Shown: positions 1 to 64,000 of the stretch, one piece after another
Position numbering within the stretch: the stretch's first letter is position 1
Layout of the letters: each line of letters begins with the position of its first letter
From: Buxus sempervirens
Lineage: Eukaryota > Streptophyta > Magnoliopsida > Buxales > Buxaceae
Length of the DNA stretch: 64,000 nucleotides
Direction: 5' to 3'
NCBI GenBank assembly: GCA_947561395.2
Contig: OX387191.1
Span: 38,581,439-38,645,438 of the forward strand
Position numbers and translations under genes: made by a program
Notes under the pieces: model-generated
Databases searched by the model: none
What the model was told of the DNA's origin: nothing
What the model saw: only the letters and a program-made list of their open reading frames with translations

Positions 1-328
1 AAGGTCCTAAGATGGACGGTTCTGACCCCTCAGTATTTTGTGGACTACCCTTTTCATTATTTAACCTGGTTCTAATTCCTTTAATTATAGGTGATTAAGT
101 GCATGGACCAAATTTCAAAAAAAAATACAAAAAAAATATAAAAAGGAAAAATTATACTTTGGCCAGTGATGAGAAATCAAATACTTTTCATAAAACCTTT
201 GTTTTTACAAGCATCTGAGCATTCTGAGGCCAATAATATAAAAACTTTATTTTGAATTAAAACCTTTGTATTTCCACTATTGGAGTTCAATTTTGTACAA
301 AAGTATGAAAAATGTGCAGGAAATAAAG

Positions 329-1213
329 CTAGTCTCCTAGCCGCTCCTCAAGCTCCCGAATCCGAGCTGCCTGAGCTGCAATGACTCCTAAAGCCCCCTC
401 TGCAGTGGGATCACTCAGGAAGGAAATGACCTCATCTGAAAGGGCCTGCTGGATCCTCATACTCCTAAGGCTGGCCAAAGTATCCTGGTACTTCTGCCGG
501 ATCATACGGACCTCGAAGCGACGGGCCTGCCTCTGCTCCTCCAGCTTCTCTTCCACGGCAATACGGCGTGAGGTCTGCTCATCAAGCTGCCTCTCCAGAT
601 AAGCACTCTGTATCCTGAGCTCCTGGGCCTCCCGTACCCATATCTGCTGAAGCCGCTTATGAGAAGCCCGCTCAGACTCTAGAATGTCCTCATAGATGGG
701 AGCCAAGACTACAGGAGGATCTTCGGGTACTGGGGCCTGAGTCTGTATCTGTTCCTTGATCCAGAAGAGATAATCCTTCACATGGGTTTCCGAGAAGACA
801 GGACCATGCATAAAGCGGACATAAGACCACTCCTTCATCAACCAGGCATTCAGCTTCATAGAAAGAGGCCCAAGACGATCCTCGTATCCACATGGGATGA
901 TAATCCTCTGGGTTGCTCGGAACTGACGAAGGACCCGCAGAGGAAGATAAAGCACTGCATGCCTCAGGCCAGCCGGAATCAGAAAGTTGCGGTCTCGGAA
1001 GCTAATCACTGTCTCCGCATTGGGCTGATAAGTACCAGGCCATCTCACCTGGTCATCCTGAAGCGAGCCCAAGAAGGTGAACCAGCCCTGTTTGCCCCCT
1101 GAAATATCGGGGCACCCCCTGTTGCTCATCAACAAAGGGACTTTCAGACTCGGGAAGAAGTGTCGATTGATCTCTTCAATTTGGCTCAAATGATCAAGTA
1201 GCCAAAGCTGCAA
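329..1213 (-). CDS. Antisense extra ORF of the Tat-type element (fossil)
   Basis: This is an open frame of 294 codons, antisense to the retroelement that carries it. Residues 1-150 look globular, with a QLWLLDHL start, conserved-looking Trp/Pro positions and an IIPCGYEDRLGP stretch. Residues about 175-294 are charged and heptad-like, suggesting a coiled coil. Extra ORFs in this position are known from the plant Tat lineage, and some carry a domain otherwise seen in DNA transposons. The start of this protein resembles plant-mobile-domain-like proteins to my eye, which I could not test. A CAG/GTAAAA donor and a pyrimidine-rich TTTGCAG acceptor on the minus strand would bound a 131-bp intron at 1208-1338, so the real start may lie further right. 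The function is unknown. Confidence 0.5.
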   Translation of the reverse strand: MQLWLLDHLSQIEEINRHFFPSLKVPLLMSNRGCPDISGGKQGWFTFLGSLQDDQVRWPGTYQPNAETVISFRDRNFLIPAGLRHAVLYLPLRVLRQFRATQRIIIPCGYEDRLGPLSMKLNAWLMKEWSYVRFMHGPVFSETHVKDYLFWIKEQIQTQAPVPEDPPVVLAPIYEDILESERASHKRLQQIWVREAQELRIQSAYLERQLDEQTSRRIAVEEKLEEQRQARRFEVRMIRQKYQDTLASLRSMRIQQALSDEVISFLSDPTAEGALGVIAAQAARIRELEERLGD

Positions 1214-1569
1214 AGGAAGAGAGAGGTGTCAGCACATTGTAAAAAGAAAAAAGCAAAAAAGCAAAAAAGAAAGCAAAAAAGCAAAAAGAAAGCAACAAAA
1301 AAAAAAGCAAAAATAAAAAAAATATATATATTTTTTACCTGCAGGTTATGGGCAACAATGGCACATACATCATTATTAAGAGAGCAAGAAGATGAAGAAG
1401 CAAAAGCAAGTTGCAGAATATTCAAGCACAGGTTTGGGCATCAAATGCACCCAGGTAAATCAAATAAGAAAATCAATCAGGAAAATTCAATAAAATATTT
1501 CCTTCCTTATTGTTGAAAAACATCAAAAGCAATTGAGTTTGCAGAGGTCAATTTTAAATCCACATTCTT

Positions 1570-2328
1570 TCAAAATTTGCTTGTCTCAGATTTCTTTTCA
1601 TAGCCACGAGAGCTCAAAGAAATCTGAGATAAGGAAGAGATGCCACCCCGTCAGACTATACACTGCAGGGGTTTCATTGGCTATCTTCAAATCCATGTTT
1701 TTTATCACTCATTTGTTTGACCAAAGCAAGTTCAATTAATGAGATGTCTTTCAAACGTGCAATTTTGAGTTGTGTCTATTCTGTGCTGTTCATTGTGTTA
1801 CAACTCCAGCGAAGAGGGGAAGTTGTAGACACCCCAAAAATTGCACGATTTTTGATAAATCTTGAAGGAAAGGAATATATTATTGGAATTCTTTGCATTG
1901 GGTTTAAAAAGGAGCAAAAAGAAATGTGCTATAAATTCTTCTATTTTCTCTCAAAATCCTATTTTTGTCTTGAAATCCACCTCACAGCCACGAGAGCTCT
2001 GTGGAATTTAGGACAACCTTGGGAAATGTGCCTGGTCAAAAGGATGATATCCACTCAATTTTCAACTTGGTTTGATAAAAAATCAGTTTTTCAAAAATCC
2101 TATTTTTGGGCTTAAAATCCACTTCACAGCCACAAAGGGCTCAGTGGAATTTAAGAACTCTTGGAGAGATGCCCCCTTAAAGTGAGGGCCTTTTGGCAAA
2201 TCTCCACTCAAAAATGGTTTTCTACAGAAATTGAATTAAACCGAGCAAATCATGCTCAAGGGAATGCAATTTGGGCTTGTCTACTCTTTGCAGCTCACTG
2301 CTTCGCAGCTCCCGCAAAGAGGGGCAGT
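1570..2328 (+). repeat. Duplicated 3' segments, each ending in a polypurine tract and LTR start
   Basis: Two polypurine tracts, 1811-1822 and 2316-2328 (AAGAGGGG core), are each followed at once by TGTAGACACCCC. Between and before them, a segment with the word CACAGCCACRARRGCTC recurs three times (near 1600, 1981 and 2124). The first LTR start is cut short after roughly 80 bp. The second leads into the full LTR. This looks like a tandem duplication across the internal/LTR junction. Confidence 0.6.
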
Positions 2329-2418
2329 TGTAGACACCCCAAATTGCACAAACAATCATCAAAAATCATTATCTCCTGGAAAGCCAGCACAGAATTTGAA
2401 GAAAATATACTTTTACCT

Positions 2419-2562
2419 GTATCCGGATACTCAATCCGGATACAAGTACTCTTTCTCGTATCCGGATACTCATACCGGATACGTGTGAGCCTTAGCGTAT
2501 CCGGTACCATGTACCGGATACCTTAAGGCCCTTTGTTATCCGGTCTGATGTACCGGATACCT
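2419..2562 (+). repeat. Palindrome array, word GTATCCGGATAC
   Basis: Four successive pairs of GTATCCG and CGGATAC-like words form imperfect inverted repeats of about 20-30 bp within 145 bp. They lie 90-230 bp from the LTR start and end about 150 bp upstream of the TATA box. The other A copies carry the same array with a slightly changed word (44570-44715 and 7268-7338). Confidence 0.8.
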
Positions 2563-2715
2563 TAAGTTTGCTCAAAATTAGGGTTTTCCGAGAGCTTTTC
2601 ACTTTTACCATCATGTCCCTCATTAAATGAGGGGAAATCGCGGAAATAACCTTAGGGTTTAGGTTGGAGTGGTTCTAGACATTAAGTTGTGTCTACCAAT
2701 GACCTTAGCCCTTGC

Positions 2716-2725
2716 CTATAAATAG
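2716..2725 (+). promoter_or_regulatory. TATA box of the family A LTR
   Basis: CTATAAATAG is followed by GAGCC and, about 100 bp on, by a CAG/GTAAGCC splice-donor-like site. The same box at the same place occurs on the minus strand in both other A copies (near 44400 and 7065), which supports a real LTR promoter. Confidence 0.65.
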
Positions 2726-4603
2726 GAGCCTCCTCCTTGAGCAAATGGCACACAACTCTTGTTTTGAATTCTCGCAAAGAAGAACTCCAAGAGAAGAAGA
2801 AAACCGCTGTGGAATCGCCTCCAGCACTCAGGTAAGCCTCAACTTTTCTTTTTATTTTCTGTCTTTACATTCCTAGATCTAGATCTCTTCTTCTACCTTT
2901 CTGTAGTGTAAAGCCTTGTTTGTATGTGTGGAAATCCTTCCCTGGCTCAAAGTATCTCAAGACTCCCCTAGCCGTAAAACGTGAAGGCGGATCTAGGAGA
3001 AACGAGACTGGGGATTGACCCTAGTGCTAGAACCTATGTAGCATAAGGCCTTTTTGATTGATTGTAAACCGTTCCATATTCAAAGTACCCTTGATTATCT
3101 TAAAGAGAACAGAGGGAAACGATAATGGAACGGAACCCTAGGCTATGCTAGAACCTATTTTATTGAATCTATATGCATGTGTATGGATCTTGCTAGGTTT
3201 TTTTCACTTTTGCACACATATCACTATTTTGGCGGGATAGGCTCATATTTGGGGTTTATTGCATTTATTGTGATAAATCTCAAATAAATGGCCTCAATCA
3301 ATTCTGGAATGCCTTTCGGATGATTTTGAAGTATTTGTGTTCATCTTACACGAATTTCATTTTTTGTCAATTTTCGGATTTGGTTTTTACTCAAAAATGG
3401 CTTAGCTTGACAGCACCTGTACCCTTACTTCAGACGTCCGTAACTTCATCATCCGGATGAATTTTGAGGCGATTCCAGAACCATGGGAAAGGTGAGGCTG
3501 TCTAGTTTATGTCCACCAAATTTCATGAATTTCTATCTAGCCGATTTTTGACACTTCTCTGCCGAAGTTAAGTGGACAGTTCAGGTCCAAGTACAGAACT
3601 TGTCACTTCGACGGACCGCCATGTGTTCGTTTTAAGTCCGATTCGAGTGGTTTTTATTTCTGAGTACTCCTTTTTGAGTCTATTTTCAAATCCAGTTGGT
3701 TTCATAATTTTTGAATTCCATTTGAATTGTTGGTAGCCGATTTACTCAGAACTGCTCATTTGCATTTTTCTGGGTAAATCTGTGATCTTCGGGGCCTGTT
3801 CGGGAGACCGCCCAAGGCACATCCGAAGGGATTTTTGTATGAGGCTAGTTTCTATGGAAAGATGGCCATACAAAATTCAATCACACCAAATTTCGTGGAC
3901 TTTGGTGTAGTGGATTTTTCTAGACAATTTTCCAAAGTTGCCCACTTACTACTTTTAAAAATCCCCAACAGCAACTTCAAAGGAGCATAACTCCTAGATT
4001 TTTCATCGGAATGAAGTGAAATTTTGCATGAGACTCTTATTTACCCTAATCTTTCAAATGGATTTGGTTTGGTTCAACTCAGAATTGGATTTGAATGATT
4101 TCAAGGCAAATGGCATACTTTTTACCGAATTTTCCGGATTTGATTTAACTTGGTTTTATGCAACCTCTACTTGGATTTCCATCTTTTGAGATATTCCAGA
4201 AATGATATTGACATGAGAGAGGATCTAGAATCCATTTGGATCCTCATGTGAAAATATCATACATTGTTCCTTTTTCAAGGCTTTTTCATGATTTTTAGCA
4301 AGCTTCTTATTTTCTTTTTAGCATGAACATACACTTGGCAACCACTTCGTGTGGATGAATGGGGGTGCCTAACACCTTCCCCCGTTCATAATCTAATCCC
4401 CTTACCCATCTCTGGATTTGATTTTCAAGTAGGATTATTTTTATCCTAGAATGTTTCTTTTGGCTATTTTTGTCTACTTTTGAACTCTTTGGTGTCCATT
4501 CTCACCCCAAAATCATGAATGGTGGCGACTCTCCCGTTTTTGCGTTGAGCCCGTGTGTTGACGGAGGGACGATCACTCCGGTGATTTTTTCCCATGTCTC
4601 ACA

Positions 4604-4982
4604 GTCTCTAAGATTGATTATTACAAGGAATTATAGTAGGGATCTCATTACATTCTTGGGTTCATCACATTGTAGTGGTTTGGGTGATATTATTGTTATT
4701 CTTAAGAAGTTGATATTGTTGATTTCCCAATTTGTTCAGAACTCAGGTTTTGGACAAGAACTTGGGTACATTGTAATCTCTATTTTATTATAGTGGATTT
4801 ATCAGATTTATCCCGTGGTTTTTTTCCCTCTACACCGGAGGGTTTTTTCACATAAATTTGGTGTGTTCTCTCTTGTTCTTTCGGTGTTTGATATATTGCC
4901 TGTGTATTTGGATTATCTACTGTTTCACTTGTATCTATTTATTTTGGTTAAGTCAATTCCACAGATTATTTGGGGCCCAACA
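4604..4982 (+). mobile_element. Copia LTR fragment (Tork-like)
   Basis: It contains CCCGTGGTTTTT, then a CGGAGGGTTTTTTCACATAAA stretch, and ends CCCAACA. The same blocks in the same order occur in the Copia LTR at 62677-62817. Its left part is cut by the family A element. No primer binding site follows the end. It is an old fossil. Confidence 0.6.
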
Positions 4983-5090
4983 TCGAGCACACTGCCTTCA
5001 CAAGAAATGAACAAAATAGTCGAAGCGCTAGGTGGGTCTAGAATTTATTTAACGGAGGCCTATCCTGTTAAAAATATGTGAATCCCACTC
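4983..5090. other. Short unassigned spacer
   Basis: About 108 bp lie between the Copia LTR end and the hAT terminal region. I recognise nothing in it. Confidence 0.5.
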
Positions 5091-5587
5091 TAGGCATGGG
5101 AATCGGGCTAGCCCGGGCACAGCTTAGCCATGCCAGCTGGGTAGGGCCCGGTATGGCCTGTCTGGAAGTTGGGTCATGCCATGTCATGCCTAGCCTGTGG
5201 CACAACTAACCCTGGCCATGTCATGCTGGGCAAGGTCATTTCGTAGGCCAATTAATATTAAAAAAAGGAAAAATAATACAAAAAAATCTGAAAAAATATA
5301 CTCATTATTCATAAAAAAAAAATTTGCACATTTGGGATACAATTTTCTCCAAAAAAAATTTAAAAAAAGAAATTCTATTACAAAAAATGCTTACTTTGTA
5401 TTTCTACAAGTACAACTTTTCAAATGCAACAATATTTATAAAATTTTATTACATCACTATAGTATGAGCACATCCCAATTAGGTTGGCACCCACTCATCT
5501 ATTTGTCATTTGTAGTTTTTTTAAAGAAAATGAAAGTTTCTAAACTTAAACTCTACATTGATTACAAAAAATAAAATAAACGTTGAA

Positions 5588-6021
5588 CTAATCATCAAGA
5601 TTAAGTTCATCAAAGTCTCCAGCAAGTTGATCATCAATAAACTCTTGATCTCTCAGTTCCGCCCCTAGCCAATCCGTCAGGCACATGCTTCCACCATCTC
5701 TGGCATTAATCTGCTCCTATACTCGTCCACCGTTCGTCTACTTGCACTAAAAGATAATTCCGATGCAATTGTGAACACCAGAACCGTTAGTAGATCTCTT
5801 GCTATGGTGGAAAGCACAAGAAAATGACTTTGTTCTTACTTCCACCATGCCAAGACATTAAAAGAATCCATATCTTCTTTAGTTGATAGTTGTATCCAGG
5901 GGCCTTCTAAATATATCCTTAATTTAGATGATCCACTACCAGATGCTACTTGTTTCCCAATTTTTTTTTTTAAACTTATGACATTCCAGGCAAAAGATTC
6001 TGGTATTGATGTTTGTGCCTA
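5588..6021 (-). pseudogene. hAT transposase, C-terminal dimerisation region
   Basis: Read leftward, the code gives YLEGPWIQLSTKEDMDSFNVLAWWK, then ARDLLTVLVFTIASE, then EYRSRLMPEMVEA, DWLGAELRDQEF and a DDQLAGDFDELN tail ending in a TAG at 5588. The order matches the hATC dimerisation domain, where the family pattern is W-W-K, then A-R-D-L-L, then a F-S motif, then the EYRSSL.P..V block. A 1-2 base insertion just after EMVEA shifts the frame. The run of T at about 5960 may be another damage point. It joins the middle part across the solo LTR at 6022-7486. Function is lost. Confidence 0.8.
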
Positions 6022-7486
6022 TGTGAGACATGGAAAATCACTTACGTGACTTCCTAATCATCACATGGGATTGAAAAAAATAAGGAGTCGTCACCATTCA
6101 ATTTTAGGTGCGAATGGACACCAAAATGATCTTAAAAGTAAAAATAGAATCAAAAGTAACTCTACTTCAAGGTTAAATCCAAAGATGGGTAAGGAGATTA
6201 GGTTATGAATAGGGGAAGGTGTTAGGCACCTCTATTCATCCATACAAGGTGGTTGCCAAATACTGCTCATGCTTAAAAAAAGGCTTGCATGTAAAACTCA
6301 ATCAAAAGTATAAAAAAAGAACAAAAAGGATGTATGGTTATTTCATATGAATGGCCCAATTAATTCTGGACCCTCCATATGAATACACGATTTCTAGGGT
6401 TTCATGATTGAATAAAAAAATCAAAATAAACTCAAAGAAAGTAAACCTAAAGCTAAACCTGAAAAACCAACCTTAGGTTAAATCATTGAAGTCTTGAAAA
6501 TCCACATGATACAAGTTGAAATCACTCAAAAATACATTGAAGAATAAACTTAAAACCATTTAGGGTACAGATCTGGCTTAGATCTCTCATTGATTGGGAA
6601 AAGAAGCCAAATCTACCCATGTTGATAAAAAACATCAAAACAAGAGAGTTTAGACCATATGATCATCTCTCAAAAATTGAAGCTATTTTGAAAACATTTC
6701 ATGAAACCCTAGAGATTATTATAAGCCTTTTGATTTCAGATCTATCATATTGATCATGGTAGATCCAAAATCTTAGCCTATAATGACGAAAAGAAAGAGA
6801 TTAGTGAAGTGGATGTAGCTATATGATAAATCAAAATTTTAGGAGGAAACTAGGAGATCTAATGCTATGAACAACATAGATCTACATGAATCCTCTAAAT
6901 TTGAAAGAAGATCATAAAAATACACTCACACCCAGAATATCAAAAGGCATATAAAAGATCATCATACCTTGGTTGCTTGAGAGAGTAGAGAGGCAGGGGT
7001 TCCCTTCTTCTCCAGGAGCTCTTCTAGTTTCAATTTCCAGCCATTTGCTTTAAGAGAGGCCCTCTATTTATAGGCAAGAACAAGGGCAATAAAGTCCCAA
7101 GGGTAGACACAAAAGTGTATCTAGAACCTTCCAACTCAAACCTAAGGCATGGATTGGAGGAATTTGGCCGATTTCGAAGGCTAATTAGGGGAATTCCCAC
7201 CTCTTAGATAGAGCTATAGAGGTAAATTAATGAAAACTCTCGGGGGTTTCCCATTTGAAACAAAACATTAGTATCCGAGAACTCAGGTCGGATACAAACA
7301 ACAATCTTTGTATCCGAAACAATATTTTGGATACAGAGAAAAATATTTGTATTTTAAATCTATTTTCAGCTGCAAAAAGAAAAGCTTTTATCCAAATTTA
7401 AATTTCGGCTACAAGAGAAATAAATATTTTGTATAATTTCGGCCAATTATTCATCATTTCACACAATGTAATTTGGGTTCTCTACA
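6022..7486 (-). mobile_element. Family A solo LTR inside the hAT
   Basis: Left border TGTGAGACATGG and right border TCTCTACA are the inverted family A termini. The flanks GCCTA (6017-6021) and GCCTG (7487-7491) fit a 5-bp target duplication with one change. hAT code resumes on both sides, so it is a simple insertion reduced to one LTR. It keeps a TATA box (CTATTTATAG complement near 7065) and a reduced palindrome array (7268-7338). It is 1465 bp long, shorter than the other A LTRs, so it has internal losses. Confidence 0.8.
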
Positions 7487-8365
7487 GCCTGGTTACTTTT
7501 TCTATATCTTGACATTTTAGTATCATATTCATTAAAAAGTGTTTGTAAGAGATAGTTTATTCTACTAATATCTATTTCACGGGAAGAGTTCTTTTTCCAT
7601 TTATTCCTTCTATTAAACATTCTATTCCTACTAGTTTAGTCCTAGGGTCCGTTACACTAGCTAAGCAATATAAATGGGGCATTTCTTCCCAATATTTTAA
7701 AATTTTAGCTTCCATTGCTAGGCAAATATTACTAGCAACAGGTTTATCCATATTTCGTTCAAAACAACAAGATATTTTGCATAATATATTTAAAATATTT
7801 GGGGATGTTGGGCAATAAACTCTGAATAAAAATTTTGTTGTATCATAAAAAAACTTTTAAAAAATCTCTTAAAATTTTAGTTTATTATCAAGTCAAGATC
7901 TTCAAGTTGGCGATCTGGCATTTTGTATTTATAAAAAAAGTATAAGTACTTCTCTAAATTCTATTACATTCTAACATTAAAAATGTAGAATTCCATCTAT
8001 GTTCAACATCTAGGGGAATTTTTTAATGTGTTAGTCCAAAACTTTTACAAAAAAGCTTTAAATTCTTTGAGTTGTTCTAGAAAGTCTTAAAAATCTTACT
8101 GCTTCTCTAATATTATGTATATTATGGTTTACAATTTTTAATCTATCTTGTACAATTAAATTTAGGATGTGACGAGCACATCGAAAATGAAATAAATATC
8201 CATCTAGACTTAAATGTAATTGGGATTTTAATATGTCAACGGCAACGTTATTAGCACTTGCATTATCAAGTGCTAATGATGTTATTTTTTTTTCTAATTT
8301 ATATTCTCTAATATAATTTCCTATAGAATTTGCTATAGTTGCTCCAGAATGTCAACAATCTATTG
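7487..8365 (-). pseudogene. hAT transposase, central (catalytic-core) region
   Basis: Read leftward from 8365: HSGATIANSIGNYIREY, then ALDNASANNVAV, then DGYLFHFRCARHILNLIVQD, then IREAVRFLR; further left KISCCFERNMDKPV, then EAKILKYWEEMPHLYCLASV and DPRTKLVGIE. These are the conserved hAT core blocks in family order, including the L-D-N-A-S-A-N motif that holds a catalytic Asp and the H-I-L-N-L block. Stops and frame changes occur, for example between about 8040 and 8110 and near 7860. It continues to the right, beyond the LINE, at 18577. Confidence 0.8.
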
Positions 8366-8369
8366 CCAT

Positions 8370-9544
8370 AATTTATATTCTGCTGTATTCCAGATTCCTT
8401 GTGACAGTGCACCAGGTCTAGATGGCTTTTCTGCCTGCTTTTTTCTATCATGTTGGGAATAGTTAAGGAGGATTTCCTGGAAGCTGTTATTGATTTGTTC
8501 TCCGAGGGTTTAATTCCCCGTTCTGTTTCATCCTCCTTCATTGTCATGATTCCAAAGGTGGACAATCCCATTGAGTTTTCTCACTTTCGTCCAATTAGTC
8601 ATTGCAATGTGATTCACAAAGTGTTATCCAAGATTTTGGTGAATCGGATTTCTCCCTTTATGCCTCTTCTTATATCTTAAAGAGCAAAGAGCTTTTGTAA
8701 AAGGTCAGTTTATTAGTGATAACATTGCACTAGCTCAAGAGCTCATCAAGGACTTAGACAGGAAAATTCGAGGTTCTAATCTCGTTATTAAACTTGATAT
8801 GTTCAAAGCCTTTTATAGGCTCGAATGGGTTTTCTTGGAACAGGTGCTTCTCAAGTTCGGTTTCTCACCTTCTTTTGTGAAGCTTATCTCTAACGGTATT
8901 TTTGTTGTTGGTTTTCTATTCTTCTTAATGGCATATATGGTGGTTATTTTAAATCTACTCGCTGTTTGCGACAAGGAGATCCGTTGTCTCCTTTTAATTC
9001 ATTCTATCAAAAGAGGCTCTAAATCGTGGACTTCCTCGAATACGTTCTTTGGGAATGGTCAAACAGTTCTCAAGCCCTCGTAATTGCCATCCATTCTCCT
9101 TCTCATCTTTTGTTTGTAGATGACTGCTTGCTATTCACTAATGGTTCTCGTTCCTTGCTTCTAGCTCTTATGAATTTCTTATACTCTTATGAGGAGAGTT
9201 CTGGCCAAGTAATTAATCTTTCCAAGAGCCGTTTCTTTGTTGGTTCTAAGGTTTCTCTATCTTGTACATCCATTATCTCTCACATTAGTGGAATCTCTCA
9301 AGGTTCTCTTCCTTCTAAGTATCTTGGAGTGCCTTTGTTTAAAGGCCATGCTCGGGTTTCTTATTTTGATGATATGGTTCAGAAGATCAAGAATAAAATT
9401 GATACATGGATGTGCAAATTTCTCTCTCAGGCTGGGCACCTCATTTTATTTAAGAATGTTCTCAGCTGAGTGCCTATTCACCTTTTATCTGTGGCTTTGA
9501 TTTCCAAGACTATTATTGCTCATATTGAAAGACTCTTTGTTAGT
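8370..9544 (+). pseudogene. L1-like LINE ORF2, reverse transcriptase part (segment 1 of 3)
   Basis: The code runs SAVFQIPCDSAPGLDGF, then SSSFIVMIPKVDNP, FRPISHCNVIHKVLSK, ILVNRI, then NLVIKLDMFKAF, a decayed GDPLSP block, then LLFVDDCLLFTNG, GQVINLSKSRFFVG and PSKYLGVPLFKGHARV. These are the ordered RT blocks of plant L1-type LINEs. The usual FADD is FVDD here. There are several stops and frameshifts (for example near 8680, 8940-9030 and 9468). The 5' half (ORF1, endonuclease) is absent: the fragment begins within RT against hAT sequence, so it is 5'-truncated, as is common for LINEs. A solo LTR at 9545 interrupts it, and it continues at 14921. Confidence 0.85.
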
Positions 9545-11141
9545 TGTCAGCACCCCATTTTTGCACCTCTCAGAAAAGCTAGAAAGTGAAACCCTAAAAG
9601 ATAGGTCTGAACCCTAAGAAGAAAAGTGATTTTCTGTCCAAGCTCTAATTCATGGTCATACCCTATTTCATTGGAGGGAATGCCGATACGGTTCCAATGC
9701 AACTGAGTTTGCACAAATCAGAGTCTGTACGGAGAAGATATGGTCAAAATACTTCGAAGGGTAAAATGGTAATTACATGCAGAAAACGGGCCGCGTGGCA
9801 AGTGTGTGAGTCACATTTGCCAAGTGGTAAAATAAGGCATAAAAGACAAATAGGGAAAAAGACAAGGCAAAATAAAATGTTTGGAGGGTAAAATAATAAT
9901 TTAAAGTAAAGTCAACACGAGTTAAGGGTTCGTTTGGCACAAGTGCCAAGGCAAAACAACTTGCCAGGAGAGAGAAAACATGGAAATTTGAAAAGACCAG
10001 GACTTGGCCGATCTTAAAATTCGGTTATAAATGAAATCAATATGACCAAAATGTTATGTCGGTCATAGAAATGTATTATCGGTTCATTTTGACTTTGGTC
10101 AACCCAAGACCACCGGCCCATTCAATTCTTCTTGGAAATGAGTGAAAGTCATTGGATAATTTTCTGTGCACAATTAACACGTGATCAACCGAATTTCGAA
10201 TTTGGTCATAAAAGAACAGTGAATGACCGAAATTTTATTTCGGTCACAAGTGAAATTGTGTGTAACCGAACTGAACACACCTCACTGTTTTCAGCATGAT
10301 CATGATCTCTCATTTCGCTCATTTTTACTTGTTTGGATATGTTGATTGGGTATGGGCATGAGTGTGGCCGAATGGAATAAGACGCATGCCTTTCGGACTA
10401 CCTTTTTCTTTTCCCCCTGGGAGAGAAAGGACTGTCAAAACACCAGAACAGAGGTGGCTAAGCCTCTGTTCCAGCACATGAGTCCATCTTATGGATGAGA
10501 GAGCAAGGCCCCTACCCATGCTCTCCATTTGCTTGGCTAAAGAATCACTTTAGATGCATGAATTAGGCTTAACCATCAACAAATAAACCATTGCGGGCCC
10601 ACCAGATGGCCCATAGAAAACCTAGATAGCCCAAGGGATCAAAATTCCTAAACCTCAACCCAAAATCCCATTTTTTGGTATTTCTGTACTTAACTGAAAT
10701 CTCAGTTTAGTTAAACTGTAAAATGTCAATGACCGAAATTTAATTTCAATCATTTATAAAAATCCGGTTGACCAACCTATGTGTTCGGTTCAACCCCAAA
10801 AAAATCAAAAACAGTGTTTCTGGTTCAAGATGGCTTTAAAAGTAATTCGAATAACATAGCTAGAATCCAGAAGAATTTGTGGGCCTTTCTCAAACTCAAA
10901 TTGGACCATGGGCTTTCGTAAGCCCAAATATGATTCTAGCGGACCTTCCAACATGGTTCCCTTATCCAACTCATCTCATTTGATATAATTAAGCAAGAAT
11001 TAATCAAGTTAAGGATTAAACCTTCTGAGGTCCATTAAAAGCCCAAAATAAAGCATGCTTATATTAGATGGTTTGGCCGCATCCCAAGGTAAGGGCCTAT
11101 CGGGCCCTTACATCTTCCTCTTTCTTAAAAGAGAGGATTAC

Positions 11142-14100
11142 TGTAGAACCTCGGAATTTTCCTAAAATAAAATAAATAAATAAATAGATAATTAATAAAT
11201 AAACTAGAGAGATTTAGAAGTGAAGATAAATTAGAAAGGAAAAATAGGAATCTAATTTATATTATAAAAGAGAATTTGAAGAACCAATATTTAGGTTTAA
11301 ATTCCAAAATATTGAGAGAAATAATAAGAATAATAGAATTTGAGGAATTGTGAAAAAAAAGAAATTTAATGATTAAGGAAATTAAAGAAAAGGGTATTTT
11401 GGTCATTTCTAATTAGTCAAATTCATGAAAGGAATAAAATAATTAATTATTAAGTCAACAAACTTAATTAGACAAAATTTTAGTTTAGTTGGATTTAAAA
11501 TGATGAATCTAAGGTTTAAAAGAAGGAATAAGGACTTAATTGTAATTGTGTATAATTAGGGTCCTTAATTTAAGTAATACAGGAGGAAACTAAGTGTTTA
11601 GTTAATATTTAAAAATAGGGATGAGAATTTGCACGAAAATTAATTAGAATTTCCTTAAGAGTAAAGTTTAAGAGAAAATAATTAGGAAGAGGTAAAGGAG
11701 GAAAAGGGTTTTAAACTAGAAGTGGGAACAAACCTATTAGGGTTACTTATTAGATGAGCCTATAAAAGGGAAGGTTTAGGGTTTCAAATAAGCCAATAAT
11801 GAGGAAAAAAAAATTTCGTGCCTAGATCTGCAGAAAAAGAGGAAGAAGAATAGAGAGAAGAAAAAGGGGTTTCATGAAGGAGTGCTGCAGATGGTTGACT
11901 AGAAATGTTTGAACGGAGATCCAGAGAAATCCAGCCATTGGATTGACCTCAAACTTGGTGGTTATGATCTTCACCCGTAGAACTTCAATCTGGACGATGG
12001 AGATTGGATTTGGAGAGGTCTAAAGTGGTGCGATCAAACTTAAAAAATTGGTGGACGATCAGGTTTCTTGGAAGAATGAGTTCATATGTTGAGGCAAGTA
12101 GCAAACCCTTTGAAAACTGGAAAATTGCATGATTTTCTTGGGGTTTAGATGTTTTATCATGTGGTGTTTTGATTCAGATTTTGGTTTGAAAAGTTGAGAG
12201 ATTTATAAGTTGGTTTTTGCTTTCATACTCTTTTAAAGAAATCAAGAAAAGTGATGATTATAAGAGATTTAATTAAGTAAGAAATCTTAGATCCACTTAT
12301 AATTAATGAGAATAGGTTAGGATTGTCTTAGAAGTAATTTAGAATGAATATGAGATGATTAAAAGCAATTTAAAATTATAAAAATCATTGAATACTTCAA
12401 AAATAAGAAAACCCAGGAAAACAGTGAAAATTGGGCGAGCACCCAATTGGCCTCTCGAACGCAATTGCAGGCGCCTCGCCTGTGTATTTTGAAACAGAAT
12501 TAAAACAGAACTTGAAACCCAACACCCGGTTGTCCGCTCGAGCACTATCACGAGCGGCTAAGTAGAAATTTTGCTTAGTAACGGACACTCAACAGACCAC
12601 TCGAGCGCCCAGTCAAGCGACCTCTGTCAGAATTTTCCAGATTTTGTAATTTGAGCCCAGATCTAATTTTTAATGATTTTTCTTGAAATTCTAAAGTTGT
12701 AACACTTGAAATTAGGATAATTTGAGATGTAGGAAGCAGCGAAATGAAATTTGGATAAAAGAATATTAATTTGGGACAATGAATATAAAGATGGACTATA
12801 AAGAGGTATTATGAAATAATAGGTGAACTTAACCTATTTAGAATTGGTTTTGGTTAATATACCCTATTCCTAAACTTCACTACAGAGCTAAGTCACCCTC
12901 TGGATGCACTAAATAACAAAGTTAATAAGTTTTGACACCCTTGGTTATTTAAAGATGAGATTTAGAAAATTATTGAGTAAATATTAGGAATAACAACCAA
13001 CTAAGGGACAAATTTTAGTAAACCTTAATATACTGATTGGTAAGCTGTCTAACACTTAAAAATAAATAATTTAAGAGTGTTCACATTAATAAATAACCGT
13101 TTAGACAATAAATCAAGGAATTGGGCATAATTTGGTAAGATTACATGGTTTAAAGGTTTGGAATGGTGTTTTTAATTTATCTCCGTTTAAATTGAGTTTG
13201 GTTATTTATATGTTTTTGAGATTTTAGCCAAGATTTTGTGGTGATTGTGGTTATTTTAATTAACACGTAGGTGTTTCCTCATATGGGGATTTATTATTGA
13301 CATGTATATGTCTCCACGTATGTGGGTTTGTTTTATCACGTATGTGATGTGGCATATGCCTGGATTATTGACTTTGCGTATGTGGTCATTTCATGGTGTA
13401 TGCAGCTATCTCATCGTGTATGCCTTTTCATTCAGTATTGATTAATACGTTATTAAGTTATTAAATGTTTTTGATTGTGAGTTGTGTCTAGTAGGCTTAG
13501 CTCTTACATGGATCCATAGAGTAGCTAGTAAATAAAATTGTTCTCTGGAGTTCTTATTCTGTGTCATAGGCATTCCATCATCTCGAGGATGATACCGCTC
13601 TGGTATCGGTCGGTTGCTATGTTATCCACTCCGGTATCGGTTGGACCGTACATGCTAACTCACTCCGGTATCGGTTGAGTTCTTCCATTGGGTGTTGAAT
13701 AACCTGTCTGGTATCGGTTGGTCCACCTGTAAATCAGTTAGGTAGCATATTGGCACATGTCTATAGAAACTCCGTTTACAAATTTTATTAGTCCTATGAT
13801 GTCACCGGTGTGGTTTGCTAATTTTAATGATTTATGTATTATCATTGATCTGGTTTAATCGCATACCTCATTACTTGTCTTATAAAATTATGGATTGTTT
13901 TATAGCATGTATATTGCTACTTGTTGAGATATATCTCACTATAGTTTTCCCCATTTTTCAGGTATTCTTGGAGAGGTTGACAAGCATTGGGATATTATGT
14001 AAAGGGTAGCCAAATAGATGAGAAACAGTAATTAGTTCAAATGGTGCTTGTAAATTTTCAAAATTAATTGTAATTGAATATTAATTCATGTTTCCACATT

Positions 14101-14216
14101 ATGACTCTGATAATGAAATTAATGAAAGTTTTAAATTATTCTGGATTTTAGTTGCTTTTGCCCACATACACTAAAACTTCGGGTTTGGACAATTGATCCA
14201 GAACTGGGGCGTTACA
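11142..14216 (+). mobile_element. Family C solo LTR nested in family B LTR
   Basis: It starts TGTAGAACCTCGG and ends CTGGGGCGTTACA, near-inverted ends of the Tekay/Del chromovirus style. The flanks ATTAC (11137-11141) and ATTAT (14217-14221) suggest a 5-bp duplication with one change. In order it holds a TATA box (11761), a candidate GC-type donor (near 12094), a GC-rich palindromic cluster (12430-12630), the anchor ATGGATCCATAG (near 13509), a CGGTATCGGTTG repeat module (13590-13720), the stem-loop GAGATATATCTC (13927) and a candidate acceptor at 13960-13961 followed by GTATTCTTGGAGAGG. No second LTR copy is present inside it. Confidence 0.75.
11761..11768 (+). promoter_or_regulatory. TATA box of the family C LTR
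   Basis: TATAAAAG follows GATGAGCC. The same GCCTATAAAAG box occurs at the same place in the C copies at 24365 and, on the minus strand, near 33505; a weaker GTCTATTTAAG lies at about 58632. It marks a likely LTR transcription start. Confidence 0.6.
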
Positions 14217-14920
14217 ATTATCTAATCATACCAACTATGGGGAACCTCATCCCCAGTCCATGAAGCCTTGGGCCTTTCAAGCCCAAGCCTAAGGAAAGGG
14301 TCCCAAGCCTAACCCTAGACATTCTTTGGAAATCCAACATAAAGAAAGATAACAAATCAAAGGACACCACTTTGAGGCCCACCAAGGGGCCCACAAGTCA
14401 TTTTAGGCTCACTTATATAACATTAAGGCAAACTTACCACTTGGTTAAAATTAACCAAACCAACCAAATCTCTTGAAGGGTTTAGAAACCCAAAATGGAC
14501 ACTTGGGCTACAACCTGCCCACCTTGGTTTCCTGTGGACCTTCCAAAGGTGCCCACTCTTCAGACAGACATCACATAAAACTAACAAGAGCATAATTGAA
14601 CCAAAGGGGCCATACCAAATTGGAGGCCCCATTCAGACCTGAATTGTTTTCATGCTAGCATAGGACAGGTGAGATAAAAGAGTTGACTCAATACAATCCA
14701 GTCAAAGGTAAAGAAGGGACCCGTCTTCCGACGAGGCGAACTGGGGTGCCTACGGACTTCCCTGAATTGTAACCGGGCCCTATCTAGAACTCTAAATGCA
14801 AACCAAGCTCTAGACAGACCATCTAGGAACCATGTGTCTATCTGAACCCCTTTCAGGTAATGGTAATTCCATCCTTACTCCCTAACACGTCTGTGTGCAA
14901 CCTGTCCCGAGGTGCGCACA

Positions 14921-15465
14921 CTAATTTTTTAAAAGGTTGTTGAGTTTGGAAAATTTAAACACCATTGGGTTTCTTGGAAGAATATCTACAAACCCTCTTC
15001 TGAAGGGAGCCTTGGTGTCAGATCCTTATTTGGTGTCAATCTTAGCCTCATTCTCAAATTAGCATGGTTGGCTTATAACGGCAACTCCATTTGGACTAAT
15101 TTTATGTAGCAAAAATATTTCAGTGGCTCAGCTTTTTCTCTTTCCTTTCCAAGGTTCGGTGCTTCAAAACTTTGGAAATCTTTGCTTGCTCTCAAAAGCA
15201 GCCTCATTGTAAACTCAATTTTCTTGCCAGGGGAAGGTGCTTTCAACGTTTGGTTTGACCCATGGCTACCTTTGGGTCCTTTTTTTTCCTCCTTGGATGA
15301 GGTCCCTCCTCATCTTAGAAACCTTAAATTGATGGAGATTATGTACCACTTTTCCTTGTGAGGGCATTATTTATTTTAACTGGTTGATTTTCTTTCTTGG
15401 TGGAAGCACTTGTTCAGGGGGCATCCCATTCCTATCCTCCTCAAGTATTCCCACTTTTCCAATTA
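14921..15465 (+). pseudogene. LINE ORF2, post-RT segment (segment 2 of 3)
   Basis: The code gives EFGKFKHHWVSWKNIYKP, then EGSLGVRSLFGVNLSLILKL, AWLAYNGNSIW, FGASKLWKSLLALKSSL, and then FNVWFDPWLPLGP. This is the connecting region between RT and the zinc-finger/RNase H end of plant LINE ORF2; the W-x-D-P-W block is typical. It carries stops (near 15110 and 15360). It joins 9544 on the left across the solo LTR and 17208 on the right across a CACTA-like fragment. Confidence 0.8.
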
Positions 15466-16207
15466 AGCAATAAAAGTACACCCAAATGCATCATCAACAG
15501 AAAGATTAAATTAATGGAAGATTAGAGAATTTATACTGAACTGAAACAAGGTCTACTTAGGAAGCAGGAATCAGAACATTTACAATTTTGGTTCCCCTCT
15601 AGGGAATATTTTTCCCAACCACAGAACATTTTCAATTCTAATTATCATCACTTTATAATCTGTTCTTCTCTCCTTCATGTTTTTCTGTTGTTGATTGCTT
15701 GAACTGGTTCAAAATAATGTGTCTACTTGTTCCTAATCTCCTATCTAACTCAAATGCCATTGGGTTATCTAATTTGAAGCAAACCCATGTGCATCCATTA
15801 AAAGAAAACACTGATGAATCAGGGAACAGCACTGGAAAGCCAGATTAGTGTTTTTATGTTATATGAGAGTCAAGAAAATAAATAATCAAAGAAAGAATTT
15901 AGTATGGAGTATTGGAGAGCATAGGACAAGTTCATGCATGTGTAGACTGAACCATAAAATACCTTATAGGACATCATTTCATATGATATCTAAGATGATT
16001 TAGTACTGTTTGTGAGATAGAGATATTATTGGCAAATCCAAGCCACAAGAACTTGACTTCTTATATCATATTGTGGAAGAAAAATAGAATGCCAATATAC
16101 AAGGAATGGAAAGCAAGTTATAATAATATACACTTGAAGTTCCAGTTTCGCTAGCTCGCAAGAGGGGCAAGATTCATCATCAGCATATTACACCTTCGTG
16201 GAACAGC

Positions 16208-16429
16208 ACTCGATCAAACATAACATAGAATTTATTCACAACAACAACCAAAAAAAAAACATGGAAGTGCACTCGATCAAACATAACATTCGATCAAACA
16301 TAACATAGAATTTATTCACAACAACAACCAAAAAAAAAACATGGAAGTCAACTCGATCAAACATAACATTCGATCAAACATAACATAGAATTTATTCACA
16401 ACAACAACAAAAAAAAAACATGGAAGTGC
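16208..16429 (+). repeat. Three tandem copies of an about 80-bp unit
   Basis: Units at 16208-16270, 16271-16350 and 16351-16429 share ACTCGATCAAACATAACAT, then AGAATTTATTCACAAC, an A-run and CATGGAAGT. The first copy lacks one internal CGATCAAACATAACAT block. The second and third differ by only a few bases, so the last duplication is recent compared with the element around it. Confidence 0.85.
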
Positions 16430-16885
16430 TCCAACAAAACACACAAACCTCATTAAAACGTGTTTGATCGACGGCGCCAAGGGTCACCGGTGACAGAACG
16501 GAAACAACTGCAAACAGAAGAAGAAAGGGAAGAACCAAGCTAGGGTTCTGCTCGTGTTGATCGTGCTTGAGGCGGATTTATACGAACGCGCGATGATAAG
16601 GAATGAAACGTGCGTTGCAGTGATTCGATCGAAATCTGAAGAACTCGAAATCGAACCCTATCTAAAGGAATCCAAAACGGTGAAAGTGGCGAAAGTGGAG
16701 AAAGTTGAGAAAGTGGGGATGGAAGGAAACCGAAAGTGGAGAAAGTGGGGATGGAAGGAAACCGAAAGTGGGATTGTAGGAAAGCGACAGGAGAAAATGG
16801 GGATCGTGCAGGGAAAGATGAGGTTGAGAAAATGGGGATCGCGCAGGCAAGGGAAAGGTGAAATCGATCGGGGTTTACATAACAG

Positions 16886-17175
16886 ATTAGCGGCGGTAAG
16901 CTCTTACCGCCGCAATATAACATATGTTAACGGCGGTGAATATACGCGTGATTCTATAGCGGCGGTTACATGTTACCGCCGCTATTGATTCAACGGCGGC
17001 AATATACCGCCGTAATTTAGTATCATTTATTAGCGGCGGTAATATACCGCCGCTATACTTTATTTTAGCGGCGGTAAAATCTTACCGCCTCTAATCATGC
17101 CGTTTCAGCGGCACAAACGCTATTACCGCCGTTAATGTGGGTATTAGCGGCGGTATTTTGATACCGCCGCTGAAA
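16886..17175 (+). repeat. CACTA subterminal hairpins, word GCGGCGGTA
   Basis: Eight occurrences of GCGGCGGTA-like words, mostly paired with TACCGCCGC a few bases away, form hairpins roughly every 35 bp. In known CACTA elements such subterminal repeats bind the element's own TNPA-type protein. Here the spacing regularity and the dyad form can be seen directly. Confidence 0.8.
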
Positions 17176-17207
17176 CGCCGACGCTAATTCTTTGCAGTTT
17201 TGTAGTG

Positions 17208-18576
17208 TGAATGAATGTGTCCTTTCTCCAGGTTGTGTTTCCCTCCCTCTTCATCTTCCAACCTTGGTTGATATTCCACTTTTTTCGCTTTCTAGTAATC
17301 CTGATAGGCTTAGTTGGAACTTGCTTAGAGGTTTGTCTTCTTATCCTTGGTGGCATAAACTTCTTTGGCACTCCTTTATCCCTCCTCACATGGGCTTGTT
17401 TGTTTGGTATGTCCTTCACAGAGCTATGGCAGTTGATTCTCTTGTTCATTCGGTTGGTTTTAGATTTGCCTCTCGATGATCCTACTATGCCTTGCCTTCC
17501 TGCGAATGCATTGAGTTTCTTCTTCTTCACTGTGATCTAGCTTGCTTTATTTGGGGTTCTCTATGCTCTATTGTTACGAAACGATCTCTTCAGTTGTTGG
17601 ATTTTTTATCACTATTCCTGGCTTGGACTTGTTGCCATCTTTCTTCATCCCCTCTTGGTAGCCTGTTGGACCTTTCTTTTGTGGTTGTGATTTGGCATTT
17701 GTGTAGAGCTCGAAATAAAAGAAAATTTGAAGGTACGCCTTTAGATTGTCATGGAGTTCTCCAATCCATCATTTCAGATATCAAAACTCATGCATGATTT
17801 ATCACTTGCAAATCTTTATCAAGTGATGAGGAATTGGAAATCTTTAATTTCTTTGGGATCTCTCTATGTGCTCCATCAAAACATCCCATTCTTGTTCGAT
17901 AGAACACACCCCTCCCACCACCACCACGAGCTCCATTGGATTAAGTTGAATATAGATGGTGCAAGTCGTGGGAATCCAAGTTCCAGTAGTGAAGGTGGAG
18001 TGTTCCACAATCATCTTGGAAAATTTATGTTTGCCTATGCTTCTTATTATGATCATTGTTCTAGTGTGGTTGCTGGATTTCGAGCTATTTTGGATGTCTT
18101 GAGCTATGCTTCTCATTTTTGGTTGGCGCACTATACACATTGAATCAAATTCAATTCTTCTTGTTTGGCTCATTAAGAACAAAAAAACTCCTCCTTGGTC
18201 GTTGGGACTATGGTGGAACACTCTTTGGTCGAAGCTTGATAGAGTGACATTCTATATCTCTCATGTTTATCTTGAAGGCAACAAAGCTTCTAATTGTCTT
18301 GGTAACTTGGTTTGTAATCGGAAATTCTCCTTTTGTTTTGACTCTTCCTAGAGATGTTCATGGCTACATCTTTTTTGGTAAGTGCGGGATTCCTAATCTT
18401 TGGATGTATGCAGTCATTCTATAATGGTTTGTTTGGGGTAAGGGTGATAACCACCCCCCGGTGCCCATGTACCTTTCATTGGATTTTAATCAACCGGTCG
18501 GGTCTTGCCTTAACCCCCTCCATCCTGGAGTGCCTGGATGGTTTCCTTGACCTAAAGGGGTTTAATTAAAAAAAAA
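17208..18576 (+). pseudogene. LINE ORF2, zinc-finger and RNase H end with poly-A (segment 3 of 3)
   Basis: The code gives PWWHKLLWHSFIPPHMGLFVWYVLHRAMAVDSL, then a degenerate C..C....H....C zinc-finger region (LLLHCDLACFIW), then WIKLNIDGASRGNPSS of an RNase H domain, as in plant L1-type LINEs that gained RNase H. The 3' UTR ends in GGGTTTAATT and nine A (18568-18576). Frameshifts lie near 17480, 17755 and 18140. Downstream, hAT code resumes, so the LINE was inserted into the hAT. No clear target duplication was found. Confidence 0.85.
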
Positions 18577-19266
18577 GTTATTATTCTTTTTTCCATGTTC
18601 CAATTAGCATCTATATAATGTTCAGTTATAGCTAAATAACCTATGTTCTGTCTATTTGTCAATATGTCATAAGTTAAAGCCACCTTTGAACTAAAGTTGA
18701 GAATGGTTGAAATTGTGGTGCTAAATATTTGGTTACTAGTTAGTTGAACCTTTTACTTTTTATTAGCCTAAACGGTAATTCATCTTGAATTATCCACTAT
18801 ACCATTTCTTCCTTAGCATCTTGTTGGTTAAAAGTAAAGTTTTTTTTTTTTGGAAAGTAAAGTTGGTCATACCAAAGTCAAATGTGGAAATCTGGGTTTG
18901 CCTAGGGTCTTCTTGTCCATGTTTTGGAAGGCTGCCCTGCAAATGCCAATTCAAGTGGTCTAAACCACCTAAACTTTTACAGTTTAAATTGGCTTTGCAG
19001 TGGACACAAACTGCCCTCTCTACCCCATCTATCATTTCAATTTTAAAATATTTTCATACAACAGAGGTTCTAGCCCTCTTGCCCTTTGGTGCAAAAGATG
19101 ATCCCTTTGTTGTGGCAGTGGTATCATCTAAGGTAGTTTCAGTATCTGGAGGTAAGGTCTCATCAAAATTAGAAAGGGGTTGCCTTAAAAAGGCAAATTC
19201 ATTACTGGTAAGGAATTTCCTAGGGTCCATTTTCTAATTTCTAAAAATAAAATGCTTTATAATTAA
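18577..19266 (-). pseudogene. hAT transposase, N-terminal BED zinc finger region
   Basis: A start ATG lies at 19228-19230 on the minus strand (MDPRKFLTSNEF). Then come a low-complexity D/T-rich stretch and KGKRARTSVV, then a TGA (19054-19056) where the family has Trp, then KYFKIEMIDGVERAVCVHCK, GGLDHLNWHLQ and HGQEDPRQTQISTFD. This is a BED zinc finger (C-x2-C then a His-rich half). Further left, IIQDELPFRLIKSKRF and NIGYLAITEHYIDANWNME are the next hAT blocks, with several stops. The protein then runs into the LINE poly-A side and continues at 8365. The 36 bases upstream of the ATG end at a family B LTR. Confidence 0.8.
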
Positions 19267-19962
19267 TGTAAGCGCCTCATTTTTTTCACCCCTCGGAAAG
19301 CTAGAAATGAAAACCCTAACAGATAGGTCAAACCCTAGGGAGCCAAAATTGAATTTTTAATCAAGCTTGAATTAACTGCCATACCCTATCCCCATCGATA
19401 GGAAATCCCAACACGGTTCCAACGCAACTAAGTTTGCCAGAATCAGAGTCCAGATAAAGAAATTATAAGCAGAACAACCATAAGGGTAAAACTGTAAATA
19501 AATGCATAAATTCAGTCCACGTGGCAAGTGTGCTTGCATAGTTGTCAAATGGCAAATTAAAGGGCTAAAGGACAAAATAGAGAAAGGACAAGACACAAAA
19601 GCAAAATATCTCGATTAAAATAGTATTATTTCCTAAAAATATCTTAATTATATAATATTAAAATCTTAATGATTCTCGATTTGATGGGAGGTCACCTCAC
19701 ATGAAATCTCATTTATGGGGGGTCACCTTGCATCAAATCGGCCAGAGAGAAAAGAAAAGTTCACAACCGTATACCTTGTACGGACACATTAAATTCACTA
19801 ATGATGAGAGATCTATTGGAAAATCATATCCAAAATCCAGAATCAAATAAACTATATTTGGCATACGGACGGAGCAAAATTGAGCTGAAAATGCCCTGTC
19901 CGCACTTCCCATACGGTTTTAGAAGATTTTATGGAAATCTTATCCATTGCACAAATCTACCA
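19267..19962 (+). mobile_element. Family B LTR, 5' portion only
   Basis: It starts TGTAAGCGCCTC and aligns by eye with the first 500-700 bp of the other B LTRs (CTAGAAATGAAAACCCTA, then GGTTCCAACGCAACTAAGTTTG). Its palindromes use a different word (CCGTATACCTTGTACGG near 19768 and CATACGG words to 19915). It is cut at 19963 by a family E LTR. The remainder of this LTR is not seen beyond E. Confidence 0.65.
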
Positions 19963-22250
19963 TGTAAAATCCCATATTTTAGTAATACAATAATTAATTA
20001 TTAAATAGGCTAATTGGGTTAATAATATACAGGATATGAGATATTGGTTCAAACCGGAGAAGTTCAAAGTGAACCGGAGGAGATGGGAAAGCCTATATAA
20101 GGTGAGTTCATGATTATTGGCTAAGTATAATTTAAATATAAAATTTGTAGTTGTGCTATGGTGTATATTAGTAAGAACTAATTAAAAGTAAAAATATAAG
20201 GAACTAGAGGAGTTGGTCAAACCCAAAGAGGGTGGGTTGACCCAAAGGTTGAATTGGTCTAAGGATTAGTTGGTTTAATAGTTTGGTTTAAAGAATGAGG
20301 GCAAACAGGTAAAAAGGAAATAAATAATAAACAAACCTAATTATGCATGAGTAACTCACGTCCAAACCCAAAGAAGATCAGCCGCACGTTTCCTCTTATT
20401 CTTCTCATTACTTTCTTGTGACTAAACCAAACCCTAAACAACTTGTTGGAGCAGTCTTAGAAAAGGAGGAAGGAGTATTTTCGTGCACAAAAAAACCCAG
20501 GTAAGATCAAACTAAAAGAGAAGTTTTGTTTTGAGAGATAGATGTGTTGTTAGATTCCTAAAGACATGGTTTTCTTAACCCAGAAGTGATCAAAGCTTAT
20601 TGTGATCATTTGGTGTTCTTAGGAGTGATTTTGCATTGCTTTTAGGAGAGGTTTTAGTTCCCAAAACCAGGTAAGTGGTCCCTTAAAAACTTGCACAAAT
20701 AAATTCGTGTTTATTCGATATTCATGGTTATTCGGTGGTTTGATGAGTTGTTTGCGTGATTTATAATGTTTTATTTGCTGGGATTTGTTCTAACATGTTT
20801 ATAAAGTGTTTTAGAATGATTTAGAATGGATTTGATGCATTGGTTATTGAGTTATTGAATTTTTATTGATTTTTGTAACTTTTCAGAAATTTGCGTCATA
20901 ACGAGCTGCCCGAACAGTCGCTCGAGCGCCCAGTGTATTTGTTAAAACCCGAGACCAATTTTTCCCAAAATGAACTGTTGCCTGATCAGTCGCTCGAGTG
21001 ATCTATCGAGCGACCAACCCTGAAACAACCTATTGTATAAGGCCGTTCGAGCACCCTGTCTGTCAAAATTTTGAAATTATCCAATCAGCCTAGTTTTTTT
21101 ACTATAGAATTGTTTTTATCCATTTTTAACCTATGTACCATCAAGTTTAGGGTATTTGGAGATTGTTTGCACTGGCGGATGTTTAAAATTCATTTTTATA
21201 AAGATTTTGGGTAGATTTTACCATAGAGGCACTTTTACTTAACACCATTGTTCCAAATGATTCTATTCTTAACCAAAGTTAACTTTGTGAGTTCATACAC
21301 CTGTATTTGGTTGATATGAAGGTATTTTGTGCATCGATGGAGTCGATACACATTGGGGACATGTTTGCCCGTTGAAACCTGGAGTTTGCACATATAACTT
21401 GGTACATTTTGTTTTGGTTTTCAGGTCACAGTTGTGACAAGGCAGGTGCCTGGTTTCTTATTTCCACAAGGCGGATTTGGTTATTGTTATACAAATGAGG
21501 TTCTGTATTTGTGGGTGTTATTGTGAAGTATGTCCATCTCTTGGTTTGGTTTTCCATTGTTGAGTGGGCTTAGTGGTTATATGGATCCATAGAATAGCTA
21601 GTAAGTGAAATGTTTATTAGAGGGGTTTGAATTCTGTGTCATAGGCATTCCATCATCTCGAGGGTGGTACCGCTCCTGGATAGGTCAGTTGCTACGTTAC
21701 CCACTCCTGGATAGGTTGGGCCATACATGCTAACCCATGGTTGGGTTCTTCCGTCGGTGTTGAATAGCCAAACTGCAGGGCGGCTAGTCCATTTGTAATA
21801 CGGTAAGGTAGCATATTGGCACATGGCTACTCTCTTTCTCTGGTTTACTATTTTATGAGTCCCATGAGGTGAACAATTGTGTTTGTTCTATTTTAATTAA
21901 ATTGTTGTTGATCTGTATTTATTATGGTTATCCTGATTAAGCATTGCATATTTTATTGTGGTCAACTATATGCATGACTACTTATTGAGATGTTGTTTCT
22001 CAAATTATTGTTTTATCGGTTTTGTTTTCAAATATTCCTGGAGAGGACGTTGCTAGGGTAGAGACTTCGAGGGGTTACTGTGATTACCAGGAAGAGGAGT
22101 ATTTCATTCCTGTGTCGGTTCAAGATATGGAGATCTGATTTAGCTTCTTGTTTAGGGATTGACATTAGTTATTTTAATTTGAGGATTTTGATGTTATTAG
22201 AAGGATTATTGGATATTTTATTTTACAACTCTAGTGGATGTTGCTTATAA
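19963..22250 (+). mobile_element. Family E LTR (C/D-related), 3' end worn or lost
   Basis: It starts TGTAAAATCCC and has a TATA box (20094), candidate donors CAG/GTAAG near 20500 and 20670, a CGCTCGAGCG cluster (20895-21060), ATGGATCCATAG (near 21577), a CTCCTGGATAGGT module (21655-21730), a decayed GAGAT stem and the TTCCTGGAGAGGACG block (about 22030). These are the landmarks of family C in the same order. The usual GGGGCGTTACA end is not recognisable, so the right border (about 22250) is set by where B internal sequence resumes. Confidence 0.6.
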
Positions 22251-22723
22251 TAGGACAGGTGTGTGAACTCCCTTGAAATGCCAGATAGTAGCAAGAACGC
22301 CTCCTTCCTCCTTCCTCCTTCCTTCCAAGCCCTAAAAAAAACTTCCTAAGTTCAAAGTCCGAAAAGGGTAAAAGAAATCAAATTTGAAAGCACCTAAAAG
22401 CTTTAATGGAACAAACAAGAGAAAGAGAACATTGTTGAACATGCATCTTGCATCAAAGCTGAAAAAGGTTGGCAAGCTCAAGTCCGACCCCATCTTTTAA
22501 ACTTAAACTAAAGGACAAGGAGTCATTCCAAACACCTGAGAATCAAAGTTAAGGAAACTCCGAAGCCGGGAAGTGAAGCCATACCGATTGGTGCTTCCCT
22601 TTCTCTAAAAACATCAAAGGACTTAGCTCGTCAATCATATCGACAAAAATGTAAGGTACAAAAACAAGGTTCTTTTGTTCTTTACCGTTCATCTGCAAAG
22701 TGACTTCGGCAAAGAGGGGCAGC
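22251..22723 (+). mobile_element. Family B internal 3' remnant with polypurine tract
   Basis: GTGTGAACTCCCTTGAAATG and GCAAGAACGCCTCC match the segment at 52258-52310, and both run to a polypurine tract next to an LTR start. Here AAAGAGGGGC lies at 22711-22720, directly before TGTAAGTACC. It holds no coding sequence. It shows that the next LTR (22724) was formerly a 3' LTR, or part of a tandem LTR array. Confidence 0.65.
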
Positions 22724-24449
22724 TGTAAGTACCTTATTTTTGCACCCCTCAAAAAAGCTTAAATGAAAACCCTGAAAGATAGATCAAACCCTAAGAAGCA
22801 TAAATTGACTTTCTGATCAAGCTTGAAATGACTACCGTACCCTATCCCAATGGATAGGAAATCCCGATATGATTCCAACGCAATTGAGTTTGTCAGAATC
22901 AGAGTTCAAATGAAGAAGATATATGAGCAAAACAACCCTAAGGGCAAAACTGTAAATAAATGCAAAATCCTGTCCATGTAGCAAATGTGTCAAGTGGCAA
23001 ATTAAAGGACAAAAGGGCAAAATAAGAATAAGACAAAACACAAAAGCAAAATATCTCAATTAAAATAATATTATTTCATAAAATATCTCATTTTAAATAA
23101 TTAATAAATGAAAAAAATAAAAAGGAAGGATTCTCTCATTTATGAGAGAAATCCCACACATTGCAGCCAAATAGGAGAGAAAAAGTAAGAATCCAGAAAG
23201 ATTTGAAAATAATTGAAATTAAATTTCAGCTATACATGAAAACATGTATAACCGAAATATAATTTCGGTTCTCAGATTTTTTTCCTAGATTTTTGTGTCA
23301 ATATTCTCTGTGTGAATCTCTAACACAAATCATACTGATTTGATGTTAATATGACTGAAATTATATTTTGGTCAGAAGTAATTTTATATATAGCCGAAAT
23401 ATAATTTCGGCTATAAATAAAAAATAGCATAACCGAACTAAGTTTTTGGTTATGCTATTTTTGTCTATAAAAGCCAAAATTCAGCTCATTTACAGGGGTT
23501 CTAACTTTTTTGCCTTCTCTCACCTCTCTCCCACGTACACCCTTCTCTCCTACCCCTCTCCCTCACTCTCTAAGCCCTCCAACCCTAACTAAACAACTTC
23601 AAATCCCTTCCCTTCCTTACTCAAACCAAGAAGGAAGCCAAGAGCCCGAAGTTGAAGCTGAAGGAGAGTGATCTTGCTGCTGTTCCAACTCCAAGGAGCA
23701 TCCACACACCCCCAAGGAGGTTCTTATAACCAAGGTGAGCCTCCTCTATACTTTTCATGTAACATATGTTGGGATTATAGTGATATGAGCATGCTTTTAG
23801 AAGTTTATGCCATGAGGCTAATGCATCTTTTAATGTGTCCCTCTTATTCTTCTCTTTATTGTAAAACCCTAGATTTTTCTAAAATAAATAAATGAATAAA
23901 TAATTAGGAAATAAATTATTGAGAAAATATTAAGAACAGTAATAGTTGAAGAATTGGGAAGAAATTTAAAGGTTAAGATAGGAAATCAAAGAGAAGGGTA
24001 ATTTGGTCAATTCCAATTAGTTAAATTCATGTAAGGAGTAAGATAATTAATTATTAAGTTAACAAATTTAACTAGACCAAATTTTAGCTTAGTTCGATGT
24101 AAAATAATGAATTTAAGGTTTAAGTGAGGGATTAAGGACCTAATGGTCATTATATTATTTAGGGACCTTAATCTTGGCAATATGGATGGATAATAAGTGA
24201 CTAATTAGAATTAAAAATTTAGGATAAGAATAAGCATGAAAATTTATTAGGAAATTCTTTAAAAGAGAGTTTAAGGGAGATAAATTAAGAAGAAGGGTAA
24301 AAGAGAGATAATCTTAGAGTTTAAAGAAAGGTTAACCTAATTAGGATTTGCTCATTAGTGGGCCTATAAAAGAGAAGTTTTAAGAAGAGTTTAGGGTTTT
24401 GAAATAAGCTCAAAAGAGAGGGAAATTCATGCATAAGATCTGGAGAAAA

Positions 24450-27152
24450 TGTAAAATCCCTAATTTTAATGTAATTAAAATTATTTATTTTAGTAAATAG
24501 AATAATGTTAATTGGCAAAATTCTGCAGAAAAGGAGATAAAAGGGGTTCAATTGAAGTTCTTAGGTGAATTAGCTTGGAAAATATTATTTATAAAGGTAA
24601 GAAGAATTATTTAATTTTGATTGGGTGATTTAAGATGGCTGGTTAATGAGGCATGCATGTCATAATAAGCAGATATGAGTGTTGGTATAGGGAGATTGGT
24701 GGAGTGCCGTAGTAGGGGATCCTGATTTAATTTGCGGAAGGCCACCACTATAAGTAGAAACAATTTTGGGGAGTTTAGGTTTAGCTCATCCTAGTCAGAG
24801 GAGATTGCAGCTATTGCTCATCTCGATCAAGAAACTAGGGCAAGGTGGATTGGAATGTTGGATCTGTTTGGAAACTATTTAGAAGATTAAGTTTGATACC
24901 CTGCCGGAGGTTGCTGCGACCGCCCCAACCTGGCTGTGCGATTAGAAAAAATCAGGTAAGGGCAAACTTACCTTGAGCAATCGTGAGCAAGAGAAATCAG
25001 GAAGTAAGTTGTGGTTTGAATCTAATCCGATCTGAAACGCTGCTCAAGAGAACCTGAGATTGAAGGTGAGCGTCGCCGAACGGAAATCTCAAATCATCTG
25101 CTGTGCGAGGCCTGAAGAGAAAATTTAAATCTCTGAGTTGAGGAGTTGCGATTCTATGAGTAGCGTCGTTTTAATCTGTGTTTTGGGTTTTGACTTTTGA
25201 GATTAGCCATAATGCATGGTTGTGGAAATAATCTTAGTTTCGGACTTGGTTTTCAAAGAGGATTTTAGAGTAGTAACTTGTCAAGTATTAGGATTAATTT
25301 CGAATCATGGTTAAACATCTTTTGGGGGTGGTAGATGCATAGGAAAATTGTTACAGAGGCTTGAAACTAGGACAGTCATAGGTATATTGCATTAACAGTG
25401 AGAAAAAAATATACCAAGAAGAACACGGAGTGTCCGCTGGGTTGTCGCCAACCTTTTTCCCCTCAGCGGCAGCTTGGTGCATAGGGGAAATTGGGTCTGC
25501 CGCCCTGGTGCCAAGGGGGCCCGAGGTCAACGCACCCTCCTTTTCTCTAGGTGATGTGCGGCTGACCAATTTGAGTTCATTTCTTGTACTTTAATACTTA
25601 AACCTCTTAGCTAGAAGCTAGATTAGGATGCTAGAAGTATTATAAAGTGGTCGTAACCTCTTGAGATTATTCCGTCAAATTTTTGCTAGCATTTATGAAT
25701 TCTAAAAGTTAGGTTTGAAGGGCTGGTTGGTAGTTTATTGGCTGTTTTGGTACCATGAGTACCTGGTTTTGTTTAGTTCACGATTTACTGTTGATTTCCA
25801 GTTTGTGATACTAATTAACCGGGGTTTTATCGAGTTATATTGTGTTGGGCAGAATTTATAAACAATGGCTTTGCTTGAGTAAATAATTATATACAAGGTT
25901 TTGATTTGTGTTCATTGGTTTCAAATATCACTGGAAGTTCCATGAGTTACTGTTTTGGTCCTGAGTGACCCATGATATTCAGCAGTTGTGATTGATCGTT
26001 GTTATGTTTTATGTTGGATTTGCATGCTATCTTCTCAGTTAAGTTAAAATACTGTTTTGAGATTGTTACTGGTTTAGCTTGTCCTGGATCCAGAATCTAT
26101 GCTTAGTAATGTGATGTATGTGCTTTATTGGTGTAATGGCATGGCTATGGAGTGTTGCCACGACCGGTGTCGAGTAGCCAGAAACCCTGAGTAGGTCGAC
26201 ATTGGATGACGAAACCCTGAGTAGGCCGTCATTTCAGAGTTTCCGATACCCTGAGTAGGCCGAAACTGTGTACATGGAGGTGTGGATGTTGCTCTGGCAT
26301 GTTGATTAACAATTCTAAGCAACTACATGACATTGACCAATGTTGGTATTTGACTTTATTTGACACTATATGTTTTATTCGCTGGTTTATTGATATTGGT
26401 GGTTCATCGAATGTGGTTCATTGGTTACTTAGTATTGGTATCTCTCTCGCCAATGTAGAGCAGCATCGTGTCCCTGAGTGGTTCGGTGTTGTCAATGCCG
26501 ATACCCAGAGTAGGCCAGCATTGAATGACGATACCCTGAGTAGGCCGTCATTTCAATATCCGAAACCCTGAGTAGGCCAGATATACATTTGGAGACGTGG
26601 ACTTGGTTATAAGATGACTTTGTTTTATGTGACATTGGTATATCTGGAAGTATATTTTGAGATGTGAAATTATGATTATTCGCTATGTTGTTGTCAGTTA
26701 CTCATTATTTTATCGCTATCTTCGTGATTTGAGACGAATGTTATTGCTTGATTTACATGATGGAATTCTGTACTGATATAAATTGGATTGTTGAAGTTTA
26801 GTCGGATTATTCGGACTATGCATGTTATCATCACCGAGTATGCTTTTACCATGGCATATTTTAGAACTGAACTAAATGTATTTGTGCATGCATGTGCTAC
26901 TCACTGGGATATTCATATCTTATTCCGTATTGTTTTGTTTTGTTTTCAGCTACTCTTGGAGAGGACGATACTGCTGGTAGTTGCTCGGGCATGTGAGTTT
27001 ATTTCAGTTTGGGATTTGTTTAGCGTACTCTGATTTTTAGTTATTGTTCATTCATGTTTTTCCTTCACTCTGATATTGCGATCTTGTGTTACATATTAAC
27101 CTCTAGAGATGAGTTATGGTTTTTCTACGTAACTTGGATCCGGGGTGTTATA
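24450..27152 (+). mobile_element. Family D solo LTR (D1) nested in C2
   Basis: It starts TGTAAAATCCC and its right end matches the GGATCCGGGG-type terminus. The flanks GAAAA and AAAAA suggest a 5-bp duplication with one change. The order is donor CAG/GTAAGG near 24955, a GC-rich module (25420-25570), the CCCTGAGTAGGCC minisatellite (26160-26590), a GGGATATTCATATC stem (near 26909) and an acceptor at 26948-26949 followed by CTACTCTTGGAGAGGACG. It is 2703 bp. C2 sequence resumes right after it. Confidence 0.75.
26160..26590 (+). repeat. Dispersed minisatellite ACCCTGAGTAGGCC in D1
   Basis: The core CCCTGAGTAGG(C/T)C recurs at least five times in two clusters (26180-26265 and 26500-26580). Each copy is preceded by a short variable word (CGAA, CGAT, CCGA). 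It sits about 370 bp upstream of the conserved acceptor block, where the other C/D/E copies carry unrelated repeats. Confidence 0.75.
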
Positions 27153-29660
27153 AAAAAATAGAAAGAAAAGAGAGAAAAGAAAGGAGAGTTTACGAAGAAA
27201 GAGGAGTTGTAGAGATGGCTGACTAGCCCTGTTTGAGTGGAGCTCTAGAGAGATCCCACCGTTGGTTTGGCCGGAAATTTTGAGGTTTTGATCTACACGT
27301 GGGGAACTTTAATCTGAATGGTAGAGATTTGATTTGGAGAAGTCTAAGGGGGTGCAAGAAGATAAGGATTTCGGCAGATCTAGGTTCACACATAAGGCAA
27401 GTACCAAAACCTTTTAAACTGGAGGAACTGCATTACTTTCGTATGTTTTGGATGCTTAAACATGGTTTATCTTGATTCAAGTTTTGTCTTGAAAAGTTGA
27501 GAGATTTATAGGTTGATTTTTGTTTTCTTCTTCTTTAAAGAATTTGGAAAAGTGTTGATTATAAGAGATTAAATTTAGAAGGAAAGACTTAGATAAACTT
27601 TTATTTATTGAGATTAGGTTAGGATTGTCTTAGAAGTAATTTAGAATGAAAATAAGTAGATTTGAAACAATCTTAAACCATGGAATTATTGAATAGTTCG
27701 GAAAATTTAAGAAAAACCTAGAAACAGTGTATTTGGCCGAGCGCTCGAACCGCCGCTCAAGCGTAGATGCAGGCGCCCCGCCTGTGTTTTATTTTTCCAG
27801 AAAACCTGAAAGTGATCAAAACCCAGAAGGCGAACGCCCGAAGGACCGCTCGAGCGTCATTACGAGCGGCCTGAGAAGAAACTGACCATTATAGAACACC
27901 CAATACACCGCTCAAGCGCCCTTTCGAGCGGCCTCTGTCAGAATTTCCAGATTTTGGGATTCGAGCCCAGATCTAATTTTTAATGATTTTTATTGGAATT
28001 TTAAAGTTGTAACACCTGTAATTAGGTTAATTTGAGATGTAGGAAGTGGTGGAATTAAATTTGGATTAAAGGATAGTAATTTGGGACGATGATTGTAAAA
28101 ATGAAATTTTTGGAGATGTTCTAAGTAGAATGAGGTCACAACCTATTTAGATCTGATTTTGGGCAACTTACCCTATCCTTAAACTTCAATACAAACCTAA
28201 GTTACCTCCTAGATGTAATAATTAACAAAGTTAATAAATTTTGACACCTTGGGTTCTTAAAAGGAGAATTTTGTGTAATCTTTAATGAACATCTAGAATA
28301 ACAACCAACTAGGGGATGACTCTTGGTAAATAATAAAATACTGATTCGGCCAATAACCTAACACCTTCACACGAGTAAGTTAGGAGAGTTCACACTAATA
28401 ATTTACGGTTTAAGCAATTAATTAAGGAATTGTGCATGCCTTCATACCTATCTTGTTTTAAGGACCTAGAAATCTGTTTAAGACCTGATTTTGGTTATTG
28501 TAAATATCTGTTGGTTTTGCCACCAAAATTTTGATGATGATTGTAGACACATTATTGCCATGTTATGTCCTCATATGAGGTTTTGTTATTGATTTATACA
28601 TTACAAAGTTAATACATGTTTTGATTGAGAATTGTGTCTAGCGGGTGGTGCTTAGTATGGATCCATAGCTTAGCTAGGAAGTGGAATGAAATTGTCTGAT
28701 AAGTTATTTCCTGTTCGGTACTTCCCAGTATGCATTCCATCATAGATGTGACGAGGGCAGCAATCTAGACCGCCGTGTTATCTCGGCCTGGTCTTAGCCA
28801 AATTTGTTGTTCGGCAACCGTTTATTGGATTATTGGTTATTTGGGTTACCACCGCGTGCTTCAATGAGACATCACTCACACGAGTTTTATATTGGTCATG
28901 TTTTAAGTTACTTGTGACTCGCACCTTTGAGCTATATTTTGGCTGTGCTTGAAGTTCACTTGTGACTTGCACATGCATTGGTATTAGCCGTGTTGTCGAT
29001 GATCCATTTATCTTTGATCAGATTGGTATTTCCCTGGCATGTTTATTCCGCAGTTGTGGGTTTGTTGTTTTTGACTTCGATTGTACGCACCAGCCCATCC
29101 GTGTTTTGTCAAGGGTGATCCACATTGATGGTTGATGGAGGAAATAGAAGTGATTGCATTTGCGGGCTCCATTTATCATGTAAGTCGTGAGGTGGTGACA
29201 ATGGGGGCAGGAATATCTTATTAAGTGGTTTCAATTCATGAGTCCTGTCATGTCACACATGTTTGGTTTGTTAATTGCTTTATATATGTTAGTATCGTGG
29301 TTTTGTTTTATTGTTTCACTTCATGACTATATTTTGTAAAAATTATGGACTGTTTTACTTCATGCACATTGCTACTTGTTGAGATTTATTCTCACTCCAA
29401 TTTTCCCCATTTTTCAGGTATTCTTGGAGAGGTCGATAAGCTTGGGATATTTGTAAAGGGTAGTCTGTAGATGTGAACTGGTCTTGAATAAAAAAAATTA
29501 CTTGTAACTCTTGAGTTTATTATAACTGAATTGGTTTCCGCATAATAACTCTGATAATAAAAGAAAGAAAAAGTTTTAAATTATTCGGGTTTTAGATGCT
29601 TTTGCATTCATTCACTAACACCTTGGGTTTGGGATATTTATCCAGATCCGGGGCGTTACA

Positions 29661-30910
29661 TTTATAGTATTTTTTGTTCTCTTTATCAAGAGGAAACTTC
29701 CATGGTAAGGGGAGGTGGTTGATCCAAAAGGGAAAGGAGAAGAGACCATGATAGTTCAACTTAAAGTCTCATCTATATGTCCCTTTTCCATGTTCTTTCC
29801 TTATTTGATATAGGGGGAGTATGTTCTCCCTCCCCTCAAGTCCAATGTACCCTTAAATCCCCCATCACCTTTCTCTTTAGTTGATGTGCTTTTCTTTTCT
29901 ATTTGAGTTAGATAGATCCATCTTGTTATAATTCTTAAGAAGGAGCAAATACTTGACCTTTTCTCCCTCTTTTCTGTTATATGTATATCATAATAGGAAA
30001 GGCATGAGTTCCCTTGTTTGAGCATGATTTATCCCTTCATATATGTCCTAACACCATATTTCATGATTTAGTGTAAGTGATCATGTGCTTATCTCTCATT
30101 TTGATCACTTCCACACAACTCTTAGGGGTATTAAGTAGGATGCATTCACTAATGTTAAGTATTAAAATGGGCATGTCCCAACTTCTCTTTTTTGGAAGCA
30201 TGTGTTTTTGCTTCTTGTTTCCCATGCCATATCAAGCACACAAGTATCACTGGTTAAGTAGGTTTATATTACCTTGTATTATCTTGTATATATTCTTCCT
30301 TGCTTGCCTTGTGTGGGTATGCTTCATGGTGTGCCCGTGTAGACCGTGATTTAGGCCTATCGGGCCACTCTCCCTTTCTTCTCCCATGAAGAAAGAGAGG
30401 ATATTGCATACACAGCAAGTGGGACACCTAAGGTCCCATTTAATGGCTGGGATTCCATCCCTAAGTGGAGGAGAAGGCCCCAAACCTCACCTCCCCACTT
30501 CCTTGGATTGGAATTAACAAAGTTGCCTTAATAGGTCATAAACCCCAACTTTACACCACTGTAGGCCTACAGTGGGGCCCACACAATCTCTGATCATCCC
30601 CAGAAATAGAGAGCCCATTACCTTGTTAAAAATTTCATTTTTGGAGTTTTTTCTTCTTGACCAAAAACTCAATTCAATCAAGCATATATCTGTTCGTAGC
30701 TGAAATTAAATTTCAGCTATGCTCTTTTTTAGTATGACCAAAATTTGATTTCGATCATGAACAGATAAGGATTTGACCGATCTGTCCTTTCGGTCAAACC
30801 CTAAAAATGCTCTTTTTTTTTATCTTTTATTGTTTTAACCCATTTTAAATTATAAACTATTAAAACCAATAAGGTTTTGGGCTCTCCCTTAACCCAACTT
30901 GGGCCTTAGG
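29661..30910 (+). mobile_element. Middle part of the 22.6-kb family B LTR
   Basis: It starts with the second TTTAT duplication copy. CATGGTAAGGGGAGG and CAAGTCCAATGTACCC match 53867-54050 in the undisturbed B LTR. Palindromic ATTAAATTTCAGC and GACCAAAATTTGATTTCGATC words lie at 30690-30800. There are no genes. Confidence 0.8.
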
Positions 30911-33900
30911 TGTAACACCCCGGTTCTGGATCAATTGTCTAACCTCGAAGAGTTATTGTATATGGGCCAAAGCAACTAAAATCCAGAATAATTTTAAACT
31001 TTTATTCATGTTTTTATCAGAGTTATTGTGCGGAATATAAAATAAAATTCATTAACAATTAATCTTAACATTTACAATTCGCTTTTTGAACTTATAACTG
31101 GTTCACAACTAAATGGCTATCCCTTTTATATACTATCCCAATGCTTGACGATCTCACCAAGAGTACCTAAAAAATAGTGAAAATCGGAGTGAGATATAAA
31201 TCTCAACAAGTAGCAAGATGCATGAGATAAAACAATCTAGTTTTATAAAAATAAAGTCATGAGGTATCACGATAACATCAAATCACAATAATAATAATAT
31301 TCAAACCATTCATCAAACCAAACCACGCATATATAACATCACAGGACTCATGAGTTGAAACCACTTAATAAGCTACTCCTATGCCTAAGTTTGCCACCTC
31401 ACGAGCTTACATGATATGGAGTTGAGATACACAGTCATCCATCCTCCGTCAACCATCAATGTGGATCACCTCCGAGATACACGGTGGGCTAGCGTGTACA
31501 ATCCAATCGACTGCAACTATCCAATCAAGGGAATACCAATCCAATCATATATATATGGACACTGGACAATACACGGAAGATACCAGTACATGTGCAAGCC
31601 ACGAGTGAACTACAAGCATGGCCAAAATATAGCTCTCAGGTGCGAATCACAAGTAAACTATAAGCATGATCAATAAAGAGCACCTATAAGCCAATGTCTC
31701 ATTAAAGCGCATGGTGGTAACCCAAATAAAACCAATGCCAAAATACACGGCTAAAGACCAAGTTAAGATACACGATGGGTCGGGATTGTTGCAGCACAAT
31801 CAAAGACAAGAAGGCTTTGTCTAGATACACGATGGGAGCATCAATGGGAGATAGGTTTAACTTACAAAGATAATTTCCTTTCACTTCCTAGCTAACTACG
31901 GATCCACACTAAGCACTGCCCACTAGACACAATGCACAACCAAAATATATTTAATAATAACTTGTCTCAAAAGTAAGATATTCTTAACAATAGAATAAGT
32001 TCCCAATCACCATAAACATCTCATCCCAAGATACATGAAAGAGGATTTTAACCACTCCGAGATACACGGAGGAAAAACAATGATTCTACCCATTTATTGA
32101 TGAAACCATATGCAAATATTCAGATATATAATATTGAAAATAATAAATTGCTCAAAACTGAAAATAAAAAAAAAAACACCACTCCAAACCTTATAACCAT
32201 GTTATCTTACTAAAATATGCCCAATTCCTTGATTAATTGCCTAAACAGTTATTTATTAATGTGAACACTCTTAAATTGCTTATATTTAAGTGTTAGATAA
32301 CTTACTAAATCAATATATTAATTCTTACCTAGATTCATTTCCTAGTTGGTTGTTATTCTCGATAATTTACTCAACAATGTCCAAATTTCTTCTTTTAAGA
32401 ACTTAAGGTGTCAAAACTTATTAAAGTTAATATTTAATATATCCAAAGGGTATTTTAGGTCTGTAGTGAAGTTTAGGAATAGGGTATATTAACCAAAACC
32501 AATTCTAAATAGGTTAAGTTCACTTATTACTTCATAATACCTCTTTATAGTCTATCTTTACATTCCTTGTTCCAAATTAATATTCTTTCGTCCAAATTGA
32601 ATTCCGCCACTTCCTGCATATCAAATTAATCTAATTACAGATTTTACAACTTTAAAATTCAAAGAAAAATCATTAAAAATAGATTTAGGCACAAAATCCC
32701 AAATCTGACAGAGGTCGCTTGACACCACGCTCGAGCGGCCTATCAAGCGTCCTTTTCTGGGTTAAATTTTGGTTAGACGCTCGAGTTCACATTAGAGCGT
32801 CCTCCCAGGCGTTGAGTTTCAAGGTTCTGTTATTCTGTTTTTTAAATACACAGGCGATGCGCCTGCGATTGTGCTCGAGCGGCTACTTGGGCGCTTAGCC
32901 AAATTTCACTATATTTGCTGGGTTTTCTGATTTCTGAAATTAAATTGCTTTTTATAATTTTAATTGATTCTAATCTTCATATCTTCATTCTAAATTACTT
33001 CTAAGACAACTCTAACCTATTCTCAGTAATTATAAGTTGATCTAAAGTTTCCTACTTAATTAATTCTCTTGAGATCATCACTTTTCTTGATTTCTTTAGA
33101 AGTGTATGAAAGCAAAACCATCTTATAATCAGTTTTTAAAGGGTTCGTTACTTGCCTCAACATGTGAAATCATTCTTCCAAGAAACCTGAATGTCCACCA
33201 AATTTCTAAGATTGTTCGCACCACTCTAGACTTCTCCAAATCAAATCTCCACCGTTCAGATTGAAGCCCTACAAGTCAAGAACGTAACCTCCAAATTTGA
33301 GGTCAATCCAATGACTGGATTTCTCTAGACCTTAATTCTAGTACTTCTGGTTGGAAATCTGCCACACTCCTTCATGAAGCACCTTTTTCTTCTCTCTATC
33401 TCTCTTTTTATTTTTCTCCAGTCCTATGCACGAATTTTCCCTCTTCTTTTCTCCTCATGAATGACTTAATGGAAACCCAAAACCTTCTGTAAAGCCTTCC
33501 TTTTATAGGCTCACCTAATTAGAAGTCCTAATAGGTTTAGAAGACTTTCCAACTAGGATTCCCAATTCTAATTGGAAACCTTTCCTCTCTTATCTCTCAT
33601 TCTAATTATTTCCCTTGAACCTAACTCATAAGAGACTTCTATTCTAATTAATTTTCGTGCTAATTCTCATCCATATTTTTAAATATTAGCAAACACTTAA
33701 TTTCCTCCCATATTACTAAAATTAAGGCCCCTAAATAACATAATTACAATTAGGCCCTATTTCCTTATTTTAAACCTTAAATTCATTATTTAAATCCCAT
33801 TAAACTAAAATTTGGTCTAATTAGGTTTCTTAACTTAATAATTAATTATTTTATTCTTTTCATGTATTTGAATAATTAGGAATGACCAAAATGCCCTTTC

Positions 33901-34137
33901 TTTAATTTCCACACTTAATCATTGAATTTCTCCAACATTCTCCAAATTCTATTCTTTTATTATTTTTCTTCCTAATTTGAAATCTAAATCCTCAATATTA
34001 ATTCTACAAATTCTCACTTATAGTATAAATCAGATTCCTATACTTAATTCCTATTTTTCCTCTTTAAATTTATTTACACTTCCAATTCTCTCTAGTTTAT
34101 TTATTTGTTTTATATTAGGAAAAACCAGGGTTCTACA
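30911..34137 (-). mobile_element. Family C solo LTR (C4), reverse orientation
   Basis: In its own sense it starts TGTAGAACCCTGG (right border, 34137) and ends CCGGGGTGTTACA (left border, 30911). The flanks TTAGG and TTGGG fit a 5-bp duplication with one change. It shows the family plan mirrored: TATA near 33505, GC-type donor near 33150, CGCTCGAGCG cluster (32700-32910), GGATCC anchor near 31900, ATACACGG repeat module (31395-31860) and acceptor at 31167-31168. It is 3227 bp and lies in a B LTR. Confidence 0.8.
31395..31860 (-). repeat. Dispersed GATACACGG minisatellite in C4
   Basis: (A/G)AGATACACGR-type words recur around 31426, 31470, 31571, 31743, 31769 and 31823, each followed by variable DNA. 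More are scattered beyond it (near 32030 and 32060). It takes the same slot as the minisatellites in the sister LTRs but uses another repeat word. Confidence 0.6.
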
Positions 34138-36073
34138 TTGGGCTTATTGTGCCTAACTTGAATACCGGTGGGCCTTCCAACGGGGCCCACTCATTCCAAC
34201 CCATTCATTTTTATTAATTAAGTAAGATAAAAGCCAATTAAGGGCCGTACCTCATGATGTAAAACCCTGAATTTTTGAATATAATAATATAATAAATAAA
34301 ATCTAATTATTGGAAAAATAAATTAGATAAACCTAAAAAGAATTAAGGAATAAGGAATTAATCCAAGTATTGGAGGATTAGCAATATGTTCCAAGTATAT
34401 ACATATTAGAAATTAAATAAATGATCGTCATTACGATTTACTGGGAATTGTAATAGTAATTAAATTAATTAGATGATTAATTTTAGATTTGACCTTAATT
34501 AACGGTTATAAGAAAAGTGATGAATTAATTTATAATAAGTGAGAAAGTAAGTTAAAAATGAAGTTTAGGAAAGATAGATATTAATCCAAGTGTGTATCAT
34601 AGCAAAGAATACTATAGGGAATAAATTTGGACATTTTGGAAGAAATCGAAGGCGTAGATATAAATTTATCAAGAGAAGGGCATAATGGTAATTATAGTTG
34701 ATTTGGAGCCTTAACTGGAGGAGATGAGGATTTTATTGAGGGATTTTAATTATAATTATAGATGATTACATTGACAGTGGAGATCAGGAGTTTGACGCAG
34801 ATCTAACCATTGGATTGTGAGATATTAGAGTAAGTGTGGATTAAAGGTCATTATTAAATATGATTGGTGGATAAGTACATAACTCGATAGTAATACGATG
34901 TGTGGGATCAGGGGAGAATAAAATAGGGCTTTTTAATATGGGACTGATCGTATTTGGGTTCTTTGGGGTATCTGGTGGCTGAAGAGAAAAACGAGAGAGA
35001 GAAAGGGAGACCGAGAGGAGAAGAGGAAGAAGGAGGGAGAAGAGAAGAAGGTGAAGCCGGGGAGATCTTCATCTCGGAAGGACTTGGGTTGCTATGAAAA
35101 AAGAGATCAAAGCCACACAAAGAAGAAAGAGGAGGAAGAAGGTGATCTTAAACAAACAGAGGTAGGTAACACACCCTGTTTATCGTTGATTTGTGTTTTC
35201 TTCGTGTTTGATCGTAAAACCATGCTTAATCGTAATGTATATGTGTATTTCGTTGGATTATTATTGTATATATATATATACGCAGAATTCGAGTGAAATC
35301 GAGAAATCACATTGTTTATATTCGGAATTAGCCGTAGTTTATGGAGCGCTTACCCCCATTACCTAGGCGCTAGTAGGCGCCCCTTATATTCAAAACCAAA
35401 AAAAAACATAATTTACGTAAATGCATAGCTGCCCACTAGGCCGCTTTGGAGACCAAGGTAGGCGGTCAAAACATAAAAAGGAATAAAGGCTTGTAATGAT
35501 TACAAGCATAATTCCTAATTATTCTTCTTTTACTTTATTGAATAAAACTAAAACCTAAATACTTTCATTTGCCTTTTTTACCATCACCAAACCATAAAAA
35601 TTTTTAATACTTAAACCCAAATTAAATTAATTTGTATACGTAATTTCTCCTCCACCAAATCCAAACCTTAATAACTTTTGATATTTTAACCAAATCTAAA
35701 ATAATTCCTATTACTTTTAGTCCACTAAATCCAAACCTCAATAACTTTTGATATTTTAACCAAACCTTAATTAAATCCTATACTTTAAAATGACCCACCT
35801 ACATTATTAAATAATTGAATTTTTATATTAATATAATTAATACATTATTAGACCCGCACTTTAGCGTCTGTGTTATGTGTCCAATTTCCTGTGTAATTAA
35901 ATATCTGTCTAACACTAAATCGGGTTATCACGTTAAGCGTATTTTTCTATACTAAATGAAATACTATGATAATTAAACTGAGGAACTGATTTTGGAACAA
36001 GAATTTGAATTATCAATTAAGCATGAACCTACTATGTTATAAATAATATTAGAATGAGAATTATTTGTATATT

Positions 36074-36374
36074 GGCTTGGTGGCCAATTTTATTGATAAC
36101 CTGCTTGGTGGCAGAGATGAATTTGTATATTACCTGCTTGGTGGCAAAGATATATTTGTATTACCTGCTTGGTGGCAAAGATCATTACCTGCTTGGTGGC
36201 GGAGACCCTTACCCGCTTGGTTGCGGAGACCCATACCCACTTGGTGGCCGAGACCTTAACCCACTTGGTGGCAGAGACCCATACCTGTTTAGTGGCGGAG
36301 ACTTTTACCCGCTTGGTGGTGGAGACATTACCTTCTGCGGGAGAGACATATTACCTCTTGTGGGGGAGATGTAG
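36074..36374 (+). repeat. Minisatellite CTTGGTGGCGGAGACC in C3
   Basis: About ten copies of a roughly 24-27-bp unit (CTTGGTGGCRGAGAYCCNTACCCG type) occur. They are more regular at the right than at the left. The last units change to GGGGGAGA forms. The array continues beyond the D2 insertion as CTCATGTGGGGGAGATG and related words. Because the unit is near 24 bp, all forward frames stay open by chance. This is not a gene. Confidence 0.85.
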
Positions 36375-39300
36375 TGTAAAATCCCTAATTTTTAATGAAA
36401 ATAAAAATTATTAGTTTAATAATTAAATTAAGGTCAAATAGTAATTTTTTTTGAAGAGAAAGACAAAGGTATTAGACCGGAGATTTTTGGTCGAACCGGA
36501 TGGGTCGATTACAATTTATTAGATATGAGAAATTGCTGGAAATTTTAGTGATTGGGTTAATATTATTTGGTGATGTGGCAACTAGAAGATATGCAAGGAA
36601 TTAGAGTGCTCGTGCAGGGGTTTTACTGTAGTGGGACGCATGGGATCAGACTTTAAAAATGAAGTATGGCGGCAACTATATAGTCGGATGTTGAGTGGTT
36701 TGTTGGTTATTTTGGCAGTTGATCGAATGAAACCGGAGATCAGAGAGATGTTGAGTTAGGGTTTGAGGTGATCTGGAATTTTCGTAGTGATCCGAGAAAG
36801 TCTGGTTGGATAAATTTATCTCTAATGAAGTGGAAGTGCAGAGCACCTACATCAACACTCCAATCCGTCCAGAAGTTGTGTCACCAGTCAAATTATAGGA
36901 AATCCAGATCTATTGGAAAAGGTAGGCAGTGAATTTAAGTATTTTCGTTCAAACCTAAGGCTATTTTGGATCAGATCTCAGATCTGAAATATTTTGATTT
37001 ATTTGAGCTAAATATCAGAAACAAGAGCTGGCGGCTGAGTAAATTCTGGTTGCTGAGTTTGTGTTTAAGGAATTAAGAGGTTCTGATCAGTGGATTAACT
37101 TTCAATCAGGTACGTAGCACCATTTATTCGGGCTTTGAATGATTAAATTGAAGTTTGGAATTGCTATGATTGAAGTGAAACCTGAACTCTGTTTTGGCAT
37201 GGAATTGGCATCTGATTTAGTAGAGAGTGGTTTTATGTGTTAATTAAATTCAAATGAATGTTAAAGTAACGTGTAGAGGCTGAGGATCATGCTGGAACAG
37301 GTTTAGGAGGGAGTTATTATAACAGTCATGGTGAAGTTGGATCGGCCACACCATATTACCAGCAAAAATGTGTGTGCACCAAGGTGGGCTGTTTGCCTCC
37401 AACCCTCTCAGGGGTTAGTGCCAGGTGCATTTTCCCACAGCCATGAGCGGCTGTTGTAGTAGATGTTGTAGTAGAAGCTGTAGGTTATAATTTTAATCCA
37501 AATTACAAATTGCCAGATGATGTAATTAGGTGTTGGGATATTGTACGAAGGGTTACCAGTTAATATGATGGATCAATGCAAGTTTGTCTTGGTGCCAGGC
37601 ACTGCTGGTTGCTGCTACCTGGTGACAACTTATCCAAAGGTCAGCACCCAGGTGAAACCAGCTTATTCCTGTAGCTTTTGAAGTCCTATTTAAAATATAA
37701 CTTGTGAGTTTTTGTCTTGGTGCCTACCACTGATGAGTGCTGCTGACCTGGTTCATTAAAACAAGGAGGGCTGACTGGTGCTAACCACTTCAGGTGAGCC
37801 AGGGTCAGCTCCAGCTCATTACCAGCCTATTTTAACTATTATGAAACTTCTATTAAATTCTACTTTGAGAGCTGTTTTGGGGAAAATAATCAGTGGTAAT
37901 CTAGGGGCTTTGGGAGGAGTAAGGAGAGATGGTATTTGGGGTTTTCAATTAAAGGAATTGGAACAAGAGTATTAGGTAATAGTTTAGCATTCTTAGAGTA
38001 TTGTGAATGTGGGGTTTACATTATAGGAATTTTATGAAGGAGCAGATTGCATCTGGAGTTAAATTGAGATTGGTTGAGGGGAAATTGGAGCAAGTAATTA
38101 GGAGCTGAAATGGTAGCATAAAAGAAGTGTTATTCTAAATAAACTGGTGAATATTTTTAGTTATGATATATATATGTTTTAGTACATGGGAATTCATAGG
38201 TAGAGGTTATGTGAAGGTTTTTCTTAGGTTCAGATTTAATCTGAGATTGTTTGGAGCCATATTAGAGGTTAATTGTTGTAGTTAAGTTAACTAAAGGGGT
38301 GAAAATCTTCAGGTTCTACATAAATACATTAGAAGTGTTAATGGGAAGCATTAAGGGTTTATGTATAGGTATCTCTATAGCATTAGATAATTAAGGAAAA
38401 ATTCATATAAACTTTTCTTTAAGAGACCTCATATCTGAAAATAAGTTGGAGTCATATCAGTAGATAATTGTAGAAAACTTAGTAATAGAAATAAATGAGT
38501 TGCTTTTAAAAGAAATTGGGATTACTAAAGGAAGACAATAAGGACTTATATTAATTAAGGGTGAACTAAGGTAAATCCTCATAGTAATTAAGGATGGCTT
38601 TACTAGTAAAACCTACTGTTTGAGCTTAACAAGAGTAAAACCAATATCTGAATTTACTTAGAGGATTGAAATCTGATTTTAGCATTGGAGATTATCGATT
38701 GAATTGAGAACAACACTTTTATCAAATTTTGTCTTTTAGGTGAATATTATGGAAATTAACTAAAAAAGCTTGTTAACCTGAATATAATGATAAATTTTGT
38801 TACCAGATGATGTACATAGTTTATGGAAATTTCAGAATTTAATATTATAATGGTTTGGATCTAAGATTGTTATTTGAAGATCATAAGTTGGTATAAGAAA
38901 CTGCTGGAGGTAATCACAGTGTTGTGGCTATTGAGTAATCTATTATAAAAAGTTAGTAGTTAATTTAAGTTGAGAATAATGCTGGAGATAATAGTAGTGT
39001 TAGGGAGTTTATTAGTAAATTTGAAAGATTATAAGATAATACTTATAAAACTCATTATTTAGGCAAATTGTGCTTATAAAAATTCTGATATTGTGAATAT
39101 GGTTAAACCTTGATTATTATCATTGGATTTCATCTCGGATTAGACGGAATTGCCATGATTATGTCATTTTTACATCGAACTGGTTTTACATGGATTCTGT
39201 GGAAAGAGGTTTTTAAATTGAATATGGATGTTTGATTTTCTGGTTTGGAATTGGTTATCCTCCATGTACTTGCAGTGAGGGTTTGTGATGCCCGTGTATC

Positions 39301-40173
39301 TTGGGATGTTATTGCCTCCATGTACCTCGGAGATGCCCCGTGTAGCTCGGGATGATATGATTGAAATTGAGATGAGTTGTGCTTACTAGATTTCATTGTT
39401 GGTTTTGGTTTTTAGAGTCTAGTGGGCATAGCTCGATATGGATCCATGTTAGGAGCTAGATAGTGGGAAGGATTGTTCTTTGCTAGTCGTAACACTTTGT
39501 TCACGCACGCGTTTCCATCGTGTATCTCGATGAGGCTTTCTCTGTATCTGGTTGGCTGCGGCTATGATAGGATAGTACATGCCAACCCATTACTGTATCT
39601 GAATGGGTTCTCCCGCAATAAGTCGATGACCGTGTAGCTCGGCTTCGCTCATAAGCCGGGAGGTGGTATAGTGAGCATGGTCTTACACTAGTTAAAGGCA
39701 ATCTTATTTCATGAGTCCTGCTGTGACTTATCAACTGTTGATTTGATGTTATATATATATATATATATTTGTTGAACTGGATTACTTCTGTATTTTATAC
39801 TGATTGATTGGATTACTGTTGAATTACTCGGATTATTCGGAACTGAGGTGTTACCGCTACTGTTGCATGATTTACAACTGTATTTAAGCATGCATGTGCT
39901 GCTTACTGGGATATTCGTATCTCATTCCTTTCCGTTTTGTTTTGTTTTCAGTTTCTGGTAAGGACGGCATCAGCGGGTATATGCTTGGTTCATGTGAGTT
40001 AGCCTTGGTTATGATATTTTATATTGGAGCTTGGGTTATAGTGCACTCTGATTTTATAGTTATTGTTTAATTCATGTTTTTCCTTCACTCTGATTTGCTA
40101 TCCTGGGTTATATAATAACCTTCGGAGATAAGTTACGGCTTTATCTACGTAACTTGGATCCGGGGGCATTACA
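36375..40173 (+). mobile_element. Family D solo LTR (D2) nested in C3
   Basis: It starts TGTAAAATCCC and ends GGGGGCATTACA. A perfect TGTAG duplication lies at 36370-36374 and 40174-40178. In order it holds donor CAG/GTACG near 37110, a GC-rich module with GGTGCCAGGCAC and GCTGCT words (37355-37810), the anchor ATGGATCCAT (near 39439), a TGTATCTCG/TGTAGCTCGG module (39240-39670), a GGGATATTCGTATCTC stem (near 39908) and an acceptor at 39950-39951. It is 3799 bp, 1.1 kb longer than D1. Confidence 0.85.
39240..39670 (+). repeat. Dispersed TGTAYCTCGG words in D2
   Basis: TGTATCTTGGGATG, TGTACCTCGGAGATG, TGTAGCTCGGGATG, TGTATCTCGATGAG, TGTATCTGGTTGG and TGTAGCTCGGCTTCG recur on both sides of the ATGGATCCAT anchor. 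This is the module that in other copies uses CGGTATCGG, CCTGAGTAGG or GATACACGG. Confidence 0.6.
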
Positions 40174-42158
40174 TGTAGTTCCGATGGGATTGCATCCTAC
40201 AGGAGAGATACCTCATGTGGGGGAGATGTGATTATTCGTAATTGCATCCCACATGGGGATGGCTGTGTGAGTTACCACTGAAAGGTGAGGAAGCTATCTC
40301 TTGCGATAGAGGTAGATGATTTGTGTTCACATCCTACGGTAGAGTTATGCTATCTGCTGCAGGGGGGTATCTATAGTCTTAGAGATATGCATTCTCCTGT
40401 GGAGGTAGTGTGGATACTATGTGTTTACATCCTGCGGTAGAGGTAGGCTACTACCTGAAGGTTAGCTTTTACTACTGATTCTATGATTTGTTTTGAGATT
40501 GATTGATCGGTTTAGACGTATTTGACAAGAGTGGATATAAATGAAATCTTATTATGACATCATTGAACGGAATTGCTATGACTTAATTTAAATTGTTAAA
40601 ATTGAATATTACCGAATCATGAATAAAATGTAGAATTGTTCTTAGGAATACACAAATTGGAAACTAGGTGATTATGATTTATAATACATTGTCCTTCTAA
40701 GTGAAATGAAATTTACAGGATAAATTTTCCTTAATTCGAGCACTAATTTAATGTTGGTTTGTAACGTGATTATTCATTTATATTGTCGACCATGATTACT
40801 CGTTTATTTTACCAAGCATGAAACCACTATTATTTTTCATATATATATATATATATATATATAAACTGTTTTTCCTCATGCATAGTGTTACCTACTGAGA
40901 TATTCGTATCTCACCACTACTTTTAAATGTTTTGTTTTCAGCTCATCTTGGAGAGGACGCCTCAGGTTATAATGATAGTGGGTTTGCAAGCTAGAAAACC
41001 CAAAATACATGAGTAGGATATTTATATAGATGTATTTCTTGTCTTGGATTAATGATAGATAATCTAGTAAAATTTAAGAGTTAGTTAAATTGTAGTTGCC
41101 TTTTATTTGATTAATTGATGTAATAGAAAGATTCAGGTTCTAATGAATAATTTAAGCTTCCTAGCACTCTGATAAATCTTAGTTCTTTATTTCTTTATCT
41201 TTTGAGCTGATTGTAATGTACCACAAGTTAATGCCTTGATCCGAGTCAAAAAAAAAAAAGAAATGACCTGGATTCGAGGCGTTACACATGAGGCCCAATT
41301 TGGAACATGCTTGGTAATTCTTAGGTGGTTTGGCCGCTGTAGGGTTTGGGCACACCAGGACCTATCTCTTTCAAAGAGAAGTCGCTCACCAAGATATGAG
41401 GGATACACATCCCCTTTATCCACACAAGCCCTAGATTTACTAACGTAAGCCTAAGAGATGGACCCCAAGCCCATCCCTAGTCCAATTGAACCAAATTAAA
41501 GCAAAGAAAGTAAAATCAAAGGAAGCAATAGTAGGGCCCACCTAAAGGGCCCACAAGCCATCCAGACCCACTAAAAGCATGAAAAACCTTAAGTTTAATC
41601 TCTTTAAACATGAACATAATAACCAATAATTAATAAAACCTAACCACGTCCTAAAGGGTTCTTAGTCTTAGCATGAGCCCAACATAGGACATATGGGCTA
41701 TACCTTAGCCCATCTGGGATTCCACGGGCCTTCCAACAAGCCCCGCCCATCAAAAAAATATAATTCTAAAGTAAAAGAAGATAAGAATCAAATAAATGGG
41801 ACCTATAACACTTAAGTGGTCCCCCACTTAGACCCAATTAAGCGAGCGCATATCTGTTTAGGAAGGGTGAGATAAACAAAGTTGAAGCATAACCAGGATG
41901 ACCCATGGGACCCGTCATCTGACAAGGCAGACCGAGGTGTCTACGGACTTCCCTGCACTGTAACCAAGAACTTATTTGGAATCTCAAGCCACAGACCACC
42001 TAATAGACAAACACTAGGCACCCAGGTGTCTGCCTGCACCCCATCAAGCAATGGCGACTCCCATTTCCCCATTTCCTTTCCCGATCCTAAAAGCACCCGA
42101 TCTTTTGTGCTTTCACCGGATGTCATGCTAGGAACCATTAATGCCCTAAAGGAGGTAT

Positions 42159-45100
42159 TGTGAGACATGGGAAAAATCACCAGGATGATTTCCCCTCCGT
42201 CAGCACACGGGCTCAACATAAAATGGGAGAGTCGCCACCATTCAGATTTTTGGGGTGTGAATGGACACCAAAAGATTCGAAAATAAGCAAAAAGAGCTAA
42301 AAGGCAAATTCTAGAGTAAAAATAACCCTACTTGAAAATCAAATCCAGAGATGGGTAAGGGGATTAGATTATGAATAGGGGAAGGTGTTAGGCACCCCCC
42401 ATTCACCCACACAAGGTGGTTGCCAAGTATTGTTCATGCTAAAAAAATAAGAAAGCTTGCTAAAAATCATTAAAAACATTGGAAAAGAATTAAACCAATG
42501 TGTGATATCTTCACATGAGAAATCCAAATGGATTCCAGATCCTCTTTTATGTCAATATCACTTCTGGAATATCAACAATAAATGGAAATCAAAGCAAAGA
42601 TTGCACAAAGCCAAGTTGAGTGAAATCCGGAAAATTCAGTAAAAGATAATGCCATTTGTCTTGAAATCATTCAAATCCAATTTTAAATTGAATCAAACCA
42701 AATCCATTTGAAAGATTATGGTAAATAAGAAACTCATGCAAAATTTCAAGTAAATCCGGTTGAAATCCTAGGAGTTATGCCTCCTTTAAAATTGCTGCTG
42801 GAGATAGTTAAAAGTGGCAAGTAGGCAAGTTTGGACAATCACCTAGAAAAATCGGCTCCATATAAATTCATGAAATTTGGTGTGATTGAATTCTGTATGG
42901 CCATCGTTCGAATGAAACTAGCCTCATACAAAAATTCATTCGGATGTGCCGTGTGTGATCTCCCGAACAGGCCCCGAAGATCACAGATTTACCCAGAAAA
43001 GTGCTGTTGAATAGCTCTGAGTAAATCTATTGCTCACGACACAAATGGAGTCAAACAATTATGAAACCAACTGGATTTAAAACTAGACTTCCATAGGAAA
43101 ACTCAGAAACAAGAATCACTCGAATCGGACTTAAAACGAACACATGGCACTCAGTCGAAGTGACAAGTTCTGTATTCAGATCAGAACTGACCTATCAACT
43201 TCGACAGAGAGGTGTCAAAAATCCGCTTGATAGAAATTAATAAAATTTGGTAGGCATAAACTAGACAGCCTCACCTTTCCCATGGCTCTAGAATCACTCC
43301 AAAATTCATCCGGACGATGAAGTTATGAGTGTCCGAAGTTGGGATACAGTTGCTGTCAAGTTAAACCATTTTTGGGTAAAAATAACTCAAAACAGTGACA
43401 AGAGGTGTGTGATCCGTGCAAGATAGATCAAAATCACTTGAAAATTATTTAAAGACATTCCAGAATTACTTTCGGCTATTTATTTCAGATTTATCACAAT
43501 AAATGCAATAAATCCAAAATATGAGCCTATCCCGACAAAATCACGTGCCATGTATGTGTAATTGTAAAAATCATTCCAACAACATAGCAAAGATAGCATG
43601 CATTCATATCAATCACAATAGGGTTCTAAAACAACCTAGGGTTCCATTCCATTATCGTTTCCCTTAGTTCTCTCTCCCCGTTAAACACAGTTCTTCAAGA
43701 TAATCTTGGGGTACTTTGAATATGGAACGGTTTTCATAAAATCACAAGGCTCATAGCATGCATTTAGATCAATAAAAAAAGAGGGTTCTAGAACAACCTA
43801 GGGTTCCGTTCCATTATCGTTTCCCTTAGTTCTCTCTCCCCGTTAAACACGGTTCTTCAAGATAATCTTGGGGTACTTTGAATATGGAACGGTTTTCATA
43901 GAATCACAAGGCTCATAGCATGCATTTAGATCAATAAAAAAAGAGGGTTCTAGAACAACCTAGGGTTCCGTTCCATTATCGTTTCCCTTAGTTCTCTCTC
44001 CCCGTTAAACACGGTTCTTCAAGATAATCTTGGGGTACTTTGAATATGGAACGGTTTACGTAGATTCAAAAGGCTTATTCAAATGAAGGTTCTAGCACTA
44101 GGATCAATCCCCAGTCTCGTTTCTCCTAGATCCCGCCTTCACGTTTTATGGCTAGGGGGAGTCTTGAGATACTTTGAGCCGGGGAAGGGTTTTCATACAC
44201 ACATCAAGGCCTTATTCTACAGAAAGGTAGAAGAAGAGATCTAGATCTAGAATGTAAAAACATAAAATTAAAGATAGGTTTGAGGCTTACCTGGGTTCTG
44301 GAAGCAGTTTCGCAGCGGTTTCCCTCTTCACTCGGAGCTCTTCTTGGTAAAAGTTCTTGACAAGAATTGTTGGCCATTTGCTTAAGGAGGAGCCTCCTAT
44401 TTATAGGCAAAGGCTAGGGTTAGGGTTGGTGAGATGGTAGACACAAAATAATGTCTAGAGCCCACCAACCTTAACCCTAAGGCTATTTCCGAGATTTCCA
44501 TTCCTTTAATGAAGGATATGATGGTAAAAAGTGAAATCTCTCGGAAAACCCTAATTTTGAGCAAAAAGCTTGTATCCGACATGTTAGGTCGGATACAAGC
44601 AATTTTCTTTGTATCCGACATTATCTATCGGATACAAAGAAGATCCTTTGTATCCGACATTATTTGTCGGATACAATAAAGATGTTTTGTATCCGACATT
44701 ATCTGTTGAATACAAAAAAAAGAAGCTTTTATCCCAATTTTAACACAGGCAATACTTATTTACATGTAATATCGTTTAAGTAAATGTCCTCGTATTTTAA
44801 TCTCCATTTACTTAAGATATTACATGTAAATAAGCAAACACCCCCCCCCCTCCCCCATTTGAATCCATTAAAAATAGTTCCAGACCCAAATTCCAAGTGA
44901 ATAAAAAGTCAACTTTCCAGTTCTAGGCAAAATTCCGATTTTTCAGATCCGGTAAAAAGATTCAACATATTAAAACCAAGGTATTCGTCAAGATTTAAAA
45001 TCTCAAAAAATTCTTTTATGCAATAACATGGCTAAAAACCTGATTACCGGGAAAAATTATCTTGAAATCTGGCTTTAAAAAATATTTCATTCTCTGGGGT

Positions 45101-45291
45101 CAAAAGTCAACAAAATTCAACCGGAAAACGTTTGACTTTGCACAAAAGATTGAATTCGGGCCTTTTCCTTTACGGTTTTGGATTCAAATGGGTTAAGTAT
45201 CTCAAACCCAATGCAAAGAATTGAAAATTCCAATAAAATATTTCTCTCCTTCAAGATTTATCAAAAATCGTGCAATTTTGGGGTGTCTACA
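42159..45291 (-). mobile_element. Family A solo LTR (A2) near the end of the B LTR
   Basis: The left border is TGTGAGACATGG and the right border GGGGTGTCTACA, the inverted A termini. A perfect GGTAT duplication lies at 42154-42158 and 45292-45296. It is 3133 bp, longer than A1 (2275 bp), mainly through a threefold tandem segment (43595-44075). It keeps the TATA box (complement near 44395), a donor (complement of CAG/GTAAGCC near 44285) and a palindrome array (44570-44715). The perfect duplication argues for a relatively young insertion or deletion event. Confidence 0.9.
43595..44075 (-). repeat. Threefold 160-163-bp tandem repeat in A2
   Basis: Copies start at the word AGCATGCATT at 43595, 43755 and 43918. 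Copies 2 and 3 look identical over almost their whole length, and copy 1 differs at a few sites. The sister LTR at 2329-4603 has one copy (about 3020-3180). The amplification is therefore private to this copy and recent. Confidence 0.85.
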
Positions 45292-45361
45292 GGTATGCAC
45301 TCACATGCACCTCCCAAGATTCATGAAATTAGACTGTGGCCCACGGATCGACGCGTGCACA

Positions 45362-48300
45362 ATAGCCATAGCCAATTGGAGCTCATATATGCTAAGATCC
45401 CACACAAGGATGAATCCGGAAAAGCTACCTGCACCTCAGCCACCAGCACCATAGCAACCTTTGTCTCATCATTGGATTGAGGATGAGCCAGTAATCATAA
45501 ACATGAATCAGCAAATGTGGCAAATCATCTAGTTGGCCAAAACTTAATCAGGCAGATGCCACAACCGGTCATCCCTCAACCTCAAGGGGAACCGCAAGCA
45601 TTACTGCAAAGACCGCAAGGGCCACCACATGCCCCACCAACACCGGCCTATCCATTTCCTCCACTGGCTTTTCCTCCTCAAGTTCCACCTCTGGCTATTC
45701 CACAAGATTAGTAGCAGCATCAGCCACCTCTTAAAGAAGCACTACATCTCCCACATATCCTCGAGATAAAACCATGAAGTGGAAGAAGAATGGCACAGAT
45801 AAAGAGTCGAACCTAGGGGCATCATGCCCGAGCTTAGTGCCTTGATCCATGACATCAAAGCAAAAATGCGAGAAATGAGAAGAGGATCAGTGCCAGGAAG
45901 GATGACAGTCGATAATTTCTTCTTCTTTCCTGACATACAACTACCAGCAAAGTTCAGATGTCCCAACTTCAAAAAATTTGACAGGATTGGATGCCCGATT
46001 GCACATCTAAGAGCATACTATGGAGCCATGGTGGATACAATTGTGATGAGCAGCTAATGATACAATTGTTCCAAAGATCCCTGACTGGGAAATCACACTG
46101 ATGGTTCTCCACCATGAACCTTGTTCAGATCCGCACCTGGCCAGACCTGGCACACCTCTTCACAGAGCAATTCAGGTTTTACTTGGAGGTTGTGTTGACA
46201 AGGACAGAGCTAATGAGGATGAGTAAGAAGGCTGGAGAAGCAGTCAGAGACTACACCCGGAGGTGGTGTGAACATGCAATGATGGTGCACCCACCACTGA
46301 CAGAGGAAGAAATGGCCACCCTATTCATTTCAACCTTGGGACAACCGTACTACTCTCACATGATTTGCTAACAGGCAACAAGCTTTAGCGCCTTGGTCCA
46401 AATCGCTGACAGGGTTGAACGAGGAATCAAGGCAGGACTGATAGAAGCAAGCACTCCAAGGGCCATTTTGAGAAGGCAATTGAATGGAGGTAAGAAGCTA
46501 GAGGGCCAGAAAGAAGTGGCAAGTGTTGACTCTGAACGGGGGCAACAACCACTTCACTTGCAAAGAGGGACTCATCCAGCTGGTATAAGGTCAATAGGTC
46601 CAGCGCCACTGCAAGGAATGCAAAAGGAAGATAGAAGAAATAGGGTATTCACATCGCTTCCTTACCTACCTAATGAGCTCCTTCCAATGCTGCTCAAGGG
46701 AGGCTACTTAAAGTTGATCTCTCCCAACCCAAATGTAGCATTAGGGAGGAATTATGACCCCAAAGCAATATGTGCATACCATATGGTGGCACCGGGGCAT
46801 GCCACCAATCAATGTTGGGCCCTCTATCATGCAATTCAAGATCTGATTGACGCCAAGAAAATCAGTGTGGACCCCCTACTCGAGTCAAAACACCCGCCAC
46901 TGCATTGTCTCGAAACCCTCTTCCAGATCACAAGGGGGCGTCTTCAAGAGGAATCAGCTAGAAAAGAAATCGGGCAAGGTTGCAAGGTGCAACCCACTCC
47001 TAAGAATCCAAAATCTTCACCGGACGCGGTTCCGCTCTGAGTCCACCATGTCCAAGATAAATTGAACTTTACTTTTTTTGCACTGACCGTCCCTGGTATG
47101 ATTGGTCATTTTGTAAGTATTTTACATGCTTTTACTTTCATACAAACTTTTGTAAAAAACCTTTTGGAAAAAAAAAGAGAAGAAGAAAAACTTTTGAAAA
47201 AATGGCAAGTGCTCAGTCGATGATAACATCGCTCTAAGACCACAACCCTTTTTGGCATGACCATGATCATGAAAAGATGCCAAGTTGCTCAAAGGTGTCT
47301 TCAACTAGGTGTAACATACTACTCCCTTGAGAACCTTGACTAGGCTAGAGGTACTCCTTTCCTAATCCATACCCAGATTTTCCTCCAACACCTATCTCTA
47401 CATTGGGGCAGAACGGTCCATGAAACAAAAGAGAGGGAAAGAAAGAAAGATAGAAAGTGCCTAAACCAGCTAAGGGCCAAGGTCGGCTCTGCATCATGTG
47501 TCTTTAAGAAAGGATGAGAGGCCATCCTTCATGCATCCTGAATTTTAAGAACCACTAGTCAAAACACTTTGGGCTTGATCGTGTTATTCAAATACCCATG
47601 TTGTGTCTAGCCACCCCACATTGGGAAAAAGCCAAAAAGAAAATAAACAGGATGAGTAGATTCCTGAACGAATTCGCATGGAACATCTCAACTAAGTTGT
47701 TACAACTTTTGCAAAAGGATGAAAGACCATCCTTGCTTTATTTGCCAAATCTTCAAAGTGATACTTCTAGTCAAACCATTTGAGCCTAATTTTCTTCCTC
47801 CATTGAGTCATGAGCCCTAGATATGATGCTTGGTGTAGAAGAAGGAAATAAGAAAAAGACTTGAATGTAAAAAAAATGAAGAAAAAGAAAAGAAATCAGA
47901 AAGCACACTGGGGCACACCAATCAAAGCAACAATCAAAGGTAGACCCCCAAAGCAAAGGAAAGAAGCAAAAATGCCAAAGAAAAAGTAAAGGTTACAAAA
48001 AGTCTCAAAAAGAAAAATGAAACAAAATGGAAAAGTCATTGACAAAGCCCAACGAGTCAAGAAAAGGGAGTACATGACCCAACCCATCAATAAAACTTTG
48101 AACCATATTCCCTTTCTTTCATAAGCCAAAAACCTTAGCCTTCGTTTCGTCCCATTAGAAAATCCTTTCTGATTGCAGAGAACATAACATTTGGATTCAT
48201 GCATATCAATGATGAAGGGATCTAAAAAGAAGAATGAACTTTGGCAAGATACAAAGTAAAACCTAAGAATGAAAAGATAAAAACTTGAGCCTTATAACCC

Positions 48301-48366
48301 ATCATTTCTCAGATTTAAAACAAAGCCGATGTTTCATCCTAATTTCAAGACCTCCCTAATCTATGG
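45362..48366 (+). mobile_element. Tat/Ogre-type internal region with broken gag
   Basis: It follows a family B LTR end directly. A P/Q-rich stretch comes first (about 45540-45710). Then from about 45830 to 47040 come gag-like blocks: KFRCPNFKKFD, RTWPDLAHLFTEQFRFY, ELMRMSKKAGEAVRDYTRRW, VERGIKAG, and a C-terminal AYHMVAPGHATNQCWALYHAIQDLID block typical of Tat/Ogre gag. It is a fossil with several breaks. 47041-48366 has no recognisable protease, RT or integrase, so pol is missing. It ends at the next B LTR. Confidence 0.75.
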
Positions 48367-51300
48367 TGTCAGCACCTTATTTTTGCACCCCAAAAAATGC
48401 AGAAAATAAAAACCCTAATTGAAAAGTCACCCCTAAGGGGTCAAAAAGTTGAATTTTTGATTGGGTGCAAATTGACCACCAAACTTCTTACCAATGGATA
48501 GAGGATTCCGATACGGTTCTAACGAACCAAGTTTGCCCAAATCGGAGTCCAGATGAAGAAGTTATGAGCTGGTCAAAACTGAGGAAAACAGAAATAGGCT
48601 TTCTACTAAACCCCAGGTCAGCTATCCGATCTGGTCCCAGCAGAAATAGCATCTCGACACGATTCCAACGCAATCAAGTTTGCTGGAATCGGAGTCCCGG
48701 ATAGAAAATTATAAGCAAAACCGGCTCCCTAGGAGCAGTTTTGCCTTTCTGCTAAAAGCTGAATCAGCAGCTCAATTTTATCCCGGCAGATAGAGGATTC
48801 CGATACGATTCTAACAACACCAAGATTGCTTCAATTGGAGTCCGGATAAAGAAGTTATGGGCTGGTCAAACCTGGAAATATCATAAATCGGCTTTCTGCT
48901 AAACATCGGGTCAGCTGCCCAAACTTGTCCCAGGAGAAAGAGAATCTTGACACGATTTCGACACAACTGAGTTTGCCGGAATCGGGGTCCCGAATTAGGA
49001 GATATGAGCATATTAAGATTCCAGACGCGACTTCGCGCTTCTACTAAAAACCTGATTTTGCTGCCAGACTCTAGCTCAGTGGATAGAGATTATCAAGCTG
49101 ATTCCAACGCCACTAATTTTGCTGAAATCAGACATCAAATGAAAAAGTTATATGTAGTCAAAGTCTTGGCAAAACTGCACACATGGCAAAAAATTAAAGA
49201 AAGGACAAAAATAAAAAAATCTAACAATAAAATAATAATATAATAGAAATATCTAAACATTTAAATTGAATAAAAATAAAAAGAAAAATTAAAAACCAAC
49301 AAAAATCTAAATAAAATATTAATATAATTTAAAATATCAAATAATTAAAATAAATAAAAATAAAACAAAAAAGGGAGAATGTGACAACGCAACATGTGGA
49401 GAATGCGTTGAAACAAGATAAGAATAAAAAAATTTAAGTTTTGGTTACATTAGATATAAAATTAAAGTTTAGTCACAAAATGTAACTAAAATTCATTTTT
49501 GGCTCTTGAGGAAGCAAAACCCCTCTCTTCTCCCCCTTTTGCTCTCTCCAGCCAACTACTCCCCTAACTCCCTCACCCATTTTGCTCTAGCCGAACCTCT
49601 TCCACCCTTTTTCTCCTCTCTATCAAACTACAAACGCTACTAAAATCGTTCTCAACTTCTTCTCCACCTTTCCATCTTCATTTCAAGCACAAAAAGGATG
49701 GAAGGATTCATTCTCTAAGGCTGCTCCTTGACTCTCCTCTTCCTCAACTCTATCCGACCACCCTTCCTTACCCTTCCAACATATCCAATCCACTCCAAAC
49801 TACCCTAAACTCTCTCTATTCCCTTTCTCTTCCATCCTTAACCCAAAGAACCCATTTGGTGTCTCTTGGTGCCTAGAAAAGAAGCCTTGAAGTGTTGTTT
49901 GGTGCACTCTAGGGAGTTCAATACATCTAAAGAGAACATAAGTACACAAGGTGAGCTCTTTTGTACGTTTTATTTAACATATTTGAATATGAAGGAAAGA
50001 TGAGTAGCTTTATTTTCCTTGTGTTATGTATTCCTACTATGACATATGTGTCCACTTCCTATGCCTTTTATGTTAATTTTGATGTGTAAATAACCCCTCA
50101 TGGTAAAAGGGGAAAATCATCGGTAGCTTAAAGGGAGTAAGAGGGCTACTTTTGTTTGGTTTCAAAGGCTCTAGAGCCACTGTTTTGTTATTGTTTTCTT
50201 TTTTACTGTTATTTCTTCTTTCTTTAGATGGGGAGAATGTTCCCCTTTTACATCCACTGTACCCCTTATGTAACCCCCTTTTTCCCTTCCTTAAATGATC
50301 TCTCCTTAGGTTAGATGATTAGGTTGTTTAAGTAGTTATGTTATAAAGTATGCCTAATATAGATCTTATCTTCTCTTGTACGTTTATGGCATGACCACTG
50401 TCTTTAGGTATGCATGGAATTTCCTCACTATTCATCAATACCTAAAGTATGCTTGTGAATAGAATTATGTGTTCATGCATATTGATATGATCATTGGATG
50501 CTCTTGTCATAGTTTCTCATCTCATTTTAGTCATTGCTTTGTTCATGTCAAATCAGCACCATTATCTTTCTTTACACACTTCACATAGATGCTCACCCAC
50601 TCATTCATTAGAGATAGGGTTAAGTCATTTTCCGTATATTCCATTGTCTAAACTTTTTACATGTATATATATAATTACATATTTCATCTTATGTGTACAG
50701 TAAATACACACATATACCCCATGGCATGAAGCATGTGTGTTTGTTCCTTTTTGATTGCTTTCCCTTTGCATATGTTGATTGTGGGTTCTTTAGAGCGAAA
50801 GAGACCAAAACAGGGATACTTAAGTCCCTGTTTATTTGCTGATTTGGTTCAGAAAATGGGGAAGGCAAATCCCAATCTTCACCTATTCCCTTTAATTTCA
50901 AAACCCTAAAGAGGAGCCCATTGGCTCCATCTGAACCACTGTGAAGCCCAACCAACAGGCCCACTAAATCATCCAAACCCATTTTTACATAAAATTTAAC
51001 TTAAATTCCACTCAAACCCTAATTAAAAATAATCAAACTAACCAAAACCCAAAGGGCATTTTAGGCTTAGCTAAGGCCTGTCAGGGGACATGTGGGCTAA
51101 ATCTAGCCCACCAGGGAATCCGTGGACCTTCCAACGAGGTCTACCCAATCCAGCCCAGATCACTTAAATAATCAAGATAAAATCAAATAAAGGAAACCTA
51201 CACCTTCAGTGGTCCCCACTCAGACCAAACAAACAAACATGCTGGATTAGGAAAGGATGAGACTGAATTGACTCGAACCAAGGAGACCCGAGGGACCCGT

Positions 51301-51510
51301 CAACCGACGGGGCGGACCGGGGTGTTTTCGGACTTCCCCAGACCGTAACCGAGACCTTAGCCAGAATCTCTAAAAACCGTAGACCATCCCAGTAGACCTG
51401 TATAGGCACCTAGGTGTCTGCTTGCACCCCATCAGGCAATGGCGACTCCGATACCCCATTTTTAGTGTGGCGCCTTGCAGGACATGCACACATATGGGAC
51501 ATGATGCGCA
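48367..51510 (+). mobile_element. Family B LTR (B4), with its right end unclear
   Basis: It starts TGTCAGCACCTTATTTTTGC. It has a fivefold tandem segment (48490-49170), a CT-rich leader (49500-49800), a donor ACACAAG/GTGAGC near 49950 and GCACCCCATCAGGCAATGGCGACTCC at 51426-51450. The usual GTGCACA end is not clear, so the right border is approximate. It differs from its neighbour B5 at many sites and lacks the CCGAAAT palindromes, so it is a different subfamily. Confidence 0.65.
48490..49170 (+). repeat. Fivefold tandem segment of about 150 bp in B4
   Basis: A unit with GATAGAGGATTCCGATACG, then AAGTTTGCYNNAATCGGAGTCC and AAGTTATGAGC recurs near 48496, 48650, 48788, 48941 and 49080. The copies differ strongly from each other. 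All other B LTRs have a single copy of this segment (for example 19400-19470 and 22850-22930). Confidence 0.8.
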
Positions 51511-52684
51511 AAAGTCGCCCAAAAAAGGGGAAAACCCTCAAATGCAAAATCCTGAAGCCACCCTAAACCAGATCAAAGTAAAAAAAGAAAATCAAAACTG
51601 GGGAACAGAGAACAATCTTTGAGACATCCCGCATCTCTTAAGCCTTTGAAAAACCTATGAGAGTCAATGATGGCACAAGTCAAGAATTTCATGGGAATGT
51701 GTGTCAAGCACACTGTCCCAAAACACTTCAAGCTAACAAGGCAATTCACCATGGTCATTGGTCTTGCCTTTTCTATTAAAGCACTTCCACAAAATTTTTT
51801 GAAAAGCTTTTTCATTTCAATCATGTGCACTCGCACACACAATAAAACCCAGTAAGCCAAAGTGCTTACATTTTTAATTTTAGATACCTCACCGTCTTGT
51901 GAGAAATTTTGCAGGCCCGTGCGAGGCAGAAAATTAGAGGATATCAAGTAGCACCTTGAAATTGGAGAATAGAAAAATGAGATTCCATGCAGTATCTCAA
52001 ACAAAAAGAAGAAAGAAGAAGTGGAGGAAAGCCATGCGGCAATACAAAGCACACAAAAAGGGAACTTGCAAAGAGCCCACTTATCCCTTGTGGATTCTTC
52101 CCCAAATAAAGAATCCATGCATCCCAGTGGAGCATTGTCCAGCGCAAAGCTTGAGCAAGCTCAAGAACAAGAAAGAAGGCGTGTTTTGAAGACACGAAGG
52201 GTAGAGAAGGCCCTAATGTAATTTTTTATTTCCTATTTTTGTAAATAGATTAGGCAAGGTGTGCGAGCTCCTAAGAAATTCCAAACAGCAGCAAGAGTGC
52301 CTCCTTCCAAAATCCAAAAACCTTCCAAAAATCCAAAATCCAAAATCCAAAATCTAAAAAAAAAAAAAAAATAGAACCTAAAAATTGCATCCTCACTGAA
52401 ATTTGAGAAGTTGAATCATCTAGAAAACTCAAAACTAGTGTACCAACATTAAAGCAATGCACGAGCACCACAAAACCTAAAAGATGTACAAAGCATCACT
52501 TCTTTCCAAAACCCAGAAAAAGTGCAAAGCATCACATGAGAAAAGTACCACGTGCTAATGTGCTTTATCCCACAAACCCGAAATCAACTCCAAAGCTTTC
52601 TCAGACAAATGTGAGGAATGCAAAATTTGGGCTTCTTTCTACATTTATCATTTGTCAGCAAGCGACTTCGACAAATGGGGCAGC
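51511..52684 (+). mobile_element. Non-coding family B internal remnant
   Basis: It lies between two B LTRs in the same orientation and ends in a polypurine tract (52673-52684) abutting the next LTR. Only 1.2 kb long, it shows no gag or pol. Its last 430 bp match 22256-22723. Either it is a deleted element or a non-autonomous (LARD-like) form. The open frames in it have no recognisable protein character. Confidence 0.6.
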
Positions 52685-55600
52685 TATAAGCACCCAAAGT
52701 TTGATCAAACCAAAATGTACTAAAATTAACAGAACCTTGAAACAAGTCTGAACCCTAAAGAGTAAGAAATGTCTTTTTTGTCTGAGCTTAAATTGATCAC
52801 CATACCCTATGCCAATGGGTAGAAAATCCCAATACAGTTTCAATGCAACTGAGTTTGCGTGAATCAAAATCCGGATAAAGAAGTTACGGTCAAAACACTC
52901 TCAAGGGCAAAACTGTAATTAAATGCAGAAAATTGGCCACATGGCAAATGTGCAAGCCACGCTTGCCAAGTGGCAAATTAAAGTGCTAAAAGACAAAATA
53001 GGGAAAGGACAAACACAAAAGAAAATATCTTGGATTAAAATAATAATATTTCTTAAAATATCTTTATTTAATTAATTAATTAAATAGTAAAATCAAAATT
53101 CAGATTTCTCTCATTAATGAGAAATCATGAGAGAAACAAGCATCATTTCACCTAAATATGAGAGAGAAAATTCGGATTTTTAAAGATTTGGTTTGAACCG
53201 AAATTAAATTTTGGTTATGAACTATTTTATGTATGACCAAAATTTAATTTCGATTCATAGATTTGTTTTCCCAGATTCTTGTATCAGACTGTTCATTGCA
53301 AATCGTTGACAAAAATCATGTTGATTTGATGTTACGCTGACCGAAATTATATTTCGGTCACGAGCAATTTTATGTATAGCCGAAATTTATACATAAAAAA
53401 TAGTGTGATCGAACTGAGTTTTCGGTCACACTATTTTTGGGTATAAAAGCGTAACTCAGCTCATTTCATGGGGTTAAACCAATCTTGCTCTCTCTAACCT
53501 CTCTCTCACATACGTCCCTCTCTCATAACCTCTCTCTACCCTCGCTAAGGCCCCTAGCCCCTTCCAAACCCCTCCAAAATCGCCACCCATACCCTTCTTC
53601 TTCCACTTTAACAAAGAAAGAGGTTGAGAAAACACTGGGGAGCAAAAAACAGGTGCTCCAACTGCTGTCCTCACTCCAAGGAACCTCCATACACCCCCAA
53701 GAAGGTTTTCATACTCAAGGTGAGCTTCCTCTCCCATTTTTACATCATATATATGAAATCCATGCAAGAATGAGTATGTTTTGAGTTGAAAGTCCATTGT
53801 TGGTGTGTGTTATTCTCTTTCTCCTCCCTCCATGTTTAGCTTCCTTTCCTCCACCAAGAGATCTCCCATGGTAAGGGGAGAATGTTAGGCTAAAAGGGAG
53901 GTGATGAGAGGCCACTTAGTGGCAAAACCAAACAAAAGTCCCATTTTAATGTCTTTCCATGCATCCTTTTTATTATTATTCAAGGAAGAGCATGTTCTTT
54001 ATTATTATTCAAGGAAGAGCATGTTCTTCCTCTTCTCATGTCCAATGTACCCTTATAAGTCCCCCACTACCTTTTCTTTACAAGCTTTATTATTTAGTTC
54101 TTATTAGCACCCTTTATCTTCATTGTTTTGCTTTACATGATTGATTGAATGACCTTTTTTTTTAATTCCCAATTTGCGCACAAAAAAGGAATCATGGCAC
54201 ATAAATCACCTTATCTAATTGTAAGCATGCCTAGTTTCCATCTCATTGGTCATGTTTCATACTTCCATGAGCACCAAGCATGATCCACCTTGCACTTTAT
54301 CAATTAAAGCATGCTTGTTTCCTTCCTCTTATTCTAGGTAGGTTTCATTCCCTTGCATGCACACTCCATGCCAATGTCCACCCACCACCAATGCTTTAAA
54401 TATGTTTTAAAATTATTTTATGTGCCCCCCAGCATGCCTCTTTTATGTGTATTATTTGGGTGTGTTTCTTGGTTTGGCCTCATGAGACTTGGGGAAAGAG
54501 GACCTTTCGGGTCCCTCACCTACCTTCTCTCATTAAGAAGGTGAGTGATCCCTATGAACAATGAAGAGATGCCTGTTATCTCTTTAAAACACATGGATTT
54601 CCCTCCATGAGTGGAGGAGCAAGGCCCCAAGCTTTGCTCCCTACTTTTTGGCCTAAAATCCATCAAAGTAGCTTAATTAGGTCATAAACCGTATTCTCAG
54701 ACCATTGTGGGCCCGCCTAGGGGCCCACTGTAAGCCTGATCATCCCAAGAAGTCAGAGAGCCCAACACTTTGCTAAAAATTGCATTTTTGATATTTTTCA
54801 TGCTTGACCGAAATCTCAGTTCGGTCAAGCAGGGTTTTGTTAATAGCCGAAATAATATTTCGGCTATAAATAGAATTTAGGTTGACCAAAATTTCAGTTC
54901 GGTCAACCTAGAAAAATTGCAGAAATGTGACTTTTACTTCTTTATTTATTTTTTAATCCTTTTTAATTAAATCAAATAATTCCAGCAAGGTTTTGGGTTC
55001 CCCCTTAACCCAAAATAGGCCTTGAGCCTTTGTGGGCCCACACTTGATTCTAGTGGGCCTTCCAACGGGGCCCACCCATTCCCACTCATTCCATTTTGGA
55101 TTAATTAAGCAAGAATCTACCTAAATAAAGGGTCGCACCTCAAGGGGCCTGAATAAAGTCCAATTTGAATCATACTTAGTTAGGCTAAGATGGTTTGGCC
55201 GTGACTATTGGTGAAGGCCTATTGGGCCATACCCTTTCCTTTCTTAAAGGGGAAGCGGTTCACCAAATCAAACCAAGGTTAGGGAACCTCACCCGCTACC
55301 TCAAAAGTCTTAAGCTTTCAAACCTAAGCCTAAGGAGATGGCCCCAGGCCAATCCCTAAACCCTTTTTTGCATCAAACTTAAATAAGATAAACAAATCAA
55401 AGGAAACGACTGTAAGGCCCACAAAGTAGCTATAGGCTCAATTAAGGAAATTAGAGCATATGGTTAAAATCATACCCTAAAACAAACCAACCTTAAACCA
55501 AAAAGGGTGCTACCCCATGTAGCAGCCCTAATTAGGATTTAGACCACCTCCTGGTCTAGCTTGACATCCTATGGGAATTCCAATGGTGCCCACACTCCAG

Positions 55601-56057
55601 ACACAGATCACTTGAGCTAAAAAGATAAAATCAAAGTAAAAGGACGTACGCCACACATGTGGTCCCACCAAGACTTAATCAAATGAGCATATTGGCATAG
55701 GACAAGTGAGATTAAAGTGAGTTGATTCGATTCAAGCTTAACCAGGGATAACCCGTGGGACCTGTCTTTTGACGGGGTGAACTGGGGTGTCTACGAACTT
55801 CCCCGAACCATAATCGGGCACTTTCTCAGAATCTTGATGCACAGACCACCTAGTAGACAACCTTTTAGGCATCCAAGTGTCTGCTTGCACCCCATCAGGA
55901 AGTGGGGACTCCCAAACCTCCTTTTTATCCTTTTTCGATATCCCGAAGCATACAACCCTTCTACGCTTTTGCCGGAGAGCGTGCCAAGCATGATCCCAAA
56001 TGTGCGATCCCACATCACCCCCGCATTTCGTATGCGCTGTGGATCGATGCGTGCACA
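52685..56057 (+). mobile_element. Family B LTR (B5), undisturbed
   Basis: It is preceded by a polypurine tract and ends GATGCGTGCACA, after which LINE code begins. It is 3373 bp and serves as the reference for unpacking the 22.6-kb copy. It holds CCGAAAT/ATTTCGG palindromes in two clusters (53197-53450 and 54806-54905), TATA at 53442, a CT-rich leader, donor AAG/GTGAGC near 53721, a 28-bp tandem pair (53971-54016) and the TGGNGACTCC word at 55893. It has no coding capacity. Confidence 0.8.
53442..53448 (+). promoter_or_regulatory. TATA box of the family B LTR
   Basis: TATAAAA lies about 15 bp after the last palindrome and is followed by a CT-rich leader and then AAG/GTGAGC, a splice-donor-like site about 280 bp on. 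The same box with the same surroundings is at 23466 in the inflated B LTR. Confidence 0.6.
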
Positions 56058-57229
56058 ATTGGTAAAGATTTATTGTCTTGGCTTGATAAAACATCAAGAG
56101 ACTTCTTTTGGTCAGGAGACACACAGTATATTCTTCATATAGAGCTATGAGTCAAAATTCCACTTCTATCATCCCAGACCAAAGTTGGCTTCGTCTTAGG
56201 AAACTTCCATGTACCCAAAAAATACGTTATTTTGGATTGAAAATCCTCCATGGGGCGCTACTTACTATTGATCTGCTTCACCATAGGATTCAAAAACCAC
56301 TTGAATTATGTCTTATATGCCATACAACAGAGGAGTCAACACATCATATATTTCTTGAGTGCTTGTTTGTCCAATCATTTTGGTATGGTGGAATTCATGG
56401 CAGATTAGATCAATTAAATATTGTATTTGCAGTCCAAGATTGGATTAATGAGTTGCTTCAAGCTTCTTATGCTCCTGGGTGGCCAGAAGATTTACCATCT
56501 GCAGCAAGTGTGCTCAACCACTGTTGGAGTTTATGGATCACTTGCCATCAGGCCATATTTGCTGGGCACAAGGCTTCTATACCAGTTGCAATTTCCCTCT
56601 TCAATAACCTTCAAAGAGACAGCCTATCATTACTATCATTACTTGCATATAAGTAGAACTTGTCAACTTCTTCTGTAACAATACGATGGACATTTCCTAG
56701 ATCTTGTTGGAATAGATTGATGTGGATGGTGCAGCTCAAGGGAATCCTGAGGAAGCTGAGATTGGAATTGTCATTAGAGATGACAATGGTAAGCTACAAT
56801 ATGCATGTGCTACGCAGGTCGGAAGATCAAATTCTTTACAAGCAGAAATTACAGCTCTATTGGAATGTATTTATGCAGCATATCATTTGGGTATTATACA
56901 CATTAAGGTAGAATTGGATTTCAAAACACTGATTCAAAGCTTAAACTAGCATCCTTTTGAGTCCCCATGGAGAATGAGGAACCAACTTGAGTCCATACAG
57001 GCCATGTTACAGAAATTTTAGGGAGTAAAGTTGACACACATCTATAGAGAGGCTAATAAAGCTGCTGATGCATTGGCAAATTTTGCTTTAGATGAGTATT
57101 CTTGTGCATGGGTGCATCATCCCCCTCCTAATGTATGCAATGTAATGTATGATGATCTTATTGGTAGAACCTCGTGTAGAAACATTTCAATTTAATGAAA
57201 AGTTTTAATAGTTTGTTACCAAAAAAAAA
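56058..57229 (+). pseudogene. Second LINE, ORF2 3' end with RNase H and poly-A
   Basis: It begins at the B LTR border inside ORF2 code (LSWLDKTSRDFFWSGDTQ). Then come QSWLRLRKLP, KILHGALLTIDLLHHR and a CLICHTTEESTHHIFLEC zinc finger. RNase H follows: DGAAQGNPEEAEIGIVIRDD, SLQAEITALLECIYAA and REANKAADALANFALDE. The order is that of plant L1-type LINEs. Frameshifts lie near 56150 and between 56650 and 56720, and stops near 56948 and 57019. It ends TTTGTTACC plus a run of A (57220-57231). Its 5' portion is not seen on the far side of the B array, so its left edge was made by truncation or rearrangement. Confidence 0.85.
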
Positions 57230-57445
57230 AAAGATCTATTGTTGATAAATGACCGCAAAAATGACGGGATTTTATTGCTGCCATTTTGGTGGATTTACCA
57301 AAAAAACATTTCAATTTTGCTTTAAATGACCGCAAAAAAAGATTTATCGATGATAAATGACCGCAAAAATGGTGGGATTTTATTGCTGCCATTTTTAGAC
57401 TTTTACCGCCAATAAAAGATATATTTATCGTGGATAAGTTATTAG
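57230..57445. repeat. CACTA-like subterminal repeats next to the LINE poly-A
   Basis: Two copies of a roughly 64-bp unit (GATAAATGACCGCAAAAATG, then GGGATTTTATTGCTGCCATTT) lie at 57229-57293 and 57339-57402. They are followed by TTTTACCGCCAATAAAAG, whose ACCGCC core recalls the hairpins at 16886-17175. No CACTA terminus was found, so membership is a guess. Confidence 0.45.
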
Positions 57446-58102
57446 ATTCCAAAATCAATCCCATTTTTAAAATAATTGAACCAAAATCATATTTCTTAGT
57501 TAAAATACAATCACTAAAATATATTTGAGCTAAAATAAACTTAAATATAAGTGATACAATCATTAAAATATATTGAAAATTTTTTGAAATGGATTTGGGG
57601 TTGAAAAACATAAAAACAATCCAATTTCTGGGTTCTAGCGACACTTGAGACTAAGTCAGGCGAGGGTCGAGCGCGAAGAGTATATTGAGAACAGTGGATT
57701 GGTGCTTGACGCGTGCTCAAGCCTAGAGTCTGGCATGATTTCTCTCACGATTGGCACTCGAGCTTGGGTCGAGCTCGAAGGCCAGAAGTATGGTTTTGTT
57801 AGGCTTGTCGACTGTACATGATCTTCCATCATTGAAATTTAATTACAATGTTTAGAACTCTTCTTAAAACATCACCAAATCATCTCTAAAACTTTTAGAA
57901 CCTATTTGGTTCAAGAACTTCATATGAAAATATAAAATAAATTTTAATTAATTCTTATGAATTTTAACCATACATAGGACAAATCTGCCCCATATGTACA
58001 AGGATGGTTCGATATCTCATAACTCAGCCATTTCTTAGAAGCTTTTGAAAATTCCATGTGGTTAAAGAACTATGACATTTCAAAGTCAACGATAATGAAA
58101 AA
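57446..58102. other. AT-rich stretch with an old C-like GC-rich patch
   Basis: It holds no gene. 57640-57790 has GAGGGTCGAGCGCG, CGTGCTCAAGCC and GGTCGAGCTCGAAGG words resembling the CTCGAGCG cluster of family C LTRs, so it may be a very old LTR piece. The rest shows nothing I recognise. Confidence 0.35.
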
Positions 58103-58670
58103 TGTAAAACCCCGAAATTAAGGATAATAATAAAGGCATAAATAAATAAAAGAAAATAAGGGTATCAGTGTTGCGGAAATAAAAGAATTAAAATTTAGAG
58201 GATCGATAATTCAAATAAATAATAATTCGTAAATAAAAGAGAATTTTCAAAGGTAATCAATCTAGGAGAAGAAAAGGGTATTTTAGTAAATTCCAAATGG
58301 GTAATTGATGAACTAAATTATTAAATAAGTAAAAAAATTGGAAAATAGAAGTTTAAAACTTATTGGGTTAAGTTTGAAGTTAAACAGTAATAATTATAGC
58401 ATAAAAGAAGGGAAAAAGGGTAATTGGGTAATTACACTTAATTAGTGGCCTTAATTTGGAGAAAAAGTGACTAAATAGGATGTTTAGGTAATATTTAGAA
58501 ATAGGTATAAAATATGGACGAAAATTTGTTAAAAGTAAGAGTTTATTTACTAAAAGAGAATTAGAAGGAGGAGAGAAAGTAGGAATTAATTAGAAGGTTT
58601 CTTAATCCTAATAGGACTCCTCTAAGGTTAGTCTATTTAAGCAAGCCATTACAGCAAGTTTAGGCTGTGT
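58103..58670 (+). mobile_element. Family C LTR, 5' fragment (C5)
   Basis: It starts TGTAAAACCCCG and follows C1 and C2 for about 550 bp (GGGTATTTTAGTAAATTCC, then GACTAAAT, then AACTAGGAGTTTATTT-like blocks) up to a weak TATA box (GTCTATTTAAGC near 58632). It stops at about 58670, where a TGTGTTTGGTTGC sequence begins, perhaps the end of a small inverted-repeat element. Its 3' part is not seen. Confidence 0.6.
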
Positions 58671-59515
58671 TTGGTTGCTTGGATTTTGAAGGAAAAGGAA
58701 AGAAACTTGCAAAAGTTTCCTTTCCCTTGTTTGGTATTAAGTAAGAAGGTTAAAATTGAAAGAAAGGGAAAGAAAATCTGACCAAAAGTTTTCTTTCCAT
58801 CGTCCAAAATTTTTCCCACTTAAAGGTAGTCATTTTGGAAGAAACGAAAATACGAAGATTTAGGGGAGAAAGTTCTCTCAACAAAAACACACGAAGAGCC
58901 CGACATCTCTTCCAAATCTCGATCCAAACTGTGAAGGCTCGTCTTCCTCCTTGAAGACTTCTCTCCTTCTAGCCATTGTTGGAAGCAAACTGCACACATA
59001 AGGCACGCTATTATTTCAAGCAGGTTCTTTCTCTCTCTCTCTCGCTCTCTCGCTCTCTCGCTTCGTTAGTTATCTCTTTCCATCTCAACAATGGTTTTTC
59101 TGATTTCTATGTTAATGCCATATTCTCCCCCTTTCCTTATAGCTCCTTGTCCCAGAATTTGGGGCAGTTGAGAACAGCATCTCCCCTTCAACGCCATCGT
59201 CGACGGTCTGGTCCAGCGAAGTCATCGGTCGTTGTTTGTAATTAACTGGTTCTGGTAAGTTCTCCTTTTCACTTGCCCTTAATTGCACAAGATTATTACA
59301 CTTGGACATGGTATCGTACAGAGACAAACGATGGACCAGGTTGGCTCCACGGCATCGCATAAAACAGGAAATGGACAAAGACATGGCAATTAGACATGGC
59401 ATATAGGAACGTGAAAATGGCTAGGTTTTACAACACAACCTGGTTTGGTTCACTTTATTTCCAAACCATTCCATTTCAAATAAAATGCCTCCGTAACTCT
59501 GTTCTATTACTCTGA

Positions 59516-59551
<36 letters not shown>

Positions 59552-59571
59552 GCCTTCTGCGCTAAATAAGA
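58671..59571 (+). promoter_or_regulatory. Upstream region of a candidate gene, TC-rich
   Basis: Two TC/CTCG microsatellites lie at 59028-59063 and 59515-59546. The second ends 26 bp before the ATG at 59572, a common makeup for plant 5' leaders. A candidate non-coding exon with donor CTG/GTAAGTTC near 59254 is possible. The first 200 bp look like a decayed small transposon. No TATA box stands out. Confidence 0.35.
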
Positions 59572-60179
59572 ATGGCTTTCAGGTTGCAACGCTTGAAGGA
59601 GGTTTCAAGGATTCTCCCTCGGTACTTCTCAGGTAAAAGCTAGTGTGATCTTTAATGTCACAGTTTCCATCTCATTAAATGCTTGAATCGCTTGAGACAT
59701 TATGGTTTTGATGTTTTCGCGGAAAATTAGGTCCAACGTAACCTTCGAAAAACTGTATTTAGGAAAACTATGAATTTTTGTCTTAGTTTGATGTTTCTCC
59801 ACGAAGACCGATAAGTTTCTCGGCTAATTACAAGCAATTTTTCTTTATGGCTCCAATTACCTCTTATTATCACATTATTATTTTTGGTTTGAATTTTTAT
59901 TTGAAACTACTTTCCAGTTTCTACAATTTGCTTTCTATCATCGAGTTGAATTTGTTCCATCCCAAATTATTAATGTTGGAATTCCAAGCTGCGATTGTCG
60001 ATCCGAATGCCCAGTAATTAGCAGTTATATTTTAATTTTTATTGTAAAGCTTGAATTGAAAGCAATAAGGAAATGTCCGATTTATTGGATAAATACATGT
60101 CAATATATGTGCCAGTTTATCTGTATATTTATTATATATCAGGTGGTATTTTGAGTCATCCAAGTAGAAAAGTTCTGAG
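59572..60179 (+). CDS. Candidate host gene, first two coding exons (mitochondrial-type N-terminus)
   Basis: Exon 1 (59572-59632) starts at an ATG in AAGAATGGC context and encodes MAFRLQRLKEVSRILPRYFS, then splits a Gly codon at G/GTAAAAGC. Exon 2 (60143-60179) follows a CAG acceptor, restores the frame (GGILSHPSRKVL) and ends at AG/GTAAGTTG. The peptide is rich in Arg/Leu/Ser, has no acidic residue but one Glu and could form an amphipathic helix, as mitochondrial presequences do. I do not recognise the protein. Later exons are not evident before 62161, although a TTAG/ATCTATTG site near 61436 could open a short one. The Copia insertion at 62162 may lie in a later intron. It could also be a dead gene fragment. 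Confidence 0.4.
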
Positions 60180-62161
60180 GTAAGTTGTGGAAGCAGAATG
60201 GTTTATATAACATGAAAGAAATAGATTTGTTATCCCATTTAACACGTTAGCATACATAGATGCTATCTATCTTTGCCACTTTTCATCACATTGTAATACA
60301 AATTCAAGTGTGATTGTACTTTAATAAACTTGGAAGTCTATCTGCAGGAACTACTATATATCTTTGATTGATCCCTGTATGATTGCACAATATGGTGCCT
60401 GTCATTGTCATCATGGTATCCTTGGAATGTGAAGGGGGAAAAAATATGAGTCTTGGAGATTCTTTTCATTGTATAGCATGTTGTCCACATATTAAATCAT
60501 TTTGATGAAAGCGATTTCTTTGCAATAATCGAATGTAACTTTCTGCAAGATCCCTCTGTGATGGAATTTTACTTTTAACAATTTTTTGATCCCTCTGTGA
60601 TGGAATTTTACTTTAACAATTTTTTGTTACTATAAGAGTTTTTTGTGCTTCTCTTTCTGATCAGGGAATTATTCTCAACAGTCCAGACAAGATATTAACA
60701 TTCATGTTCCATTTTTTATTTGTTTGCTACATGGACGGGCAAAAACCAATGTTAGCATTGTGGATAAAAGATTTCATGATCATATGTAAATAACTGTTTT
60801 TTGTCTGACCCTTTGTAACCTTTGATTCCTTTTCTTGCATAGGCATGTTGACTTCTGTTAAAAGGAGTAGTGCATGACTAGTTCTGTTTAAACTGAGCAC
60901 ATTACTTAATTTGGAACAAAGAAGCTCTTCAATGTTATTAAAATTTGGTGTCCATAGGTGTTAGTAGTCTGTTAACTGATGATAGAAGGTTGCAAATCTA
61001 GCTGAGGGTTCAGCCCCAGGTCTATGGTATTAGCATAAGTGTTGCAAAAAATGAAAAGACAAGTAACTGTGGGGGAAAGACAAGTTATGACACATTTAGA
61101 TTATGGGTTACAGAGGGGGAAAGACGAGTAACTTATTTTTCCCAGCAAAGCAAATTTCAATTGATTTCTTTGATGGTTCAGTGCTGCAGATGAGAAAGAA
61201 ATAGTTAAAAGTCTTGAAAAGAGCAGATAATTTCTTAGATTTTGTACTCCAGAGTGCACCAGTTGTGATCTGCCATCAAGTAATTGCATTTCTGTGCAAG
61301 TTATGATGCAATTTTGAAGGATTACTTTGTTTATTTTTTATTGATTGATTGTGTTGGTGGTGAGTATAACAATTGACTTGCTGTATTTTGAATTTAAAAT
61401 GTTTTCTTTTCCCTGTTTCTGATGACTTGATGTTAGATCTATTGAAAACAGTGTGGCTTTTCTGAAGAATATCCTAGCAATGATTTACTAAGAAGTGGAA
61501 AAGCTATTGTTTCTACAAAGGTTATGCTTTATTTAAGAGGAAAAGCCATTCCTCCTCTTGACGTGCATTCAATGGTTATTTTTGCACCATGGATTTGTTG
61601 TGTCCCTCACTTTGTCTTTTGAGTTAGGCTGAAGGCCACTTGGCATAGAAAATAAAAAGAAAAGAAAAGAGGTAAGGAACAACAAATTATCAAGAAGAAA
61701 CATAGTTCTTAATGATTCAATCCAACTCATTCACATTAAGCAATGCTATTGTCAATTTCATATTGGGTGTATATCTTATATCCCTGAGTGGATGAGTTCA
61801 TTTCAATGTTACTATTTTCTTGACTGAGTTCATGATTTTTATTTGGGAATGTTGAACTTTTTATGGGACAACACGAATAAATTCAGAAATATGCATGTAA
61901 TATTAAACAATGAATTCTATTTTTCTATGCCACTTCTGAGTTGCGAATCTGCTCATAACATATTTGTTAAAGGACATCTCATCCTTAATCAACTCTGACG
62001 TTGTTAGTGATATTATCCAAATTATACAGCTGCTTCCCCTTCTCACTGTTTCAAAGTGATCATTTAGGGAAGTTTTTGCTGTTACTTTAGTTTTCTGTTT
62101 TCCATAAGTTTTCCATAAGTTTCTTAGTTATAATGCATGGAGCATGATTCTTGATCACAAT
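60180..62161 (+). other. Intron-like DNA of the candidate gene
   Basis: This is unique-looking, T-rich DNA with no LTR, LINE or hAT words that I recognise, which sets it apart from the rest of the window and supports a genic setting. It holds a tandem 38-39-bp duplication at 60549-60625. No convincing coding segment was found on either strand. Confidence 0.4.
60549..60625. repeat. Tandem 39/38-bp duplication in the intron
   Basis: GATCCCTCTGTGATGGAATT followed by TTACTTTTAACAATTTTTT occurs twice in direct contact. The second copy lacks one T. Near identity means a recent event. Confidence 0.9.
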
Positions 62162-62817
62162 TGTTGTGGTGTCCTGTCTCATAATGGGACCAGGCCCACA
62201 CGTCTCTCCGGTAGTCCATTGAAGAGGCAAAACACTGAATGTTAGTAGCTGAAACGGCAGTCCATTGAAGAGGCAAAACAATGAGTGTTACTAGCTGAAA
62301 CGGCAGTGCATAAATTAAAGCAACAAAATGCTTTAATACGTTTTGTTGTTACGTGTAATTATGCCTATATAAAGGGGCATGATCTTAGTCAAGGTAGATC
62401 ATCCAGAATCCATAGTTTTTTGAAGCACTTTCAGAGAGAGAGAAGTGTAAGACAAGAATAGAGTTATTCTTGTCAGAGAAGCTATATGTGAAGTGATCAT
62501 CTACAAGTGTAGATTGATTCCAGCACAGCTGAAGTTTGACATTGAGGTACTATTACAGTCCTCATACGGTACGGGTTTCCACCTTTTATTTGGTGAAGTT
62601 ATTCTGTAATCCAAGAGATGCTTTCCTCTTGAAGTTTTATTCCCATTATTTCATAGTGGAAGTTTATCTGGACTAGGTCCCGTGGTTTTTCCCTTCACAT
62701 TGGAGGGTTTTCCACGTAAAAAATCCTGGTGTTATTTTTCTGGTTTCCGTTTTTCAGGATTTGTTTTATTCTCATAAGTTACACAGAGAGGGAAAAAGTG
62801 AGTTATTTTTCCCAACA
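62162..62817 (+). mobile_element. Copia 5' LTR (Tork/Tnt1-like), 656 bp
   Basis: It starts TGTTGTGG and ends TTTTTCCCAACA, short inverted ends. A TATA box lies at 62366-62373. A 46-bp tandem pair lies upstream of it (62213-62258 and 62259-62304). The 3' part has CCCGTGGTTTTTCCC and GGAGGGTTTTCCACGTAAA, the usual Tork-type block. It is followed by the primer binding site. Confidence 0.8.
62366..62373 (+). promoter_or_regulatory. TATA box of the Copia LTR
   Basis: TATATAAA is followed by GGGGCATG and lies about 60 bp downstream of the tandem pair. The position, about 200 bp into the LTR, suits a Copia promoter. The direct repeats just upstream may act as enhancer repeats, as in Tnt1 and Tto1. 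That is inference. Confidence 0.55.
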
Positions 62818-62819
62818 AG

Positions 62820-62831
62820 TAGTATCAGAGC
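62820..62831 (+). other. Copia primer binding site (initiator Met tRNA)
   Basis: TAGTATCAGAGC lies two bases after the LTR end. It matches, with one difference, the TGGTATCAGAGC site complementary to the 3' end of initiator methionine tRNA used by most plant Copia elements. Confidence 0.8.
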
Positions 62832-62937
62832 CCAGAGTTCGTGTACAAGGTACAGATACATTATCAATATAAGCAACCAAGTCGGTGTGCTTATCCTTGT
62901 ACACAAGTTGTCAAACTTTTGTTCCCTGTGTTAAATT

Positions 62938-64000
62938 ATGGAAACCATTACAAGTAGGATGGTTAGTCTCAATGGCTCCAACTGGATGATTTGGAAAGCC
63001 AAAATGGAAGACCTATTATATTGTAAAGACTTGTATGCACCCATAGAGGGTGATACAGCCAAGCCAGAAAATATGAAGGAAGATGAATGGAAGAAACTTG
63101 ATCGAAAAACTGTTGGGTTTCTTCGGTAATGGTTAGATGATAGCGTTTTTCATCATGTTTCAAATGAATCCTCGGCATACTCCTTATGGAAAAAATTAGA
63201 GGGGTTATACGAGAGAAAGACTGCAGGAAATAAGGCTTTCTTGATGAGAAAGCTAGTAAACCTTAAATACAAAGAAGGTAGTTCTATATCAGAACACTTG
63301 AATGAAGTACAAAGCATTGTAAACCAACTCTCATCTATGAAGATAATTCTTGATGATAAATTACAAGCTTTACTACTGATGAGTTCCTTACCAGAAAGTT
63401 GGGAGACACTAGTTGTTTCTCTCAGTAACTCTGCACCAGATGGGGTTGTTACTATGAATCAAGTAACAAGTAGCTTGTTAAACGAAGAAACAAGAAGAAA
63501 ATCCATGGCCTCTTCATATTCAGAAGCACTTATCACAGAAAATAGGGGGAGGTCTAAAAGAAAAGAAAAAGGCAATCGGTCAAATTTCAGGAGCAAGTCA
63601 AGGCCAAGAAAAGACCTTGTATGTTTTCATTATGGTAAGAAAGGGCACATGAAAAGAAATTGCAGAAAGCTCAAGAAAGACCAAGATAAGGAAAAAGATA
63701 AGCAAGTAAATAATGTCACCACTACAGCAGTCACGGATGGTGACATTATTTACTTCTCAAGTGAGCAAGAATGTTTAAGTCTAACATGTCAAGATACTGA
63801 CTGGGTAATTGATACAGGTGCATCATTTCATGCTACTCCTAGAAAAGATTTTTTCACTTCTTATGATGCAGGAGATCATGGCATTGTAAAAATGGGAAAC
63901 AGTGGCGTTTCCAAAATTCTCGGCATAGGTGACATTCACATCAAAACCAATGTTGGTTGCAAACTGGTTCTCAAGGATGTGCGGCATGTACCAGATCTCC
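62938..64000 (+). mobile_element. Copia gag and start of protease, cut by the window edge
   Basis: The start METITSRMVSLNGSNWMIWK lies 121 bp after the LTR. The Copia gag pattern follows: LWKKLEGLYERKTAGNKAFL, then SISEHLNEVQSIVNQL, then LLMSSLPESWETLV, a basic stretch rich in Lys/Arg, a CCHC-type knuckle region near 63620-63665, and the protease start DWVIDTGASFHATP with its D-T-G-A motif near 63810. It is a Tork/Tnt1-94-like fossil with about one evident break in the visible part. Otherwise it reads well, so it is among the youngest elements here. Integrase, RT and the 3' LTR lie outside the window. Confidence 0.85.

Follow-up and report, generated by a model that had tools for sequence, protein, structure and literature searches.

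A constant 17-bp dyad core in the palindrome arrays of LTR retrotransposons from Buxus sempervirens: a candidate dimeric binding site

Long terminal repeats (LTRs) in a 64,000-nucleotide stretch of Buxus sempervirens DNA (the window) carry arrays of short palindromes whose words differ while their arms still pair. What keeps the arms complementary while the word changes? The initial annotation offered three causes: a dimeric binding site, RNA hairpins, or a local inverted copying process. Our results best support the dimeric site; RNA hairpins are less likely, and inverted copying is a possible process by which the arms come to match.

Ty3/gypsy elements of the Tat clade (Ogre/Retand type) are marked by an additional RNase H (aRH), which lies between RNase H and the integrase (PMC6317226). 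In L120, the ORF just upstream of the window, RVT_1, RT_RNaseH, RVT_3 and Integrase_H2C2/rve occur in that order. By this mark, element A1 is of the Tat clade, within Ty3/gypsy. At 8643-9466, beside the old B LTR, matches to RVT_1 are weak and below the Pfam cut-off.

The words of the arrays are more frequent than expected. There are 19 matches to GTATCCG in the window (1.6 expected) and 19 to CCGAAAT (7.0 expected), and neither count was reached in any of 100 shuffles. We also scored the RNA fold of ten arrays against 200 dinucleotide shuffles per array. No shuffle folded as well as the arrays at 44560-44725 on the minus strand (z -13.3), 2405-2575 (z -11.7), 54790-54920 (z -10.0), 23190-23470 (z -9.5), 7260-7345 (z -8.5), 30685-30810 (z -8.1) and 53330-53445 (z -8.0). 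Folds were weak at 19750-19935 (z -1.8, 11 of 200 shuffles as good) and in the old B copy at 10180-10280 (z -2.2, 5 of 200) and 10720-10800 (z -2.4, 4 of 200). Thus, seven of the ten palindrome arrays surpass all their shuffles and three do not, and the old B clusters near 10 kb are unconvincing taken alone. The CCGTATAC copy at 19764 is likewise unconvincing taken alone, but arrays with a CCGTA..TACGG word occur in 21 copies of a third LTR family, C. No Rfam family matched at gathering score within the window, and a search for tRNA genes found none.

Common to the dyads is a two-fold symmetric core of 17 bp, CCG-N11-CGG. A fixed detector (no more than one mismatch in CCG/CGG, and 5 or more of the 8 neighbouring pairs formed) found 23 dyads in the window at N11 and 0-7 at every other spacing from 6 to 20. 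Chance inverted repeats are ruled out, because the excess is limited to one spacing and lies above shuffles. The arrays and their neighbouring features are as follows.

332..1228, minus strand: antisense ORF, 299 aa, without known domain, under purifying selection; adjoins the A1 3' LTR
2419..2562, plus strand: A1 U3 array; four dyads, cores 2423, 2462, 2501 and 2540; register 39
2717..2725, plus strand: A1 LTR, TATA-like TATAAATAG some 155 bp 3' of the array
7268..7338, no strand assigned: A3 array; cores 7275 and 7314; extra detector match at 7392
10189..10275, plus strand: old B copy, U3-side cluster; single good dyad at 10227, others decayed
10728..10790, plus strand: old B copy, second cluster, decayed
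19764..19925, plus strand: B-related LTR with CCGTA/TACGG word; cores 19767 and 19900; slight flanking symmetry, fold not significant
23213..23449, plus strand: B U3 array; cores 23252, 23394 and 23433 (detector), and 23213 and a decayed 23355 (read by eye)
23466..23473, plus strand: TATAAAAG, 16 bp past the last core of that array
30690..30802, plus strand: B second (U5-side) cluster; core 30777 (detector)
44570..44719, minus strand: A2 U3 array; cores 44576, 44615 and 44654, the fourth decayed; register 39
53194..53441, plus strand: B U3 array; cores 53198, 53341 and 53409 (detector); dyad 53380 lacks about 10 bases present in most copies
53442..53449, plus strand: TATAAAAG, 16 bp past the last core of the array at 53194..53441
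54801..54910, plus strand: B second (U5-side) cluster; cores 54808, 54847 and 54886; register 39

Twenty-one of the 23 N11 dyads fall within arrays delimited in the initial annotation, one overhanging by 1 base; those at 7392 and 10046 lie outside, and the fixed detector found no N11 dyad in 19764-19925. The preference for N11 extends to the whole genome, with 163,369 CCG-N11-CGG sites versus 43,280 at N10 and 40,613 at N12. We chose N10 and N12 as spacing controls instead of the reversed-pattern counts (126,325; 143,005; 105,655), which concern other triplets and vary with spacing. The first 100 genomic CCG-N11-CGG places, all from one chromosome end, are mostly background; the first two inner positions show weak extra pairing (p 0.0045 and 0.0115), and positions 3-5 none that is clear.

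The dyads also keep a register, which is 39 bp in A1, A2, A3, both clusters of B, and loci L123 and L124, and 28 bp in family C. Within three B dyads, core length is 17 in 63/63, 56/57 and 57/62 copies, and the linkers between dyads vary (modal length in 50/62 and 36/57). Recent simple tandem duplication was rejected as a full account, since the register is common to B dyads with differing linkers. Inside N11, ACTCA(G/A) occurs at one place in several families, on either strand relative to the promoters. Core spacing, register, family C and a dyad pair near the antisense gene were absent from the initial annotation.

That annotation had placed the first clusters just upstream of the TATA box, which is correct for B and C. 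Among 64 B copies, CGG and TATA are 16 bp apart in 47, and no TATA was found in 14; in C the distance is 16 bp in 12 of 21 copies and 15-17 bp in 19 of 21. The placement fails for A1, where some 155 bp separate the end of the array from TATAAATAG at 2717. The usual distance is the same in B and C, whose words differ. Because the sequence between dyad and TATA is similar in the two families, the fixed distance may partly be inheritance.

The outer arms, 5-10 bp per side, change in pairs. In a tree test, same-branch double changes came to 44.7 in U3 (13.9 expected) and 28.8 in U5 (11.8 expected), and slid controls gave 11.4-17.0 and 8.7-14.4, respectively. Thus, the compensatory change that the initial annotation proposed to look for is present, and its claim that words turn over while dyads are kept is supported: seven of ten arrays surpass their shuffles and the two arms are not drifting independently. 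The slid controls themselves lie about 1.5 to 2.1 times above independence. Outer arms differ between adjacent dyads of one B LTR and are still complementary, and the inner bases have no pairing of their own within one copy (p 0.98).

Beyond the core, spacing, register, position, paired arm change and genome-wide excess that we observed, we postulate from the sequence that the arrays are promoter-region regulatory DNA of Tat-clade LTR retrotransposons, that the core is the putative footprint of a dimeric protein, and that the outer arms are kept by selection on the dyad. We give this reading roughly an even chance of being right; its main support is a core that is independent of the word and a register fixed across families with different words. 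The excess at N11 in window and genome, the constant core length, the shared TATA distance of B and C, the covarying arms, the fixed place of ACTCA(G/A) and the dyad pair retained beside the antisense gene also speak for it. Repeats of 39 bp (28 bp in C) would place several dimers in a regular row 5' of TATA, directly so in B and C and about 155 bp off in A1. B and C also have a second, U5-side cluster, and A1-like elements a dyad pair close to the antisense gene, towards its 5' side; both might be further sites. The bound protein would set transcription, and selection would act on the dyad, possibly aided by hairpin-mediated template switching in reverse transcription. Why the outer words of adjacent B dyads differ and yet pair is left unexplained by a single protein. 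The slid controls above independence, the unpaired inner bases, the similar dyad-TATA sequence of B and C and the scarcity of TATAAG near the antisense gene (see below) also count against a dimeric site. We found no known factor with a CCG-N11-CGG site. LBD/LOB proteins were weighed as candidate binders and not adopted. Dimers of these proteins discriminate palindromic DNA, according to one report (PMC10118128).

The dyads could instead act in the element RNA, where they would serve stability, packaging or dimerisation or give rise to hairpin-derived small RNAs, with their stems under selection. The strong predicted folds of seven arrays and the covarying outer arms fit this explanation, and G-T mismatches exceed A-C mismatches in B (157 to 112), which favors hairpins and speaks against a dimeric site. 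The excess, however, comes mainly from two pairs common to subfamilies (31 to 3); the other B pairs give 126 to 109, in a split made post hoc, and C has no excess (63 to 57). Maize Sireviruses provide a parallel from 2016 (as cited in PMC5311732 and PMC10760457): hairpin-forming, sequence-variable palindromes in LTR regulatory regions, as here, that are small-RNA hotspots, although in copia elements with the motif CACCGGACNNNGTCCGGTG and N5 between CGG and CCG. Hairpins do not require CCG at N11, a register of 39 or 28 bp, or a 16-bp distance to TATA, and ACTCA(G/A) lies on both strands. Because the geometry is fixed, the loops occur in both orientations and a G-T bias is not clear, we prefer a dimeric site and consider RNA hairpins unlikely.

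Copying without selection, in which hairpin-mediated template switching (quasi-palindrome correction) copies arm onto arm during reverse transcription or replication, seems to us unlikely. Template switching can create and maintain hairpins, as described in PMC8794818. Several H5 stem pairs change jointly, some copies of the third U5-side dyad seem to have the loop inverted relative to others (by eye, only 8 versus 6 of 11 letters), and change is far quicker in the arrays than in their flanks (73.1% versus 98.0%, or about 27% versus 2% diverged). The joint changes, however, could be subfamily exchange or tree error, and many copies retain the asymmetric loop and fixed imperfect pairs (e.g., H5 pair 7 is G-T in 12 of 64 copies). 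The fixed core, register and TATA distance are all unpredicted by copying. Inheritance only, the spread of one ancestral array by duplication and transposition that left symmetry with no present function, is very unlikely. The shared place of ACTCA(G/A), the similar dyad-TATA sequence and the tandem register agree with it, but paired changes exceed the slid controls, core length is constant where linkers vary, and dyads are retained in the fast-changing array next to its conserved flank.

The ORF at 332-1228 on the minus strand raises the possibility of a binder encoded by the element itself. It is under purifying selection (dN/dS 0.139) and has no known domain in Pfam, NCBIfam or PDB sequences, no match to PF04195 (TRP28), and no homologue above chance in the rest of the window or among loci L001-L144. 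The protein is predicted, at low confidence (pLDDT 49), to be one long helix that could form a dimeric coiled coil. Upstream of the gene in A1-like elements, a dyad pair in 39-bp register is kept in 17 of 18 modules. TATAAG is present in only 5 of the 18, and we therefore rejected the idea that a dyad pair with TATA generally serves as the antisense promoter. Purifying selection, the helix model and the upstream dyads would fit a VANC-like arrangement, in which the dyads are cognate sites of the antisense-encoded protein, regulating or de-silencing the LTR and its own gene, with the word coevolving; we regard this as improbable. In the VANDAL/VANC anti-silencing system of Arabidopsis, as described in PMC5735166, the element is a DNA transposon, the motif arrays have one orientation and are not dyads, and binding is demonstrated, whereas binding by the antisense protein here is putative. 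Retand, also of the Tat clade, similarly has antisense ORFs between pol and the 3' LTR with tandem arrays nearby, in the cited passages of PMC11963269; its antisense ORFs are TRP28, to which the one here has no match. The terms "hairpin" and "inverted repeat" are absent from the main text of that report.

Palindromic CGG/CCG boxes upstream of TATA were known from one Ty1/copia genus. The nearest published parallel is the repeated motif (RM) of Sirevirus LTRs, a CGG-CCG palindrome with another spacing (Bousios et al. 2010, PMC2829016). In passages of that report, as in the arrays here, many palindromic copies lie upstream of the LTR TATA, with an element-specific word around a constant CGG/CCG signature. 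The signature there is CGG-N4..6-CCG (our count from Table 3, 12 of 13 motifs), in contrast to CCG-N11-CGG here, and the host elements are Ty1/copia, whereas A1 is Ty3/gypsy. The same passages describe the RM as specific to Sireviruses within the set of Ty1/copia elements compared, and mention no compensatory change of the kind found here. That giant Ty3/gypsy elements follow the same logic at a different spacing suggests that two superfamilies arrived at dyads built on the same triplets, and this narrows the search for a host or element factor. The spacing is also a handle that does not depend on the word (in one genome, some 121,000 sites in excess), and it would make a binding site, an RNA hairpin and a copying process distinguishable. 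In the same Sirevirus passages, more RM boxes lie upstream of an extra gene (env), much as dyads accompany the antisense gene here.

All the array words share a single geometry, in which CCG and CGG are separated by eleven bases. The window contains 20 instances of CCG-N11-CGG, and no other spacing between 0 and 30 exceeds 8; of those 20, the two at 28770 and 51304 lie outside the arrays and have little symmetry. A fixed detector found 23 dyads (inverted pairs around this 17-bp core) at N11 and 0-7 for every other spacing in the range 6-20. Of these 23, 21 fall inside the intervals in which the initial annotation had placed arrays of inverted pairs. Across the 676.5 Mb of this single genome there are 163,369 sites at N11, compared with 43,280 at N10 and 40,613 at N12, or approximately 121,000 extra N11 sites.

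Most of the arrays themselves are robust. When each of ten arrays was compared with 200 dinucleotide shuffles, seven folded far better (z -8.0 to -13.3, with 0/200 shuffles as good). The three weak folds (z -1.8 to -2.4) come from the old B copy near 10 kb, in both of its clusters, and from the B-related LTR with a CCGTA/TACGG word at 19764. The family words are also over-represented, with GTATCCG (family A) present 19 times in the window versus 1.6 expected, and CCGAAAT (family B) 19 times versus 7.0. The main arrays stand and three are weak.

The spacing between dyads is also regular. Measured from one dyad to the next, the commonest register is 39 bp in A1, A2, A3, both B clusters and loci L123 and L124. 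It is 28 bp in family C, for which 2627 first-look candidates were found and the best 40 scored. Family C arrays (CCGTA..TACGG, register 28) are found at the following places, and L122 has two clusters, as B does:

L122:735-860 and 1680-1910, family C arrays
L003:1209-1310, family C array

In the B array before the TATA box, core length is 17 in 57/62, 56/57 and 63/63 copies of dyads H3, H4 and H5, and the linkers are more variable than the cores (modal length in 50/62 and 36/57). Among 64 B copies, 47 have a gap of 16 between CGG and TATA and three a gap of 15-28, with none found in 14; among 21 C copies the gap is 16 in 12, 15 in six and 17 in one, with none found in two. The sequence ACTCA(G/A) occupies the same place within N11, on either strand, in at least one dyad of A1, A3, L123, L124, family C (L121) and the dyad pair on the antisense side of the A1 element.

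Outer-arm sequence varies among families and from one dyad to its neighbour, yet the two arms of a dyad are complementary. Just before TATA, the B word is GTGACCG..CGGTCAC or ATAACCG..CGGTTAT, and at a comparable place the C word is GCCCG..CGGGC. L124 matches the U5 side of B at 71%, but its dyads are TCCGACA..TGTCGGA-like. Within B, four words occur in 29 perfect stems at H5 pairs 5-12 (n=61 copies) and three in 25 perfect stems at H4 pairs 0-7 (n=57 copies). The U5-side dyads have four words in 6/25 perfect stems, four in 4/24 and two in 13/28.

The two arms also change together. We built trees on non-stem columns from 64 U3 sequences (104 columns) and from 28 U5-side sequences (101 columns), the latter after removal of repeat rows L005, L011, L013 and L025. 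On these trees, which are small and likely affected by recombination between LTRs, same-branch double changes numbered 44.7 in U3 versus 13.9 expected under independence (3.2 times) and 28.8 on the U5 side versus 11.8 (2.4 times). Controls with slid partners gave 11.4-17.0 versus 5.7-10.9 expected and 8.7-14.4 versus 4.9-8.1, also above independence (~1.5 to 2.1 times), an excess that tree error and relatedness probably explain. In 38 strict dyads from 12 copies, arms were re-paired 5000 times. Flanks -4..-1 are paired at 108/152 positions, versus 65.7 when re-paired across all families (0/5000), 93.2 within A, B and C (p 0.0014) and 100.8 within the same LTR copy (p 0.12). The corresponding values for flanks -8..-5 are 76/152 versus 44.9 (0/5000), 59.2 (p 0.0006) and 62.1 (p 0.002), and for inner bases +1..+4 they are 89/152 versus 58.8 (0/5000), 80.8 (p 0.06) and 95.2 (p 0.98). 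The outer arms covary; the inner bases track the family word, without pairing of their own inside a copy.

Arrays evolve faster than their surroundings, and dyads persist nonetheless. Identity in the array versus the adjoining 200 bp is 73.1% versus 98.0% for A1 and L123, 54.5% versus 86.1% for A1 and A2, and 61.8% versus 86.1% for A2 and L123. The contrast between L123 and A1 suggests quick turnover of the array, or array exchange. The A2 LTR region also contains a 162-bp unit in three tandem copies (43593-44075).

The fixed core, fixed register and near-fixed TATA distance are as expected of DNA with proteins side by side. We infer that a protein binds the core and that it does so as a dimer; selection on the dyad, copying, or both would keep the outer arms symmetrical. 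RNA hairpins or a copying process may instead lie behind the dyads, but neither needs a fixed core, a fixed register or a near-fixed TATA distance. There is little wobble asymmetry among mismatches. G-T outnumbers A-C by 157 to 112 in B, where two subfamily-shared pairs give 31 versus 3 and the rest 126 versus 109 (an omission chosen post hoc), and by 63 to 57 in C. In the third U5-side B dyad the loops seem inverted between copies, on a by-eye fit of only 8 versus 6 of 11 letters. Template switching, described as able to create and maintain hairpins (PMC8794818), would also be compatible with inversion of this kind and with several stem pairs changing jointly.

Among published cases, the closest that we found is the repeated motif of Sirevirus LTRs (PMC2829016). 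That motif is palindromic, lies 5' of TATA and has an element-specific word around a CGG-CCG signature, and additional boxes occur before env. The dyads here differ from it in superfamily and spacing and are therefore not members of that motif, although in anatomical terms they work like it. Searches of open-access full texts brought up no account of dyads of this kind in the LTRs of Tat elements.

In L120, the open frame directly upstream of the window's A1 3' LTR region encodes, in order, RT, RNase H, a second RNase H and integrase. Having two RNase H domains is a feature found only in Tat, and in Ogre and Retand the second lies between RNase H and integrase (PMC6317226). This domain order was read for A1. 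The 40 scored places match the A1 query at 98-100% identity, many of them in pairs ~20 kb apart, so the family has been active recently. All copy numbers are minimum values, since scoring in the repeat searches covered the top 40 candidates, or 131 in the case of the antisense ORF. A second stretch resembling a PPT and LTR start (TGTAGACACC-like) lies ~0.5 kb before the A1 3' LTR (1801-1846, minus strand).

Two further features occur in A1-like elements:

332-1228, minus strand, 299-aa antisense ORF next to the 3' LTR of A1
L001:2178-2233 and L004:748-803, dyad pair with register 39, on the upstream side of the antisense ORF and at ~0.6 kb from the 3' LTR

The ORF is stop-free in 118/131 scored copies, a share biased upwards because these are top-scoring. 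Across 16 copies, namely that of the window plus 15 without stops hand-picked from the lower part of the scored list, dN/dS is 0.139, with 31/22/88 variable sites by codon position; the remaining frames give 1.10 and 1.67 (antisense) and 0.91, 0.25 and 1.88 (sense). No recognisable domain was found in the 299 aa, and modelling from the single sequence gave a poor structure (pLDDT 49) except for a predicted long helix at residues 178-271.

The dyad pair is followed by a GC-rich palindrome, GTCGCGCGCGAC. Of the 40 genome places with this module, 13 are followed by a scored antisense ORF that starts no new strand and lies 3.1-5.2 kb downstream. No place has one on the opposite side or strand up to 8 kb away, and the remaining 27 lack any of the 131 scored ORFs in their vicinity. 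Both dyads are kept in 17/18 module copies read; TATAAG follows the pair in only 5/18, with TTACTTAA there in the other 13. For ten other hand-picked A1 3' LTRs, a scored antisense ORF lies at 5.8-6.1 kb in nine and is absent in one. In the window this gap is only 1.2 kb and the detector found no dyads within it, so the window copy of A1 is probably shortened.

Elsewhere in the window are a tandem repeat at 16210-16429 (80 bp, 2.8 copies, 96% matches), an ORF with a zf-RVT domain (PF13966) at 56090-56653, and, at the end of the window (63130-63999), a gag of Copia type (PF14223, PF22936).
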